A stretch of 64,000 bases of DNA from Ischnura elegans (Eukaryota; Arthropoda; Insecta; Odonata; Coenagrionidae). Below, one piece after another: positions 1 through 64,000 of this stretch; position 1 is the stretch's first letter; each line of letters begins with the position of its first letter. Location of the stretch: positions 8,446,607 to 8,510,606 of the forward strand of contig NC_060258.1 of assembly GCF_921293095.1 (NCBI RefSeq), written 5' to 3'. Below the pieces are notes generated by a model that saw only the letters and a program-made list of their open reading frames with translations, ran no database searches and was not told the origin of the DNA. A program made the position numbers and the translations under genes.

Positions 1-769
1 AGTGGATTCCGTGCCGTGACGTCACGCTCCGATGACGTCGTGTTTTCAAGCAGCCGATGAAGTTTAATTTTCAAAGACTCATAACTCAGCTGAAAAACAT
101 TATTCATCCGCGAAATTTTCGGTGAGCACATTTGAGATAGGGACCTTCTCATTCTAGTACTTTGAAAAAATTGTGCATGTTCCCCATTGACGAGTTATAA
201 TTTATGCACAACAGAATTAAAGTGCCACTAGAAGGAATAAATAATAACCCAACATAGGTAGAACACTTAGGAACTTAGGTCTGAACCATGACTGCATGTC
301 GGAGGAAACAATGTCTTTCCTGAAGAGTGCAAAACATAATCTGACGGCTGATAACGATATTTTAGTTGTAAGTTATAAGAATTTGATGCGGAAAGACGAT
401 ATCACGACCTGGTTCCCACTTTTTATTCCCTGGCATACGCCCACGTTAGGAGCTCCGTGAATTGCGTGACAAGCAGGAACCGGGTCGTGATATCGCCTTT
501 CCGCATCAAATTCCTATGAGTTACAACAAAAATATCGTCACGACGGCACGGCAGTTTCAGCAGAGACCACCTCCTATTACGTACGCACCTAGGGCAGAGT
601 CAACACTCCATAGCAACGCTGTGGTTTATCAGAATGTTATCAGTTTATTATCAGTATGTTATCAAGGAATGAAAATCCTGCACGTATTGACGTGTCGCGG
701 CGTTCGGAGCTTCGGAATGATCGTGAAATCACCATTCGAAGTAAAAATAGGTAGCAGGTTGGAGCGAGA
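1..769. other. Intergenic DNA, no gene seen
   Basis: No reading frame here has recognisable protein character. The longest open stretch (462-806) overlaps a hairpin arm and a dispersed repeat, so it is not called as a gene. The notable structure is the inverted repeat listed separately at 355-538. Confidence 0.6.
355..538. repeat. Long imperfect hairpin, arms about 62 nt
   Basis: The arm at about 355-417 is the reverse complement of the arm at about 476-538 with only a few mismatches. Both contain TTTGATGCGGAAAG or its complement and the CGATATCACGAC core. The loop is about 58 nt. It could be a short fold-back MITE or a hairpin-forming transcript. No clear target-site duplication is visible. 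Confidence 0.7.
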
Positions 770-1030
770 ACAGAGTCAACAGTTTTCGTGTAAGGTGTGG
801 TCATAAAGTGTGCATTCCCCTTCCTTTTATTCCCCAGAGGAGCCAGGATAAGAGGATCGGTATTGTTTTGGCGTGAATTTCGGTGAGTGTTTCATTGGTT
901 CTATTGTTTATAGTCACATAAAAACATAGCGACAGTTTTGTATCACTCCCGTCGTTCCTTTAATGTATTTATTAATTACGCGATCTCTGAAGGATATCAG
1001 TGCGTAGTGGACTGCATCGCATGTGCTGAA
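770..1030 (+). repeat. Dispersed repeat R1, copy 1
   Basis: This stretch is clearly similar to the reverse complements of about 54335-54600 and 57835-58092. Shared landmarks are the GAGGATCGGTATTG and AATTTCGGTGAGTG motifs and the segment around GGATATCAGTGCGTAGTGG. No coding capacity is visible. It may be a solo LTR or a fragment of a non-autonomous element. The family is not recognised. Confidence 0.65.
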
Positions 1031-1044
1031 TTATGTTTAGAGTA

Positions 1045-1097
1045 ATTATGCACTTTTCGGACACGCGACTTTTTCCGATGTCCGGAAAGTGCATAAT
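1045..1097. repeat. Short inverted repeat
   Basis: ATTATGCACTTTTCGGACA at the left pairs with TGTCCGGAAAGTGCATAAT at the right with one mismatch, giving a 19-bp stem. The similarity continues imperfectly outward (TTAGAGT and ACTCTAA). It may be a tiny MITE or a chance hairpin. Confidence 0.5.
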
Positions 1098-1359
1098 AGG
1101 GAACTCTAATGTATTTCAGATATAATCAAGAGCCCCAAAATTATATAAGAATATATGTTTGCATACTACGGTTAATGTTTTTATTTTTATTTTATGACGT
1201 GTTTTGCGATATTTAATTCGTCAAAGTTCACGAGAATGTTGAAATACAAGTGAGAATCGAAAACGCCCGATGATTGGCTGGCAGAAAAGTGTCATCATTA
1301 TTCAGTACGGGGAGGCACGGCCATGGTAGTTGTTGCACACCTGAATACAAGCGACGGAG

Positions 1360-1420
1360 CACAGTGGTCCCAAATCGAAAAAAGCTGGCCAAAATTATTA
1401 ACGTCGTAATTTGACATAAA
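1360..1420 (+). mobile_element. Possible Transib-like terminal fragment
   Basis: The sequence starts with CACAGTGGTCC and matches about 35 nt at 34139, sharing CAAATCG/GAAATCG and an AAAAAGC tract. CACAGTG is the hallmark terminus of Transib elements. No second terminus or transposase was found, so this is at most a remnant. Confidence 0.25.
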
Positions 1421-1680
1421 TTAGAAACAAAATTGAAAGTTCTATTCTGATTTTGATCGTCTGAATCTGATTTTGGCATTATTTTTACGCTATTTCTTCA
1501 TTTTAGCATTTTTTAAACTGTTATTATTTAATAAACTTTTAGAAAATCTCGATATTGATGTCATTGCGATTGGCGATAACGTGCTGTTATTGGAGAACTT
1601 TATACCTTATAGTTGTAATGTAAAAGAGATATAAATTGTATTTAAAAGCCATGATAGAACTTACGACATGAAATTGTCAA

Positions 1681-1725
1681 GAGTCGAACCCGCGACCATC
1701 AGCGTAGTCGGCGAGATACCGAAAT
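1681..1725 (-). other. tRNA-like B-box segment, possible SINE relic
   Basis: On the minus strand the segment reads GGTCGCGGGTTCGACTC, a good match to the T-arm/B box of RNA polymerase III promoters. It is preceded by a tRNA-like stretch (CTCGCCGACTACGCTGATGG). I could not fold a full tRNA cloverleaf, so a tRNA-derived SINE fragment or a pseudo-tRNA is more likely than a functional tRNA. Confidence 0.3.
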
Positions 1726-1739
1726 CTGAAAAACTATTC

Positions 1740-4700
1740 AAACTTACACATTTTTGGTTTCCATGTATTTGAAAAGTCACATTAGATTAAATAAATTGAC
1801 TGATATTAAGGAAATTGAGGGTAAAAATATTTAAATTTCAATAAAATCACTTTTACGTATCCCAAAAAACGAATTTTAAAAGAATCGTCGTCCGATGTCA
1901 CCCCACCTCACTCTTTGTCGCCCTACGATTCACTTAAAATTATCAGATTTTCACCTCACCTGATAGGCTGACCTCGTTTTTTTATGGAACTTTTCGCTTA
2001 ATTAAACGTTCACTTCAGATATTAAAAGGAGTCTTCGAAAGATATCTTTATTATCCAACACTCTTGAGGTTTTTTTTTCACGGTGCCCTCGGAATTTCCT
2101 CATGGCAATGTTCCTTGCCTCCAATGCTTCCTCCGTTAAAACTTCAACTGTAAGAAAGGATTATTTGGCAATTGCTGTTCCACGTATCAGCACTTTATGT
2201 ACCATATGGGCAGCATATAATACAACCACGAAGCTCTAAGTACAGCTCAGACATTTCCATGCTATATTGGCCGAAGGCTTCATTATTCATCTCGTAGCCG
2301 CAGGAAAGAGATTTAAATATCACTGAAATTCGAAGGATAAGTGCTTCATCGATAACTGTAATGAAAATTCCAAATCACGTTTATAATAGCATTTCATGCA
2401 CCTAAAGCATCTGTTCGTAGATTTTTGATATTATGGAAACAGGTTCGATATTTCTTACTGATTTAATATAATTTTAAACTTAAACGTAATTTCATCTTGT
2501 CTGGAATGAAATCCTGAAATAAAACTTCACTGTTAAAAATATGATGATTGGGATTAATTAATGATCATTTTTACGTACTGCATGTATTCTTCGACACTGC
2601 ATTCATGCACGGTAATCATTTGCACTCAGTAGATGTGAGAGGGAGATATTGATAATTGATATACGCTACTGGAGGGAATTAAAATTCCTTCTGCAACCAG
2701 CTTTTGAACGTCACTTTGAAATACTCATCTGTCCTCGAGCTTTGATTCCATTTTCTCAGGTATTTCGGGGAAATTTATTCTTCGCATGAAGCGCGTCCGA
2801 ATAGTTTTGGCATGCTTGATTTCTTTCAGTCGAAAGCTTGTTTCCAAACAGTACACGACATATTCCTTCTTCTTCGCTCATGAATACTCTTTTCTCTATC
2901 TGTAATTTTTATTGTACACCGAAAGGTACGAAAAATTTGCGGCACCCATAATTCAAATTTAACAGGTGTATTTATGGCTGAAACGATGAATGTGATTTCA
3001 AAAAGTTGTCTATTTTTAACCAATAATAAACCGGAAATTATGAGTTGACATTGAATAAAAGATATATAGAAAAGCATATATAGACTTGCCTCTTGAGTTT
3101 CGGGCGTATCCTGAAATTTGAATGCCAAACGCAGGCAAACCAAGTGCTTTAATTATCTGGACAGGAGAAGTTTCTCGAGTAACCAGTGTTAACAAAGTTC
3201 GGAGCACAGAACTTGTTCACTAAGAAAATCATTAAGTGAAACTGAGTGGGAAATATTCACCACATCCATGCAATGGTCATGGTGATGGCCGTCATCCTCA
3301 TTCCGTTTACATTAAAAAATGCCCCTGCAAGATGCACGCACCCTTGGTGGGTTTGGACGAATATTTCCCTCCGCATTCCATCCTATCTACGTCTACGGTC
3401 TGTTGGATCCTGAGAACAATTCTTGGCGGCAACGGCATTAGGGAGCATATGTTAGCTCTTAGCGCCAAGACCCTATTGCGGAATAACGTGCTGACAACGC
3501 TGTACAGCATGTAAGGGATCTTTTCTCTATAAAAATATGAGGAATGTTTTGCAGAGAAAAGCATCTAGTGGTTACTATAAATCTCTCCCGTAGTGACTTA
3601 TGTAGTCGCTTTTGATAACTCATAATTTTTCTCATTCTCCTTAACAACATGACAACCGGCCTTCATTGGTTTCATGAATATTTGAAGGTGAGTACACAAA
3701 CGAAAAGTGTGCATACGATAGGCGTGAAGCAATAGATGTATGTAATCTCACAGGATGTAGAATCATGCTAAGTATACGCAATGCAAGTTCGACCACCGAT
3801 ACAGAAATATTTGAGCAATAAGTCAATTCCGTCTTCCACCGGCCAGCCGCCCTCAGCTTAACTCTCAACTTAAAACCCTCTAGACGTTGGGTAGGCAAGT
3901 ATAGGCCAGATTTTTTTCTCCATTTTGTTGTACATACTCTTCCCAAGGATTCAGAATAGTAATCATCAAGGAGCACGGAGGAGCACAAAACTATGTCGAC
4001 ACATTTTACTCAAAATGGGCCCAAAAATTGCTATCATTATAAATAATTGAATATTGTTATAAAAAATTCTGTAACGAAGAAAGGTTACCATAATATTGTG
4101 CAGAAATGTGCAAAATTGCCATATTAAAAGTGACTGATGGACCCCTTAAATCAATATTGTCAATTATTAATTCGAATTTCCCTAAAATCGACTATTTCTA
4201 CGCGTCGGGCGTTTTAGGCTGAACATGCCCATATTTGACGGTTTGCAAAGGTCAACATAATAATCACACAAACCTATCAAGTACGAAATGTTGTAGGCCA
4301 TATCCTGTAGAATCCGAATTCATACTTCAAACCTTCCTCGTAAAAAGTCGAAAAAATGACTTTTGGCCAACTTTTTCGATTTAGGACCACGCCGCGGCGT
4401 GGTTATGATTCATTTCTTGAGGTGCAGACGTATCGGAGTTGTTCATTGTGACTGCAGGGCTATTATTTAATCAATTTCTCCTTCACTGAAAGCGATAGAT
4501 TGCGTAGAGATGAAGGGATATGGTTATTCTTAGGCTGATCCTAGAAAGCTTCCTGTTACTGATTCCATCATGATACCGCAGGGTATTTTAGTGAAACTGT
4601 AGACTTTGTCGGCGCCGAAAGTCGATGCCGAGAAATGAAAAGGTAGCTGATGTGCATTTGAAATGGTTTTTTAGTTCACAACAAAGTGAGACCTGCAAGT

Positions 4701-6829
4701 AATATAGGCGAAAGAGTAAACTCATGTGAAATGTGTATTCTTTGTGTGTAAAATGTGTCGATATAGTTTTGTACTCCTCCGAGATTATTATGGTGAACTT
4801 ATTTTCCACCTCGAAGCAGTCAATGATGCTTTCAACTTATAAATACCTTGCCTGGAAGGCGACAGGAAGCTCTTTAACACTGGAATCTGAGCGAACCAGA
4901 CTGCTTATTTTCAATTTAGTAGCGATAATATGCACGAATTTCCAACACAATCCTGGAACCTACTCTCAAGACGAGCTCATCGTCATTGCGATCGTTGTCA
5001 TTTAAAAATTCCGTATCGGAAATCTTAGAGAGATAAGCTTCACCTGTACTCTCACTATCACTGGAATCCGTGATGAAAATATCATCCCAACCCAATTTCT
5101 ATTTGGTTTTAACTGGGGAAAGAGCAACATAGAACTGCACATTCTTTGGGCAACTTTGGGTTTTGACTTTCCCTCAAACACCCCATTTCCCCTGTGGTTC
5201 ACATCAGTCCTACTTTATACGATGGCCTGACAACCTTCAAATGGATCCTCGCTTTATCTTTTTGGTCAAGATATAAATTTGCAAAGTACAGAGGCACATT
5301 ATTTTGACGCCGATAGCAGGAGAAAACGCTGTCTCTCGAATGTATGAGGAACAACGTTACTCTTTATTCTCATATTTCCTCCCTTGATTTTAAACATCAT
5401 GCAATTTTTTATGTCCTTCCGTAACTAAAATTGAACAAGTGCCATAAACAATTCGAGCCCATCGTACCCATCGAGAAACAAGTATCTCGAAGTTTTTATT
5501 CTACGGCGGCCGAATTATAGAAAAATCTCAGGTTCAAGTTATTCAGTCGATGAAATATGGAAATATTATTAATTTAAAGTTATCTTCGCTCGCATAGCAC
5601 ACGGGTTTATCATTCCGTTTATTATACTCTTATTTTTCCGCAACGCTCATCCCGACAGACGGCATGCATCGAGGCTTTTCTTCTAATTTCCTCCGTGGGA
5701 ATGCAGACGAAAATTTTTTCTGGGGTGTCAATGCACAGAGGAACAATGCACCACTTGTAATTTTTCCTTACTTCACCCATGTTCTCCTTTAAACGCAACG
5801 TGGCTCTTCCAAACCTGCAGTTTGGGCTTGGATCTTGGACTCCTACTGAACTATGACGTCACGGCCAAAGATTAGCGGGGGCGGTATTTTTTAGCCCGCG
5901 AAACTCGGGCGACTTTTGGGAGTCATTTTCTAGGGTATAAACTGAATTTCAAGCGGTAAAAAGTATATTGCGCTACTGAGTGTTTACTATAGTATATCAG
6001 CACACTATCTATAAAGGGTATGCAATATCCCTACAGTGCATAATTATCGTTTAGTAAAAATTGTGTAGTGAGTTAAAAATGTGTGTTGAATTGAAACGAA
6101 AGCGCCAGCCAGTGCCAGCTGCCCCCCTTTAAAAAATCACAGAAGTGTTTGAGCAAAATCAGTGCTGAATTGAAACGAAAGTATTCAACAAAATTTCTTT
6201 AAGCCACTATGAATATATGATTTCATCACTGTGACACATAAAAGGTTCTGGCAATGCGTGTTACGATAGTAAAAAACAACTACTTGTAAAGTAATTGAAA
6301 ATAAGTGACTAGAATTTGGTATACCATTTATTCCACTGAATTGGATTTTTAATTGATGGTAACTAAGCTGAAACAGTTTATTTATTTACCCATCAATTTT
6401 GATTAATTAAACATATATATTAAATTTTCTTTAAATTGTTGATGTCTGATTTTTTCTCGCAAAATAATGGCAAAACCAAGGAAAATAAAAGCATTATTAG
6501 ATAAATAAGTTAACTAAAAAAGAAAAACTGATAATATAGAATTCACATTTTAAAATACATTACTTGAAATAGTACTTAATATCGTAAAGAGTGCATTCGA
6601 TCACACCTTGCTGGATTGGTCGATGGGATGTATTGGGAGGGGATGTACACGGAGCCATTTCTTCACTAATTAGTGAAGACTTAGGTGACTCACTTGCTAG
6701 GCATCCTAAGAACATCTTCAACCAATGGCATCCTGCAATGGCCCAAACTAGTACAAGTCCTAGGTCAGTGCTGTATGGAGAATGGGGTAAAACTGTCCGG
6801 CACTACTTTGTTCAACTGTTCTGAAACTT
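1740..6829. other. Gene-free stretch, mostly AT-rich
   Basis: No convincing exon, conserved domain or long open frame was found. Minor items are a perfect 16-bp palindrome CCACGCCGCGGCGTGG at 4387-4402 and a short repeat at 6051-6098 whose reverse complement recurs near 54275-54325. Longer open frames at 3236-3514 and 3641-3988 overlap frames on the other strand and lack protein-like composition. Confidence 0.5.
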
Positions 6830-7515
6830 GTTAGCGTCCGAGGGTTAATGTGTTGAATCAAAGCATCACCTCTGTTGGCATGGTGCCTAAGTCGCAGGAA
6901 GCGCATTTTGGGGATTTTCAATGTGCTGATATATTGTTCTGAATTAATGGCTCTGCTTCTTTGGTATCACTGACATGGCAATGGCAACTTCACCTCGCTG
7001 CAACATGTCAGGTGTGACAGCCATGAATGGTCTCCCTGACTGATGTTAATCTTGAAGCACCAACAAACTGCCATCTCACGCTCCCGTCCTCTGAACCCTG
7101 GGAATAACTACATCCTGTTGGCCGTAGATGCCCAATAACCTTTGCACAAATGTCACCATTACCATTTTATTTTATTATCATGGATATCAAACATTTCCTC
7201 CAGATATCGCCGGGCACTATGAATTATGCCACTGAATATTCTCCACAATTCCTTTCCCAGCTGCGAGAAAGTCAGTGAAGGTACACTGCTTGTAATGTAT
7301 CTCCCTGACAGATGTCGTATTTGAAATGGTCATACAGCTAAGCTATCAGTCGGAAAAACTAGACATTTTGCGTGCAGATCCATGGAACTTCAGATAATGC
7401 ATACATTAAGTTTCACATCGGTACCATTGTCGTCGGATGAGAAAAACAATAGTGGTGCATTATTTCCCGGGCAACACTCATACTCGATGCATTTCTTTTT
7501 TTATTTCTCGGTGCA
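6830..7515 (+). repeat. Duplicated 5' flank of family G, copy at G1
   Basis: This region upstream of G1 is homologous, in reverse complement, to the region upstream of G3 (46620-47005, continuing at 48388-48460 across an inserted transposon). The G3 version lacks roughly 110 bp present here. It ends in a pyrimidine-rich tract and GTGCAG just before the G1 start codon. The flank was therefore duplicated together with the gene, and a 5' untranslated exon probably lies in or beyond it. Confidence 0.75.
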
Positions 7516-7521
7516 GTTGAA

Positions 7522-8656
7522 ATGGCAGGTGTTGGTGACGCAGTGGAGGCAATCCTTTCTCTTGAAGAGGCTGTAGCACAAGATGGGGAGACTCAGCTTG
7601 AACTAGGGGCCAGAGATTCAACGGATGAATTGCGCCACCCCCAATCCAGTGATTTCGCTTCATTGCATGGTGATATCAACGCATTGCACAGAGAAATCAC
7701 TTCAAGGGATATTCTGCTCCGAAAACTGGAGGAGACCGTTACCAGATTATCTGAAGATATCGCTCCTCTGAAGGATTATGTGAAGGCAAAGATGCAGGAA
7801 GAGGCGCACAGTGCAATGTCTCAAACTTCAGGTTCATCTGACGGTGGCGCTAGTCAGGACGGAGACCAGGAAACTGAAGAAGAGAGAAATAATAGAGTCC
7901 AAAATAGATGTGTGGACGTGATGATGAGTCTCACGGAAATACGTGAGAATAACGAAGAAAAAACAAAGAAAGTCAGAGGTTTTTACGAGAAAATATACAA
8001 AGCATCCCCCTTCACGTCTCTTATGTTGACGTTCCTGGAGAGAAATCGGGGAGTGAAAGTACTGGTCGACTGTGATTCCTCCAATATCTCAAACTTATTG
8101 TTAGTAAAACGATTGGTTAACCTGGATGGTGAAAAATGTGATGTAAAATCTTTGAATAAGTTCGTTGACTTTAGTGGCTGCAGAGTTTTCTTGGCTGATG
8201 AAATAAGTTTTTTTTTAAGTTCTACTTTGGCGTACGAAGCTTTTGGCTATGCAGTTCCCCTGGCTCAGAGCTTGGCACAGATGGTGATGTACTTGATCTT
8301 CAAAAACCGAGGGTGTCCTTACGAGTGTGATGATGAAATGTACGAGAAACTGTACGAGAAAATTGTGGAGGAAGCATCAAAGAAAAAGGAGACCTCAGGG
8401 GAGGAGTTGGGTTGCTGGATAAAAAATGCCTTGAATATTAAAACACCTTCATAAGAGAGAAATATCATTGATTTCGGTCGTCCCGGCAATGTTGGTCAAG
8501 TACGGTTCGAAGGAAGGAATGTCGAAACTGCTGGAGCAGTTGCATTTACTCACGTTCTTCTTCATTCACCACGTGATTCCAAAAATAAGGAGCATAGTCA
8601 GTGAGGTACGTGACTCATTTGGTGAACATTTTATCAAAGCTAAGGACTTTTCATAA
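7522..8656 (+). pseudogene. Family G paralogue G1, frameshifted
   Basis: The function is unknown. I see a protein related to G2, G3 and G4, starting at the ATG five bases after a strong acceptor (TTTATTTCTCGGTGCAG). Residues 40-95 form a coiled-coil-like helix (LLRKLEETVTRLSEDI), residues 96-125 an acidic linker, and residues about 131-200 the conserved MMSLTEIR and FYEKIYKASPFTSLML block. Residues 205-244 share almost nothing with the paralogues. Alignment with G2 shows one extra base near 8440-8455, giving a stop at 8452-8454. The downstream part (ISVVPAMLVKYGSKEGMSKL) continues in another frame to 8656. A donor-like GAG|GTACGT lies at 8605/8606. The frameshift makes it a likely pseudogene, although sequencing error or an alternative end is possible. 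Confidence 0.75.
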
Positions 8657-8668
8657 ACTTTCACTTAA

Positions 8669-8858
8669 CCCATTATAACCCAATGTTGCTTCTAAGCAAC
8701 ATCAAAAATCTATAATTTATCATCTCTCTTTTGAAAATATCTAAGCAATGTATTATTTTGAGGTGTAAAGTTAAATGATGAGTGATAAATTTTAAAGTTT
8801 TTAATATTAAAATCTTGAAATTTGATTGCTTTCAGAAGCAGCTCAGGTTTATAGAGGG
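8669..8858. mobile_element. TTAA-flanked MITE, piggyBac-type ends
   Basis: The 190-bp element begins CCCATTATAACCC after TTAA (8665-8668). It ends TATAGAGGG before TCAA (8859-8862), and the second copy of the block preserves TTAA at 39355-39358. Termini starting CCC next to TTAA are typical of piggyBac-like elements. It has no coding capacity. Its left end is deleted in block 2. Confidence 0.55.
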
Positions 8859-9127
8859 TCAACACATTCAATGCTTCCTCAATTTTCAAAATTTGTCAGA
8901 ATAAAGTAAGAAAGAAAAATGGAGAAGTTTTGGCACCATAACTTCAATTCAAATGCCGCTATTTACAAACGGCGCACACGGTTCGAAAGAGAGGAGCTTG
9001 CTGAAGGCCGTACATACAATCGGAAGACTCGGAAGTGGAATATTGTTCACGTGCGGAGGCGGAGAAAGACCCCTCATTATTTCATTATTGCCTAAATCGA
9101 AAGATTATTACTCCTGGAGTACGTATT

Positions 9128-9690
9128 TCACGCACTTAGATTTCTAAATAACGATATCTATTTTTCGCGATTAAATGAAAAGTGAAATTTTCCAAGCGTG
9201 TGAAAATGCGACAGCTAAATAAGAATGCTGGGAAAAGCCTGTGTGACTTCATTCTGGTTCCTGCTTCTGCCGTGTGAGGTGACCTTGGGGCGAGGAAGAG
9301 GGCGCCGCTGCGATGCTACCTCTTGGTTTAAGTAAGAATTATTAATACCCTATCAAACGAAGGAAACTTTCCGAACTTAGCCATTTTTAATAGGTGATTT
9401 TTAAGAGATGTTTCCCTGAGCCCTGTGCCTAATGCATGCATTGGTAATCTCAGACAATGTAAAACTCCTCATGACTACTAGGTCCCTGTGGCGTCACGTG
9501 GAATGGCATCGCATGGGCGCCAATCTGGCCTTTTTCAAATGCGGTTAAAATTGACCTTTGCCATTCGTCTAAACTGGGATTTCTGAAACCAAATAGTTTG
9601 TATATTGTGAATACACTAATGGTGGGTAAGAAATCGCAATCAATGACTATATTTTTCTTTGAAGAAGGAATCGACCCCACAGCAGTAAAC
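9128..9690. repeat. Internal direct repeat, unit a
   Basis: This unit is an older, diverged direct repeat of 12885-13470 in the same block. Shared motifs include AATGCTGGGAAAA, GTGAGGTGACCTTGGGGCGA, CCAATCTGGCCTTTTTC and CTAATGGTGGGT. The same pair occurs in block 2 at about 39620-40150 and 44097-44690. The pair predates the block duplication. It could be LTR remnants or a tandem duplication; no LTR-type TG..CA ends were found. Confidence 0.7.
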
Positions 9691-9899
9691 TGTAGATTGC
9701 AACAGATGTTGATTGGGCAACAAATGAAGTCTTGAAAATCATAAGCAAAGCTAAAAACTGATTACCATGCAATGATATAATAACTAAGGGTAACAAAACA
9801 CAGTTTATTGCTCTGTATCTAATTCCTTGAAATGAGAACAAAGAGAGATGTGCGAGATTAGTCACAGCAAAGGGATATTTTCTCTAGATATTTCGTTTC

Positions 9900-10700
9900 T
9901 CCGTGCTAGCAATTCGAATTCATCTGCTTATCTCGTGAGAACTTCCTAAGATGGACTGAAAATAATGGACGCCTCCGGTTGTCCGCTAGCACTCGACAGT
10001 AGGAGTGGGGGTAAAGCGAGCTACCTGTTGAAAATAAGGAGTTGGATGAAGCCGAGTTTCAGATGGGCGTGCCGCTGAAATGGCGTTTCGTAAATAAGAA
10101 TGAATACATCAAACAGAAATCCATTGTAGCAGTGTAAATGCCGAGACGGCATGTCATCATTTTTTTGCGAGGTGGTGCGTACCCTTAGGATATTTGAAAG
10201 AGATGTCTACCGTGGGATAGATACATTAGCGCATTTCCCAAGATCATCTATCCCCCTCTATTCAGTACCCCCCCCCCCCCCTCTGAAGCTTTCCTCTTCT
10301 CCAAACTGAAAAAAGTCCCAGCGCGCACAAGGATCATATTTCGAAGGCTTCGAAAAAAATATCAAGATAAACTAGAACTATAGAAACGTGTTTTCCGCAC
10401 TTTTTCTCTCCCACTGACCCTTTTCAGCCTACCTGCTTCAATGTTCCCCATTTCTGGAGGTCAACCGCTGCATGAGTCATCTATTAGGATATTTGAAAGA
10501 GATGTTAGTTGTATCAACTATATGCCCAAATTGTTTCCATGAATTTAAAATAATCCAATAATCAACTAAATTCCTGTTTGAATCCTTTAAAGGAAATCTC
10601 AATTACGCGTAAAAATCCTGGGTTTCCTGCTGTATAGGTCGAACATTTCCGCATCCATCGTTTTTTTCGTCACCCCTGAAAACGATAGATCGAGGTTCCA
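9900..10700. repeat. Old dispersed repeat inside block 1
   Basis: This stretch contains GGGCGTGCCGCTGA, AAATGGCGTTT and CAGTGTAAATGCCGA motifs. They recur, more diverged, at about 32650-33100 and in block 2 at about 40430-41750. Poly-C at 10270-10280 marks a variable junction. No protein is encoded. The family was not recognised. Confidence 0.5.
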
Positions 10701-11021
10701 TCTTTGTACTAATACATCCAACAAGGGAAATAGAATAAAAAATCGTACGTTTAATATGCTTTGTGCAATTCTAGCATTCGAGGTATACGAGCATTGATTC
10801 GAATATTCGAGTTTGAGAAATCTGCTATTCGACCCAAATCTAATTTGAAGTATAACGTTTTCATTGTGAGTAATATCGTTCGAAAGTCGTGAACATCATA
10901 CATCACCTCAAATTATGTATAAATTTCGGTTAGTACACCTACTTATGTCGTAATTCCCCGTTAAACTCGGATAAATTTGTCCGTCAATGATGCGTGTGGA
11001 GTGCTACATAAATCCATTTAA

Positions 11022-11698
11022 CACTTTAAGTGCCGGCTGCTAAATTTAAAGCCCTACTGAAAAATCCAGCCATTTTTACTGTATTCGTACATTTTATAAA
11101 ACAGTAGCATTAAAAAATATTTCGACGTGCATTTTAATAAAAATGGACTTTGCTTTTCTTTATGATTGAGGTGAAAAACATTTAATGTCTTTTTTAAATA
11201 TATAATTTAACAATGAAAATCTACTGTTTTTTTTTAAATAAAAAAGTTGCAACATATGATGTACCGCTATAGCATGCATAATAATTTTTTTAAATACGCT
11301 TTATTTGAACAATATAAAGCATGGAAATCATAAAAGAGCATTGTTCCAAGAAAAAAATTATAAATCCTGGATGACAAAAAGGGTCAATGCACCCTCAACG
11401 AACGGTCCATTGGCCCAAAGAATTTTCACACCAAGTGGCCTAAGACGAGGATGCTGGTAGCTGCAGAGGACTTTTCGTCCTCAAGACATAAAGTGAACTC
11501 TTTTTCCATCGAGCAGTCGATTTTTTGAAAAAAAAAAAAAACAGGACCCCTAAGCAGTAAACTGGAAAAATACCATGGGCGAAATATAACGGCTTCACGC
11601 ATACAAAGTCAATTAAATGGAAAGACGTAATACTACGTCCATGGCAATCCTCAGAAGGATTAGCAGGACGTAATATTACGTCCATGGCTCGCAAAGCG
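11022..11698. mobile_element. 677-bp TTAA-type MITE
   Basis: The element begins CACTTTAAGTGCC after TTAA at 11018-11021. It ends GGCTCGCAAAGCG before TTGA at 11699-11702, and the two ends are imperfect inverted repeats. It contains GACGTAATATTACGTCC palindromes near its right end. The same element sits at the same site in block 2 (42168-42862). Block 3 lacks it at 62105-62135, giving an empty site. It therefore inserted before blocks 1 and 2 separated. TTAA targeting suggests a piggyBac-like helper. Confidence 0.65.
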
Positions 11699-12639
11699 TT
11701 GAATACGCGGTGGTGTGACAACAATACTCAAGGGCAGATTTGAAGATCCTCTTTCGTAACATTAAAAAAAAAAAACATTTGACACATGAAAATTTTATTG
11801 CAAAAAATACGCCGTTCCTTGCATATCTCATCACAATTTCCACCCAGAAATATTCTTGTTAAACATTTACCTCTGCTGCTAACCAACTGATTTTGTTTGG
11901 AGAGAAATCATAGGTATTTATGCAAGAATAAGTAAGAATATATCACTTCATTTATTAGAATCAAATTAAAAAATCATAAAGGTTTACATAATATAACAAC
12001 ATCCGTTTATGGTTGGCAACAGGTTTGAATAATATATGTATCAACCAACTGATATTGTCTTTCTTCTCAGCGACGAAAGACAGAAATAGCAAAAAAAAAC
12101 ATATGGCTTCAGGGCTAAATTGAAAAATCATGGCAATAAAAGAAAACTAAATCATTGTACAATGCATTCATTTGTAAAAATATGGATCTTGTAAGATCCG
12201 TATTGTATGTGAAACCATCAAACAAATTGTAATGAAGAAATTGCATCAAACAAATTATCATTACAATACATCATTGTCAAGATTAAGTACCTAGACATTG
12301 GATCTCATTGCCAGGGAATATAAGACACATTCGTAAGATAGGAGAATTAGGAATTAGTACAAAAATTGACTGAATACAATATACAGGTGTTACCAAGGAG
12401 AACATATGTTCTTTTTATTAGTGTAACACCTGTAGTAATGAAATAATGATTATAATTTCAGAATGCAGACATTATCCCACTAACATTGCATCTGAGCAGT
12501 TGTGCGATTTGTGATAAAGGCATTAAAAAATTAAAATGGCATGTTAAAATAAAAATAATAATGACACTAAAACAATAATATCCAACTTTGCACACATAGG
12601 TATTATATCAAACACCGGTTAGGTAGCATTTGCGAAGGC

Positions 12640-12804
12640 ATTGATTTATGTTGGCCAGTCACTGTTCAACTCCCGGTTCACCAAAATGACTGACGTGGAA
12701 TAAAATACGAATCTCTTCTTCGAGACAATGAATTTCAGGAACTTAAGAACAATAACTTCAAGGCACTCATCTCCGACGTTTTGTTGAAGGCACATTCTTC
12801 ATAC
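12640..12804 (-). other. Candidate 3' exon of family G (copy 1)
   Basis: On the minus strand a pyrimidine-rich tract GTTTCCTTGCTTCAACAG precedes GTATGAAG at 12804. The same acceptor and following sequence are conserved in block 2 (44019 downward). If the upstream G exon is spliced at its GAG|GTAAG donor in phase 0, translation would end after one codon (GTA TGA), so this would be mainly a 3' untranslated exon. Copy 1 carries about 10 extra bases relative to copy 2. No transcript evidence is available. Confidence 0.25.
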
Positions 12805-12884
12805 CTGTTGAAGCAAGGAAACAAAACAGATGTAACCAAATTGTCTGTGCTTGTCGCAATTCAAATTAACTGCGTGCAAATTTC

Positions 12885-13470
12885 ACGCTTTTAGATTTTT
12901 AAATGACGATATGTATTTTTTGTGATTAAATGAAAAGTAAAAATTTTTAAGCGTGCGAAAACGCGACGGCTAAGTAGGAATGCTGGGAAAACTCCGTGTG
13001 ACGTCCTTCTGGTTCCCACTGCCGAGAGTGAGGTGACCTTGGGGCGACGCTTTGAACGCATATACGACGCAGGATTCTAGCGGGTAGCAGAGTTCCCTAC
13101 TGGCTGGAAGCGCTTGGCTTAAATAAGGAATATTAATACCTTATCAAACGAAGACAACTTTCCGTCCTTAGCCACTTTTAATAGGTGATTTTTAAGAGAT
13201 GTTTCCCTGAGCTCTGTGCCTCATGCATGCATTGTTAATCTCAGACGATGTAAACTCCTATCCTCTGGTGTAGAAACTAAGTCCCTGTGACATCACGTGG
13301 AAGGGAATCGCATGAGCGCCAATCTGGCCTTTTTCAAATGAGGATAAAAATGGTCCATTGCCATTCGTCTAAACCGGTATTTCTAAAACCAAATAATGTG
13401 TATTATGAAAACCCTAATGGTGGGTGACGAATACCAATCAATGCATTTCGTTTTCTTTGATGAAGGAAAC
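12885..13470. repeat. Internal direct repeat, unit b
   Basis: This is the second member of the diverged direct-repeat pair whose first unit is at 9128-9690. Block 3 lacks this segment entirely: its sequence jumps from the equivalent of about 12700 directly to the 3' end of G4. Confidence 0.65.
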
Positions 13471-14027
13471 TACCCTATTCGGATTAAAAGACAAGTAATG
13501 CTGAGTAAAGGGATCGTTTTACTGCATGACATGACAAATGACCATGGTACTATAGAAAAGAGGTGACAATATTCAAACGCATTTTTTAAATTTTTCCAGA
13601 AACTGAAGTCTGTAAATTAGTGGGGGGGACTATTTTCTGAGGGGAACTATAATCAGAGAAATATGGTGTTCCATGAACCAGATAATACACAATATTATGC
13701 AAAAAGTCAACTCGTATATGTAAACATAAACGTGGATTTGAATACTGATCCCAATAATAATGCATGATGTAAAGGCACTTATGTTGTTTGCACGAATGAA
13801 AACTAAGCCTACTTACATACAATTTGTTTCAGCAAATAAAGAGATAATGCTGCTATTATAGAACAGGTTTCTACCATAATACTGATAGAAAATAGTTTTT
13901 TTCTTTCAGTTTATTATAATTGTACTTAAATGTGGCAACTTCAGTTTAGGTTCATAACTACATATATCAAACCTAAAAACTTATATTGTGAGCATTAACT
14001 ACATTTAAAATGCCTTAAAAATACTTT

Positions 14028-14225
14028 GTTTTTGTTTCAAGGAATCAGACACAGATCAATAAACTGTGTTTTGATTATATTAGGTACAATAAAATTCGAT
14101 GGAAATCAGTTTTTAGCTTTGTTTATGATTTAAAAGACTTCACAAGTTGCTAATAAGCACCACAAATTTCTCGGCCGACGACAATGGTATCAAAGAGAAT
14201 CTGTTGCAATCTAGAGTTGACTGCC
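14028..14225. repeat. 3' flank of G2, inverted copy at 9665-9835
   Basis: The stretch containing TTTCAAGGAATCAGACACAG and ATCAGTTTTTAGCTTTG is homologous to the reverse complement of 9665-9835. That places a related sequence in inverted orientation about 4.3 kb away in the same block, as expected if the block derives from two convergent gene copies. A ~22-bp direct repeat containing CGACRACAATGGTATCAA flanks the gene at about 14172 and 15422. Confidence 0.6.
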
Positions 14226-15338
14226 ATTAGTACATCTTTTAAGTGGATTTTTCATATAAAATCCTAAATTCTGATAATGTTCACCAAGTAAGTCTCTTAC
14301 CTCATTGACTATGCTCCTCATTTTGGGAATCACATGTTGCATGAAGAAGAGCGTGAGCAAAGGCACCTGCTCCAGCAGTTTCGACATTCCTTCCTTCGAA
14401 CCGTACTTGACCAGCATTGCCGGGACGACCGAAATCAACGATACTTCTCTCGCTAAAGATGATTTCATACTGAAGGCATGATATACATAGCCATCCATGG
14501 TCACTGAGTCCTTCTTCTGCGATGTTTCAAGCACAATTTTCTCATACAGTTTCTCATACATTTCATCACCACATGCATAAGGACATCCTCGGTTTTTGAA
14601 GATTAAGTACATCACTATTTGTGCCAAGCTCTGAGCCAGGGAAACTTCAGGGTCAAAACGTTCATCAACATATTGGCCCCTTTCATTTACGCTGATTACC
14701 CCAGCCTTACCTCCAGAGTATACCTTGCATTCAAAAATGTCAGCAAACGTAAGATATGCTGTTCCATTATGTTTTGCACCATCTAGGTTGACCAATCTTC
14801 CCACTAAGTTTGAGATATTGTTGGAATCACAATCGATTAGTACTATCACTCCACCATTTCTCTCCAGGAACTTCAACATAAGAGAGGTGAAGGGGGATGC
14901 TTTGTATATCTTTTCGTAAAAACCTCTGACTTTCTGTGTTTTCTCCTCGTTATTCATCCGTATTTCCGTGAGACTCATCATCACGTCAACATATCTATTC
15001 TGGGCTCTATTATTTCTCTCTTCCTCAGTTTCCTGGTCTCCGTCCTGAGGAGCGCCACCTTCAGGCGAGTCTGAAGATTGAGAACTTGCGTCGTCGTCCT
15101 CCTCTTCCATCTCTGCCGTCACATAATCCTTCACAGGAGCGATATCTTCAGATAATCTAGTGACGCTCTCCTCCAGTTTTCTGAGCAGAACGTCCCTTGA
15201 AGTGATCTCTTTGTGCATCTCGTCTCGCAGAGAAGCAAATTTGCTGGATAGGTAGTTGCGCAATTCATCCGTTGAATCTCTGGCTCCATCCTCTGGTTCC
15301 GATTTCCTCTTGAAGGTTTTCCTCTTTCCGTCAGCCAT
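14211..15338 (-). CDS. Family G protein G2, function unknown
   Basis: This is the most complete member (375 codons read to the first stop). The start is the ATG at 15338, five bases after an acceptor (TTTCTCGGTGCAG) conserved in G1 and G3, so a 5' untranslated exon probably lies upstream. Residues 5-12 are basic (KRKTFKRK). Residues about 40-75 form a heptad-like helix, 76-110 an acidic Ser/Glu/Asp linker, and 117-187 a conserved helical block. Residues 188-229 and 272-298 vary strongly between paralogues. Residues 230-270 (SLAQSLAQ, GCPYAC, MYEKLYEKI) and 299-345 (ISVVPAMLVKYGSKEGMSKL) are conserved. No signal peptide is seen. A GAG|GTAAGAG donor at 14301/14300 suggests splicing after residue 346, so the last 29 residues may be intron read-through. 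It matches no family I know. Confidence 0.75.
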   Translation of the reverse strand: MADGKRKTFKRKSEPEDGARDSTDELRNYLSSKFASLRDEMHKEITSRDVLLRKLEESVTRLSEDIAPVKDYVTAEMEEEDDDASSQSSDSPEGGAPQDGDQETEEERNNRAQNRYVDVMMSLTEIRMNNEEKTQKVRGFYEKIYKASPFTSLMLKFLERNGGVIVLIDCDSNNISNLVGRLVNLDGAKHNGTAYLTFADIFECKVYSGGKAGVISVNERGQYVDERFDPEVSLAQSLAQIVMYLIFKNRGCPYACGDEMYEKLYEKIVLETSQKKDSVTMDGYVYHAFSMKSSLAREVSLISVVPAMLVKYGSKEGMSKLLEQVPLLTLFFMQHVIPKMRSIVNEVRDLLGEHYQNLGFYMKNPLKRCTNGSQL

Positions 15339-15444
15339 TTCAACTGCACCGAGAAATAAAAAAAGAAATGCATCGAGTATGAGGGCTGCTCAGGAAATAA
15401 TGCACCACTCTAGTTTTCTCAACCGACAACAATGGTATCAATGA

Positions 15445-16920
15445 GTAAAATTACGTATGTATAGTGAGTCGACTTTACAGGATCTCAGGGCGGAGGGATG
15501 TTGGAAAATAAGCAGGTTGAATTCGATCAACGAAATGTTGGAAGGAACAAGGAAACATTGATTCACAAATGCAAACTCAGAAACGCATTTAATATTAAAC
15601 GAGCAACGTTTATTTCCATTGACGGTTACTAGGGGACTCAGATTTACTAACAAAGAATAAGCACACATTACATGCACGACCATAATCACCACTGGCAACA
15701 AATATAATCACACTATCAGACACAAGTTTTTTATGTAAATTATTGTAATTGCATCAACACACTGCATAAGGACTCTCTCTTGGTATTTTTCATTCTCTTA
15801 TCATGTTTAATGAACGCCGCACCAAATGACTGTTGGATATACGATCAATTAATTTTATTCAAGTTTTTAACCAGAAAGTTTAAAAATCATTCATATATGG
15901 GTAAAAGTGAGTATGAGTTGTGGAGACGGTGGCCATATTTATGTCATTAAAATATATTTGTGAATACAAGCGAAATACAGATGTATTTCTTATTTCAATT
16001 TCAGCTTTCATCGGCGAAGTATAGACGTTGGAAAATGGTTCACAATACATGAAAAATACAAATAATAGTTCCTACAAAGATCAAAACTAAAAGCAACATT
16101 AAAATTTTAAACAAAATTTTAAACCAACTCTTAAAACAAGAAAAAATGAAGGGTCAATATTTCGGCTCCACTGTCGCCATGAGCAACGCGAGTGAGTGGT
16201 ACAGTTGTATTCATTGCCATGTTAAACTCAGCTCTATTGGCATATCATTCGAGAACGGTCGATTGCAGGATCTCCGGCATCTATCCGAAGGAGCGCGTGT
16301 AAGAGACGCACCTTTTTTTCCAGAAATGGAATCGGAAATCGAGGGTGCGTCTCTTACACGAACTTCTCATCTTCCCCCCGTCGCAAGTCCAAGGGGAACT
16401 GAGTGGCCTTGGTTGTCAATGTGAGTCGGTCATCTGAAACTCTGGGTCAAAAACAAGCGGCAGGCAGTGGAGTTTCTCCCTCAGTTGCGTATTTTTAAAA
16501 TGTTCCTGTTTGCTTTTCTCACTCGTTAACACCGTGCCGTCGAGTCGGTAACTCAGAGGTGAACACGGAAATATATCGCGCGGGGTTTTTCGATCCGGAG
16601 TACACGCTAAATTTACTGCCACGAGTGGGCATCCCGCGGCATTTATACTGCAAACAGTAATCGCATATCAAACGTAGAGAAACGCGTAGTTTTGAAGGAC
16701 AATACCTGGTTAATCGTCAACATCTGTCTTGAGAATAAATTACAAATACGATAGGGACCTGATTTTTCAATCACCTTAATACGCTATTATGAAGATAATT
16801 GCAATTAAAAATTATATAGATGTCAAAAACTGTTGTTTTAAAAAATCGAATGGGTGTTTACATAGTCAGACTAAATGCACGGTTAAGATTATGAAAGGTC
16901 ACCAACGTTTCGGGTTCTAT
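15445..16920. other. Gene-free stretch with a perfect hairpin
   Basis: No gene is supported. At 16296-16360, CGTGTAAGAGACGCACC and its exact reverse complement form a 17-bp stem with a 31-nt loop. This could be a short MITE or a structured transcript. Confidence 0.5.
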
Positions 16921-16940
16921 CCCAGTCAGCACAAAAGATA

Positions 16941-17095
16941 TTTTACCCCAGTATTACCCAAATTTTACACGGGTAAAATTGTGGTAAAAGATGGGTAACC
17001 TGCATGGTGACGGGTAAAATATCTGTAAATTTAAGTGGTAAAATTCGGGTAATTTCATGGTAAAACACGGGTAAAATTCGTACTTTTTCCGGGTA
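16941..17095. repeat. Subterminal GGGTAAA repeat cluster
   Basis: About ten degenerate copies of (G)GGTAAAA(T) or the complement TTTTACCC follow the left TIR. A similar but shorter cluster precedes the right TIR. Arrays of this kind often serve as transposase-binding sites in DNA transposons; that role here is inferred. Confidence 0.6.
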
Positions 17096-18499
17096 AAACT
17101 TCCCGATGCGACATCAGAGCCATCTGTGGAGCTTCAAAGTAAACATGATGATACTCCCTCTATTGGTGCTATTGTGAACTAACAGTACCTAATATCAATG
17201 CGTTATAGGCATTCATATGCACGATAAATGAACGAAATCGACATTGATATTGTAAAATAACTGTTTATTGAATGAAGAAAAGTAACTAAATATACAAACA
17301 CGACATATATTAGGAAATAACCACTTGGTGAAAGAGAAATAACAACAAAAATAAAACCCACATTCACGAGGACATACGTACTCGAAGAAATAGAGATGAC
17401 TGAAATAAATAACAGTTATGTTTTAAGAGGAATTGCCAATTTGATTTCTTTTCAAACTGAAACAATGTTAAACTTGTAACTAATTTCCTTCCGCTAAGCA
17501 CTTGGTGACAACAGCTTCCACGCCGAACTCCTAATGGCACGCTTACGAGGAAACAATTCACCCAAACGAGAATCCTAAAAACTGCTTCTCTAAAGTTTTT
17601 CAACTGAAATTTTCAATGAAATCACTGTAAATAAAGAGCTCTATACTTTAGCAGAGGTTGAGAGAACCAAATTTCAGTTATATTGGTTATTAAAAAGTAT
17701 AGTGTCGTCATAACAAAAAGTGATGCAACTCTCTGGCTAAATTTTCAACTGAATTATATTCAACTATTTTCAGCATTGTATCAGGCAACTTAGTTTACTT
17801 CATGCTCCAGTAATAGATAGAAATTATAATTACCAGGCACGTTACTTCGGCACTTGTAGTCGCGTTCATGTTCCTTCTTCATTGTTTACTTGTTTACTCG
17901 TACGTTACAGTCCACTAATCGCAAATCGCAGTTGAGCATCCAAGATAGCCAACTGTCAAGATTTGAACTCGACCTTCCATAAAATTTAAACGAAAATAAT
18001 TATCCGATGAAAATTAGTAATCTCCTCTATTTATTTACGAAAATAATCAGGCAATTTTTAAGTAATTGAATTTTTATTGATGACCATAGCCTTTCATCGA
18101 TAGCGTGTAGGTATGTAAAGTGAAACTATTTGCGAAAATAAATCGAAAATAGTTTGAAAAATATCACTACAGCGTCGCTGTGGTTATATTGAACTTTAAT
18201 TTTCTTCTTTAAACTTTTCTCAACCTCATACAATACATGAAACAAATTACTCACTTTATATTTTACACTTCGCTGTTGGCAATTCTGCACGCGAGTATAT
18301 AATAAGAAATATAAATTCTAATATAATCCTTTTCATTCCTCCAAGACATATCAAAGTGATGAAAATTAGAGTGGGGGCTTCCCCCTGAAAATGGTGGGTG
18401 ATGGAGGGAAGCGGATATCATGTTCGGATTCAGGAGGTCATTTTGCATAATAATTAGCAGGAATGGTATCAGGGCTCAAAAAAATTGTTTTTGCCGTCC
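17096..18499. other. Gene-free, AT-rich stretch
   Basis: No exon or domain is recognisable. Open frames such as 17364-17603 on the minus strand lack protein-like composition. Confidence 0.5.
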
Positions 18500-18960
18500 A
18501 GTGTAATTAGAGAAAACTCAATATACCCAACAATGCCAAAGATTTCTCAACGTGGTTTCCCACCGTCGGGGTTCACCGTCAAGGGGAATGATGAATTGCA
18601 GTGATCAAAATCAATTAAAAGACCACACATATATATAAATGCATAAAATACATTGCTTACGAAGTTATCGAAGCTTAAAACTAACAATTTATCCAGAGAA
18701 AACTGAATATACCCTACAATGCCTATGATTTCGCAACGTGGTTTCTATATTACCAACGTCACAGTTGAGTGACGAATTGTAGCAATGAAAACCAACTTAA
18801 AAGCCTCGAACACAATATCATTGGATAAAATATATTGCTTACGACGTAATGATAGCTTCATGTCAACAAAATAACTACAGAAATCAGAGAATACCGAACA
18901 ATACGTGGCTTGATCAACGTGGCTTCCTGCGGTAAATGCCTAGCCACCTATGCTTCCCTC
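18500..18960. repeat. Diverged ~190-bp tandem repeat, 2-3 units
   Basis: Units beginning near 18510, 18700 and 18880 share AGAGAAAACT(C/G)AATATACCC, AACAATGCC or its variants, CAACGTGG and TTGCTTACGA motifs. The last unit is partial. Confidence 0.6.
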
Positions 18961-19223
18961 GAAGCTCTACTTTCGAATTCGGCCGATAGTTGGCGTCTCC
19001 CTTGTCTGGATTCTCGAATAACGTGGTAAAGAAGGGGTAAAGCATAAATACTCTACACAGGATTCTCCACTCCCTTGGTTCCTGTGATTCCCACCGATCG
19101 CATCAAATAGCGGCGCTGATGTAGCGAGCCCCGGTTGTTCCCAAGCAATACACGCCCACAAGAGGCACGCTACGCGGCGAATTTGAATCCACGTTTCGCA
19201 ACGCAGAGCTGTGGAGTCTTAGA

Positions 19224-19260
19224 GAATGGAGAAAGAGTCAACCTCAAGGTATACCCGACG
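19224..19260. repeat. Inverted end of satellite-bearing unit, left
   Basis: GGAGAAAGAGTCAACC followed by GGTATACCCGACG is inverted at 24679-24715 (CGTCGGGTATACC, then GGTTGACTCTTTCTCC). The satellite monomer shares GGTTGACTCTTTCT with these ends. The array therefore seems to have grown from a terminal sequence of its host element, now about 5.5 kb long. The flanks also share a direct GGCGAATTTGAATCCA segment (19175 and 24834). Confidence 0.65.
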
Positions 19261-19344
19261 GCAGCGAAACGTACGGCTAATATTGGTACTGCTTCCACTT
19301 TCTAATTACCGTTTTCGCAATAAATAAGACGTTTTTCATGAAAT

Positions 19345-21191
19345 TTCGTAGTCTACCAAAAAGGTTGACTCTTTCTGTGGATTTTTTTTGATTCCATAAG
19401 AAGTAATGGATTAAATCTAGTAGTCTACCAAAAAGATTGACTCTTTCTGTAGAATTGTTATTATTACATGCTATGGAATTGATGAAATCTAATAGTCTAC
19501 CAAAAAGGTTGACTCTTTCTGTGGCATTGTTATGATTACATAAGAAGTAATGGATTTAATCTAGTAGTTTACCAAAAAGGTTGACTCTTTCTGTGGATTT
19601 GTTTTGATTACATGCTGTGGAATTGATGAAAGGTAGTAGTCTACCAAAAAGGTTGACTCTTTCTGTGGCATTGTTATGATTACATAAGAATTAATGGATC
19701 AAATCTAGTAGTCTACCAAGGAGGTAGACTCTTTCTATGGATTAGTTTTGAATACACACTGAGGAATTGATGAAATCTTGTAGTCTACCAAAAAGGTTGA
19801 CTCGTTCTGTGGCATTGTTATGATTACATAAGAAGAAATGGATTTAATCTAGTAGTCTACCAAAAAGGTTGACTCTTTCTGTGGCATTGTTATGATTACA
19901 TAAGAAGTAATGGATAAAATCTAGTGGTCTACCAAAAAGGTTGACTCTTTCTGTGGATTTGTTTTGATTACATGCTGTGCAATTGATGAAATCTAATAGT
20001 CTACGAAAAAGGTTGGCTCTTTCTGTGGCATTGTTATGATTACATAAGAAGTAATGGATTTAATCTAGTAGTCTACCAGAGAGGTAGACTCTTTCTATGG
20101 ATTAGTTTTGAATACACACTGAGGAATTGATGAAATCTTGTAGTCTACCAAAAAGGTTGACTCTTTCTGTGGCATTGTTATGATTACATAAGAAGTAAGT
20201 GATTTAATCTAGTAGAGTACCAAAAAGGTTGACTCTTTCTTTGGATTTTTTTTGATTCCATAAGAAGTAATGGATTAAATCTAGTAGTCTACCAAAAAGA
20301 TTGACTCTTTCTGTAGAATTGTTATTATTACATGCTATGGAATTGATGAAATCTAATAGTCTACCAAAAAGGTTGACTCTTTCTGTGGCACTGTTATGAT
20401 TACATAAGAAGTAATGGATTTAATCTAGTAGTTTACCAAAAAGGTTGACTCTTTCTGTGGATTTGTTTTGATTACATGCTGTGGAATTGATGAAAGGTAG
20501 TAGTCTACCAAAAAGGTTGACTCTTTCTGTGGCATTGTTATGATTACATAAGAAGTAATGGATCAAATCTAGTAGTCTACCAAAGAGGTAGACTCTTTCT
20601 ATGGATTAGTTTTGAATACACACTGAGGAATTGATGAAATCTTGTAGTCTACCAAAAAGGTTGACTCTTTCTGTGGCATTGTTATGATTACATAAGAAGT
20701 AATGGATTAAATCTAGTAGTCTACCAAAAAAGTTGACTCTTTCTGTGGATTTGTTTTGATTACATGATGTGCAATTGATGAAATCTAATAGTCTACCAAA
20801 AAGGTTGGCTCTATCTGTGGCATTGTTATGATTACATAAGAAGTAATGGATTTAATCTAGTAGTCTACGAAAAAGGTTGGCTCTTTCTGTGGCATTGTTA
20901 TGATTACATAAGAAGTAATGGATTTAATCTAGTAGTCTACCAAAGAGGTAGACTCTTTCTATGGATTAGTTTTGAATACACACTGAGGAATTGATGAAAT
21001 CTTGTAGTCTACCAAAAAGGTTGACTCTTTCTGTGGCATTGTTATGATTACATAAGAAGTAATTGATTTAATCTAGTAGAGTACCAAAAAGGTTGACTCT
21101 TTCTTTGGATTTTTTTTGATTCCATAAGAAGTAATGGATTAAATCTAGTAGTCTACCAAAAAGATTGACTCTTTCTGTAGAATTGTTATTA
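19345..21191. repeat. 72-bp satellite with 864-bp higher-order period
   Basis: The monomer is about 72 bp and contains GTCTACCAAAAAGGTTGACT followed by CTTTCTGTGG. Diagnostic variants recur at fixed spacing. The monomer with CCAAAAAGATTGACTC and TGTAGAATTGTTATTATTAC starts at 19428, 20292 and 21156, exactly 864 bp (12 monomers) apart. All units lie in the same orientation. The array is split at 21191/23419 by a Helitron-like insert. Confidence 0.92.
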
Positions 21192-22029
21192 TCCTATCTA
21201 TATACAGCCCTCGTGGTGTCCTATCTATATACAGCCCTTGAGGTAACTGACTCACTCATGGATACAAATTCCCGACCACTTCTAGAAGTGCTGGAGAGCT
21301 GAAATTTGGCACGCGTGCGGGGAACCCGAAATGATCCGGAGGAAAAATCCGAAAACCGGAAGTTTCCGCCACGTGTCGTCGCTAGGACGACAAAATGGCC
21401 GAAATCGGGCTTTTTTCGGGGACAGTCTTTCGGATTTTATTTTACTGCGCGCGAATGGTGTGTGCCACATGGATCGCTAATGCATTTCCTAAAAGCTGAT
21501 GAACGTGGGCACGTAATTACGTAATGTTGTTAATTTCTTTTTAAGAAAATTGCAGCCAAAATGGCGTCCAAAAATTCGTTTTTCGAATAAAATTTCATAA
21601 CTTCCGCTCCCTTCGACTTAATTTAAGGTATAGGATAACGAAAATGATTATTATATATGCTAATAACATCGTCTACGAAATAAAGGTAACAATTTTCTTT
21701 CGTCGTCCTTGGTTACTCAGAAAAAAATTAAAATATTCCGAAAATCACCGAAAATTACGATTTCCAACAGACTAATAGAAGATTATGTCAATTTTAACCT
21801 GACCGATTTCTTTCAAACTTTGTAGTTACATACACTTCTTTATTGTCTTTCAGAAAACATGAACGTTTAATAAATGATTCAATATATTTAACCGCGAAAA
21901 AATAAAAATGGCGGGCACTACTCACTTTTTTTGGGGACTGGTTTGCTTTTTATTGTATTACTCTCGAAATATGGATGTCATAAGGCACACTTCTGTTAGA
22001 AATGACAGTAAATGAATGTGACCATATAG

Positions 22030-22980
22030 TATCGTCAACTTTAAACCCCCCGAAACCCCCTAAAAATTAAAATTTTCATATAAGTAGCCTTTTCGGGTGC
22101 TTATCGTCACAATTCCGCCGCTTCTCCAATCCTTACCACTCATCGCTACGGAATTGATGTGGACGATTGATGACCGCTGGCAGTAAAAACCTATAAACCC
22201 CCGGTAAACCCTCATACACCCCCCCAAAAAATAAAGTTTTGCATATAAGTCTACTTTTTGGGTACTTTACGTGACTATTCCACCGCCCCCAACGACTCAT
22301 CCCCACGGAATTTATGTAAATGGATGGTGACCTCCAGGAGTACACACATTTAAACCCCCGGTATCCCCCTGAAATCCCTCCCAAACGTAAAATGTGTCAT
22401 TTAGTCTCCTATTTGGGTACTTCTCGTACATTACGCCACACTACCCGTCCCCTCTGAGGTCTAGGTCCGGAATATTAGGTGAGGGCGAGCAACCGTAAAC
22501 CATACGGGAAAAAATACCAGAAACCCCCGATCACCTCCTGGAACATCGCTAAAAAAATTAATGAATTTTAAAGTCGCCTTTCCGAGTAGTTTTCGTCACA
22601 ATTTAACCGGTGCCCCTACCACTTATTAAAACCCCCGAAAACCCCGTGAAACCTCCCAAAAAATTTCTAACAAATCGCCTCTCCAGGTAAAAGAATCGTC
22701 AGACCACTGTTCCGGACCCCTACGACTTATCGGCACGGAATTTATGAGAACGATTTGTGACCACTGGTTTAACACAAGTATAAACCCCCCGGTATTCCGT
22801 TGGAACCCCCGCAAAAAATGAAAAACGTGCCATTAAGTCTTCTTTTATGGGTACTTGTCGCCACTATTACTCCGCATTGCACTACCCTTTACAATCATCG
22901 CTACGTGATCACTGTGGACGATTAGTGACCGCATGCATGACACATTAAAACCCCCGAATCCCCTTGGGCACCCCTCTCGG
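22030..22980. repeat. Degenerate 150-180-bp tandem repeats
   Basis: Successive units share AAACCCCCG, CATATAAGTC-like, GGGTACTT, CCGC and TCGCTACGGAATTGATG-like motifs. Unit starts are near 22040, 22195, 22350, 22620, 22780 and 22945. No coding function is seen. Confidence 0.65.
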
Positions 22981-23040
22981 TGGAGAAGAGCATTAATGAG
23001 GACTAAGCGGAGCAGCCGCGGGGGGGCTCCTCGACCCCAA

Positions 23041-23418
23041 GGCGGCGAAGCCGCCCCACAACGATGAACGGCGAAGCCGTTCCGAGGAGTGACTGGCGTA
23101 GGCGAGGGGGAGCTTCAGTAACCCTCGGGCGGCGAAGCCGCCCTGCCGTTCAAGCGGCGCAGCCGCTGTAGACTCCACCCATCTCAACTCACACTCAACC
23201 CCTGGGCGGCGAAGCCGCCCTCCTGCGAAGAACGGCGAAGCCGTTTCGAGGAATGAGTGGGGCGCCTCCCCACCCCCTGGCCGGCGAAGCCGGCCCCTAG
23301 CTGAGGTGAGATTATTCGAACTTTAAAAGTCTTCGAGCGACCACAAATGTAGACGGCGAAGCCGGAACCGGGGTTTTTAAGGGGCGGAGCCCCTTAACGA
23401 GCGCGCGGAGCGTGCGAG
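23041..23418. repeat. Array of about ten GC-rich hairpins
   Basis: Short palindromes with a GAA/GGA/GCA centre recur: GGGCGGCGAAGCCGCCC (23127 and 23204), AACGGCGAAGCCGTT (23067 and 23231), GGCCGGCGAAGCCGGCC (23279), AGCGGCGCAGCCGCT (23153), AAGGGGCGGAGCCCCTT (23379) and others. Stems keep pairing while their outer bases change. GC content is far above the surroundings. The last hairpin ends at the element terminus. Confidence 0.85.
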
Positions 23419-24420
23419 TTACATGCTATGGAATTGATGAAATCTAATAGTCTACCAAAAAGGTTGACTCTTTCTGTGGCATTGTTATGATTACATAAGA
23501 AGTAATGGATTTAATCTAGTAGTTTACCAAAAAGGTTGACTCTTTCTGTGGATTTGTTTTTATTACATGCTGTGGAATTGATGAAAGGTAGTAGTCTACC
23601 AAAAAGGTTGACTCTTTCTGTGGCATTGTTATGATTACATAAGAAGTAATGGATCAAATCTAGTAGTCTACCAAAGAGGTAGACTCTTTCTGTGGCATTG
23701 TTTTGATTACATACTGAGGAATTGATGAAATCAAGTAGTCTACCAAAAAGGTTGACTCTTTCTATGGATTAGTTTTGAATACACACTGAGGAATTGATGA
23801 AATCTTGTAGTCTACCAAAAAGGTTGACTCTTTCTGTGGCATTGTTATGATTACAATGAGAAGTAATGGATTAAATCTAGTAGTCTACCAAAAAGGTTGA
23901 CTCTTTCTGTGGCATTGTTATGATTACATAAGAAGTAATGGATTAAATCTAGTGGTCTACCAAAAAGGTTGACTCTTTCTGTGGATTTGTTTTGATTACA
24001 TGCTGTGGAATTGATGAAAGGTAGTAGTCTACCAAAAAGGTTGACTCTTTCTGTGGCATTGTTTTTATCACATATAAGAAGTAATTGATGCAATCTAATA
24101 GTCTACCAAAAAGGTTAACTCTTTCTGTGGCATTGTTTTGATTGCATACTGAGGAATTGATGAAATCTATTAGTCTACCAAAAAAGTGTACTCTTTCTGT
24201 CGTATTGTTTTATCATATATAAGAAGTAATTGATGAAATCTAGTAGTCTACGAAAAAGGTTGACCCTTTCTGTGGATTTTTTTTTATTACACACTTAGGA
24301 ATTGATAAAATATAGTAGTCTACGAAAAAGGTAGACTTATTCTGTGGATTTGTTTTTATCAAATTCTGAGGAATTGATAAAATCTATGAGTCTACCGAAT
24401 ATGTGGACTCTGTTTATTCG
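23419..24420. repeat. 72-bp satellite, right part
   Basis: This continues the array at 19345-21191 after the Helitron-like insert. Monomers become more diverged towards the right edge (GACCCTTTC, GTAGACTTATTC, TGTGGACTCTG), as expected at an array boundary. Confidence 0.9.
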
Positions 24421-25202
24421 TCTTCATTGCATTAATGAGGAATTACGTATTCGTTTCTAGTGGAGTGAATCTAAAAATTTAACTGTTTCCTTCAGATAGT
24501 AATAGAAATGTAATTTATGTCCCTACATAAAAATTCTTCATTAACATGTTTCATAAAATGAAATCTTTTCTTATTCCTCCATAACCTTTCGTCCATTCCC
24601 CGCCATTGCTTTATTATTGTTTGTGTGGTTTCCCTGCATATTTTCACGTAGTTCTTCTATCATCCGTTTTGGCGCTGTCGTCGGGTATACCGGACGGTTG
24701 ACTCTTTCTCCATTCGGAACGACTCCAGAGCTGTGAAGGGCAAAATTTGCTGGCGGAGCGGGAGCTCTCGTGGCGTCGACGCAACGCGGAGCTGTGAAGG
24801 CACCCTAATATGGCTGCGAGAGGCACGCTTTGCGGCGAATTTGAATCCATGTCTCAATCGTTCATTGCTAAAAAATAAAGTTCGTGTTAACTGCCCACGA
24901 AAGTATAACTATCACCGTGAGTTTATGTAGTTTCCTGGTGGTGAAAATGTACGTAATCACAAAATCGGTACGCTAATTCACGTTGAGAGAAGGGAAGAAT
25001 AAGTGGGTAAGGAAACGCTGTTAACTTTCCCTAGCCTGAATTAAGTTTGAGGGCCCATAGATATCAACCATGTCTTTAAACTTCCGGCACCTATGTTTTA
25101 GAGAATTAAGAATGATTCCTGCGCAGCTCATAAAGAAGAGCACTCGTTGACATCATTACCAGACCACCTAGGCACACTTGGGGACGGGTCAGATCCGGTA
25201 TT
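24421..25202. other. Gene-free stretch right of the satellite
   Basis: It includes the inverted satellite-unit end (24679-24715) and a GCAACGCGGAGCTGTG segment repeated directly from 19198. No supported exon. The minus strand just before 25202 might continue the disrupted THAP gene, but no THAP motif could be matched. Confidence 0.45.
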
Positions 25203-25599
25203 AGGACCATAGCAAGAATTTTTATCATACAGACTGTCCCAAGGGTCGTGTGTCATTTTTGACCTGTAATTTTAGTAACTTCCCATGGAGCAATATTCAT
25301 GAAAATTGTCACACTTATGGGGAAAGGTCCTAAGTTTTGTTGACTGTAAGCAAAATTTTACAATTTTGACCTTTTGACCTCACAAAATGGGTCCAAACCA
25401 AAAATTTGAATTTGCCTTATGGGGTTTCAATGTTAAAAAAATCGAGATAGACAAAAGTGTGAATTTCATTGACCGATATGTCAATTATTAGGTTTTCGGA
25501 CACGAGAAACCCGAAAATAACACTTTTATTTACGAATATTCAACCGTTGACCCAGTAAGGTCACCGTCAAGGTCATAACCCACACAGCACATCGTTGCC

Positions 25600-25745
25600 A
25601 GAGGACGTCCGCTGCGCGTCCGTCGCGTCCTCTCAGTGTCCGCGGATTTTCAGGACAGCCAGAGGACATCCGCCGGCTGTCCTGGCCATCCGTCCGCACA
25701 CTGTCCTATCTTGGATGTCCAGCGGACGTCCAGCTAGTGTCCCAT
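25600..25745. repeat. Subterminal TGTCCG/GGACGTCC cluster, left
   Basis: GAGGACGTCCGCTG, GAGGACATCCGCCGG, CAGCGGACGTCCAGC and single TGTCC motifs are packed into about 145 bp. A matching cluster in the opposite sense lies at 30105-30262. This is consistent with multiple transposase-binding sites (inferred). Confidence 0.7.
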
Positions 25746-26763
25746 TATGCAGGGTTTCGGAGTTTTGGTTTCCTCTTAAAACACTCACCTCCTCAAGGAG
25801 GAACTCCGAGAGAAAGTCTCGAGATCCTCCGAGTAGGGAGTATAGGAGAAGGGAGAAAGAAAAAAAACTCTCTCTCGTTTCTGAAGCCAGAATACTTCCT
25901 CCCGATCGAGGAAGAGGAAATTTTTCGTGGAGGAAGAGTTATTTTGAGGATTATTTTAGGTAACCAAGTGTAATCCTCTTGTTGGAGTGTGGACTCTGGG
26001 AGGAAATTATAAACTATTTAACGAAAAAAAAATTTGACATTTTTACCGCTTCTATAGTTTAAGAACAACAAATGTACGCTATTTTTAAGTTTTACATTGT
26101 TTATAACAATTAATTAAGTTTAAACAAAGTTAGCAACAATTTAAGTAACATTTACGAGCGTTAAAAATTTCTACATGCCTTACGGGTTAAACAACAACAA
26201 TTGAACGAACTTATGACTCTCTACATTATTTATAACAATTTTTAAAGTTTTAACAAATTTAGCAACAATTTTAGCAATTTTCAAAAAATTAAAAATTTCC
26301 GCATGTTGTACGGTTGAGAAGCGTTGGATGAACAATAAACCCGTACTCTTTCATGATTATAAAAATTACTTAAATTTAGCAACTTTTACAAAAATTAACA
26401 ACAGGAATAATGGAATTTATCGATTTTTACTGAAATTTTATATTATGTACCAATGTCCTGCCGACGTCGCGTAGCCGTCTCGGGGACATTCCATTCCTGC
26501 AGGTTAAATGAACTCTTTCAACTTATTGATTAATTAATATTTACTCTCTAGGGATTAAAAAATCTCAGAGGCGATTGATTGGAAAGTATTTTAATGAAAC
26601 ATAACGCTTTAAATTCATTTTAATTTTTAATGGTAAGAATTCTCCTAAAATTATCACGGCATCGATGGCCTCATTCCCAGATTAGACATTGTAATTGTCC
26701 AATTTAAGGATAGGCAATAGAAGGTAAGTACTGCCGTACCTTTACTTTATATTGAAATTCTAG

Positions 26764-26932
26764 ATTTTTTGGTGGCGAACGAATTTTGAATCTACCGCTA
26801 CTCCGCGATACAGATTTTCCCATGGTTCTCCACATTCCTCCGTTCCTCCTTTCCAACAGAGGAACCGGAATGGAACACCGGAGACAGCATGGTGGTTTGG
26901 CGGTTACAAAGATGCAGCTACATGTATTCCAA
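26764..26932 (+). CDS. Candidate internal exon, unknown protein
   Basis: An open segment runs from an acceptor (AAATTCTAG at 26763) to a strong donor (CCAA|GTAAGT at 26932/26933). Read in the frame that leaves one base at the donor, it encodes a peptide ending GTPETAWWFGGYKDAATCIP. That phase joins in frame to both downstream exons. A second frame and the minus strand are also open, so the frame is uncertain. There may be further exons upstream; none was found with confidence. Confidence 0.35.
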
Positions 26933-27388
26933 GTAAGTTTGATGTGACATCCAAATAATTTTTTCTTGGCGTTCACTGTCGGCAGTATAGTGTTTCCGCA
27001 TGCTCCTTATATTTCTTATAACTCAGCCTGTAACATCTCGAGGAAAAATATGGCTCTGCTTGGAACAACATGACCGTCTCGGTAAAACCGTTACTTGGCA
27101 ACTAAAGGTAGCGTCTTTTTCCGTTGTTCATGGTGAAATTTTCGCTTTTGTTCCTTGTTTACATGATATAATTTAAAGTGGAAGTTCTTGTACTATAGTC
27201 TCTGTACGCGAGAACGTATAGGAAATAATGTAAGTGCTAGCGTATAAAATAGAACCTGTTGTTTTGATAACGTAGGCTACGGCTGAATTTGTTGTCCGAA
27301 CGGTCCGTTTGGTTCCGTTCCTAAATCAAATCAAGTAGGGTTCTTGGCAATAAATATAACTAGGAATTGACCCACATCTCGTGATATT

Positions 27389-27391
<3 letters not shown>

Positions 27392-27420
<29 letters not shown>
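27392..27420. repeat. (AT)n microsatellite
   Basis: About 14 AT dinucleotides. ATAACTAGGAATTG lies on both sides (27356 and 27419), so the tract expanded within or beside a short direct duplication. Confidence 0.95.
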
Positions 27421-27421
<1 letters not shown>

Positions 27422-27588
27422 CTAGGAATTGTAATTACGTGTAACCGGGGGATTTTGCAACACGCATATATGATTAATAGGTTTCACGTAAATTATTTAT
27501 TCTTTGAAATCGGAGTACACCGTGTGATTTCTTTTGATATGTATATTCACGCACGCATCGAAAAAGAACATTAATGTTATGATAGGAT

Positions 27589-27712
27589 GTTAGAGCGTAG
27601 GTTTCCGCGGCGATGGTTTGATCTCTGCATTTCTCCAGGGTTTTCTTCCGCGTCAGATTGTTGGTTGACAACAGTTTCGCTGGCTATCCTGCCAGCGTCT
27701 TCAGGTCGAAGG
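27589..27712 (-). mobile_element. Short Penelope-like terminal insertion
   Basis: The 124-bp insert is flanked by the 13-bp direct repeat GTTATGATAGGAT (27576-27588 and 27713-27725), a target-site duplication. On the minus strand it carries the same end as the Penelope-like element at 59384-60136: GACCTGAAGACGCTGGC, a 7-bp stem and GCGAAACTGTTGTC. The loop differs (AGGATA instead of AGCAGT), but the stem pairs perfectly. It appears to be a solo terminal copy. Confidence 0.7.
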
Positions 27713-28087
27713 GTTATGATAGGATATGGCGATTAAGGTTATGATAGGATAACCACCAATGTTTAGCCTTTTTACAAAAAGTTTTTATACTCTTTATCTG
27801 TTTGATGGAACTAGGTTAATAATTAAAGATTTTAGGTCCTAAATAAATAAATGATCTATTATGTCAGTAAAGATAAGGCTTAGGGATTAAAAAATTACAA
27901 TGCCGACGTAACTTTTATAGCGTTTAATATATTTTTTCTGCCCAACTTTGCTAACCTACTAAATTATAAACTAATTTAACTACAAACTAAGTAACTGTGC
28001 TATTAGTCATCCATGCATTTAATTTAGTGGAAACTATAGGACGACTGTAAGAAACTTGGGATGAATCTAAACAAGGTCTAATTATAA

Positions 28088-28285
28088 GTGATATATTGTG
28101 TAAACAAACCTTACGGCTATGTTACATGGTTCATTTATTTGCTCAAACTGCTGCATGAAATCTTATACCCAGAAAATAGAACTTGTGCATCTTTTCGTAC
28201 AGCCATCGGTACACATTTTGGTGTAGAGTATCGTGAACCTGATATATTTACCTGGAGGCATTTACTGACTATAGCTTTCATGTAG
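28088..28285 (+). other. Possible additional exon, unknown
   Basis: An open frame includes ILYPENRTCASFRTAIGTHF followed by GVEYREPDIFTW, which looks more protein-like than other spurious frames here. It lies 120 bp before the 28403 exon. I found no strong splice sites bounding it, so it may be chance. Confidence 0.2.
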
Positions 28286-28402
28286 TGGAGTTGAATAAAA
28301 ATACCTTATCTGTATTTTATTTAGTTCCTATTTCTATTTATAAGTTTGTATGTCTCTCTTCTTATAATTGTCTGTATACTTATTTGTCTTCATTCTTTAC
28401 AG

Positions 28403-28506
28403 ATGTTGCTCTGAACCAGGACGCTACAGCCACCAATTCTAGTGTGGAAGTTACAGTGAAGAGTTGGCTGGAACATGCTAAAGCAAGGCATGAGAGAGAG
28501 GTGTAA
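28403..28506 (+). CDS. Terminal exon A, WLxHAKxR motif
   Basis: The exon follows CATTCTTTACAG at 28402 and begins with two bases that complete a split codon. It encodes a short tail containing SSVEVTVKSWLEHAKARHER, then a stop at 28504-28506. The same motif, in the same splice phase, is found in exon B 1.4 kb downstream, so one arose by duplication. It can end the protein itself, or be spliced onward at GAG|GTGTAAG (28500/28501). The function is unknown; the motif is amphipathic and probably helical. Confidence 0.5.
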
Positions 28507-29852
28507 GTATTCGTTTGATTATTATATAGGTTTGGGCAAGGAGGAATAATTTTGGTCTGGATACTTTTTTCGCAAGTTGCTCCTGTTAAGGGAGCTCATA
28601 TAAAGTAAATTTAAATAATTATTGAACATCTTGTAATACAAGGTTCACCCTTCCATGCTAAAGGTAGAGAAAATAGTATTGTTATGTATTATTTTCAGAT
28701 GTAGATTCCACTACCAAGTAATTCAAACATTTGAAAACAATTTTTGTTCTGCATATGGGAGGTATAATTACCAAAAACATGGTTGAAAAGGATCTCATGC
28801 TCTATAAAAGTTCGATGTATAACACCTGTAGAACTTAAGAATGGGATAACTTATTCAACAGGGATGGTAGTTGCACAGTACTACAGAAGCTACTATTTTC
28901 TAGTAGCTCTAGCTAACTAAGATGTTTTGAAGTAGGTGTTGTTGTAGGAGCTATAGAAATTTCAGTAGCTCACAGCAGGCTTTAGCTGCTATTCACCTGT
29001 TATGTCTCTGTCGAAATGTGAATATTGCCAGTGAGCTAGGTTTTCACTTTTGCCTTGATACCAGACTACATTAGAAGATCTATTTTAATTATTAAGATTG
29101 GAAGAATTCGGAGATCTAAATCATGGAATGGCCTTAACTACAGCAAGTTTTTGCTAGTTTTTCAAAGTTTCTATTTTTTTAAGTTGCATCTCGGCCAATG
29201 CAGCTAAGTGGTTTGTGTGCCAAATCAGTGTGGCTGTTTTCACACTAATCCCAAGAGATCTAGTCCACTTAAACTTCCTCCTTTAAATGTTCTAGTTTCC
29301 TTTACTCCTATATCATATTCAGCTCCTCTGCATTAGTCTTCCTTAGCTCCAGCTTATGTAACACAATTCACTCTAGTGTAGTCATAATCTTCAAGCAGAG
29401 ACCAATTGTTCAGAAATATTATCCTCCATTTGAATGCTTTTTCCAATATCTTTTTCGAGACCTCTACTTAGCTGTCTGGCAAGGATGGATCAAAGAATTT
29501 TTTTCTAGATGGTGCACCAGGGTCTAACAGGCAAACAGTCTTCTCATATTTGGGATTAAAATCTAGTTCAACAATTGTTCTATGAAAAATGTTCTTAATC
29601 ATAATGTATACATTACTAACATATTAATATTTTTACTCAACATCTTTTCTTATTTAAGAACAAGAAAAAGTTAAAGAAAAGTTTGTAAAATGTATTCAGC
29701 CTCTAATGGACAGGTTTCCTAATTTTGAAACCTTAAGAATGTTAAACACGTGACTAATAAGACTATAGCGTCCTGTCTTATGTAATCTGCTTGTTACGTA
29801 CAAGATACAATTTCTTGCTACAATGAAATGTTTATATACTTCATTATTACAG

Positions 29853-29956
29853 GAGCAGTGCAGGAGAGCATGACCGCTGAAAAAGATGTGGAGGTTGCCA
29901 TCCAAAACTGGCTAAGGCACGCCAAGGAGCGGTTGCAGGGGAAGAAGAAAATTTAA
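29853..29956 (+). CDS. Terminal exon B, WLxHAKxR motif
   Basis: The acceptor TTCATTATTACAG ends at 29852. Like exon A, it begins with two bases completing a split codon. The encoded tail contains KDVEVAIQNWLRHAKERLQG, then KKKI and a stop at 29954-29956. AATAAA at 30001-30006 lies 45 bases after the stop, as expected for a true 3' end. Exons A and B are thus likely alternative last exons, or consecutive repeats if the AG at 29862-29863 is used. The basic end (GKKKI) could aid nuclear retention or nucleic-acid contact; this is inference. Confidence 0.55.
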
Positions 29957-30000
29957 TAATATGTATGTAGTTTCTAGCATTGTATTATTTTAAGAAGCCA

Positions 30001-30006
30001 AATAAA
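30001..30006 (+). promoter_or_regulatory. Poly(A) signal AATAAA
   Basis: A canonical hexamer 45 bases after the exon B stop, followed by a T-rich stretch around 30027-30050. Confidence 0.6.
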
Positions 30007-31857
30007 TATTGTGCATGGAATTGATGCCTTATTTATTTAAATTCTTGTCTGGACCTATTATTTATTTGTATCGAACAAAATGCAATCCTAACCTAAACGT
30101 GTCCTCAAGGTGTCCAGAGCGGACAATTTCAGGTCGTCCATAGGCCACCTTTTTTACTGACATGCGGACTTGCAGCGGACATCATTTTGTATGAATTCGG
30201 CTGTCCGTAGGATGTCCATAGGCCACTTGGCGGACAATCACCGGATGTCCGAAAGGTGTCCGTGTGCTGTGTGGGAAGGGTGGCAAAAGGAATAGCATAC
30301 CAACAAAGGTGTCGATCCATGGGTTTTGTAGGTTGCCCAAGTCATTGGTATTGTCCAAATACCCGTATTATTCACTAATTGACCTCCGAGGGTCACCACG
30401 GGGGTCAAAGGTCATAGAGTTAAAAGTAGGGCAATCATAAAAACCAAGGGGTCAAACCATAGGTTTTGAAGGGTGCCAAAGTCGGTTAGTCTGTTCGTAG
30501 ATCCGTATCGTTGATATTTTGACCTCCGAAGGTCATAATGGGGGTCAAGGGTCATAGAGTTAAATCGGCCCACCATGACAGCAAAAGAGTGTAACAATGT
30601 GTTTTAAAGGGGGCCCAAGTCAGTTTTGCTGTTTTTAAATCCGTATTGTCGACTTTTTATTACCAGCGAGGGTCACAATGGGGTCAGAGGTCATAGAGGT
30701 ATGTTTTGAAATAATAGGAAAACTAATGTCCCCAACCAAAGGTTGTTTTGTTGTTTGTTTCCTATTATTTCAAAACATACCTCTATGACCTCTGACCCCA
30801 TTGTGACCCTCGCTGGTAATAAAAAGTCGACAATATGGATTTAAAAACAGCAAAACTGACTTGGGCACCCTTTAAAACACATTGCTACACTCTTTTGCTG
30901 TCATGGTGGGCCGATTTAACTCTATGACCCTTGACCCCCATTATGACCTTCAAAGGTCAAAATATCAACAATACGGATGTACGAACAGCCTAACCGACTT
31001 TGGCACCCTTCAAAACTTATGGTTTGACACCTTGGTTGTCATGATGGCTCGACGTTTGACTCTATGACCTTTGACCCCAATTGTGACCTTCAGAGGTCAA
31101 AAAATCAACAATACGGATCTACGAACAGCCTTACCGACTTTGGCACCCTTCAAAACCTATGGTTTGACACCTTGGTTGTCATGATGGCTCGACGTTTGAC
31201 TCTATGACCTTTGACCCCAATTGTGACCTTCGGAGGTCAAAAAATCAACAATACGGATCTACGAACAGCCTAACCGACTTTGGCACCCTTCAAAACCTAT
31301 GGTTTGACCCCTTGGTTTTTATGATTGCCCCACTTTTAACTCTATGACCTTTGACCCCCGTGGTGACCCTCGGAGGTCAATTAGTGAATAATACGGGTAT
31401 TTGGACAATACCAATGACTTGGGCACCCTACAAAACCCATGGATCGACACCTTTGTTGGTATGCTATTCCTTTTGCCACCCTTATGACCTTGACGGTGAC
31501 CTTACTGGGTCAACGGTTGAATATTCGTAAATAAAAGTGTTATTTTCGGTTTTCTCGTGTCCGAAAACCTAAGAATTGACATATTGGTCAATGAAATTCA
31601 CACTTTTGTCTATCTCGATTTTTTTAACATTGAAACCCCATAAGGCAAATTCAAATTTTTGGTTTGGACCCACTTTGTGAGGTCAAAAGGTCAACATTGT
31701 AAAATTTTGCTTACAGTCAACAAAACTTAGGACCTTTCCCCATAAGTGTGACAATTTTCATGAATATTGCTCCATGCAAAGCTACTAAAATTACAGGTCA
31801 AAAATGACACACGACCCTTGGGACAGTCTGTATGATAAAAATTCTTGCTATGGTCCT

Positions 31858-31939
31858 GTATCCCCAACCGCTTATTTTCCCTCAGCTCCCAATCGTAGCC
31901 GGAGCTGCATCCGGGCACAAAACACCGAGATTTACCCAT
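31858..31939 (-). pseudogene. THAP-like zinc-finger N-terminus, disrupted
   Basis: From the ATG at 31939 the minus strand encodes MGKSRCFVPGCSSGYD, which matches the start of THAP zinc fingers, including the C-x4-C pair. The frame then enters the fold-back element at about 31857, and the later C-x2-H pair cannot be found. THAP domains bind DNA in P-element-type and other transposases and in host regulators. Its position just inside the right end of the 15.4-kb unit, reading inward, fits a transposase gene killed by insertion. The remainder was not located to the left of 25203. Confidence 0.5.
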
Positions 31940-32274
31940 GATATTTTGTAAATATCTTACTGGTGGAGAAATACTAAAAAAAACACCAAAATCGGTGAAA
32001 TTCTCGGCTCAAAGAGGATGATAACAGCCGATCACTCATAAGCCGCCACTGACAACAAGCCAAATGAAGGGGATGGTAGTGTCGGTCGCGCCACAAGTGG
32101 CAAAAGTTGGAGTTTGAATTAATGCGCGGGACCCGTGTTCAAATTATGACTGCTAACGCCACCTAGTGGGGCCTCCTTAGTAATGTAAACTCTATGGGGT
32201 AAAGCTTACTGGGGTAAATTTGCCCCAAATTACCAGAAAATTTTCCGTCTAAATTATCTTTTGTGCTGACTGGG

Positions 32275-33592
32275 TATACTTCCGCTTCGGTTCGGACTCG
32301 CTCTACCACCACGGCGATCGCTTACCATCGCTTTTCTGGCCAAGGCCGTAGCCAGAAAATATTTTCGGTGGGGTTTATGGAATAGTAGACAAACATAAAA
32401 TACACATATTTATTATAAACCCTTAAAGGAAAATAAAAAATATTATAAAATTGAAGTTAGCCTTCTAGCTTTTTTTTGCAGCGAACAAATGAATTAACTC
32501 CTCGGTGTCGATGTCAATTCTGCGGTCCCTCAGGAGGCTCATAAGTCACTCACCTCTCTACTAATTCACAGCACTAATATTTCACACACTGCACTAAACT
32601 ACACACACTGCACCTACAAATTCGCTTGCATAATTATTGACTCATTTGGGCGTGCCGCTGACGATTAACGCAACATTGTCCACTCTTTACACACTGCATC
32701 AATTATTAAAATAATATATTCATTACGCTGGAATATTTCAAATGATAGCCTATTATTGGCCTTTTTGATCTATCTCACGCCCAATCACAGCGCCGGCGAA
32801 AGCGGTTGTTTTATGCAAAACATGCACATTGCTCTCGTGAATACGTGTACTGGAAATGGCGTTTGAAGGATAAGAATTTTTACATCAGACGAAAATCCAG
32901 AACAGCAAGTGCAGCAGTGCAAATGCCGATTGGAGAGCAAACATTTTTCAGCGAAGTGGCGTGTTCCATTAGATTTTGAAAAGAGATATTAGTCGAATCA
33001 ACAACATGGCATAATTGTATCTATGAAGCACTAATATTCCTGTGATCAACTAAAGTCTTGTTTATATCATATAAGGAATATCATAATTTTCGATCCTTGT
33101 TTGTGTCCTCCGCAGCCGAAAAACGTTCAAAGGGGGTGGGGTAGTGATTGGTAAAAATAATCGATTTTCGATTAAAATCGATCATTGTACTGCGATTGTT
33201 TTGATTATGTAATCGTTTATGAGACGTCGATTTAATCGTTGAATCGATTACTTAAGCTCCATCTCAACTTGAAAAAATGGGCTGCAATAGCCGTTGTTTT
33301 AATATATCTCCATTCGCGTGAGAATCAAGTACCGGTGGCTTATTTTTATATTGCAATTGTACCGCAGTACATTTGAATTGATAGTGATGTTTAAAATTCG
33401 TATTGAAAAATCGTACGATATCCTTGCGATTATTATAGAATCGGTGCAATCGCATCAATTCGTTGCCTGCACATAATCGGTAGAATCACATGATCCTATG
33501 TCAACTAAACAATCCTATCATTCGATTTCTGCAATAAATCATATAATTCTCCCGACTTTCGAAATAATCGATTATGCCATCCCGATTTAAGA
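32275..33592. other. Gene-free stretch with old repeat fragments
   Basis: CGTAGCCAGAAAATATTTTCGG near 32347 resembles common transposon ends. 32650-33100 is a diverged copy of the dispersed repeat at 9900-10700. 33150-33580 is rich in ATCGATT/AATCGAT motifs. No gene is supported. Confidence 0.45.
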
Positions 33593-33832
33593 GGCCGTTT
33601 TACACGGTACACGGAATTGCGCAATCTGACGTAGGTAGTTGCGAAGGCGTTCTCAAAATTGCGTCGTGAAAAGCGGTGAATTGCTAGAACATATGCGAGA
33701 ATGCGTGGATGCGAGACGGCAAAAAAATAGCCCCCGTTCCAATTTCGTTCATGCATTCGCGCAATTCCGCGCCGTTTTAGAAATTAATGCAGCTCTAACC
33801 TGCGCAATTCCGTGCCCCGTGTAAAACGGTTT
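33593..33832. mobile_element. 240-bp MITE, ~30-bp TIRs
   Basis: GGCCGTTTTACACGG followed by ACACGGAATTGCGCA at the left is matched by TGCGCAATTCCGTG and CCGTGTAAAACGGTT at the right. TTTAA occurs near both outer edges but offset, so the duplication is unclear. The inside is non-coding. The element type is not certain. Confidence 0.75.
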
Positions 33833-33904
33833 TTAAACTGGACCGATGATTTGGGAAGCGATGATCATTGGATACGATTAATGGATTGCGGCGGAATTTC
33901 TCCC

Positions 33905-34016
33905 ATTTCTAGGGTGGGGTGATTGAGAGTGGGGTGGGGGCTGCCTGGTTGACGAAGTGGGGGGTGAAGGAGGAAGAGGGGTGCGGAGGGGTTAGGGGTG
34001 GGTGAAGGGAGTTGTG
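33905..34016 (+). repeat. G-rich tract with quadruplex potential
   Basis: Several runs of three to six G (GGGTGGGG, GTGGGGTGGGGG, GTGGGGGGTG, GAGGGGTG, GGGGTTAGGGG) lie close together on the plus strand. This is the strongest G-quadruplex-like cluster in an AT-rich window. Confidence 0.65.
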
Positions 34017-34138
34017 CCTCGCCTGCGACTTGGTTTGGCGGGCCGTGTTTTCTTACGACGCACTCAAGCACTAGGAAACAGAGGATGCCGACGCCTGCGT
34101 TGAACAGCTCACGGCAACAATCCGCGACTGCGCCGACG

Positions 34139-34200
34139 CACAGTGGTCCGAAATCGGAAAAAGCCGGACAAAATTCCAAAATAGCGTTTTTTGAGGTAGA
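34139..34200 (+). mobile_element. Possible Transib-like terminal fragment 2
   Basis: CACAGTGGTCCGAAATCG matches the fragment at 1360 over about 35 bases. No opposite end is visible. Confidence 0.25.
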
Positions 34201-37120
34201 GACTTGAAATTTGGCATGTATGCTCAAAAATGATTGGTGATCATGAAACAATAAGTCTTTTTTCATAGATCTCACCCGTTGCTAAGATACAGAGGACCAA
34301 ACACGACCAAATTTCCAAAAACACGCCCGATCTCATTTTTCTCCGAAAAACTTAGACGTTAAGCTGCTCGTAGAGTTTTGGAAGGATTTGAATGCAGTAA
34401 AAAACATTATATTCCAGTAATATGATACTTTATCTACATTTTGCATTATTTTTAAATATTTTGGTTGATATCGATGTGGTATAATGTCGCAAAATGGCGG
34501 CTCCATTTTTATGGCAAAACCTGACATAAAGTAGACATTATCTTTAGTTTGAGAAATAATAGTTCTCCAATTTTTACTGAGAGTATTTAGTAGAGATAGC
34601 TTAAGAGTATAAAGCAAACATCTTGGAGAAAAGTTTGCAGCTGCGGAAATGAGCGCAATTTTTTTGTCGCACTTCACGTCCCGGCTCCGCGACGCGGGGG
34701 CTTAGAGACTCTGAGACACTGTTGGATATTTCACTTTCTTTGGAACTTAATTATTTAAAGTCGTCGTTTTATGCACAGTAAATAGTCTCTATTGACCCTA
34801 AATACTTAATTGAAGATACTGCTAAGATATTGGATCGATATACTATGTTACTGAACGCGTAAATCTGGTAAACATGCTTTGTTTCCAAACTCAACGGAAT
34901 CAGGTCGCATATTACGAATATCCTTTGAGTAGGATTGAAGTTTTCTCGCGTCGACTGACATGTACAATTACCAGGAAAGGCAACAAATGTCATTCTATCA
35001 CTAATTAATTCCCTTTTCAACCTTGCCGTGGAGGTGCGTGCCAAAAAGGGGCATTTTATCATGCCGCGCAGCCTTTGTTGTTATACAATGGATGTTTAAG
35101 AAGACGGTTTTTCCGCTTCCTATCCTGTTTAGCATCCCAGCTAGCACAGATTTGACCTTGTCCTTTGAGAAATCATATATTTTGGGGATATGCTTTCATT
35201 TTACAAAATTAATAGCCTTTCTCTTAAGAAGAATGAGAAATATGAGAAAAGATCATATGACTACTTTTAAATATAAATTAACTAGGAAAACGTGAATCCA
35301 TTGGTATGCTTATTTAGTACATGATACTAATATATTAGTACCATGATTTAGTAGCGGATGACTCACACAGAAAAAATATAAACTTGTGATGTCAAATTTT
35401 CAAACAAATAAATTTCATACATAACCGATAATTTCAGGCTTAACTTTAAGAAACCTCTCCATTATGGATAAAAAAAAATTTTCCCTCAAAGCTTACTTCG
35501 GTATTAACAATTCCACCAGGTCTTCTGGCTTTGCTTCGTCGTTTTTTCCGTAATCCATTCTTCTCTTGTCCAGGCCAAGCTATTTACATCGTCGCCTGCT
35601 GGGTATGCGGGAAAGACCATGAAAAGAAAATTATAATTAATTAATTTGGCCCGTACGCACCTTTTTCTTACGTATAATGACAAACTTTCGCATGAAAGTT
35701 ACGTATTTATCTTGTGTTAATAATAATGACGACATGCACCTTGATTGACTGCATTTCAAGATAAAAGAAATATTACATTTTGCTTTAAGGGAACCGATAT
35801 TACACGACCAATACTTCTTGTTCGTTAAATAATTAGAAGTAAAGGGCAAAACGGCTCGGAACCTCGAGGAATCTAATAGTGACAAGGCTACGCTGATAAG
35901 TCTACGGTCAAAGATGATTATGACTAAAGCATAGGATAACTAGGAATGCAAGAACTACAATACAGTAGGTTGTGGTAATAAACAGCGATAAAACAACTTA
36001 CACGTGAACGAAAACATTCCTTTAAACAATTTTTTCTGCTCTTAATTAAGAGAAGAAAAAATGTAACTTCAGCCGCGAAGCACGGAATTACTATACGACG
36101 AATAATCTATTAATTTATACGTACAAGATTGACATTACTATGTTTTACCATATAAATTCAATGGAGACCAGTCTCCTCGATACATAACTCAACAAAAAAG
36201 GAAAACAATAGCCAAACATAAACAAAATAATTACCTCTATTGGCGCAATGTGTTGGCCACATTGCGCCAATAGTTGTATCCAAATATACTCAAATAACAT
36301 AATTAATGTAGTCTATGTAGGCGTACAATACAATAAAAGATAAATCATACCTTACCTTAATAATCCAGTGACAGGAAACTGCTGTAGCTGGCTTGCACGA
36401 ATCGCAATAACGTGTGGGATTGAAGCACATTTCCAGCAAAACATAGCTTCGGGTTGAGCACACCATCCACACGCACCGGTTATCGAGAATTAAAACACTA
36501 TGTCAATTCTTCCAATAAGTATAATAATACAAACAAATATAAAATTAACTATACATCAGTAGCTAGTTAATAACGGATTTCCTTTTGGTTATTAGCGTAG
36601 ATGCCGGAGTTCCTCCTACAGCACGTTCTCGTAGTCTCGAACGAAATGCCGAGGTTTACTGTCAGCGAGATTATAACTGTATCACTCCCACTCACTTCCC
36701 TAGCGACAGTGAGCCGCGGAATTGAGAATTTAATTTTTTGTTTAAACAGTTACATTAAAATATTGTTTAAAAAATTAAACTTCGCTTTTACTTTTGATCT
36801 GTGCAAGTACTATGTTTTGTATTTTTCATGTATTGTGAACCATTTTTCCATGTGTATATTTCGCGGATAGAAACTGAATTTTACATATGTAATACGTCTG
36901 TATTTCGCGTGCATTTACAAATTAACATAAATAGCCGCCATATTTACTACCCTTGCTCACATCGACCAGTATATGATTTATTTTTAAGCTTTCTGGGTAT
37001 AAATTCGAATGGATGAATGATCAATAAAATAGGGAAATCTGACGTTTGCTGTGAACATATTATTTCTGGAAAAAATGTTTATGAACATTTCGCAAGACGC
37101 CACGAAAATCTACCTCCCAA
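34201..37120. other. Gene-free stretch
   Basis: No exon or domain is supported. The only clear structure is the perfect hairpin at 36237-36273. Open frames at 34333-34677, 34769-35062 and 36601-36870 have no recognisable motif. Confidence 0.45.
36237..36273. repeat. Perfect 16-bp stem-loop
   Basis: CTATTGGCGCAATGTG and CACATTGCGCCAATAG are exact complements around a 5-base loop (TTGGC). There is no T-run to suggest a polymerase III terminator. Confidence 0.8.
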
Positions 37121-37124
37121 GTAT

Positions 37125-37385
37125 TACAGGAAATATACATAATGTATATTTTGTGTATTTTTGACCACATTTACGTATGTATTTCCTCTGTATTCATACT
37201 TATGTAAAAGTGGTACGTGTTACACGATAAATACATTTGTATTTTTGTGTATTTTTGACCACATTTACATAAGTATCCAAATTTCAAAATACACAAAAAA
37301 TACAAATGTATTTATCGTGTAACAAGTGCCACTTTTACATATGTATGAATACAAAGGAAATACATTCAATAATACATATGTACAA
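37125..37385. repeat. TA-rich fold-back repeat
   Basis: The arms at about 37150-37250 and 37287-37385 are reverse complements. They share GTAACACGATAAATACATTTG-type sequence (TACACGATAAATACATTTG and CAAATGTATTTATCGTGTA) and CACTTTTACATA. GTATT/AATAC motifs are repeated around it. It has no coding capacity. Confidence 0.75.
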
Positions 37386-37490
37386 CAGATGTAATACATA
37401 ACAAAAATATATATGTATGTGACCCATGAAAATACAATGTATATACATATGTATATCCAAATGTGTGTTGTTGGGGTGGAACTCTACTAA

Positions 37491-38900
37491 AATACTAAAT
37501 ATGTTCTTTCAATTGTTTGAAAAGTTATCTAATCGAAATCTGAGGAGAAATAATTTATTTACACCGGATGGTTGATTTTACATATGTCCCCTGGGTGTAT
37601 GGCATCTACAAATCATGGAATATTTTCAAATTTTATGATTGAGTCACACTGAAACTCTACTAAAATACCTAATATGTTATTACAATCGTTATAAAATTAT
37701 CTGATGGAAATCTGAGGAGCAATAATTTTTTCAAACCGGATGGTTTTTTTGAAATGTGTCCCCTGGGTGTATGGCATCTACAAATAAGATAATTTTTTCA
37801 GAGGTTGTAATTAAATTTAACTGACACTCTACTAAAATACTTAATATGCCATTGCAATCGTTATAAAGTTACTCTCAAAGAAGGGATTGGATGAGACATC
37901 CAGTTTTAATTGGATAAGTGAAAGTTGGATGCAGTATCCACTGCAACATCACGGCAGCCAACGCGATTTGGTGGTAAATCTGATTAAATCGGGCAATCAT
38001 AACTTGGTTGTAGTGTCCAAGTGCTGGTCCCCACACCAATCTCGAAGATATCCCTCATCCAATAGTTGGATCCCACAGGTACCTCGATGGATAAGGCGAC
38101 TATCCATCAACACTTACTAAAATATTTTCGAAGGTTGTAAATCAGTCGCAAAGAAATTCTAAATAACTATTTGTAACTATTAAAGAACGTTTAAAAACGT
38201 AGATATTCATAATCTGGTTAGATTTACACTTCCTACGCACAACTTTTGTTTTTCAAAAGTGTTTCTTGGTTTCATGGCAACCACTAATCATGGGATATTT
38301 ACAAAATTTATAATTTAATCAAACTGAAACTCTACTAAAACACTAAATATGTTATTACAATCGTTGTAAAAGTTATCTGATCAAATCCGAGGAGATAAAT
38401 GTTTTTTTACACCGGATGCATGATTTCAAATGTCTTTCCCCTTGGTATAATGCACCTAAAAATCTTGGAATATTTTCAACATTTAATATTGAATCACACT
38501 GAAACGCTACTAAATACATAATATGTTATTCCTACCTTTTTAAAAGTAATCTGATCAAATCCGAGGAGAAACAATTTTTTTACAATGGACGGTAGATTTT
38601 AAATGTGTCCCCTGGGTATATGGCATCTACAAATCACGGATTACTTTCAAATTTTGTAATTAAATCACACTACATAAGTATTAAAAGTTATATGTTCGAA
38701 ATCCGAGGAGAAATAATTTTTTTAACCGTATGGTTGATTTTAAATGTGTCCCCTGGGTGTATGGCATCTACAAATCAGGTAATTTTTTCGAAGGTTTTAC
38801 TTTAATCACAATGAAAGTCTATTAAAAACTTGATATGTTATTCAAATCGTTCAAGAAGTTATCTGATATAAATCCGAGGAGAAGTAATGTTTTTACACCG
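37491..38900. repeat. ~160-175-bp tandem repeat array
   Basis: Units start near 37491, 37653, 37825, 38329 and 38504, with further partial ones to about 38900. They share ACTCTACTAAAATAC, ATCTGAGGAGAAATAAT, CCGGATGGTTGATTTT and CCCCTGGGTGTATGGCATCT. An unrelated ~230-bp stretch interrupts at about 37880-38115. A GC-rich segment follows at 38940-39010, the same order (tandem units, then GC-rich palindromes) as in the Helitron-like element at 21192-23418. Confidence 0.85.
37880..38115. other. Insert within the tandem array
   Basis: The stretch begins GGGATTGGATGAGACATCCAG and ends CGACTATCCATCAACAC, with repeated TGGAT/ATCCA motifs inside. It breaks the unit spacing, so it is probably a small insertion. 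The ends are too imperfect to define a TIR. Confidence 0.4.
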
Positions 38901-38939
38901 GATGGTTGATTTTATATGTCCTGCATTTTATATGTCATC

Positions 38940-39010
38940 TACTCGCTTTGCTCGCTGGGGGGGGGGGGGGGGCTCTACCCCCCTACACCCCCCACAAAGG
39001 CCTTCGTCCT
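38940..39010. repeat. GC-rich palindromic segment
   Basis: It contains CTCGCTTTGCTCGC, a run of 14 or more G, CTCTACCCCCCTACACCCCCC and AAAGGCCTTCGTCCTTT. The small self-complementary motifs and G/C runs resemble the 23041-23418 array in style. Confidence 0.6.
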
Positions 39011-39154
39011 TTCTTTGGTTGCTATGGAAGGTCTTATACTTTTTGTATGCCGCTTGCTACTTACGGTTCTTTTACTTTTCAATTGCGTAGATTAGATACC
39101 TATAGGTTATATTTCTCTATGTTCCTATGTATGGTTATATCCTATTTTCATTAT

Positions 39155-39220
39155 GAAACATGTGATTCCGAAAGTAAGGAGCATAGTCATTTAGGTAAGT
39201 GACTCATTTGGTAAACATTC
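39155..39220 (+). pseudogene. Family G 3' remnant (fifth copy)
   Basis: ATGTGATTCC, AGTAAGGAGCATAGTCAT and GGTAAGTGACTCATTTGG match the 3' end of G1 (8570-8625) including the splice donor. Everything upstream of about 39155 is replaced by unrelated sequence. This marks the left edge of block 2 and shows that it also once had a convergent gene pair. Confidence 0.75.
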
Positions 39221-40779
39221 TCTCTTTTGAAAATATCTAAGCAATGTATTATTTTGAGGTGTAAAGTTAAATGGAGAGTGATAAATTTTCAAGTTTTTAA
39301 TATTAAAATCTTGAAATTTGATTGCTTTCAGAAGCAGCTCAGGTTTATAGAGGGTTAACACATTCTATTGTGCCTGGTTTTTCAAAATTTGTCAGAATAA
39401 AGTAAGAAAGAAAAATGGAGAGGTTTTGGCACCATAACTTCAATTCAAATGCTGTTATTTACAAACGGCGCACACGGCTCGAAAGAGAGAAGTTTGCTGA
39501 AGGCCGTACATACAATCGGAAGACTCGGAAGTGGAATATTGTTCACGTGCGGAGGCGGAGAAAGGCCCCTTATTATTTCATTATATCCTAAATCGAAAGA
39601 TTATTACTCCTGGAGTACGTATTTCACTCACTTAGATTTCTAAATAACGATATCTATTTTTCGCGATTAAATGAAAAGTGAAAATTTCCAACCGTGTGAA
39701 AACGCGACAGCTAAATAAGAATGCTGGGAAAAGCCTGTGTGACATCATTCTGGTTCCTGCTTCTGCCGTGTGAGGTGACGTTGGGGCGAGGATGTGTGCG
39801 CCGCTGCGATGCTACCTCTTGGTTTAAGTAAGAATTATTAATACCCTATCAAACGAAGGAAACTTTCCGACCATAGCCAGTTTTCATATGTGATTATTAA
39901 GATATGTTTCCCTGAGCCCTATGCATGTATTGGTAATCTCAGACAATATAAAACTCCTCATGACTACTAGGTCCCTGTGGCGTCACGTGGAGTGGCATCG
40001 CATGGGCGCCAATCTGGCCTTTTTCTAATGCGGTTAAAATTGACCTTTGCCATTCGTCTAAACTGGGATTTCTGAAACCAAATAGTTTGTATATTGTGAA
40101 TACACTAATGGTGGGTAAGAAATCGCAATCAATGACTACATTTTTCTTTGATGAAGGAATCGACCCCACTGCAGTAAACTGTAGATTGCAACAGATGTTG
40201 ATTGGGCAACAAATGAAGTCTTGAAAATCATAAGCAAAGCTAAAAACTGATTACCGTGCAACGATATAATAACTAAGGGTAACAAAACACAGTTTACTGT
40301 TCTGTATCTAATTCCTTGAAATGAGAACAAAGACAGATGTGCGAGATTAGTCACAGACAAAGGGATATTTTCTCTAGATATTTCGTTTCTCCGTGCTAGC
40401 AATTCGAATTCATCTGCTTATCTCGTGAGAACTTCCTAAGATGGACTGAAAATAATGGACGCCTCCGGTTGTCCGCTAGCACTCGACAGTAGGAGTGGGG
40501 GTAAAGCGAGCTACCTGTTGAAAATAAGGAGTTGGATGAAGCCGAGTTTCAGATGGGCGTGCCGCTGAAATGGCGTTTCGTAAATAAGAATGTATAAATC
40601 AAACAGAAATCCATCGTAGCAGTGTAAATGCCGAGACGGCATGTCATCATTTTTTTGCGAGGTGGTGCGTCCCCTTAGGATATTTGAAAGAGATGTCTAC
40701 CGTGGGATAGTTACATTAGCGCATTTCCCAAGATCATCTATCCCCCTCTATTCAGTACCAGCCCCCCCCCCTCTGAAGC

Positions 40780-41490
40780 TGTTGTTGTACCACTTGTTTT
40801 CAGTTAACCTGCTTACTACCTTAAAATTATTTGCTTTAACACATTATTGAAAGTGTTTTAAAAGGTATCTATCGTCAAACATGGGAAAATACCAATATAT
40901 GTTTGTGATTTCAAAAAGCATAATATAAATTAATTATTTTCTTGAGTTATTGAGGGGGCTCCGCCACCCCAAACGAATCTTTGAGGGGGCTCGGGCACCC
41001 TCAGGACCCATGCAGTCGGCGCCACTGAATGCGTGCTGTCAACTATCTTCATTCTTGCGAATGTAATTTACTCTAAAGGTTAATAATAGAGATTTAACGC
41101 TAGATGTGTGCCTCAAAATGCTTAATAGTTTTTTTTCTCGATAAAATTAATCTGACAACAGTAACTCCAACGCTTTATAACGATTGGTAACGCTTTTAAT
41201 TTTTTTCCTCGTAGCTTTAAACTTACGAAGGCACTATTCTGCAGTCAGCTGTAGTTTCCACATTTTTATTTGAATGTAAAACCGGTATATACATGCTTGA
41301 TATGAAATACATGGGCCTTATATAATACCATCATTCCAGCTTCTGCACTCAAGGCTGCATACTCATAACGTGTTTTTGAAATCTCGCCCGTTTTAACTTA
41401 CTGAGAACATGGCCGCCGCGCGCATTCCCGATTACAACATTTCAATGGAGGCGAGCGCTTTTGTCCTCTCTGTATATACTCTGTGGCCTT
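40780..41490. other. Segment present only in block 2
   Basis: It replaces about 57 bp of block 1 between GCTCTGAAGCT-like sequence and CTTCGAAAAAAATATCAAGAT. It contains GAGGGGGCTCCGCCACCCC and ends of the GGCGCCACTG type near 41022, suggesting a degraded transposon insertion. No gene. Confidence 0.5.
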
Positions 41491-42167
41491 AGCTTCGAAA
41501 AAAATATCAAGATACACTGGAACTATAGAAACGTGTTTTCCGCCCCTCTTTTTCTCTCCCACTGACCTTTTTCAGCCTTCCTGCTTCAAAGTTCCCCATT
41601 TCTGGAGGTCAACCGCTGCATGAGTCATCTATTATGATATTTGAAAGAGATGTTAGTTGAATCAACTATATGCCCAAATTGTTTCCATGAAATTAAAATA
41701 ATCCGATAATCAATTAAATTCCTGTTTGAATCCTTTAAAGGAAATCTCAATTATGCGTAAAAATCCTGGGTTTCCTGCTGAATAGGTCGAACATTTCCGC
41801 ATCCGTCGTTTTTCTCGTCCCCCCTGAAAACGATAGATCGAGGTTCCACCTTTTTACTAATACATCCAACAAGGTAAATAGAAGAAAAAATCGTACGTTT
41901 AATATGCTTTGTGCAATTCTAGAATTCGAATATTCGAGCAATGATTCGAATATTCGAGTTTGAGAAATCTTCTATTCGACCCATCTCTAATTTGAAGTAT
42001 AACGTTTTCATTGTGAGGAATATCGTTCGAAAGTCGTGAACATCATATATCACCTCAAATTGTGTATAAATTTCGGTTAGTACACCTACTTATGTCGTAA
42101 TTCCCCGTTAAACTCGGATAAATTTGCTGTCAATGATGCGTGTGGAGTGCAACGTAAACCTATTTAA

Positions 42168-42862
42168 GACTTTGAGTGCCGGCTGCTTAATTTAAAGCCC
42201 TGCTGAAAAATCCAGCCATTTTTACTGTATTCGTAATTTTTTAAAACAGTAGCATCAAAAATATATTTATTCCGACGTGTATTTCAATAAAAATGGACTT
42301 TGCTTTTCTTTATGATTGAGGTGAAAAACATTTAATGTCTTTTTTAAATATATAATTTAACAATGAAAACCTACTGTTTTTTTTTTTTAATAAAAAAGTT
42401 GCAATATATGATGTACCGCCATAGCATGCATAATAATTTTTTCAAATACGCTTCATTTGAACAATATAAAGCATGGAAATCATTAAAGAGCATTGTTCCA
42501 AGAAAAGCATTATAAATCCTGGATGACAAAAAGGGTCAATGCACCCTCAACGAACGGTCCAAAGAATTTTCCCAAGAATTCCCGGTCCAAAGAATTTTCA
42601 CACCAAGTGGCCAAAGATGAGGATGCCGGTAGCTACAGAGGACTTTTCGCCCTCAAGACATAAAGTGAACTCTTTTTCCATCGAGCAGTCGATTTTTTGA
42701 AAAAAAAAAACAGGACCCCTAAGCAGTAAACTGGTAAAGTACCACGGGCGAAATATTACGGCTTTACGCCTACAAAGCCAATTAAATGGAAAATATTTCC
42801 GTCCATGGCAATCCTCAGAAGGATTAGCAGGACGTAATATTACGTCCATGGCACGCAAAGTG
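42168..42862. mobile_element. TTAA-type MITE, block 2 copy
   Basis: Orthologous to 11022-11698, at the same position in the duplicated block. TTAA (42164-42167) is at the left and TTGA (42863-42866) at the right. Block 3 is empty at this site. Confidence 0.65.
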
Positions 42863-45536
42863 TTGAATACGCGGTGGTGTGACAACAATACTCAGGGGCA
42901 GATTTGAAGACCCTCTTTCGTAATATTCCAGAAAAAAAACATTTGACATATGAAAATTTTATTGCGAAAAATACGCCGTTCTTAGCATATCTCATCACAT
43001 TTTCCACCCAGAAATATTCTTGTTAAACATTTACCTCTGCTGCTAACCAACTGATTTTGTTTGGAGAGAAATCATAGGCATTTATGCAAGAATAAGTAAG
43101 AATATATCACTTCATTTATTAGAAAATATTACAAAATCATAAAGGTTTACATAATATAACAACATCCGTTTATGGTTGGCAACAGGTTTGAATAATATAT
43201 TTATCAACCAACTGATATTGTCTTTCTTCTCAGCAGCGAAAAACGGAAATAGCAAAAAAACATATGGCTTCAGGGCTAAATCGACAAATAATGGCAATAA
43301 AAGAAAACTAAATCATTGTACAATGCATTCATTTGTAAAAATATGGATCTTGTAAGATCCGTATTGTATGTGAAACCATCAAACAAATTGTAATGAATAA
43401 ATCGCATCAAACAAATTAACATTACAATGCATCATTGTCAGAATTAAGTACCTAGACATTGGATCTCTTTACCGGAGAATGTAAGACACTTTCATAAAAT
43501 AGGAGAATTAACAATAAGCACCTGCTAAAAATATACTGAATGTGGTTCATTCATAAAAAAATGAGTCTCAATCTTTTTTGCTGCCATTGTAGGATTGGGT
43601 AAATTAAATTTACAGGTATTACCTAGGAGAATGTACCTATGTTCTTTTTAAAAGTGGAACATCTGTAGTAATGAATTAATGATTATATTTTCAGATTGCA
43701 GATATTATCCCACTAACATTGCATCTGAGCAGTTGTGCGATTTGTGTTAAAGGCATTAAAAAATTAAAATGGCATGTTATAATAGCAATAATAAACAATA
43801 ATATCCAAATTTGCATATAAAAGCTTTGAATAAAGCACCAATTAGGTAACAATTGCAAAGGCAATGATTTATGTTGGCCATAGTCACTTTTAAACTCCCG
43901 GTTCACCAAAATGACTGACCAGGAATAAAATACGAATCTCTTCTTCGAGACAATGAATTTCAGGAACTTAAGAACAATAACTTCAAGGCACTCATCTCCG
44001 ACGTTCACATTCTTCATACCTGTTGAAGCAAGGAAACAAAACAGATGTAACCAAATTGTCTGTGCTTGTCACAATTCAAATTAATTGCGTGCGCATTTCA
44101 CGCTTTTATATTTTTAAATGACGATATCTATTTTTTGTGATTAAATGAAAAGTAAAAATTTTCAAGCGTGCGAAAACGCGACGGCTAAGTAGGAATGCTG
44201 GGAAAACTCCGTGTAACGTCCTTCTGGTTCCCACTGCCGAGAGTGAGGTGACCTTGGGGCGAGGCTTTGAACGCTGTTACGACGCAGGATGCTAGCAGGT
44301 AGCAGAGTACCCTACTAGCTGGAAGCGCTTGGCTTAAATAAGGATTATTAATACCTTATCAAACGAAGACAACTTTCCGTCCTTAGCCAGTTTTAATAGG
44401 TGATTATTAAGACATGTTTCCCTGAGGTCACCGCCTCATACATGCATTGGTAATCTCAGACGATGTAAAACTCCTATCCTCTCGTGTAGAAACTAGGTCC
44501 CTGTGACGTCACGTGTAGTGGCATCGCATGGGCGCCAATCTGGCCTTTTTCAAATGAGGTTAAAATTTGACCATTGCCATTCGTTTAAAATGGGATTTAT
44601 AAAAACCAAATAATTTGTATATTATGAAAACCCTAATGGTGGGTAATGAATACCAATCAATGCATTTCGTTTTCTTTGATGAAGGAAACTATCATATTCA
44701 GAATAAAGCACAAGAAATGCTGAGTAAAGGGATCATTTTACTGCATGACATGACAAATGACCATGGTACTATAGAAAAGAGGTGACAATATTCAAACGCA
44801 TTTTTTAAATTTTTCCAGAAACTGAAGTCTATAAATTAGTGGGGGGGACTATTTTCTGAGGGGAACTATAATCAGAGAAATATGGAGTTCCATGAACCAG
44901 ATAATACACAATATTATGCAAAAAGTCAACTCGTATATGTAAACATAAACGTGGATTTGAAGACTGATCCTAATAATAGTGCATGATGTAAAGGCACTTA
45001 TGTCGTTTGCACGAATGAAAACTAAGCCTATTTTCATACAATTTGTTTCAGCAAATAGAGAGATAATGCTGCTATCTTAGAACAGGTTTCTACCATAATA
45101 CTGATAGAAAATAGTTTTTTTCTTTCAGTTTATTATAATTGTACTTAAATGTGGCAACTTCAGTTTAGGTTGGTAACTACATATATAAAACCTAAAAACT
45201 TATATTTTGAGCGTTAACTACATTAAAAATGCCTTAAAAATACTTTGTTTTTGTTTCAAGGAATTAGACACAGATCAATAAACTGTGTTTTGATTATATT
45301 AGTTATAATAAAATTCGATGGAAATCAGTTTTTAGCTTTGTTTATGATTTACAAGATTTCACATGTTGCTAATAAGTAAAGCACCACAAATTTATCAGCC
45401 GACGACAATGGTATCAAAGGGAATCTATTGCATTTCTAGAGTTGACTGCCATTAGTAGGACATCGGTTAAGTGGATTTTTCATAAAAATTCCTTAATTCA
45501 GATAATGTTTACCAAGTAAGTCACTTACCTCAGACA

Positions 45537-46586
45537 CTAGCTCCTCATTTTGGGAATCACATGGTGAATGAAGAAGAATGTGAGAAAAGGCATCTGCTCC
45601 AGCAGTTTCGACATTCCTTCATTCGAACCGTACTTGACCAGCATTCCTGGAACGACCGAAATCAATGATACTTCTCTCGCTAAAGATGATTTCATACGGA
45701 AGGCATGATATACACAGCCATCCATGGTCACTGAGTCCTTCTTCTGCGATGTTTCAAGCACAATTTTCTCGTACAGTTTCTCATACATTTCATCGTCACA
45801 AACGTAAGGACATCCTCGGTTTTTGAAGATCAAGTACATCACTATCTGTGCCAAGCTCTGAGCCAATGAAACTTCAGGGTCAAAATTTTCTTTTTTACAG
45901 TGGCCCCTTATATTTACGTTGATTACCCCAGACACACCTACCAAGTAAACCCTGCATTCAAAAATGTCGGCAAACGTTAGAAATTCTGTTCCATTCTGTT
46001 TTTCACCATCTAGGTTGACCAATCGTTTCACTAAGTTATTGATACTGAAGGAATCACAATCGATTAGTACTTTCACTCCACGATTTCTCTCCAGGAACTT
46101 CAACATAAGAGAGGTGAATGGGGATGCTTCGTATATCTTCTCGTAAAAACCTCTGACTTTCAGTGTTTTCTCCACGTTATTCTCACGTATTTCCGTGAGA
46201 CTCATCATCACATCTACACATCTATTCTGGGCTCTATTATTTCTCTCTTCTTCAGTTTCCTGGTCTCCGTCTTGATTAGCGCCACCTTCAGGCGAACCTG
46301 AAGATTGAGACCTTGCTGCACTGTGCGCCTCTTCTTGCATCTTTGCCGTCACATAATCCTTCAGAGGAGCGATATCTTCAGATAATCTTGTGACGCTCTC
46401 CTCCAGTTTTCGGAGCAGAACATCCCTTGACGTGATCTCATCTCGCAGAGAAGCAAAATCGCTGGATTGGTGGTGGCGTAATTCAGTAATTATATCTCTT
46501 ATCCCTTCTTCTAACTTGGCCAACCCATCTCGTGTTACAGCCTCTTCAACAGGAAGGATTTCCACTGTGTCTCCAGCACCTGCCAT
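45537..46586 (-). CDS. Family G protein G3, function unknown
   Basis: The chosen start is the ATG at 46586, five bases after the acceptor TTTCTAGGTGCAG. The frame is also open a further 11 codons upstream, but that part is intron sequence in the G1 and G2 alignment. The protein is about 349 residues: N-terminal heptad helix (LLRKLEESVTRLSEDIAPLK), acidic linker, conserved helical body, then KYGSNEGMSKLLEQMPF. It ends PKMRS and stop, because two bases present in G1 and G2 are missing. A GAG|GTAAGTGAC donor still follows downstream. The first variable segment (LVGVSGVINVNIRG) resembles G2 only partly; the second is close to G2. This is the best full-length candidate after G2. The family is unrecognised. 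Confidence 0.75.
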   Translation of the reverse strand: MAGAGDTVEILPVEEAVTRDGLAKLEEGIRDIITELRHHQSSDFASLRDEITSRDVLLRKLEESVTRLSEDIAPLKDYVTAKMQEEAHSAARSQSSGSPEGGANQDGDQETEEERNNRAQNRCVDVMMSLTEIRENNVEKTLKVRGFYEKIYEASPFTSLMLKFLERNRGVKVLIDCDSFSINNLVKRLVNLDGEKQNGTEFLTFADIFECRVYLVGVSGVINVNIRGHCKKENFDPEVSLAQSLAQIVMYLIFKNRGCPYVCDDEMYEKLYEKIVLETSQKKDSVTMDGCVYHAFRMKSSLAREVSLISVVPGMLVKYGSNEGMSKLLEQMPFLTFFFIHHVIPKMRS

Positions 46587-47008
46587 TTCAACTGCACCTA
46601 GAAATAAAAAGAAATGCATTCAGTATGAGGGTTGCCCAGCAAATAATGCACCACTATTGTTTTCTCATCCGACAAAAATGGTATCATTGTGAAATGTTAT
46701 GCATGCATAATCTGAAGTTCCATGGATCTGCAAGCAAACTTACTAGTTTTTCCGACTGATAGCTTAGCTGTATGACCATCTGTCAGTGAGATACATTACA
46801 AGCAGTGTACCTTCGCTGAATTTCTCATTGATGGGAAAGAAATTGTGGAGAATGTTCAATATACGTTTGTGCAAAGATTATGGAGCATCTACGGCCAACA
46901 AGATTGCAGTTATTCCCTGGGTTCAGAGGATGAGAGCGTCAGAAGGCAGTTTGTTGGTGCTTCAAGATTAACATCAGTCAGGGAGACCATTCACGGCTGT
47001 CAAACCTG

Positions 47009-48384
47009 GGGCCGTATTCTGTAACTCCAAACCGATCGGTGCGGCACCGATTCGTCGGGTGCGACGTCACACCGACTCCCGGTAAGAAGTCGTGCGATTC
47101 TGTACGAACCCGGTCGGTGCGGCACCGACGAGAGGACGGGAGATCGTCGGTAGCCGTACCGACAGCAAAGAGGTGTCGGTACGGCCACCGACTAGTGGGT
47201 TTCATGAATTCCCCGGTGCGCATTGTACGTTTTATTTTGTTTTTACCTCATCACCGAGTAAATAATGAGGTTTTCTCCAATGTTATCTTTTTCTGCCCCT
47301 TCGAATACGCCTCTATAATTCACTGTGTCATCATCTATATTAATTACCTTGACAGAAATATAAGATAATGGTTAATAAAAATGAGGTTTGCTAACATATA
47401 ATGACTTTCTCTCATTTATGTTACCGCACTTTCACTCGCTTGTAATAGGCTTTATTTCTCTCTATCATCATTTACTTGCTCCTTTGACATAAAAAAGATA
47501 TTTTTGATTAAATATGAGTTTTGCCGCAATGTTATCACTTTATATCACTCTGAATAGGCGACTGTTATTTCACTCAATCTGTCATTTTCTCTCACTTGGA
47601 ATGCGCAACTTATACATATGTATTTCACCCAATCACAATTTATTTACTTCCTCGTCATTACACTTCTTTTAATTGCACCCAGCTCCATATTTTTATAACA
47701 ATTTCCTAACTTGTTCCTCTAATATTACATTTGCATTTGAATCCTACGTTCACGTTCCATGGTATGCTATTTTCGTCTGCTACGGTGCCAATGGCATAAC
47801 CTTCCGTTGATAACATTTATACGGAACTTACTTAATGACAACTATATTACCAAATCATGAATAAATAGCATTATACGGAACCAATATTTAAAAAAAGAAA
47901 CTACGATCTCAAGGATGGTTTCAATAATTCATTCCAGCAACAACAATCTCCAACACATACAAACTTTATTGTGATGTTGTAATATTGTTTCCTTCGATTC
48001 TGTAGGTACAGCATTACTACCACACATTATATAAGCATTGTTAACAACTTATCCAATATCGTTTATCTTTATCTAGCAATAAGTCGTAATTTCCGCAAAT
48101 AAAAAGATTGAGAATGACGACAACAAACTGTGCCAATGAGTCTTCACTTGTTTTTACCCTTCTTTCATCGGTGGAGACACGTGAAACTTCGGATATATTC
48201 GGATTTTCCCTGTTTGGGAAGGAAGGGGAACCGTACCGACTGGTTTGAAACCGACGACCTTACAGAATCGCTGAAAGTGTCGTCGTCGGTGCGGAATCCG
48301 TTGTCGGTACGGTTTGATGTCCAGTCGGTGGGCTTGAAAGGGAAACCGACCGGTGCGGCACCGACGAAATACAGAATACGGCCC
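47009..48384. mobile_element. 1.4-kb Harbinger-like TIR element
   Basis: GGGCCGTATTCTGTA (47009-47023) is inverted at 48370-48384. CTG is duplicated on both sides (47006-47008 and 48385-48387). The equivalent region upstream of G1 (near 7010, inverted) has a single CTG, giving an empty site. Both margins are packed with CGGTGCGGCACCGA-type palindromes (47035-47210 and 48225-48365). A 3-bp duplication and GGG termini suggest PIF/Harbinger; no transposase is present. It sits about 420 bp upstream of G3. Confidence 0.8.
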
Positions 48385-50267
48385 CTGATGGCAGCGCGGT
48401 GAAGTTGACATTGCCATGTCAGTGATGCCAAAGAAGCAGAGCCATTAATTCAGAACAATATGGTTGTTCACCATATTTTTTTTATTTAAGAAATCGAAAG
48501 ATCGTGCTTCAGAAGGAGCAATGACAATAATATTATGCTATTTTCTTCATTGTACATGTTTAGAGAAGGCTTTAAACAGTGACAAATTTTACGTTACGCC
48601 AAAAAGCCCTAATTCCATCTGGAATTGGTGTGTGACGTCACAAGCCTGTAGATGCCCTACTGCAGTGTTTGAAGTGGCTCAGCAGGGTTATTCCACTTTT
48701 TTTTAAAGATCTCCAGCGTCTGCCGCCAGATCAGTGTTTAAATCCAAATTTATCCTTTAATAAGAGTAATAATAAGCAAAATTACCCTTACTTGTACATA
48801 TTTATTGCTCATCATATCACAAATAGCACTACAACGCACACATTTCACGAGCTGTCTTTTTGATACGTATAATCAGTATATTCCAAATCAACTGATTCAA
48901 TAAAAAACTTGGCTCACAATAAATACAAAACACTATTATGTAACACTAATAAAACATGACAATCGGTTTTCCAATCACTCTGCACACACAAAAGAATTTG
49001 CACTCCTTGAAGTTCGAAAGGATTCTCCACACCTCACTTACCACTCATCACTAACGACTTAGAATCAGTTTACGCTATTTTACATTGACATTACGAAGAC
49101 AATGAAATGAATAGGCTGAAACAAATTATTGAACTACCTAAACCAGTTATTGTAACATCAAAAAACTTGGAATTTCACTTTCACTATTACCGTAACCAAA
49201 ATATGACCAAAACAAACAACAGCGCAACGAAATTCGTGAAATGTAAACACTGACGAATGCTCCAAATGAATTGGCAATAGGTAATAAAATCAAACAGAAC
49301 TTAGAGGCAAACAAACGAATGAAAATTAATATACGTTCGATGTATCCTCTAAGTACAGCTAGCTCAAATATGAAACATATCCTTCGCAATAGTTAGATAC
49401 CTTTAGATCGAAATGTATAGGGTTGATTGAACCAGCATGGAAGAAGTAAATAATTTCGTCGAAGATGTTACATTCACAACTCACTTCACTTGTCGCTTCA
49501 CTCTTTACTTCATCCTCTATATGCAATCAATTCACTCAGGGGTACATTAAGGGCACAAATTTTGTTCACTTGCACTAGCGGCAAAATGAAAGTTCACTGC
49601 ACGTAGGTAGTTTCCTTGCAAATGCAGCTATACAAAACTTTCAATTCCTGTCAACAATTACACTACATACGTTGCCTGTCTAACTTGAAGAATGGATTTT
49701 ATGACGCCTTGATCCATCCGGAAGCTTCATGCAAAACATAGGCCATTTCAAAATAAGGAATAACCTTGGCAAATGTCCAGTCGGCACGCAGAGTGGTCAG
49801 CTTGGCATCGAGCGATTGAGGGTACAGGCCAGCCGTACAGGCTTGTTACGTAATCACCTCTATTTCAAGATGGCGGACCGTTTTTGGCGGCGTTTAAAAT
49901 TGTTCGAATTTTGATTGCTAATAATTCCATCATTACTTTTTCAACGCATCTGTCATTCATCCCAATCAAAATGAAATTACATCAGAAGTGATATACATTC
50001 GTTTTCTTAGACCGTTCTGATAGGCTTGAACAACCCTATTCAGTTGAATACTTAACTCTTGCTATACCGAAACATATTATATTCAAGTCACTTATCCAGC
50101 ATTTGCCCAGTGGGTCCAATGTGAATGAATGTCTAGAAAGATATCATGTAGATACCAGAAAAGTGGACATTCAGATATTTACAAAATTTCAATAAAGGTT
50201 ATTGTAAGATATTTAATAGATATTAGCTAAAGACATTCCAGACATTTTGTGCTGTCTGGGATATTAA
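48385..50267. other. G3 5' flank remainder, then gene-free DNA
   Basis: The first ~75 bp continues the duplicated G upstream region and ends near 48460 at CAGAACAATAT. The rest shows no supported gene. Frames at 49147-49389 and 48464-48706 lack recognisable motifs. Confidence 0.5.
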
Positions 50268-50501
50268 GGCCTCGTTACATGGTACATTAACATGTACAAG
50301 TTAACGTATGTTTGCGTGAATGGTTTTTGTGGACCGGAACGCAACATGTACGAATGGATGAACCAAATTAGAACAGGTACTATTTCCTGTGCATGCATTC
50401 TCAGAAATTGGGCGGTTACATGGTGCATTTTGGCGATCATGCTCACGTTCATTCATTTTGACATTAACCCGTACGTGTTTTAATGTATCATGTAATCAGG
50501 C
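50268..50501. mobile_element. 234-bp MITE
   Basis: GGCCTCGTTACATGGTACAT and ATTAACATGTAC at the left are inverted as GTACGTGTTTTAAT and GTATCATGTAATCAGGC at the right. The layout resembles the MITE at 33593-33832 (GGCCGTTTTACACGG), possibly the same superfamily. The open frames on both strands across it are mirror images of the palindrome. Confidence 0.65.
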
Positions 50502-50505
50502 AAGG

Positions 50506-50750
50506 GCGTATCCAGGATGATAACTAGGGGGGACAAGCCATGTGATTTGTGAGATTATCTCCTTGAAAAAATAGTTTTACTTTGTTACATATACTACAAA
50601 TATATATGATTTTTCGTGGGCTTAAAGAAAATTTGTTGAATACTATCGTTTTAATTCAGTACTGAATTTGCTCAAACACTTTTGCAATTTTAGCTTCTAA
50701 GGGGGGATCTTGCCCCCCCCCCCAACCCTCGCTGGGAACCCCTATGAATG
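50506..50750. mobile_element. Degenerate hAT-like MITE
   Basis: GGGCGTATCCAGGA, AGGGGGGA and CCCCCCCCCCCAACCC recall the better preserved element at 58823-59089, which has CAGTGGCGTATCCAGG ends. The terminal CAGTG is not preserved here. Confidence 0.35.
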
Positions 50751-51158
50751 TGATGAAGAACGCACATTTTAACTCACTAAACAATTTTTACTAATGTAAG
50801 GAGGCGTTTGATAGACGGCATTTTAAGCTAAAGTATACTTTTGCTCAGCTAAAGTCTGCTTTTTCCGTTTCATAAACGCCACTTTAGAAGAAAATGGCCG
50901 AATTGTCACTTTAACCTAAAGTGCCCAACTGGAGTTGACTTATGGGCTAAAGTGTCCTTCACGGATGAATAAATATGACTACACTGGCTGTATTATAAGT
51001 TAAAATAAGAAGATATTTGGGTTACGGAAATTAATAGGAACTAATTTCTTGGTGAGGACACAGCAGCAGACTGGCGCGTTTCATGAAATAGCCAGACACT
51101 TAATATACGTCTTTTCCGTGAAAATACATCGAGTCGGTATTGATGGAGATGACCCATT

Positions 51159-52624
51159 AAGCCGATGTCCCACGGTCAAATTTGCGTCAAAATATTTTGA
51201 TCAAAATTTGATGCAACTGACGCGCACCCTGTCCCACGGTCAAAATTTTGTCCAACTGGCTTTTGGTCCTATCGTTTGTACAAATCACCGATTTGTACAA
51301 ATGGATAGGACAGGTTCTAAATTTTCATCCAATTGGATGAAACCAACCAATCACGGGGCCTTTGACAAAAAAGCATCGCCAAGCGCTGACACACAGGCCA
51401 AATACGTTAAACTTATTTATCGTCTGCATGAGTATTTTAATTAATAATTATGTATATTATGGACACAAAAACAAACTTTGTTGTATTCCACACAGTATGC
51501 ATTAAAACCCCAACCGGTTTCCACCTTTTCAGGTCGTTATCTTAATCGTAAACCTCTAGATAAGGACCTGAAAAGATCGAAACCGGTTGAGTTTTTTCAT
51601 TAGTATTGTATGGAATACTAAAAGGTTTAGTTTTAAATTTATAATATCACCATACCACGAAGTGAATTCACAAAACATTATTTCAAATTTATATATACGT
51701 TCGTGATCGTCTATTTCATCGCCTGGTGTGGCCCTAAAGGTAAATATGAGCAAAAATTTGTCTTAGTGATAGGCGATGGAAGCTCTCAACTAGGAAATCC
51801 GTAATAATCAGTTGATCTTAAATAGAAAGGAAGCGATCTTTAGAATCGCAATCCCAGGAGGGATGTTTTGGAAATAATGAAAGATTTACTTAAGGTATCG
51901 AGGCCGAATTTTACGCTTTATGGAAGGCATACAATGCGAGCGAGCAGCTGGAGAAACGACTCATATGAACTGACGATTGTACCTGTGAAACACTACAGCT
52001 GCCCGTTTCTATTACTATGGTTATAGGATAAGGACCTTATTTTATAAACTGCTAGATTAGGAGAGAAAAATGTGATTTAAATGCACGCTTACAGCACTAT
52101 TCATAACATCTCCTCAACCACAATGTCCATCATTTATTAATAACATTTTCCTCGCGGGAATAAACTGCCTCACGTTTGTATCCTGGCGTTTTATTCTGCC
52201 CTCAACCTTGCTGATAAGGGACATGAAAATATCCTGACTTGTCGTCAATTATTATCGATAATAAACGGGAACATCGGCGACCAACTCCTTCTCCAACATG
52301 TTTAGCATGCTTATTCCAACGCTTTCATACCCCTTTTCCAGCCAAGGCCAAGTTCAGCATTCCTTCTGTTTTCTTTTTTTCGCATCTTTAATGTTCAAGA
52401 GGCCTGTTCAAACAATTTCGCCTGCTTAAAAAGAAAGAATCCTCCACCTCCACAAGTTTCCTAGTTGTTTACATAAATATCGTCTTTCGTTTGTTTTTGA
52501 TCAAAATGAGATGCATCGTGGGACACCCCAAGTCCAGTTGTATCAAAATATTTGCATCAAAATTTTTGGACAAAAATTTTGATCAAAATATTTTGACGCA
52601 AATTTGACCGTGGGACATCGGCTT
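51159..52624. mobile_element. 1.5-kb element with ~51-bp perfect TIRs
   Basis: AAGCCGATGTCCCACGGTCA and the following ATTTGCGTCAAAATATTTTG continue as a ~51-bp terminal repeat, found inverted at 52574-52624. Half of the same end also occurs at about 58290-58372. The inside encodes no recognisable protein; the open frame at 51049-51444 crosses the TIR. No clear target-site duplication is visible. Confidence 0.85.
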
Positions 52625-54334
52625 TACTTAAATTTTGAAGTTGAACTCTATCGAACAATATACCAACAAGAAAATTTTATGATTATGTGATAATTACAAC
52701 AGAGTAAGTGGTTGAACAGGTTGGCATAATTTATGTTGATTTTGAATACAAGCTAGTAATTGTTAAGTTCTTCGGTTACTTATGAGTTTATATTCTATAA
52801 TTTACCTTAAATAAGATACTTGCATATGATAGCAAAAGTGGCGTAAATGGTCTTCGTAAGCAAATACTTGATTTTCATGTCACTTGGCCAGGCAAATGCT
52901 AGTCTCTATATGTTGCATTGCATTTTAAGCGTTTTCATTCCATAATTGCATAATGAACTCTTTCCGTATGACTCCATATCACGTTTAACATGTTTCTGTC
53001 ATTTTGAAACTAGACGGTTTCTGTTTCGTTTTTTCGACTATGCATTTGAATGTTTACAATGATGATTTCCTTATGAAAGGCAGTAATAAAAAGTAAAACA
53101 TACTTTCCTTCATAATAACATTATTTGCAGAAAAACAATATTTTCTCGAGGACGTAGGATTGTTATGACATTTTATTTACAAAGGATCACAGACTTCATT
53201 GACAATTTTCACTACAAAATTCGTGAATGGATACTCAGGTTATGTATTCACATATGTCGAGGCATCATTTGAAGCAGACATGGAGATATTTATATTGATA
53301 TAAATCTATTCTCACATTCAACATGTTTCATTGCGTTTCATCATATATTCATTGGTTTTGATGACATAGGTAGGTATACTTGAGTGTCCATTTCTCTAGT
53401 ATAGATAACCCCTTAAGTCAACATTCCAAGAATTAAAATATAGGTAAGCATAAAGGAATTATCCCATAACCCATAACTCCTTCAAAATATGCATCCACCA
53501 GAGACAACCATTGATTGGTAAATCTTCAAATTAATTGGTACAGTTTCAAGTTAACGCGAGAGAATTTCATCCACTTTCACTGAACGTATACCATCAAACT
53601 TCGACTAACCTGTAGTCCAAACAACCATACGCAGTTAATCATACAAGATGACCATAAAATGACATGAAAATATCAGCATTTGAACAATTACTTCACTGGA
53701 AACATCGAAGTATGCACGAAGCTAATAAAAAGTGAGCTTTTATTCAGCCAACTCAGTTCATTAACGTGCAGAAAAGCTTCCAATAACGCAGTATTCATCT
53801 ACATTTGCACACAGTAAGAGAGAACGAAAAAATGCAGTTTAATAAAACCTCAGCAAAATACAACACGGAAACGAGAATCATGTAAACAAGTACGCATTTA
53901 ATATCTTGTGTCAACTTTTACTTCACTTTTTCGCGGCGTTGATTGCCGACACTCAAAATTTCAAGGCCCGATCGAGATTTTGGCAGCTTAATTGTCACAT
54001 TAAAAAGTGAGATCTTTGCAATGACTATTAAACGAACTTTAGCTAAGTCTCACTTGACCGTAAAGTCTCACTTTGTAAATTTCAGTGTCGTCTACGAGTC
54101 GCATCCTTCATGTACGCATCACTGAAGGTTGGATAACCGGGTATGCGTCCCTACATAACATGCAATCTAACGTTGCATCCTTAATTGCATTGTTAGAGCA
54201 CCAACTTTTAAACAATATGTATTTAACAGGACTTATTATCCCACTGTTGAGATCTAAATATAGTTAATTTTAAAATTAATTCAACACACATTTTTAACTC
54301 ACTCCACAATTTTTACTAAACAATAATTAATTCG
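52625..54334. other. Gene-free stretch
   Basis: No supported gene. Near 54275-54325 a short repeat is shared, inverted, with 6051-6098. Confidence 0.45.
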
Positions 54335-54600
54335 ACACATACGATACAGTCCATCACGCACTGATATCCGGCAGGGATCGCTTAATTAATAAAGACATTA
54401 AAGGAACGAGGGGAGTGATACAGAACGGTCTCAATGTTTTTATGTGAAACAAAAAGTAGAAGCAATGAAACACTCACCGAAATTCACGCCAAAACAATAC
54501 CGATCCTCTTATCCTGGCTCCCCAGGGAAAAAAGCATGAGCATGCGCACTTTATCTCCACACCGTACACGAAAACTGTTGACCCTGTCCTCGCTCTGACC
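54335..54600 (-). repeat. Dispersed repeat R1, copy 2
   Basis: Homologous to 770-1030 (inverted) and 57835-58092 (direct). It lies about 220 bp left of the piggyBac insertion. Confidence 0.7.
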
Positions 54601-54819
54601 GCCACTAGAGTGGCGATGTTGTGATCAGTTGTAATCGTTGTAATGTGGTCCACACGCCGAAATGCCGCGCCACGTGAAGTGGAGAAATTCACTGCGAAGG
54701 GGGGTTTTAATCGCGTCTACCCCGGCCTCTGTGGCGTGGCAATCGCGTGACGTCAGGATTACAGCCAATCGGCGGCCCCCTTACTGGCAGACGACAACTA
54801 ACCGTTTGGAATCGTTTAA

Positions 54820-57768
54820 CCCTAGAACGACGGACTGGGTCCAATGGACCCAGTTGGTAGTTTTGAAAGTTTATAATTATGCCAAAAATGCACGGAACTC
54901 ATTTTGACGCCGTGACTTTTCCTAAATGTATGTCCTCTAAAGCATAGCAAGAAATAAAGAGAATGGGCTCATTACATTTTATAGTATACTACAAAGTTAC
55001 ATAGTGGACGGACTGGGTCCATTGGACCCAGTCGACTATTTTCAATGCTATAGGTGATTCATTTCAACTTATCAGCAATTTTCTTATTTAGTTTGTATTT
55101 TTGGGAGATTCAATGTTTATGGTGATATAAACAAAGTCGTAGGCTATAGTTAAACCATTAGTTTAATTACCAATAAGTGGGCATTTTTTATAGATTGGCT
55201 TGAAGCCTTTCATATGCTCGTCCAATATCACATTTAGAGTGACACAGTCAGAAACATGTATCCACATCGTTTCGTAATGGGTAGTTTTTGTAACTTTCTC
55301 TGGTTTGACGCACACACAGTGTGAATTATCAACATTTAGTCCCATAATCTGTTAGTTTTATATGTGAGACCGTTTATCTAGCGTCTGCGGTGCTTTCGTG
55401 GTGGACAGTCAGAAGTTACGCTCGCAAGCTGGAGTGGTCTCGCTGCCTGCCGACATTTGCTGTTATTCCAACTATCTAACTGAAGACATTGAAGAACTTG
55501 AATTCTATCATTACATTTTGATACCAGGCATGGTAGGTAAAAAACTTTATGGATTGTATAAAATACTATATTCCTTCATTCTAATGTACTTCTTCAGTAT
55601 TTACCTCATTTACCAAATCGTTTACTCCTCAGATGGATTAGTTAGATGACAACTACTATGATATACAGTAATGTCCTTATTCCTATCTTTACCGGATGCT
55701 TGGTGGTACCAAATTTTGTGTAGTGAGGTATTGATGTGACTGAATTCATAGAGTGACTATTGATATACTGTGCAGTTGAGGGGCTAAGAAGTCGGCGTCG
55801 CCATTTGGATATTACAGTCAAAATAGCTATCAAGATATTTTTGAGGTAATAACAAAAAGGATTGTTTATAATTATTGTAAGAATTTGCTGTTCTAGCGTA
55901 ATTATTGAATTCTTTGAATTGCTTGATGATATCAGAAACATAATACGAGACAGTGCTTTGCTAATTTTTACCTGAATTTACAACTAAGGAGTAGCACGAA
56001 CAATGTTATATTCCATTTATATCTAAGTGAAGTTTGGAATGAAAAATTGATCAATTTCATTGTCACTTTATTTACAGACTCGCTAATAGTGACACACATT
56101 TGGAGTGCATTTATCTAAAGATTGCAGAACGACGTGTTCAGCTTCTAAATATACAGCGCTAACAGGAGGAGGGTAGTAGGGAATCCGGTGGAGATGAAGC
56201 CTAAAATGTTGAATAAGGATGAAGAAGAACTGAACCTTGGCTGATTCTTCTTCATCTTTCTGAGAACATGATAGAAATACGAAAATGGGGAATTCCTATT
56301 GGGAGAAATTTTTATTTCGCGCAATCTGAAAGAGGAGTGGTAAAAAAAACCTCATGCCACTAAAAAGGGTAGAATGCGAAGGCGTAATATTTTGCGTCAT
56401 ATCCCGTGAGCCGTGCGGAATTTTTATTGTCTTATGCTCTTTTGCTAATTTTGCGTCCTAACATCTTTGATGTTGATAGAAAATAGACCACCATTGAAAG
56501 GTTTAGTTTTTCAAGCTTTGTAGAATGAAGAAGATGACTGAAATAAATAAGGTTCTCGCGATGCTAATATATATCATTTTTACAAGTAAAAAATCAAAAA
56601 TTTTCAGAACTTTGGAGTAAACTAGACGGGCAGCCAATATGCAGCAGTATTATGGAGTCAAAAGTAATACTGCGGGTTATTTGATTTGATAATGCGACAG
56701 AAATGAGGGAAAGCAGAGGCAAAGACAAATTGCAGACTATCAGAGAGATATTTGATGGGCGGAATGAATATTTGAAATATGCATTCGTGCCAGGATCCTG
56801 CATGACAGTTGACGAACATTTATTGATGTTCCGTGGGCGCTGTAATTTTAGGGAGTTTGTATCATCAATACCAGGAAAGTATGGAATTAAAATTTTGGCT
56901 GCAAGTCATAGTAGTGATTCATACAAGTGGAATGTCTAAGTATACACAGGTAGAGAATCTCATAAAATTCGAGAGGTCAATCAAGGGAAAAGATTAGTTA
57001 AAGGTATGGTTGAGGGACTAATCAGCCAGAAACATAAATAGGTAACCCACTACTTTCCAAAGATTTAGCGATTGTAGAGATCATAAGCTAAAATAAACGA
57101 GGGATTCCACCCGAGCTCACGACTGTAAGTGCCATACAGGCTACAGGATTTCCTAACAAAGTGGTATCTCATGGAATCCAAGAGAAAATCAACTTTCGGA
57201 AGATTTACATGGTGAAAAAGAAAATGTGACACACTCCTTGACAACCTTAGCAACCTAGGAAAATAAGTATCGTAAGTGCAACTACAAAAGGGATAGAAAG
57301 ACACGAACATCCTTTTCACAATGGGCACAAATTATATGCCAAGATCATTCAGAAATTTAATGCTATCTGTGCCTGTAGTAGCATTGCAGTTTTTAATAAC
57401 TTTTGTAAATTCATCATACTTTTGTTTCATTAAATTTGTTACATATCTAATTTATCATTGACAGAAAATCCACTTTGTAATTTGTGTTAATGTTATTGTG
57501 CTAATGAACTTTCATAAAAATGGGAAAAGTGGAGTGATATTTCTGATAAAAGGAATAATATTATGCTTAGCTGCAATAATAGCTTCAAACAAAATAATTT
57601 AATAATAATAAAGACAAAGAATATGCTGAGGAAGTAAATAAGATGGAAAACATCACTTAACTCAGTCTAAATTCATCAAAAACTGGTATTATTGTGGAAA
57701 AAATGTTTCAGGGTCCATTGGACCCAGTCAGGCTACTACGCGATAATTTTTTTTCAGTCTTCCTAGGG
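54820..57768 (+). mobile_element. piggyBac-like element, inactive
   Basis: TTAA flanks both ends (54816-54819 and 57769-57772). The termini are CCCTAGAACG and, inverted, CCCTAGGAAG. A palindrome GACTGGGTCCAATGGACCCA (or ATTGG variant) recurs at 54831, 55013 and 57710, and probably marks internal transposase sites. The transposase remains only as fragments around 56680-57040. The length of 2.9 kb is normal for an autonomous piggyBac. Confidence 0.9.
56685..57042 (+). pseudogene. piggyBac transposase fragment (DDE_Tnp_1_7)
   Basis: The open frame at 56703-56939 contains RGKDKLQTIREIFDGR and SCMTVDEHLLMFRGRC, then IPGKYGIKI. These are the characteristic piggyBac segments around the first catalytic Asp region (TVDE...FRGRC). 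A stop at 56937-56939 interrupts it; the similarity resumes as YTGRE and GKRLVKGMVEGL to about 57040 before decaying. Upstream, FDNATE is also preceded by a stop. The usual enzyme is about 550-600 residues, so most is lost or unreadable. It cuts and pastes at TTAA in intact relatives. Confidence 0.85.
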
Positions 57769-57834
57769 TTAAACATGCCTTCGTCTCAATGTCCTCAACG
57801 CCTTGTCATGCTAGTAATGTCATCAATAATTCAT

Positions 57835-58092
57835 TGAACACATGCGATACAGTCCACTACGCACTGATATCCGGCAGGGATCGCGTAATTAATAAAGGCA
57901 TTAAAGAAACGAGCGGAGTGATACAGAACTGTCTCAATGTTTTTACGTGAGTACAAAAATAGAAGCAATGAAGCACTCACCGAAATTCACGCTTGAACAA
58001 TACCGATCCTCTTATCCTGGCTCCTCAGGGAATAAAAGCAAGCGCACTTTATCTCCACTTCGCACACGAAAACTGCTGACCCTGTTCTCACT
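57835..58092 (-). repeat. Dispersed repeat R1, copy 3
   Basis: In direct orientation with 54335-54600, lying on the other side of the piggyBac. Landmarks are TACAGTCCACTACGCACTGA, AATTCACGCTTGAAC and ACGAAAACTGCTGACCCTG. Since the piggyBac boundaries are fixed by TTAA, the paired R1 copies belong to the older surrounding sequence. Confidence 0.7.
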
Positions 58093-58239
58093 CTACGTCC
58101 GCCTCTCGAGTGACGATGTTTCCCGATGTGTTCCAAGGGTTCCCCCATGATTTGCCACCTTTGTCACCCACCGCGCATTTCAATGGGTTTACAAAAGTCT
58201 CCACTTGAGTCGCTGATGGAAAAAGTGAGATATATATAT

Positions 58240-58372
58240 AATATATATATCATCGTTTGTTTACATAAATATCGCCTGTCGATTATTTTTTAACAAAATG
58301 AGATCCATCGTTGGACACCCGCAATATTTGGACAAAAATTTTGATGCAAATTTGACCGTGGGACATCGGCTT
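58240..58372. mobile_element. Single end of the 51159-type element
   Basis: GTTTACATAAATATCG, CAAAATGAGAT and the terminal AATTTGACCGTGGGACATCG then GCTT match 52480-52624. It abuts the left edge of block 3 at about 58373, so this insertion or a rearrangement truncated the block. Confidence 0.65.
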
Positions 58373-58822
58373 TATACAAATACTCCCCGTTAAACTCGGA
58401 TCAATTTGTCTCCCTGACAAAAATAAACTCCACCATGGTGGGTACTGGAAGGGTGGCATCCTTCATGGTGGGTAGTTACCCTTGCACAACCCACACCCTA
58501 CCCACCATTAAGGGTAAGGGAAGGAGAGAAAAATCCTTCGTGTACCCTTCCTTGGAACTCCTTCCCTTACCATCCGTGTACCCTTCCTCTACCCACCATT
58601 AAGGGTAAGGGAAGGAGAGAAAAATCCTTCGTTTACCCTTCCTTGGGACTTAGCATTTATAACTGAAGAAAACATATCCTGAAAGAGTCTCCTTAGCTAC
58701 TTTCACCTGCTAAAGAGTATTGAGTTCCGTACAAGAACGTAAGCAGTCTTTGAAAGCAAAGATAGACGGGCTACACAACTAATCTTTAAAATTTCCTTAA
58801 GGAAAACAGTAATATGCATATT

Positions 58823-59089
58823 CAGTGGCGTATCCAGGGGTGGGGTCCGGAGGGTTCGGACCCTCCGCCCCCCCGAAGTATAAAAAAACAATCATTTTCC
58901 TTCATAATAGAAATCAAAGTATTGTAAAATAATGAATTTAAAAAATATTTCTTTCACTATTGAAGTTTTTTCGATTATGAAAAGTGTTTGAATAAGTTGA
59001 ATCCCAATACTTACTATCCTGTTTTTCAAAACTTTCCCCACCTGGTTTTGGACCCCCCCCCCCAAACGAAATTCCTGGCAACGCCACTG
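58823..59089. mobile_element. 267-bp hAT-like MITE
   Basis: CAGTGGCGTATCCAGG at 58823 and CCTGGCAACGCCACTG ending at 59089 are imperfect inverted repeats. CAGTGGCG termini and poly-G/C next to the ends are common in hAT MITEs. The flanking 8-mers TGCATATT and TACACAAT match only in part, so the duplication is decayed or absent. Confidence 0.7.
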
Positions 59090-59423
59090 TACACAATAGT
59101 TTCTGTAATTTTGTGAAAAAAGCTCATTTATAAGTTCTTCCATTCACGTTTTAGGATGTAACCTATTTGTGTGGCTGACAATGAGACATCGCTAGAATGA
59201 TGTTCAGTATTAGAATGCCGATCTTATTTTCTGAAACGAAATAGGTGTGGTAGAAAAAAGTCACAGCTTTCTTCCACATAGGCCCGGGTGCGATTCTCAT
59301 CTTAAGATTTTGTAGTATAAGTTCCGTTGAGAATCTACTCCTGTCAAGTACCTCGATAGCCAAGGTTGTTAATTCTCTAGTTTCTCCATATTTCCGGTGC
59401 AACCGCGTCGGTTTGTTGGTGAT

Positions 59424-59461
59424 GACAACAGTTTCGCTGGCACTGCTGCCAGCGTCTTCAG
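59424..59461 (-). ncRNA. Hammerhead-like motif, inverted terminal copy
   Basis: On the minus strand: CTGAAGA, then CGCTGGCA and TGCCAGCG around a GCAG loop, then AAACTGTTGTC. CUGANGA...GAAAC with a minimal third stem ending GUC resembles the type I hammerheads found in Penelope-like terminal repeats. One C is extra before stem II and no convincing stem I is seen, so activity is doubtful. Confidence 0.35.
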
Positions 59462-59524
59462 GTCGAAGATGATGCCGGTCCACGATTTTCGTCCTCCTTA
59501 TATAGGGGGTCAGTCCCGCCAGTT

Positions 59525-60022
59525 GTGGCTGCCGCTCTCTTATTGGTCCGCCAAATGAGCCTCCTCCAATGGGCATCCAGATGGCTGCCCACAGCCAAAG
59601 ACAGACTACAGCACGACCTTCATGAAGGTGTTTACAAGGTCCCTTGCTCGTGTGGAAAAGCATACATCGGTGAGACTTGCCGTTCACTCAAGATACGGAT
59701 GCAAGAGCACCGAAGGGCAACGAAAAACAGGCAATTCCAGCTGTCTGCCATATCGGAGCACGCCTGGACCCCGGGACATGACATTAAGTTTGACGACGCC
59801 AAGGTAATAGTGAAAGAAGGCAGATATTTTCCCAGACTCATCCGCGAATCCATTGAGATAGCCCGGACGGACAATTTTAACAGAGACGACGGCTACCATC
59901 TGGATGCCCATTGGAGGAGGCTCATTAGGCGGACCAATAAGAGAGCGGCAGCCACAACTGGCGGGACTGACCCCCTATATAAGGAGGACGAAAATCGTGG
60001 ACCGGCATCATCTTCGACCTGA
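59525..60022 (+). CDS. GIY-YIG endonuclease of Penelope-like element, partial
   Basis: The domain begins near residue 28 of this open frame; the first part is read through the inverted terminal repeat and is not native. Visible motifs are GVY (35-37), CSC (41-43), YIG (47-49), an Arg-rich helix CRSLKIRMQEH (52-62), SEHAWTPGH (78-85) and LIRESIEIAR (105-114) with the expected catalytic Glu. The C-x-C between GIY and YIG plus the two downstream His match the Zn-binding arrangement of Penelope endonucleases. In intact elements it nicks the target for reverse transcription. It is open to a stop at 60020-60022, but without the reverse transcriptase it is an orphan fragment. Confidence 0.8.
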   Translation: MAAALLLVRQMSLLQWASRWLPTAKDRLQHDLHEGVYKVPCSCGKAYIGETCRSLKIRMQEHRRATKNRQFQLSAISEHAWTPGHDIKFDDAKVIVKEGRYFPRLIRESIEIARTDNFNRDDGYHLDAHWRRLIRRTNKRAAATTGGTDPLYKEDENRGPASSST

Positions 60023-60056
60023 AGACGCTGGCAGCAGTGCCAGCGAAACTGTTGTC
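60019..60056 (+). ncRNA. Hammerhead-like motif, direct terminal copy
   Basis: The same motif in direct orientation. It overlaps the stop codon of the GIY-YIG frame (TGA at 60020-60022). A third example is at 27667-27704 on the minus strand, where the loop differs but the stem is kept. Confidence 0.35.
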
Positions 60057-60154
60057 ATCACCAACAAACCGACGCGGTTGCACCGGAAATATGGAGAAAC
60101 TGGAACCTGAACACAGCGGAAATCTACGCAGTCACATTGTTAATTCTCTAGTTT

Positions 60155-60339
60155 GTGATCCTGTAATATGTAAGTCCTGGGTTCAAGACCACGTGAAGGC
60201 TAATTTTTTTTATGCCCTATAACTTTAGAAATCACTGTTGCAACTCATCCCTATTCGTTTAATTTAGTTTATTAGCGATTTTTTAAATGTTTATGTTAAT
60301 TCATGGATTTTTAGTTTTTATTTTATCCTACCCTTCATT
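60155..60339. other. Flank of the Penelope insertion, tRNA-like
   Basis: GTCCTGGGTTCAAGACC at 60175-60191 resembles a B box. Rejoining across the Penelope insertion puts CTCGATAGCCAAGG (59352-59365), which resembles an A box, about 50 bases upstream. The target may therefore have been a tRNA-derived SINE. Confidence 0.3.
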
Positions 60340-62046
60340 GAGGCTGGCGAAACCCTTCCCGTACCCTCCAGGAAGGAGAGGGCGTACCCACCGATGTTCT
60401 AAAATACCCTTCGTGTACCCTTGCTGAAGGGTACACTTATCCTTCCTGTACCCTTCATCGAGGCTGGCCAAACCCTTCCCGTACCCTCCAGGAAGGAGAG
60501 GGCGTACCCACCGATGTTGTAAAATACCCTTCGTGTACCCTTGCTGAAGGGTACACTTATCCTTCCTGTACCCTTCATCGAGGCTGGCCAAACCCTTCCC
60601 GTACCCTCCAGGAAGGAGAGGGCGTACCCACCAATGTTCTAAAATACCCTTCGTGTACCCTTGCTGAAGGGTACAGGAAGGGTACACTTATCCTTCCTGT
60701 ACCCTCATCGAGGCTGGCCAAACCCTTCCCGTACCCTCCAGGAAGGAGAGGGCGTACCCACCGATGTTGTAAAATACCCTTCGTGTACCCTTGCTGAAGG
60801 GTACACTTATCCTTCCTGTACCCTTCATCGAGGCTGGCCAAACCCTTCCCGTACCCTCCAGGAAGGAGAGGGCGTACCCACCAATGTTCTAAAATACCCT
60901 TCGTGTACCCTTGCTGAAGGGTACACTTATCCTTCCTGTACCCTTCATCGAGGCTGGCCAAACCCTTACCGTACCCTCCAGGAAGTCGAGGGCGTACCCA
61001 CCGATGTTCTAAAATACCCTTCGTGTACCCTTGCTGAAGGGTACACTTATCCTTCCTGTACCCTTCATCGAGGCTGGCCAAACCCTTCCCGTACCCTCCA
61101 GGAAGGAGAGGGCGTACCCACCAATGTTCTAAAATACCCTTCGAGTACCCTTGCTGAAGGGTACACTTATCCTTCCTGTACCCTTCATCGAGGCTGGCCA
61201 AACCCTTCCCGTACCCTCCAGGAAGGAGAGGGCGTACCCACCAATGTTCTAAAATACCCTTCGTGTACCCTTGCTGAAGGGTACAGGAAGGGTACACTTA
61301 TCCTTCCTGTACCCTCATCGAGGCTGGCCAAACCCTTCCCGTACCCTCCAGGAAGGAGAGGGCGTACCCACCGATGTTGTAAAATACCCTTCGTGTACCC
61401 TTGCTGAAGGGTACACTTATCCTTCCTGTACCCTTCATCGAGGCTGGCCAAACCCTTCCCGTACCCTCCAGGAAGGAGAGGGCGTACCCACCAATGTTCT
61501 AAAATACCCTTCGTGTACCCTTGCTGAAGGGTACACTTATCCTTCCTGTACCCTTCATCGAGGCTGGCCAAACCCTTACCGTACCCTCCAGGAAGTCGAG
61601 GGCGTACCCACCGATGTTGTAAAATACCCTTCGTGTACCCTTGCTGAAGGGTACACTTATCCTTCCTGTACCCTTCATCGAGGCTGGCCAAACCCTTCCC
61701 GTACCCTCCAGGAAGGAGAGGGCGTACCCACCAATGTTCTAAAATACCCTTCGTGTACCCTTGCTGAAGGGTACACTTATCCTTCCTGTACCCTTCATCG
61801 AGGCTGGCCAAACCCTTACCGTACCCTCCAGGAAGGAGAGGGCGTACCCACCAATGTTCTAAAATACCCTTCGTGTACCCTTGCTGAAGGGTACACTTAT
61901 CCTTCCTGTACCCTTCATCGAGGCTGGCCAAACCCTTACCGTACCCTCCAGGAAGGAGAGGGCGTACCCACCAATGTTCTAAAATACCCTTCGTGTACCC
62001 TTGCTGAAGGGTACACCTATCCTTCCTGTACCCTCAATGGAGGGTA
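60340..62046. repeat. 120-bp tandem array, 610-bp higher-order period
   Basis: About 14 units share GAGGCTGGCCAAACCCTTCC, GAGAGGGCGTACCCACC and TACCCTTGCTGAAGGGTACA. Spacing is exactly 120 bp in most units. A unit with an extra GGAAGGGTACA occurs at 60661 and 61271, 610 bp apart, showing five-unit blocks copied as a whole. Single-base variants (CCTTACCG, AAGTCGAGG, CGATGTTGT or CAATGTTCT) keep that order. The long open frames on both strands (up to 258 codons) follow from 120 being a multiple of three and are not taken as genes. Confidence 0.95.
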
Positions 62047-62083
62047 AACATCTCCTTAATGGAGGAGTTTATTTTTATCAGGG

Positions 62084-64000
62084 CTGCCAATGATGCGTTT
62101 GGAGGTTTACGTAAACTCATTTATATGCGTGGTGAGTGACAACAATACTCATTGTCAGAGGCAGATTTGAAGATCCTCTTGGGTAATATTCGTGAAACAA
62201 ACATTTGTCATATGAAAATTTTATTGCAAAAAATATGCCATCATTTTCATATCTGATCACATTTTTCACCCAGAAATATTCTTGGTAAACACTTACCACT
62301 GCCACTAACCAACTGATTTTCCTTGGAGAGAAATCATGGGTATTTATGCAAGAATAAGTAAGAATAAATCTCTTCTTTTATTAGAATTAAATTACAAAAT
62401 CATTTGAAAAAAAACATAATGGTGTACATAATATTAGAACCTCCGTTTATGGCTACCAATGGGTATGAAAAATACATTTATCAACCAACTGATATTGTCT
62501 TTCTTATCAGGGATGATAGACAGAAATAGCAAAAACCATATGGCTTCAAGGCTAAATTGACAAATCATGGCAACAAAAGAAAACTAAACCATTGTACAAT
62601 GCATTCATTTGTAAAAATATGCTTCTTGAAAGGTCCGTATTGTATGTGAAATCATCAAACAAATTATAATGAATAAATCGCATCAAACAAATTATCATTA
62701 CAATACATCACTGTCAAGATTAAGTACCTAGACATTGGATCTCTTTGCAGGAGAATGTAAGATACATCCATAAAATAGAAGAATTAACAATATGCACCTG
62801 CTAAAAATATACTGAATGTGGTTCATTCATTAAAAAATGAGTCTATCTTTCTTGCTGCCATTTTAGGTTAGGATAAATACAATATACAGGGGTTACCAAG
62901 AAAAAATGTTCTTTTTATTAGTGTAACACCTGAAGTAATGAATTAATGATTATAATTCTAGAATGCAGATATTATCGCACAAGCATTGCATCTGAGCATT
63001 TGTGCGATTTGTGATAAAGGCATTAAAAAATCACAATGGAATGTTATAACAGTAATAATAACACTATAACAATAATATCCAACTTTATATATAAAGGCTT
63101 TAACTCAAGCACCGATTAGGTAACAATTGCAAAGGCATTGATTCATGTTGGCCAGTCACTTTTCAACTCCCGGTTCACCAAAATGACTGACGTGGATATC
63201 ACATCGCATATCAAATAAGTCGATTTTTCATGAAGATTTCTGTATTCTGATGGAATAATTTAACAAGCAAGTCACTTACCTCATTCACTAGCTCCCCATT
63301 TTTGGAATCACATGTTGCATGAAGAAGAGCATGAGAAAAGGCATCTGCTCCTGCAGTTTCGACATTCCTTCCTTCGAACCATACTTGACCAGCATTCCTG
63401 GGACAACCGAAATCAACGATACTTCTCTTGCAAAATATGATGTCATGCTCAAGGCATCATTTATCAATTGGTCCACAGACGTCCCCGAGCTCTTCTTCTG
63501 CGATGTTTCAAGCACAATTTTCTCATACAGTTTCTCATATAGTTCATCGTCACACGCGTAAGGACAGCCTCGGTTATTGAAGATCAAGTACATCACCATC
63601 TGTGCCAAGCTCTGAGCCAGGGAAACTTCAGGGTCATAAATTTTGTACACATATCGACCTGTATTACTTTCATATACCTTCGATTTCTCAGCCTTACCTC
63701 CCAAGTAAACCTTGCATTGAAAAAAGTCAGTGAACGCATGAAATTCTGTACCATGCGTTTTTGCAGCGTCCAGGCTGACCAATCGTCTCACTAAGTTGGA
63801 GATATTGGAGGAATCACAATCGACAATTACTTTCACTCCACGATTTCTCTCCAGGAACGTCAGCATACGAGAGGTGAAGGGGGATGCTTTGTATATCTTC
63901 TCGTAAAAACCTCTGACTTTCTGAGTTTTCTCTTCATTATTCTCACGTATTTCCGTGAGACTCATCATCACGTCCACGCATCTATTTTGGGCTCTGTTAT
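62084..64000. repeat. Segmental duplication block 3 (partial)
   Basis: It continues the flank CAATGATGCG of blocks 1 and 2, lacks the 677-bp MITE, then matches about 11703-12700 and 42867-43920. It jumps near 63200 to the 3' end of G4, omitting about 1.5 kb that blocks 1 and 2 contain. It is more diverged from blocks 1 and 2 than they are from each other. Confidence 0.85.
63288..64000 (-). CDS. Family G protein G4, 5' end outside window
   Basis: The frame is open to the window edge, so the N-terminus lies beyond 64000. The visible part starts in the acidic-linker end (NNRAQNRCVDV), then MMSLTEIRENNEEKTQKVRG, FYEKIYKASPF and ISNLVRRLVSLDAAK. The first variable segment (GGKAEKSKVYESNTGRYVYK) and second (SSGTSVDQLINDALSMTSY) are unlike those of G1-G3. 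SLAQSLAQ, GCPYACDDELYEKLYEKI and VSLISVVPGMLVKYGSKEG are conserved. It ends PKMGS with a stop, as G3 does, before a GAG|GTAAGTGAC donor. The candidate downstream exon of the other copies is cut away here. The visible frame is intact. Confidence 0.75.
   Translation of the reverse strand, partial: NRAQNRCVDVMMSLTEIRENNEEKTQKVRGFYEKIYKASPFTSRMLTFLERNRGVKVIVDCDSSNISNLVRRLVSLDAAKTHGTEFHAFTDFFQCKVYLGGKAEKSKVYESNTGRYVYKIYDPEVSLAQSLAQMVMYLIFNNRGCPYACDDELYEKLYEKIVLETSQKKSSGTSVDQLINDALSMTSYFAREVSLISVVPGMLVKYGSKEGMSKLQEQMPFLMLFFMQHVIPKMGS

What the first reader, a model, noticed from the sequence alone, without database searches (positions are those of the whole stretch)
7522..64000. Paralogous gene family with two hypervariable cassettes
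G1-G4 are nearly identical over the coiled-coil, the MMSLTEIR..FYEKIYKASPF block, SLAQSLAQ..YEKLYEKI and the C-terminal KYGSKEGMSKL block. Yet residues about 188-229 and 272-298 (G2 numbering) are almost unalignable between G1, G2 and G4. Variation confined to two windows, in recently duplicated genes, is the pattern of an interaction surface under diversifying selection or of cassette exchange by gene conversion. The domain is not one I recognise. Possible roles are a recognition, effector or intragenomic-conflict protein; this is inference.
Basis: partly seen in the sequence, partly recalled or inferred. Interest (0 to 1): 0.8.

Follow-up and report, generated by a model that had tools for sequence, protein, structure and literature searches.

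The report
Fast-evolving damselfly chromosome 13 proteins
Most found members of a large damselfly gene family sit on what looks like its smallest chromosome, and in this cluster the proteins stay much the same except in a few short stretches, one of which natural selection is clearly pushing to keep changing, a pattern known from recognition proteins.

Summary
The window is chromosome 13 of the damselfly Ischnura elegans. It carries one intact family gene (G2), one ending at residue 342 (G4), one cut by the window edge (G5), one with a broken frame (G1) and a remnant. Three searches gave 166 loci, a lower bound; 157 lie on scaffolds C13-C17, 4.3% of the genome. In 24 of 37 cluster loci, dN/dS is 1.47 in HV1 (residues 188-229) and 1.20 in HV2 (272-298), against 0.21-0.54 in four conserved blocks. 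HV1 exceeds 1 significantly (omega 1.99; core 209-229, 3.1); HV2 as a whole does not. In 48 ankyrin-bearing relatives the two segments again lead in dN/dS, but partly through low dS, and likelihood puts both below 1. Distances in the 5' and 3' parts are uncorrelated, so paralogues seem to exchange sequence. The conserved domain matched nothing above cut-off. Best reading: a recognition family, constant scaffold with variable loops; immunity versus genetic conflict is undecided. AlphaFold failed (pLDDT 32), so the surface claim is untested.

The parts
7522..8454 (+). G1: family copy with a broken frame; open from Met (7522) to TAA (8452-8454), just after HV2
   Evidence: homologous C-terminal block lies in another frame at 8456-8632
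14211..15338 (-). G2: intact family copy, 375 aa if unspliced; a donor-like GAG|GTAAGA follows residue 346
15102..15221 (-). G2 residues 40-79, coiled-coil-like stretch, conserved (omega about 0.2)
   Evidence: coiled coil judged by eye, no predictor run
14778..15011 (-). G2 residues 110-187, conserved block 1 (MMSLTEIR..FYEKIYKASPF..VLIDCDS)
14652..14777 (-). G2 residues 188-229, hypervariable segment HV1
   Evidence: NG86 dN/dS 1.47 (0.97-2.29); partition omega 1.99
14652..14714 (-). G2 residues 209-229, HV1 core with the strongest positive selection (omega 3.1)
   Evidence: 11 of the 16 sites with posterior above 0.9 lie here
14526..14651 (-). G2 residues 230-271, conserved block 2 (SLAQSLAQ..NxGxPY..YEKLYEKI)
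14445..14525 (-). G2 residues 272-298, hypervariable segment HV2
   Evidence: NG86 dN/dS 1.20 (0.60-2.50); partition omega 0.87, not different from 1
14301..14444 (-). G2 residues 299-346, conserved C-terminal block (VVPAMLVKYGSKEGMSKL), up to the donor-like site
39105..40332 (+). G3: remnant of a family copy and its downstream flank; most of the gene is missing
45537..46586 (-). G4: family copy, open to TAG after the residue equivalent to 342; an in-frame upstream ATG (46617-46619) would add MHFFLFLGAVE
63288..64000 (-). G5: family copy, its 5' part lies beyond the window; the whole frame is open in the genome (L025, 361 aa from stop to stop)
8723..15463 (.). segmental duplication block, counterpart of 39219-46709 (89-96% identical in three pieces), carrying family copies with their flanks

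Best explanation
This is one tandem cluster of a large damselfly gene family found mostly on chromosome 13 and its presumed unlocalized scaffolds. SHOWN BY COMPUTATION: most copies examined keep open frames; their conserved blocks are under purifying selection, so they make protein that matters; in the cluster one short segment (HV1, core residues 209-229) is under strong diversifying selection and a second (HV2) is near dN/dS 1 with some selected sites; ankyrin-bearing relatives have raised dN/dS in the same two places, less sharply; distances along the gene fit exchange between paralogues. INFERRED: the proteins act inside cells, assemble through the coiled-coil-like stretch, and carry a conserved C-terminal domain whose two variable segments, one before and one after the SLAQSLAQ..NxGxPY..YEKLYEKI block, are loops of a binding surface. 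Each copy would bind a somewhat different, co-evolving partner; duplication adds receptors, selection alters the loops, gene conversion recombines them. MOST LIKELY PURPOSE (about 45%): intracellular recognition of pathogen or symbiont proteins, working like zebrafish NLR-B30.2 proteins but with an unrelated domain.
For: Copy number and place: 166 distinct loci from three searches, 157 on C13-C17 = 4.3% of the genome, about 390-fold denser than elsewhere. Open frames: 26 of 37 cluster loci have one ORF spanning at least G2 residues 16-311; 98 of 103 rows, a list of best matches, have no internal stop. Cluster, 24 copies: dN/dS HV1 1.47, HV2 1.20, coiled coil 0.21, block 1 0.26, block 2 0.31, C-terminus 0.54, N-terminal 0.52, linker 0.76, dS 0.18-0.45 (HV1 0.29, HV2 0.21). 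HV1 omega 1.99, core 3.10, both significantly above 1. M2a vs M1a, segments with their own trees: HV1 116.2, HV2 17.6, coiled coil 0.03, block 2 0.01. 15 of 70 HV sites but 1 of 233 others with posterior above 0.9. Ankyrin-type, 48 copies: dN/dS HV1 0.87, HV2 1.14; the other segments 0.17-0.54 except the 11-codon linker 0.86. Exchange: PHI-like 1 of 1000, 6 of 253 pairs, Spearman of 5' vs 3' distances -0.05 to 0.11. Analogue: zebrafish NLR-B30.2 genes, 75% on the repeat-rich chr4 long arm, positive selection plus gene conversion in B30.2 (PMC4852459, passages).
Against: No expression, no structure, no partner; the immune role rests on analogy. In the ankyrin subfamily HV1 and HV2 ratios are high partly because dS is lower there (0.30 and 0.29 against 0.38-0.62 elsewhere), raw pN of the C-terminus (0.207) and linker (0.266) is close to HV1 (0.220) and HV2 (0.269), and by likelihood HV1 (0.70) and HV2 (0.85) are significantly below 1 with the C-terminus at 0.73, above HV1; selected sites also occur in block 1 and C-terminus. 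In a trio on chromosome 10, HV1 is not raised (pN/pS 0.48; block 1 0.83); only HV2 is (24 versus 3 changes). The cluster's linker, block 1 and C-terminus also give M2a gains (11.3, 10.6, 6.6). Recombination can inflate site-model tests. Some copies, G4 among them, have an in-frame upstream ATG adding MHFFLFLGAVE, a short hydrophobic run, so an intracellular place is not certain. Concentration on one chromosome also suits a conflict or a purely mutational explanation.
Confidence: 0.5

Rival explanations
1. Intragenomic conflict: the family belongs to an arms race over transmission of chromosome 13 (drive elements and their suppressors, or proteins binding fast-changing chr13 repeats). The loops change because their DNA or protein partners on chr13 change.
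For: 157 of 166 loci on C13-C17; the corresponding small pair is lacking in Hetaerina titia and H. americana (PMC10838124, passages); Odonata chromosomes lack a typical centromere (PMC9784284, start of abstract); G2 starts with a basic stretch (MADGKRKTFKRK) that could be a nuclear signal (inference).
Against: No germline expression or drive data; eight loci on C2, C4, C5, C10 and C12, plus one on the unplaced scaffold C84; no DNA-binding family above cut-off.
Confidence: 0.25
2. Reproductive proteins (sperm, seminal or egg) under sexual selection or conflict.
For: Fast-evolving duplicated families are common in reproduction (general knowledge); the female colour-morph locus lies on an unlocalized chr13 scaffold (PMC10781644, passages); some copies have an upstream in-frame ATG with a short hydrophobic run.
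Against: No clear signal peptide or membrane segment after the inner Met of G1, G2, G4 (judged by eye, no predictor run); no expression data.
Confidence: 0.1
3. HV1 and HV2 are merely less constrained loops, and the rest is mutation and drift on a repeat-rich chromosome.
For: HV2 omega 0.87 is not different from 1, and ankyrin-type HV1 and HV2 average below 1.
Against: Cluster HV1 core omega 3.1, 2dlnL 146 against omega = 1; HV1 segment-tree test 116. Relaxation alone does not give omega above 1.
Confidence: 0.1
4. A transposable element or decaying repeat rather than genes.
For: Many copies with flanks, lying among satellites and inverted repeats; 11 of 37 cluster loci lack an ORF spanning the region.
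Against: 157 of 166 loci on five scaffolds; homologous flanks differ in extent from pair to pair; 98 of 103 rows open; purifying selection in the blocks; donor-like site kept in 20 of 26 copies.
Confidence: 0.05

Closest known systems
Zebrafish NLR-B30.2 family on the chr4 long arm (PMC4852459)
   Same: Hundreds of genes concentrated on one repeat-rich chromosome arm; positive selection in the recognition domain; gene conversion among paralogues (passages)
   Different: No NACHT, leucine-rich repeat or B30.2 match here; the domain is unmatched; immune function not shown
Ankyrin-repeat proteins
   Same: Distant family members carry an N-terminal stretch whose profile matches ankyrin repeats (best E 3.1e-18)
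   Different: The window's genes lack that part; single-protein Pfam ankyrin scores of relatives stay below the curated cut-offs
Zincin-type metallopeptidase domain in insect ankyrin proteins (recalled, from no call)
   Same: From memory, the order of elements resembles such proteins, with an HExxH helix where this family has SLAQSLAQ
   Different: 0 of 96 ORFs with the domain hold HExxH; recall only, so at most a dead relative
MATH/F-box adapter families of nematodes and TRIM5-type restriction factors (recalled)
   Same: Conserved scaffold with positively selected loops in a duplicated family
   Different: No such domains above cut-off

Membership tests
NLR immune receptors | NACHT/NB-ARC domain and leucine-rich repeats | tested here: not met
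   no such Pfam family at E up to 1 (3 window proteins) or up to 0.1 (7 relatives)
Ankyrin-repeat proteins | two or more ankyrin repeats | tested here: inconclusive
   no Ank family for G1, G2, G4; in relatives Pfam Ank below cut-off but the profile matches designed ankyrins at 3.1e-18
Zincin metallopeptidases | HExxH zinc site | tested here: not met
   0 of 96 domain ORFs from 94 loci; L095 and L096, fetched later, were not in that scan
Transposable element | dispersal over the genome | tested here: not met
   157 of 166 loci on C13-C17
Transposable element | fixed ends, terminal repeats, target-site duplications | tested here: inconclusive
   duplication ends differ between pairs; no search for terminal repeats per copy was made
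Recognition multigene family (by behaviour) | many paralogues, conserved scaffold, dN/dS above 1 in restricted loops | tested here: met
   met for HV1 of the cluster, only partly for HV2 and for the ankyrin type
Recognition multigene family (by behaviour) | variable segments exposed on one face | tested here: inconclusive
   AlphaFold on 4 window sequences gave pLDDT 32
Recognition multigene family (by behaviour) | expressed, with a partner | not testable with these tools
   no RNA-seq or proteomics available

The most novel reading that the evidence does not exclude
Chromosome 13, the smallest damselfly autosome, is an arsenal: it carries well over a hundred copies of one gene family with a previously undescribed domain, diversified loop by loop by selection and gene conversion, either as an insect intracellular recognition repertoire comparable with fish NLR-B30.2 arrays or as the molecular side of a conflict over keeping that chromosome, which some damselflies have lost.
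Probability: 0.3. Interest if true: 0.88.

Novelty: new variant of a known kind. Interest (0 to 1): 0.7.

Why it matters
The origin of the smallest chromosome pair of dragonflies and damselflies has long been debated (PMC7596019, passages). A family of at least 157 loci on what appear to be its scaffolds gives that chromosome candidate content to test, in a species where it also carries the female colour-morph locus. If the loops recognise pathogens, this is a large intracellular recognition repertoire in an insect, built on a domain that matched no library searched here above cut-off. Hetaerina, which lacks a counterpart of this chromosome, offers a natural experiment.

Tried and rejected
Domain libraries: Pfam on three window proteins and seven relatives, NCBIfam and PADLOC on G2 and three relatives: nothing above a curated cut-off; PADLOC, which prints no cut-off, gave PDC-M72A at 3.3e-5 and 8.5e-5 over the ankyrin part of two relatives. 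PHROGs was not searched. PDB: no significant relative of G2 (best E 0.32); the profile of eight members gave, in the 60 rows shown of 418, entries named as ankyrin or designed-ankyrin proteins or known to contain ankyrin repeats. No relative in viral contigs or prokaryote genomes; these collections are not of insects, so this says little. AlphaFold with the four window sequences failed, so no fold search was made and the second job was not used. Transposon and decay readings were rejected (see rivals). The first partition fit for HV segments (omega 1.00) was an optimiser fault, the start at log 1 did not move; one search replaces it. One search lost 12 of 48 ankyrin copies through a faulty filter, corrected. 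One search stopped on a print error after the PHI-like test; one search completed it. The 18S rDNA search, meant to tie C13-C17 to the m-chromosome, did not complete, nor was a family search with an ankyrin-type query, so the copy number is a lower bound from three searches.

Rows dropped before counts. Cluster: 37 loci; 30 came as loci L001-L030; the other 7 appear only in pieces and were not fetched. Of the 30, 26 had one ORF spanning the region; L006, L028, L029 (G1) and L030 were left out as broken, L020 and L027 as truncated, giving 24; L018 (near-identical to L017) was dropped for likelihood work, giving 23. Ankyrin type: 48 used, 41 for likelihood after removing 7 near-identical copies. 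They were picked from the upper part of the lists; rows with internal stops were passed over or left out (two not fetched, L044 fetched but unused because its frame is broken), which favours intact copies. L039, L046 and other divergent members were used only in alignments and in the chromosome 10 trio.
Full report
WHERE IT IS. The window is G000:C13:8446607-8510606 of a genome of 1,722,721,009 bases in 110 contigs. PMC10781644 (passages) says chromosome 13 consists of a main scaffold and several unlocalized ones (1-4 are named), one of which carries the female colour-morph locus. That C14-C17 (18.8, 11.9, 11.1 and 10.3 Mb) are those scaffolds is my inference. If so, the chromosome is about 73 Mb, the smallest autosome but not tiny. 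PMC10838124 (passages) calls it the m-chromosome of I. elegans and reports that it has no counterpart in Hetaerina; the cytogenetic checklist, however, has '-' in its m-chromosome column for I. elegans (PMC7596019, passages).

WHAT IS IN THE WINDOW. G1 7522-8454 (+, broken after HV2), G2 14211-15338 (-, intact), a remnant at 39105-40332 (+), G4 45537-46586 (-, TAG after residue 342) and G5 63288-64000 (-, cut by the window). They lie in segmental duplications: 8723-15463 corresponds to 39219-46709 in pieces 89-96% identical, and 62129-64000 matches parts of both. G2 aligns with G4 at 81%, with G5 at 75% and with G1 at 65% up to its frame break, and all align by codon, so 'almost unalignable' overstates it.

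FAMILY SIZE. G2 as query gave 109 rows, a chromosome 10 member 103 rows, a chromosome 2 member 118 rows. Merging starts within 2.5 kb leaves 166 loci: C13 72, C17 43, C14 28, C16 12, C10 4, C15 2, and one each on C2, C4, C5, C12 and the unplaced C84. C13-C17 hold 157 of 166 in 4.3% of the genome. The tool states that counts of large families are lower bounds. The window's subfamily forms 37 loci between 8.12 and 10.43 Mb of C13; 26 have one ORF spanning at least G2 residues 16-311, 11 are broken or in pieces. In one search, 98 of 103 rows had no internal stop, but that is a list of best matches.

ARCHITECTURE. Distant members have an N-terminal ankyrin-like part (profile match to designed ankyrins at E 3.1e-18; Pfam single-protein scores below cut-off), then a coiled-coil-like stretch and the same C-terminal domain. 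The window's subfamily lacks the ankyrin part. Across eight divergent members the invariant positions are T124, R138, Y141, D169, G187, Y207, N249, G251, P253, Y254, G313, L328 and V336. A donor-like GAG|GTA[AC]G follows the coding exon in 20 of 26 cluster copies; of the other six, L003, L010, L017 and L018 show a variant of it, and for L021 and L027 the script looked at a wrong site. The inner Met of the cluster copies follows FLFLGAVE; in some copies, G4 among them, an upstream ATG is in frame.

SELECTION, CLUSTER COPIES. Nei-Gojobori on 24 copies (276 pairs): residues 13-39 omega 0.52, coiled coil 0.21, linker 0.76, block 1 0.26, HV1 1.47 (bootstrap 0.97-2.29), block 2 0.31, HV2 1.20 (0.60-2.50), C-terminus 0.54. 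Synonymous differences are alike in HV1 (0.237) and block 1 (0.224). Twelve independent nearest pairs give pN/pS 0.36 for flanks, 1.18 HV1, 1.34 HV2. Limiting to the 21 copies with equal HV1 length gives 1.39 against 0.31. My own codon likelihood on a FastTree tree (23 copies): M2a over M1a 2dlnL 163.5, with 7.5% of sites at omega 3.8; sites with posterior above 0.9 are 15 of 70 in HV and 1 of 233 outside (Fisher p 1e-9). Fitting each part separately: HV1 1.99 (2dlnL 74 against 1), its core 209-229 3.10 (146), 188-208 1.08, HV2 0.87 (not different from 1), linker 0.60, the rest 0.39. With a tree per segment: HV1 116.2, HV2 17.6, linker 11.3, block 1 10.6, C-terminus 6.6, coiled coil 0.03, block 2 0.01. 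The two null segments show that the test does not simply fire on recombining data, but the small gains in three other segments mean that only HV1 is secure.

SELECTION, SECOND SUBFAMILY. In 48 ankyrin-type copies from C13-C17 and C84: N-terminus 0.33, ankyrin 0.17, spacer 0.54, coiled coil 0.25, linker 0.86, block 1 0.34, HV1 0.87 (0.60-1.24), block 2 0.28, HV2 1.14 (0.76-1.59), C-terminus 0.54. Here dS is lower in HV1 and HV2 (0.30, 0.29) than elsewhere (0.38-0.62), which raises their ratios; by pN the order is HV2 0.269, linker 0.266, HV1 0.220, C-terminus 0.207. By likelihood HV1 0.70 and HV2 0.85 are significantly below 1 and the C-terminus is 0.73. M2a gains are largest for HV1 (83.6), then block 1 (48.7), C-terminus (38.9) and HV2 (35.7), and nil or small for ankyrin, coiled coil and block 2. 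Selected sites are enriched in HV (10 of 66 versus 13 of 317, Fisher p 0.002). So the pattern is repeated, weakly and less sharply. In a trio on chromosome 10, HV1 is not raised (0.48) and HV2 is (2.15, 24 versus 3 changes).

EXCHANGE. Incompatibility among sites within 100 bases is as low as observed in 1 of 1000 permutations. Six of 253 pairs share significantly long identical tracts (97-141, 112-151, 138-285, 235-272, 243-283, 268-306; the third is a close pair), not only in the HV segments. Distances in the 5' part (coiled coil plus linker, block 1) are uncorrelated with those in HV1, block 2, HV2 and the C-terminus (Spearman -0.05 to 0.11), while within each part they correlate at 0.24-0.45.

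FUNCTION. What is shown is a selected protein family with one clearly diversifying segment in this cluster, a second variable one, and signs of exchange among paralogues. The rest is inference. The layout resembles zebrafish NLR-B30.2 genes, 75% of which sit on the repeat-rich chr4 long arm and diversify B30.2 by positive selection and gene conversion (PMC4852459, passages). The domain itself matched nothing above cut-off (PADLOC only in the ankyrin part). I recall insect ankyrin proteins with a metallopeptidase-like domain of similar layout; no copy read here has HExxH (0 of 96 ORFs), so I file it under nothing. AlphaFold on four sequences was uninformative (pLDDT 32).

IN PRINT. The rows shown by searches of the held library include no paper whose title or abstract start names this family; PMC10781644 holds no occurrence of ankyrin in its main text, and PMC5381652 only notes that ankyrin-containing entries are abundant in Calopteryx (passages). 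The library lacks most subscription journals and preprints, and RefSeq annotation was not available.

I corrected the copy numbering, the distance of the TAG from the donor, the strength of the ankyrin-type replication, the m-chromosome status, the counts of broken copies and the upstream ATG.

Noticed in passing
19338-21189 and 23430-24411: Two arrays of the same 72-base satellite (also read as 144, 216 and 360), with a higher-order pattern.
   Followed up: no
60329-62034: 120-base tandem repeat, 14 copies, 94% matches, open over 240-282 codons on both strands; GC 51% (60001-62000) between 2-kb windows of 45% and 36%.
   Followed up: no
30301-31458: 140-base repeat arranged as a large inverted repeat (87% over 891 bases), next to a 376-base stretch (31482-31857) 98% identical in inverted orientation to 25203-25578.
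   Followed up: no
59376-60104: 209-base inverted repeat, 99% identical, overlapping an ORF (59426-60022) that from memory looks like a GIY-YIG nuclease of a Penelope-type element; Pfam gave no match at 0.01.
   Followed up: partly
14024-14150, 45243-45369, 9717-9843, 40206-40332: 127-base block downstream of the family genes, 78-83% identical between the two types of copy, with stops in every frame; possibly a 3' untranslated exon.
   Followed up: partly
L035 and L036 (C16 and C14): Relatives on two different scaffolds are 99.3% identical over 3.47 kb; with L034 and L037 they have an interruption with internal repeats before GKADW where other members are continuous, a possible intron gain.
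   Followed up: no
L092 (C16:9374843-9377500): Family ORF of at least 787 residues (856) in which a module of about 45 residues (RQECVDAML..) is repeated before the C-terminal domain.
   Followed up: no
46617-46619 and equivalents in L009, L010, L017, L018, L022, L026: Upstream in-frame ATG in G4-type copies, adding MHFFLFLGAVE or nearly so; in G1 and G2 the stretch before the inner Met has no in-frame ATG.
   Followed up: partly
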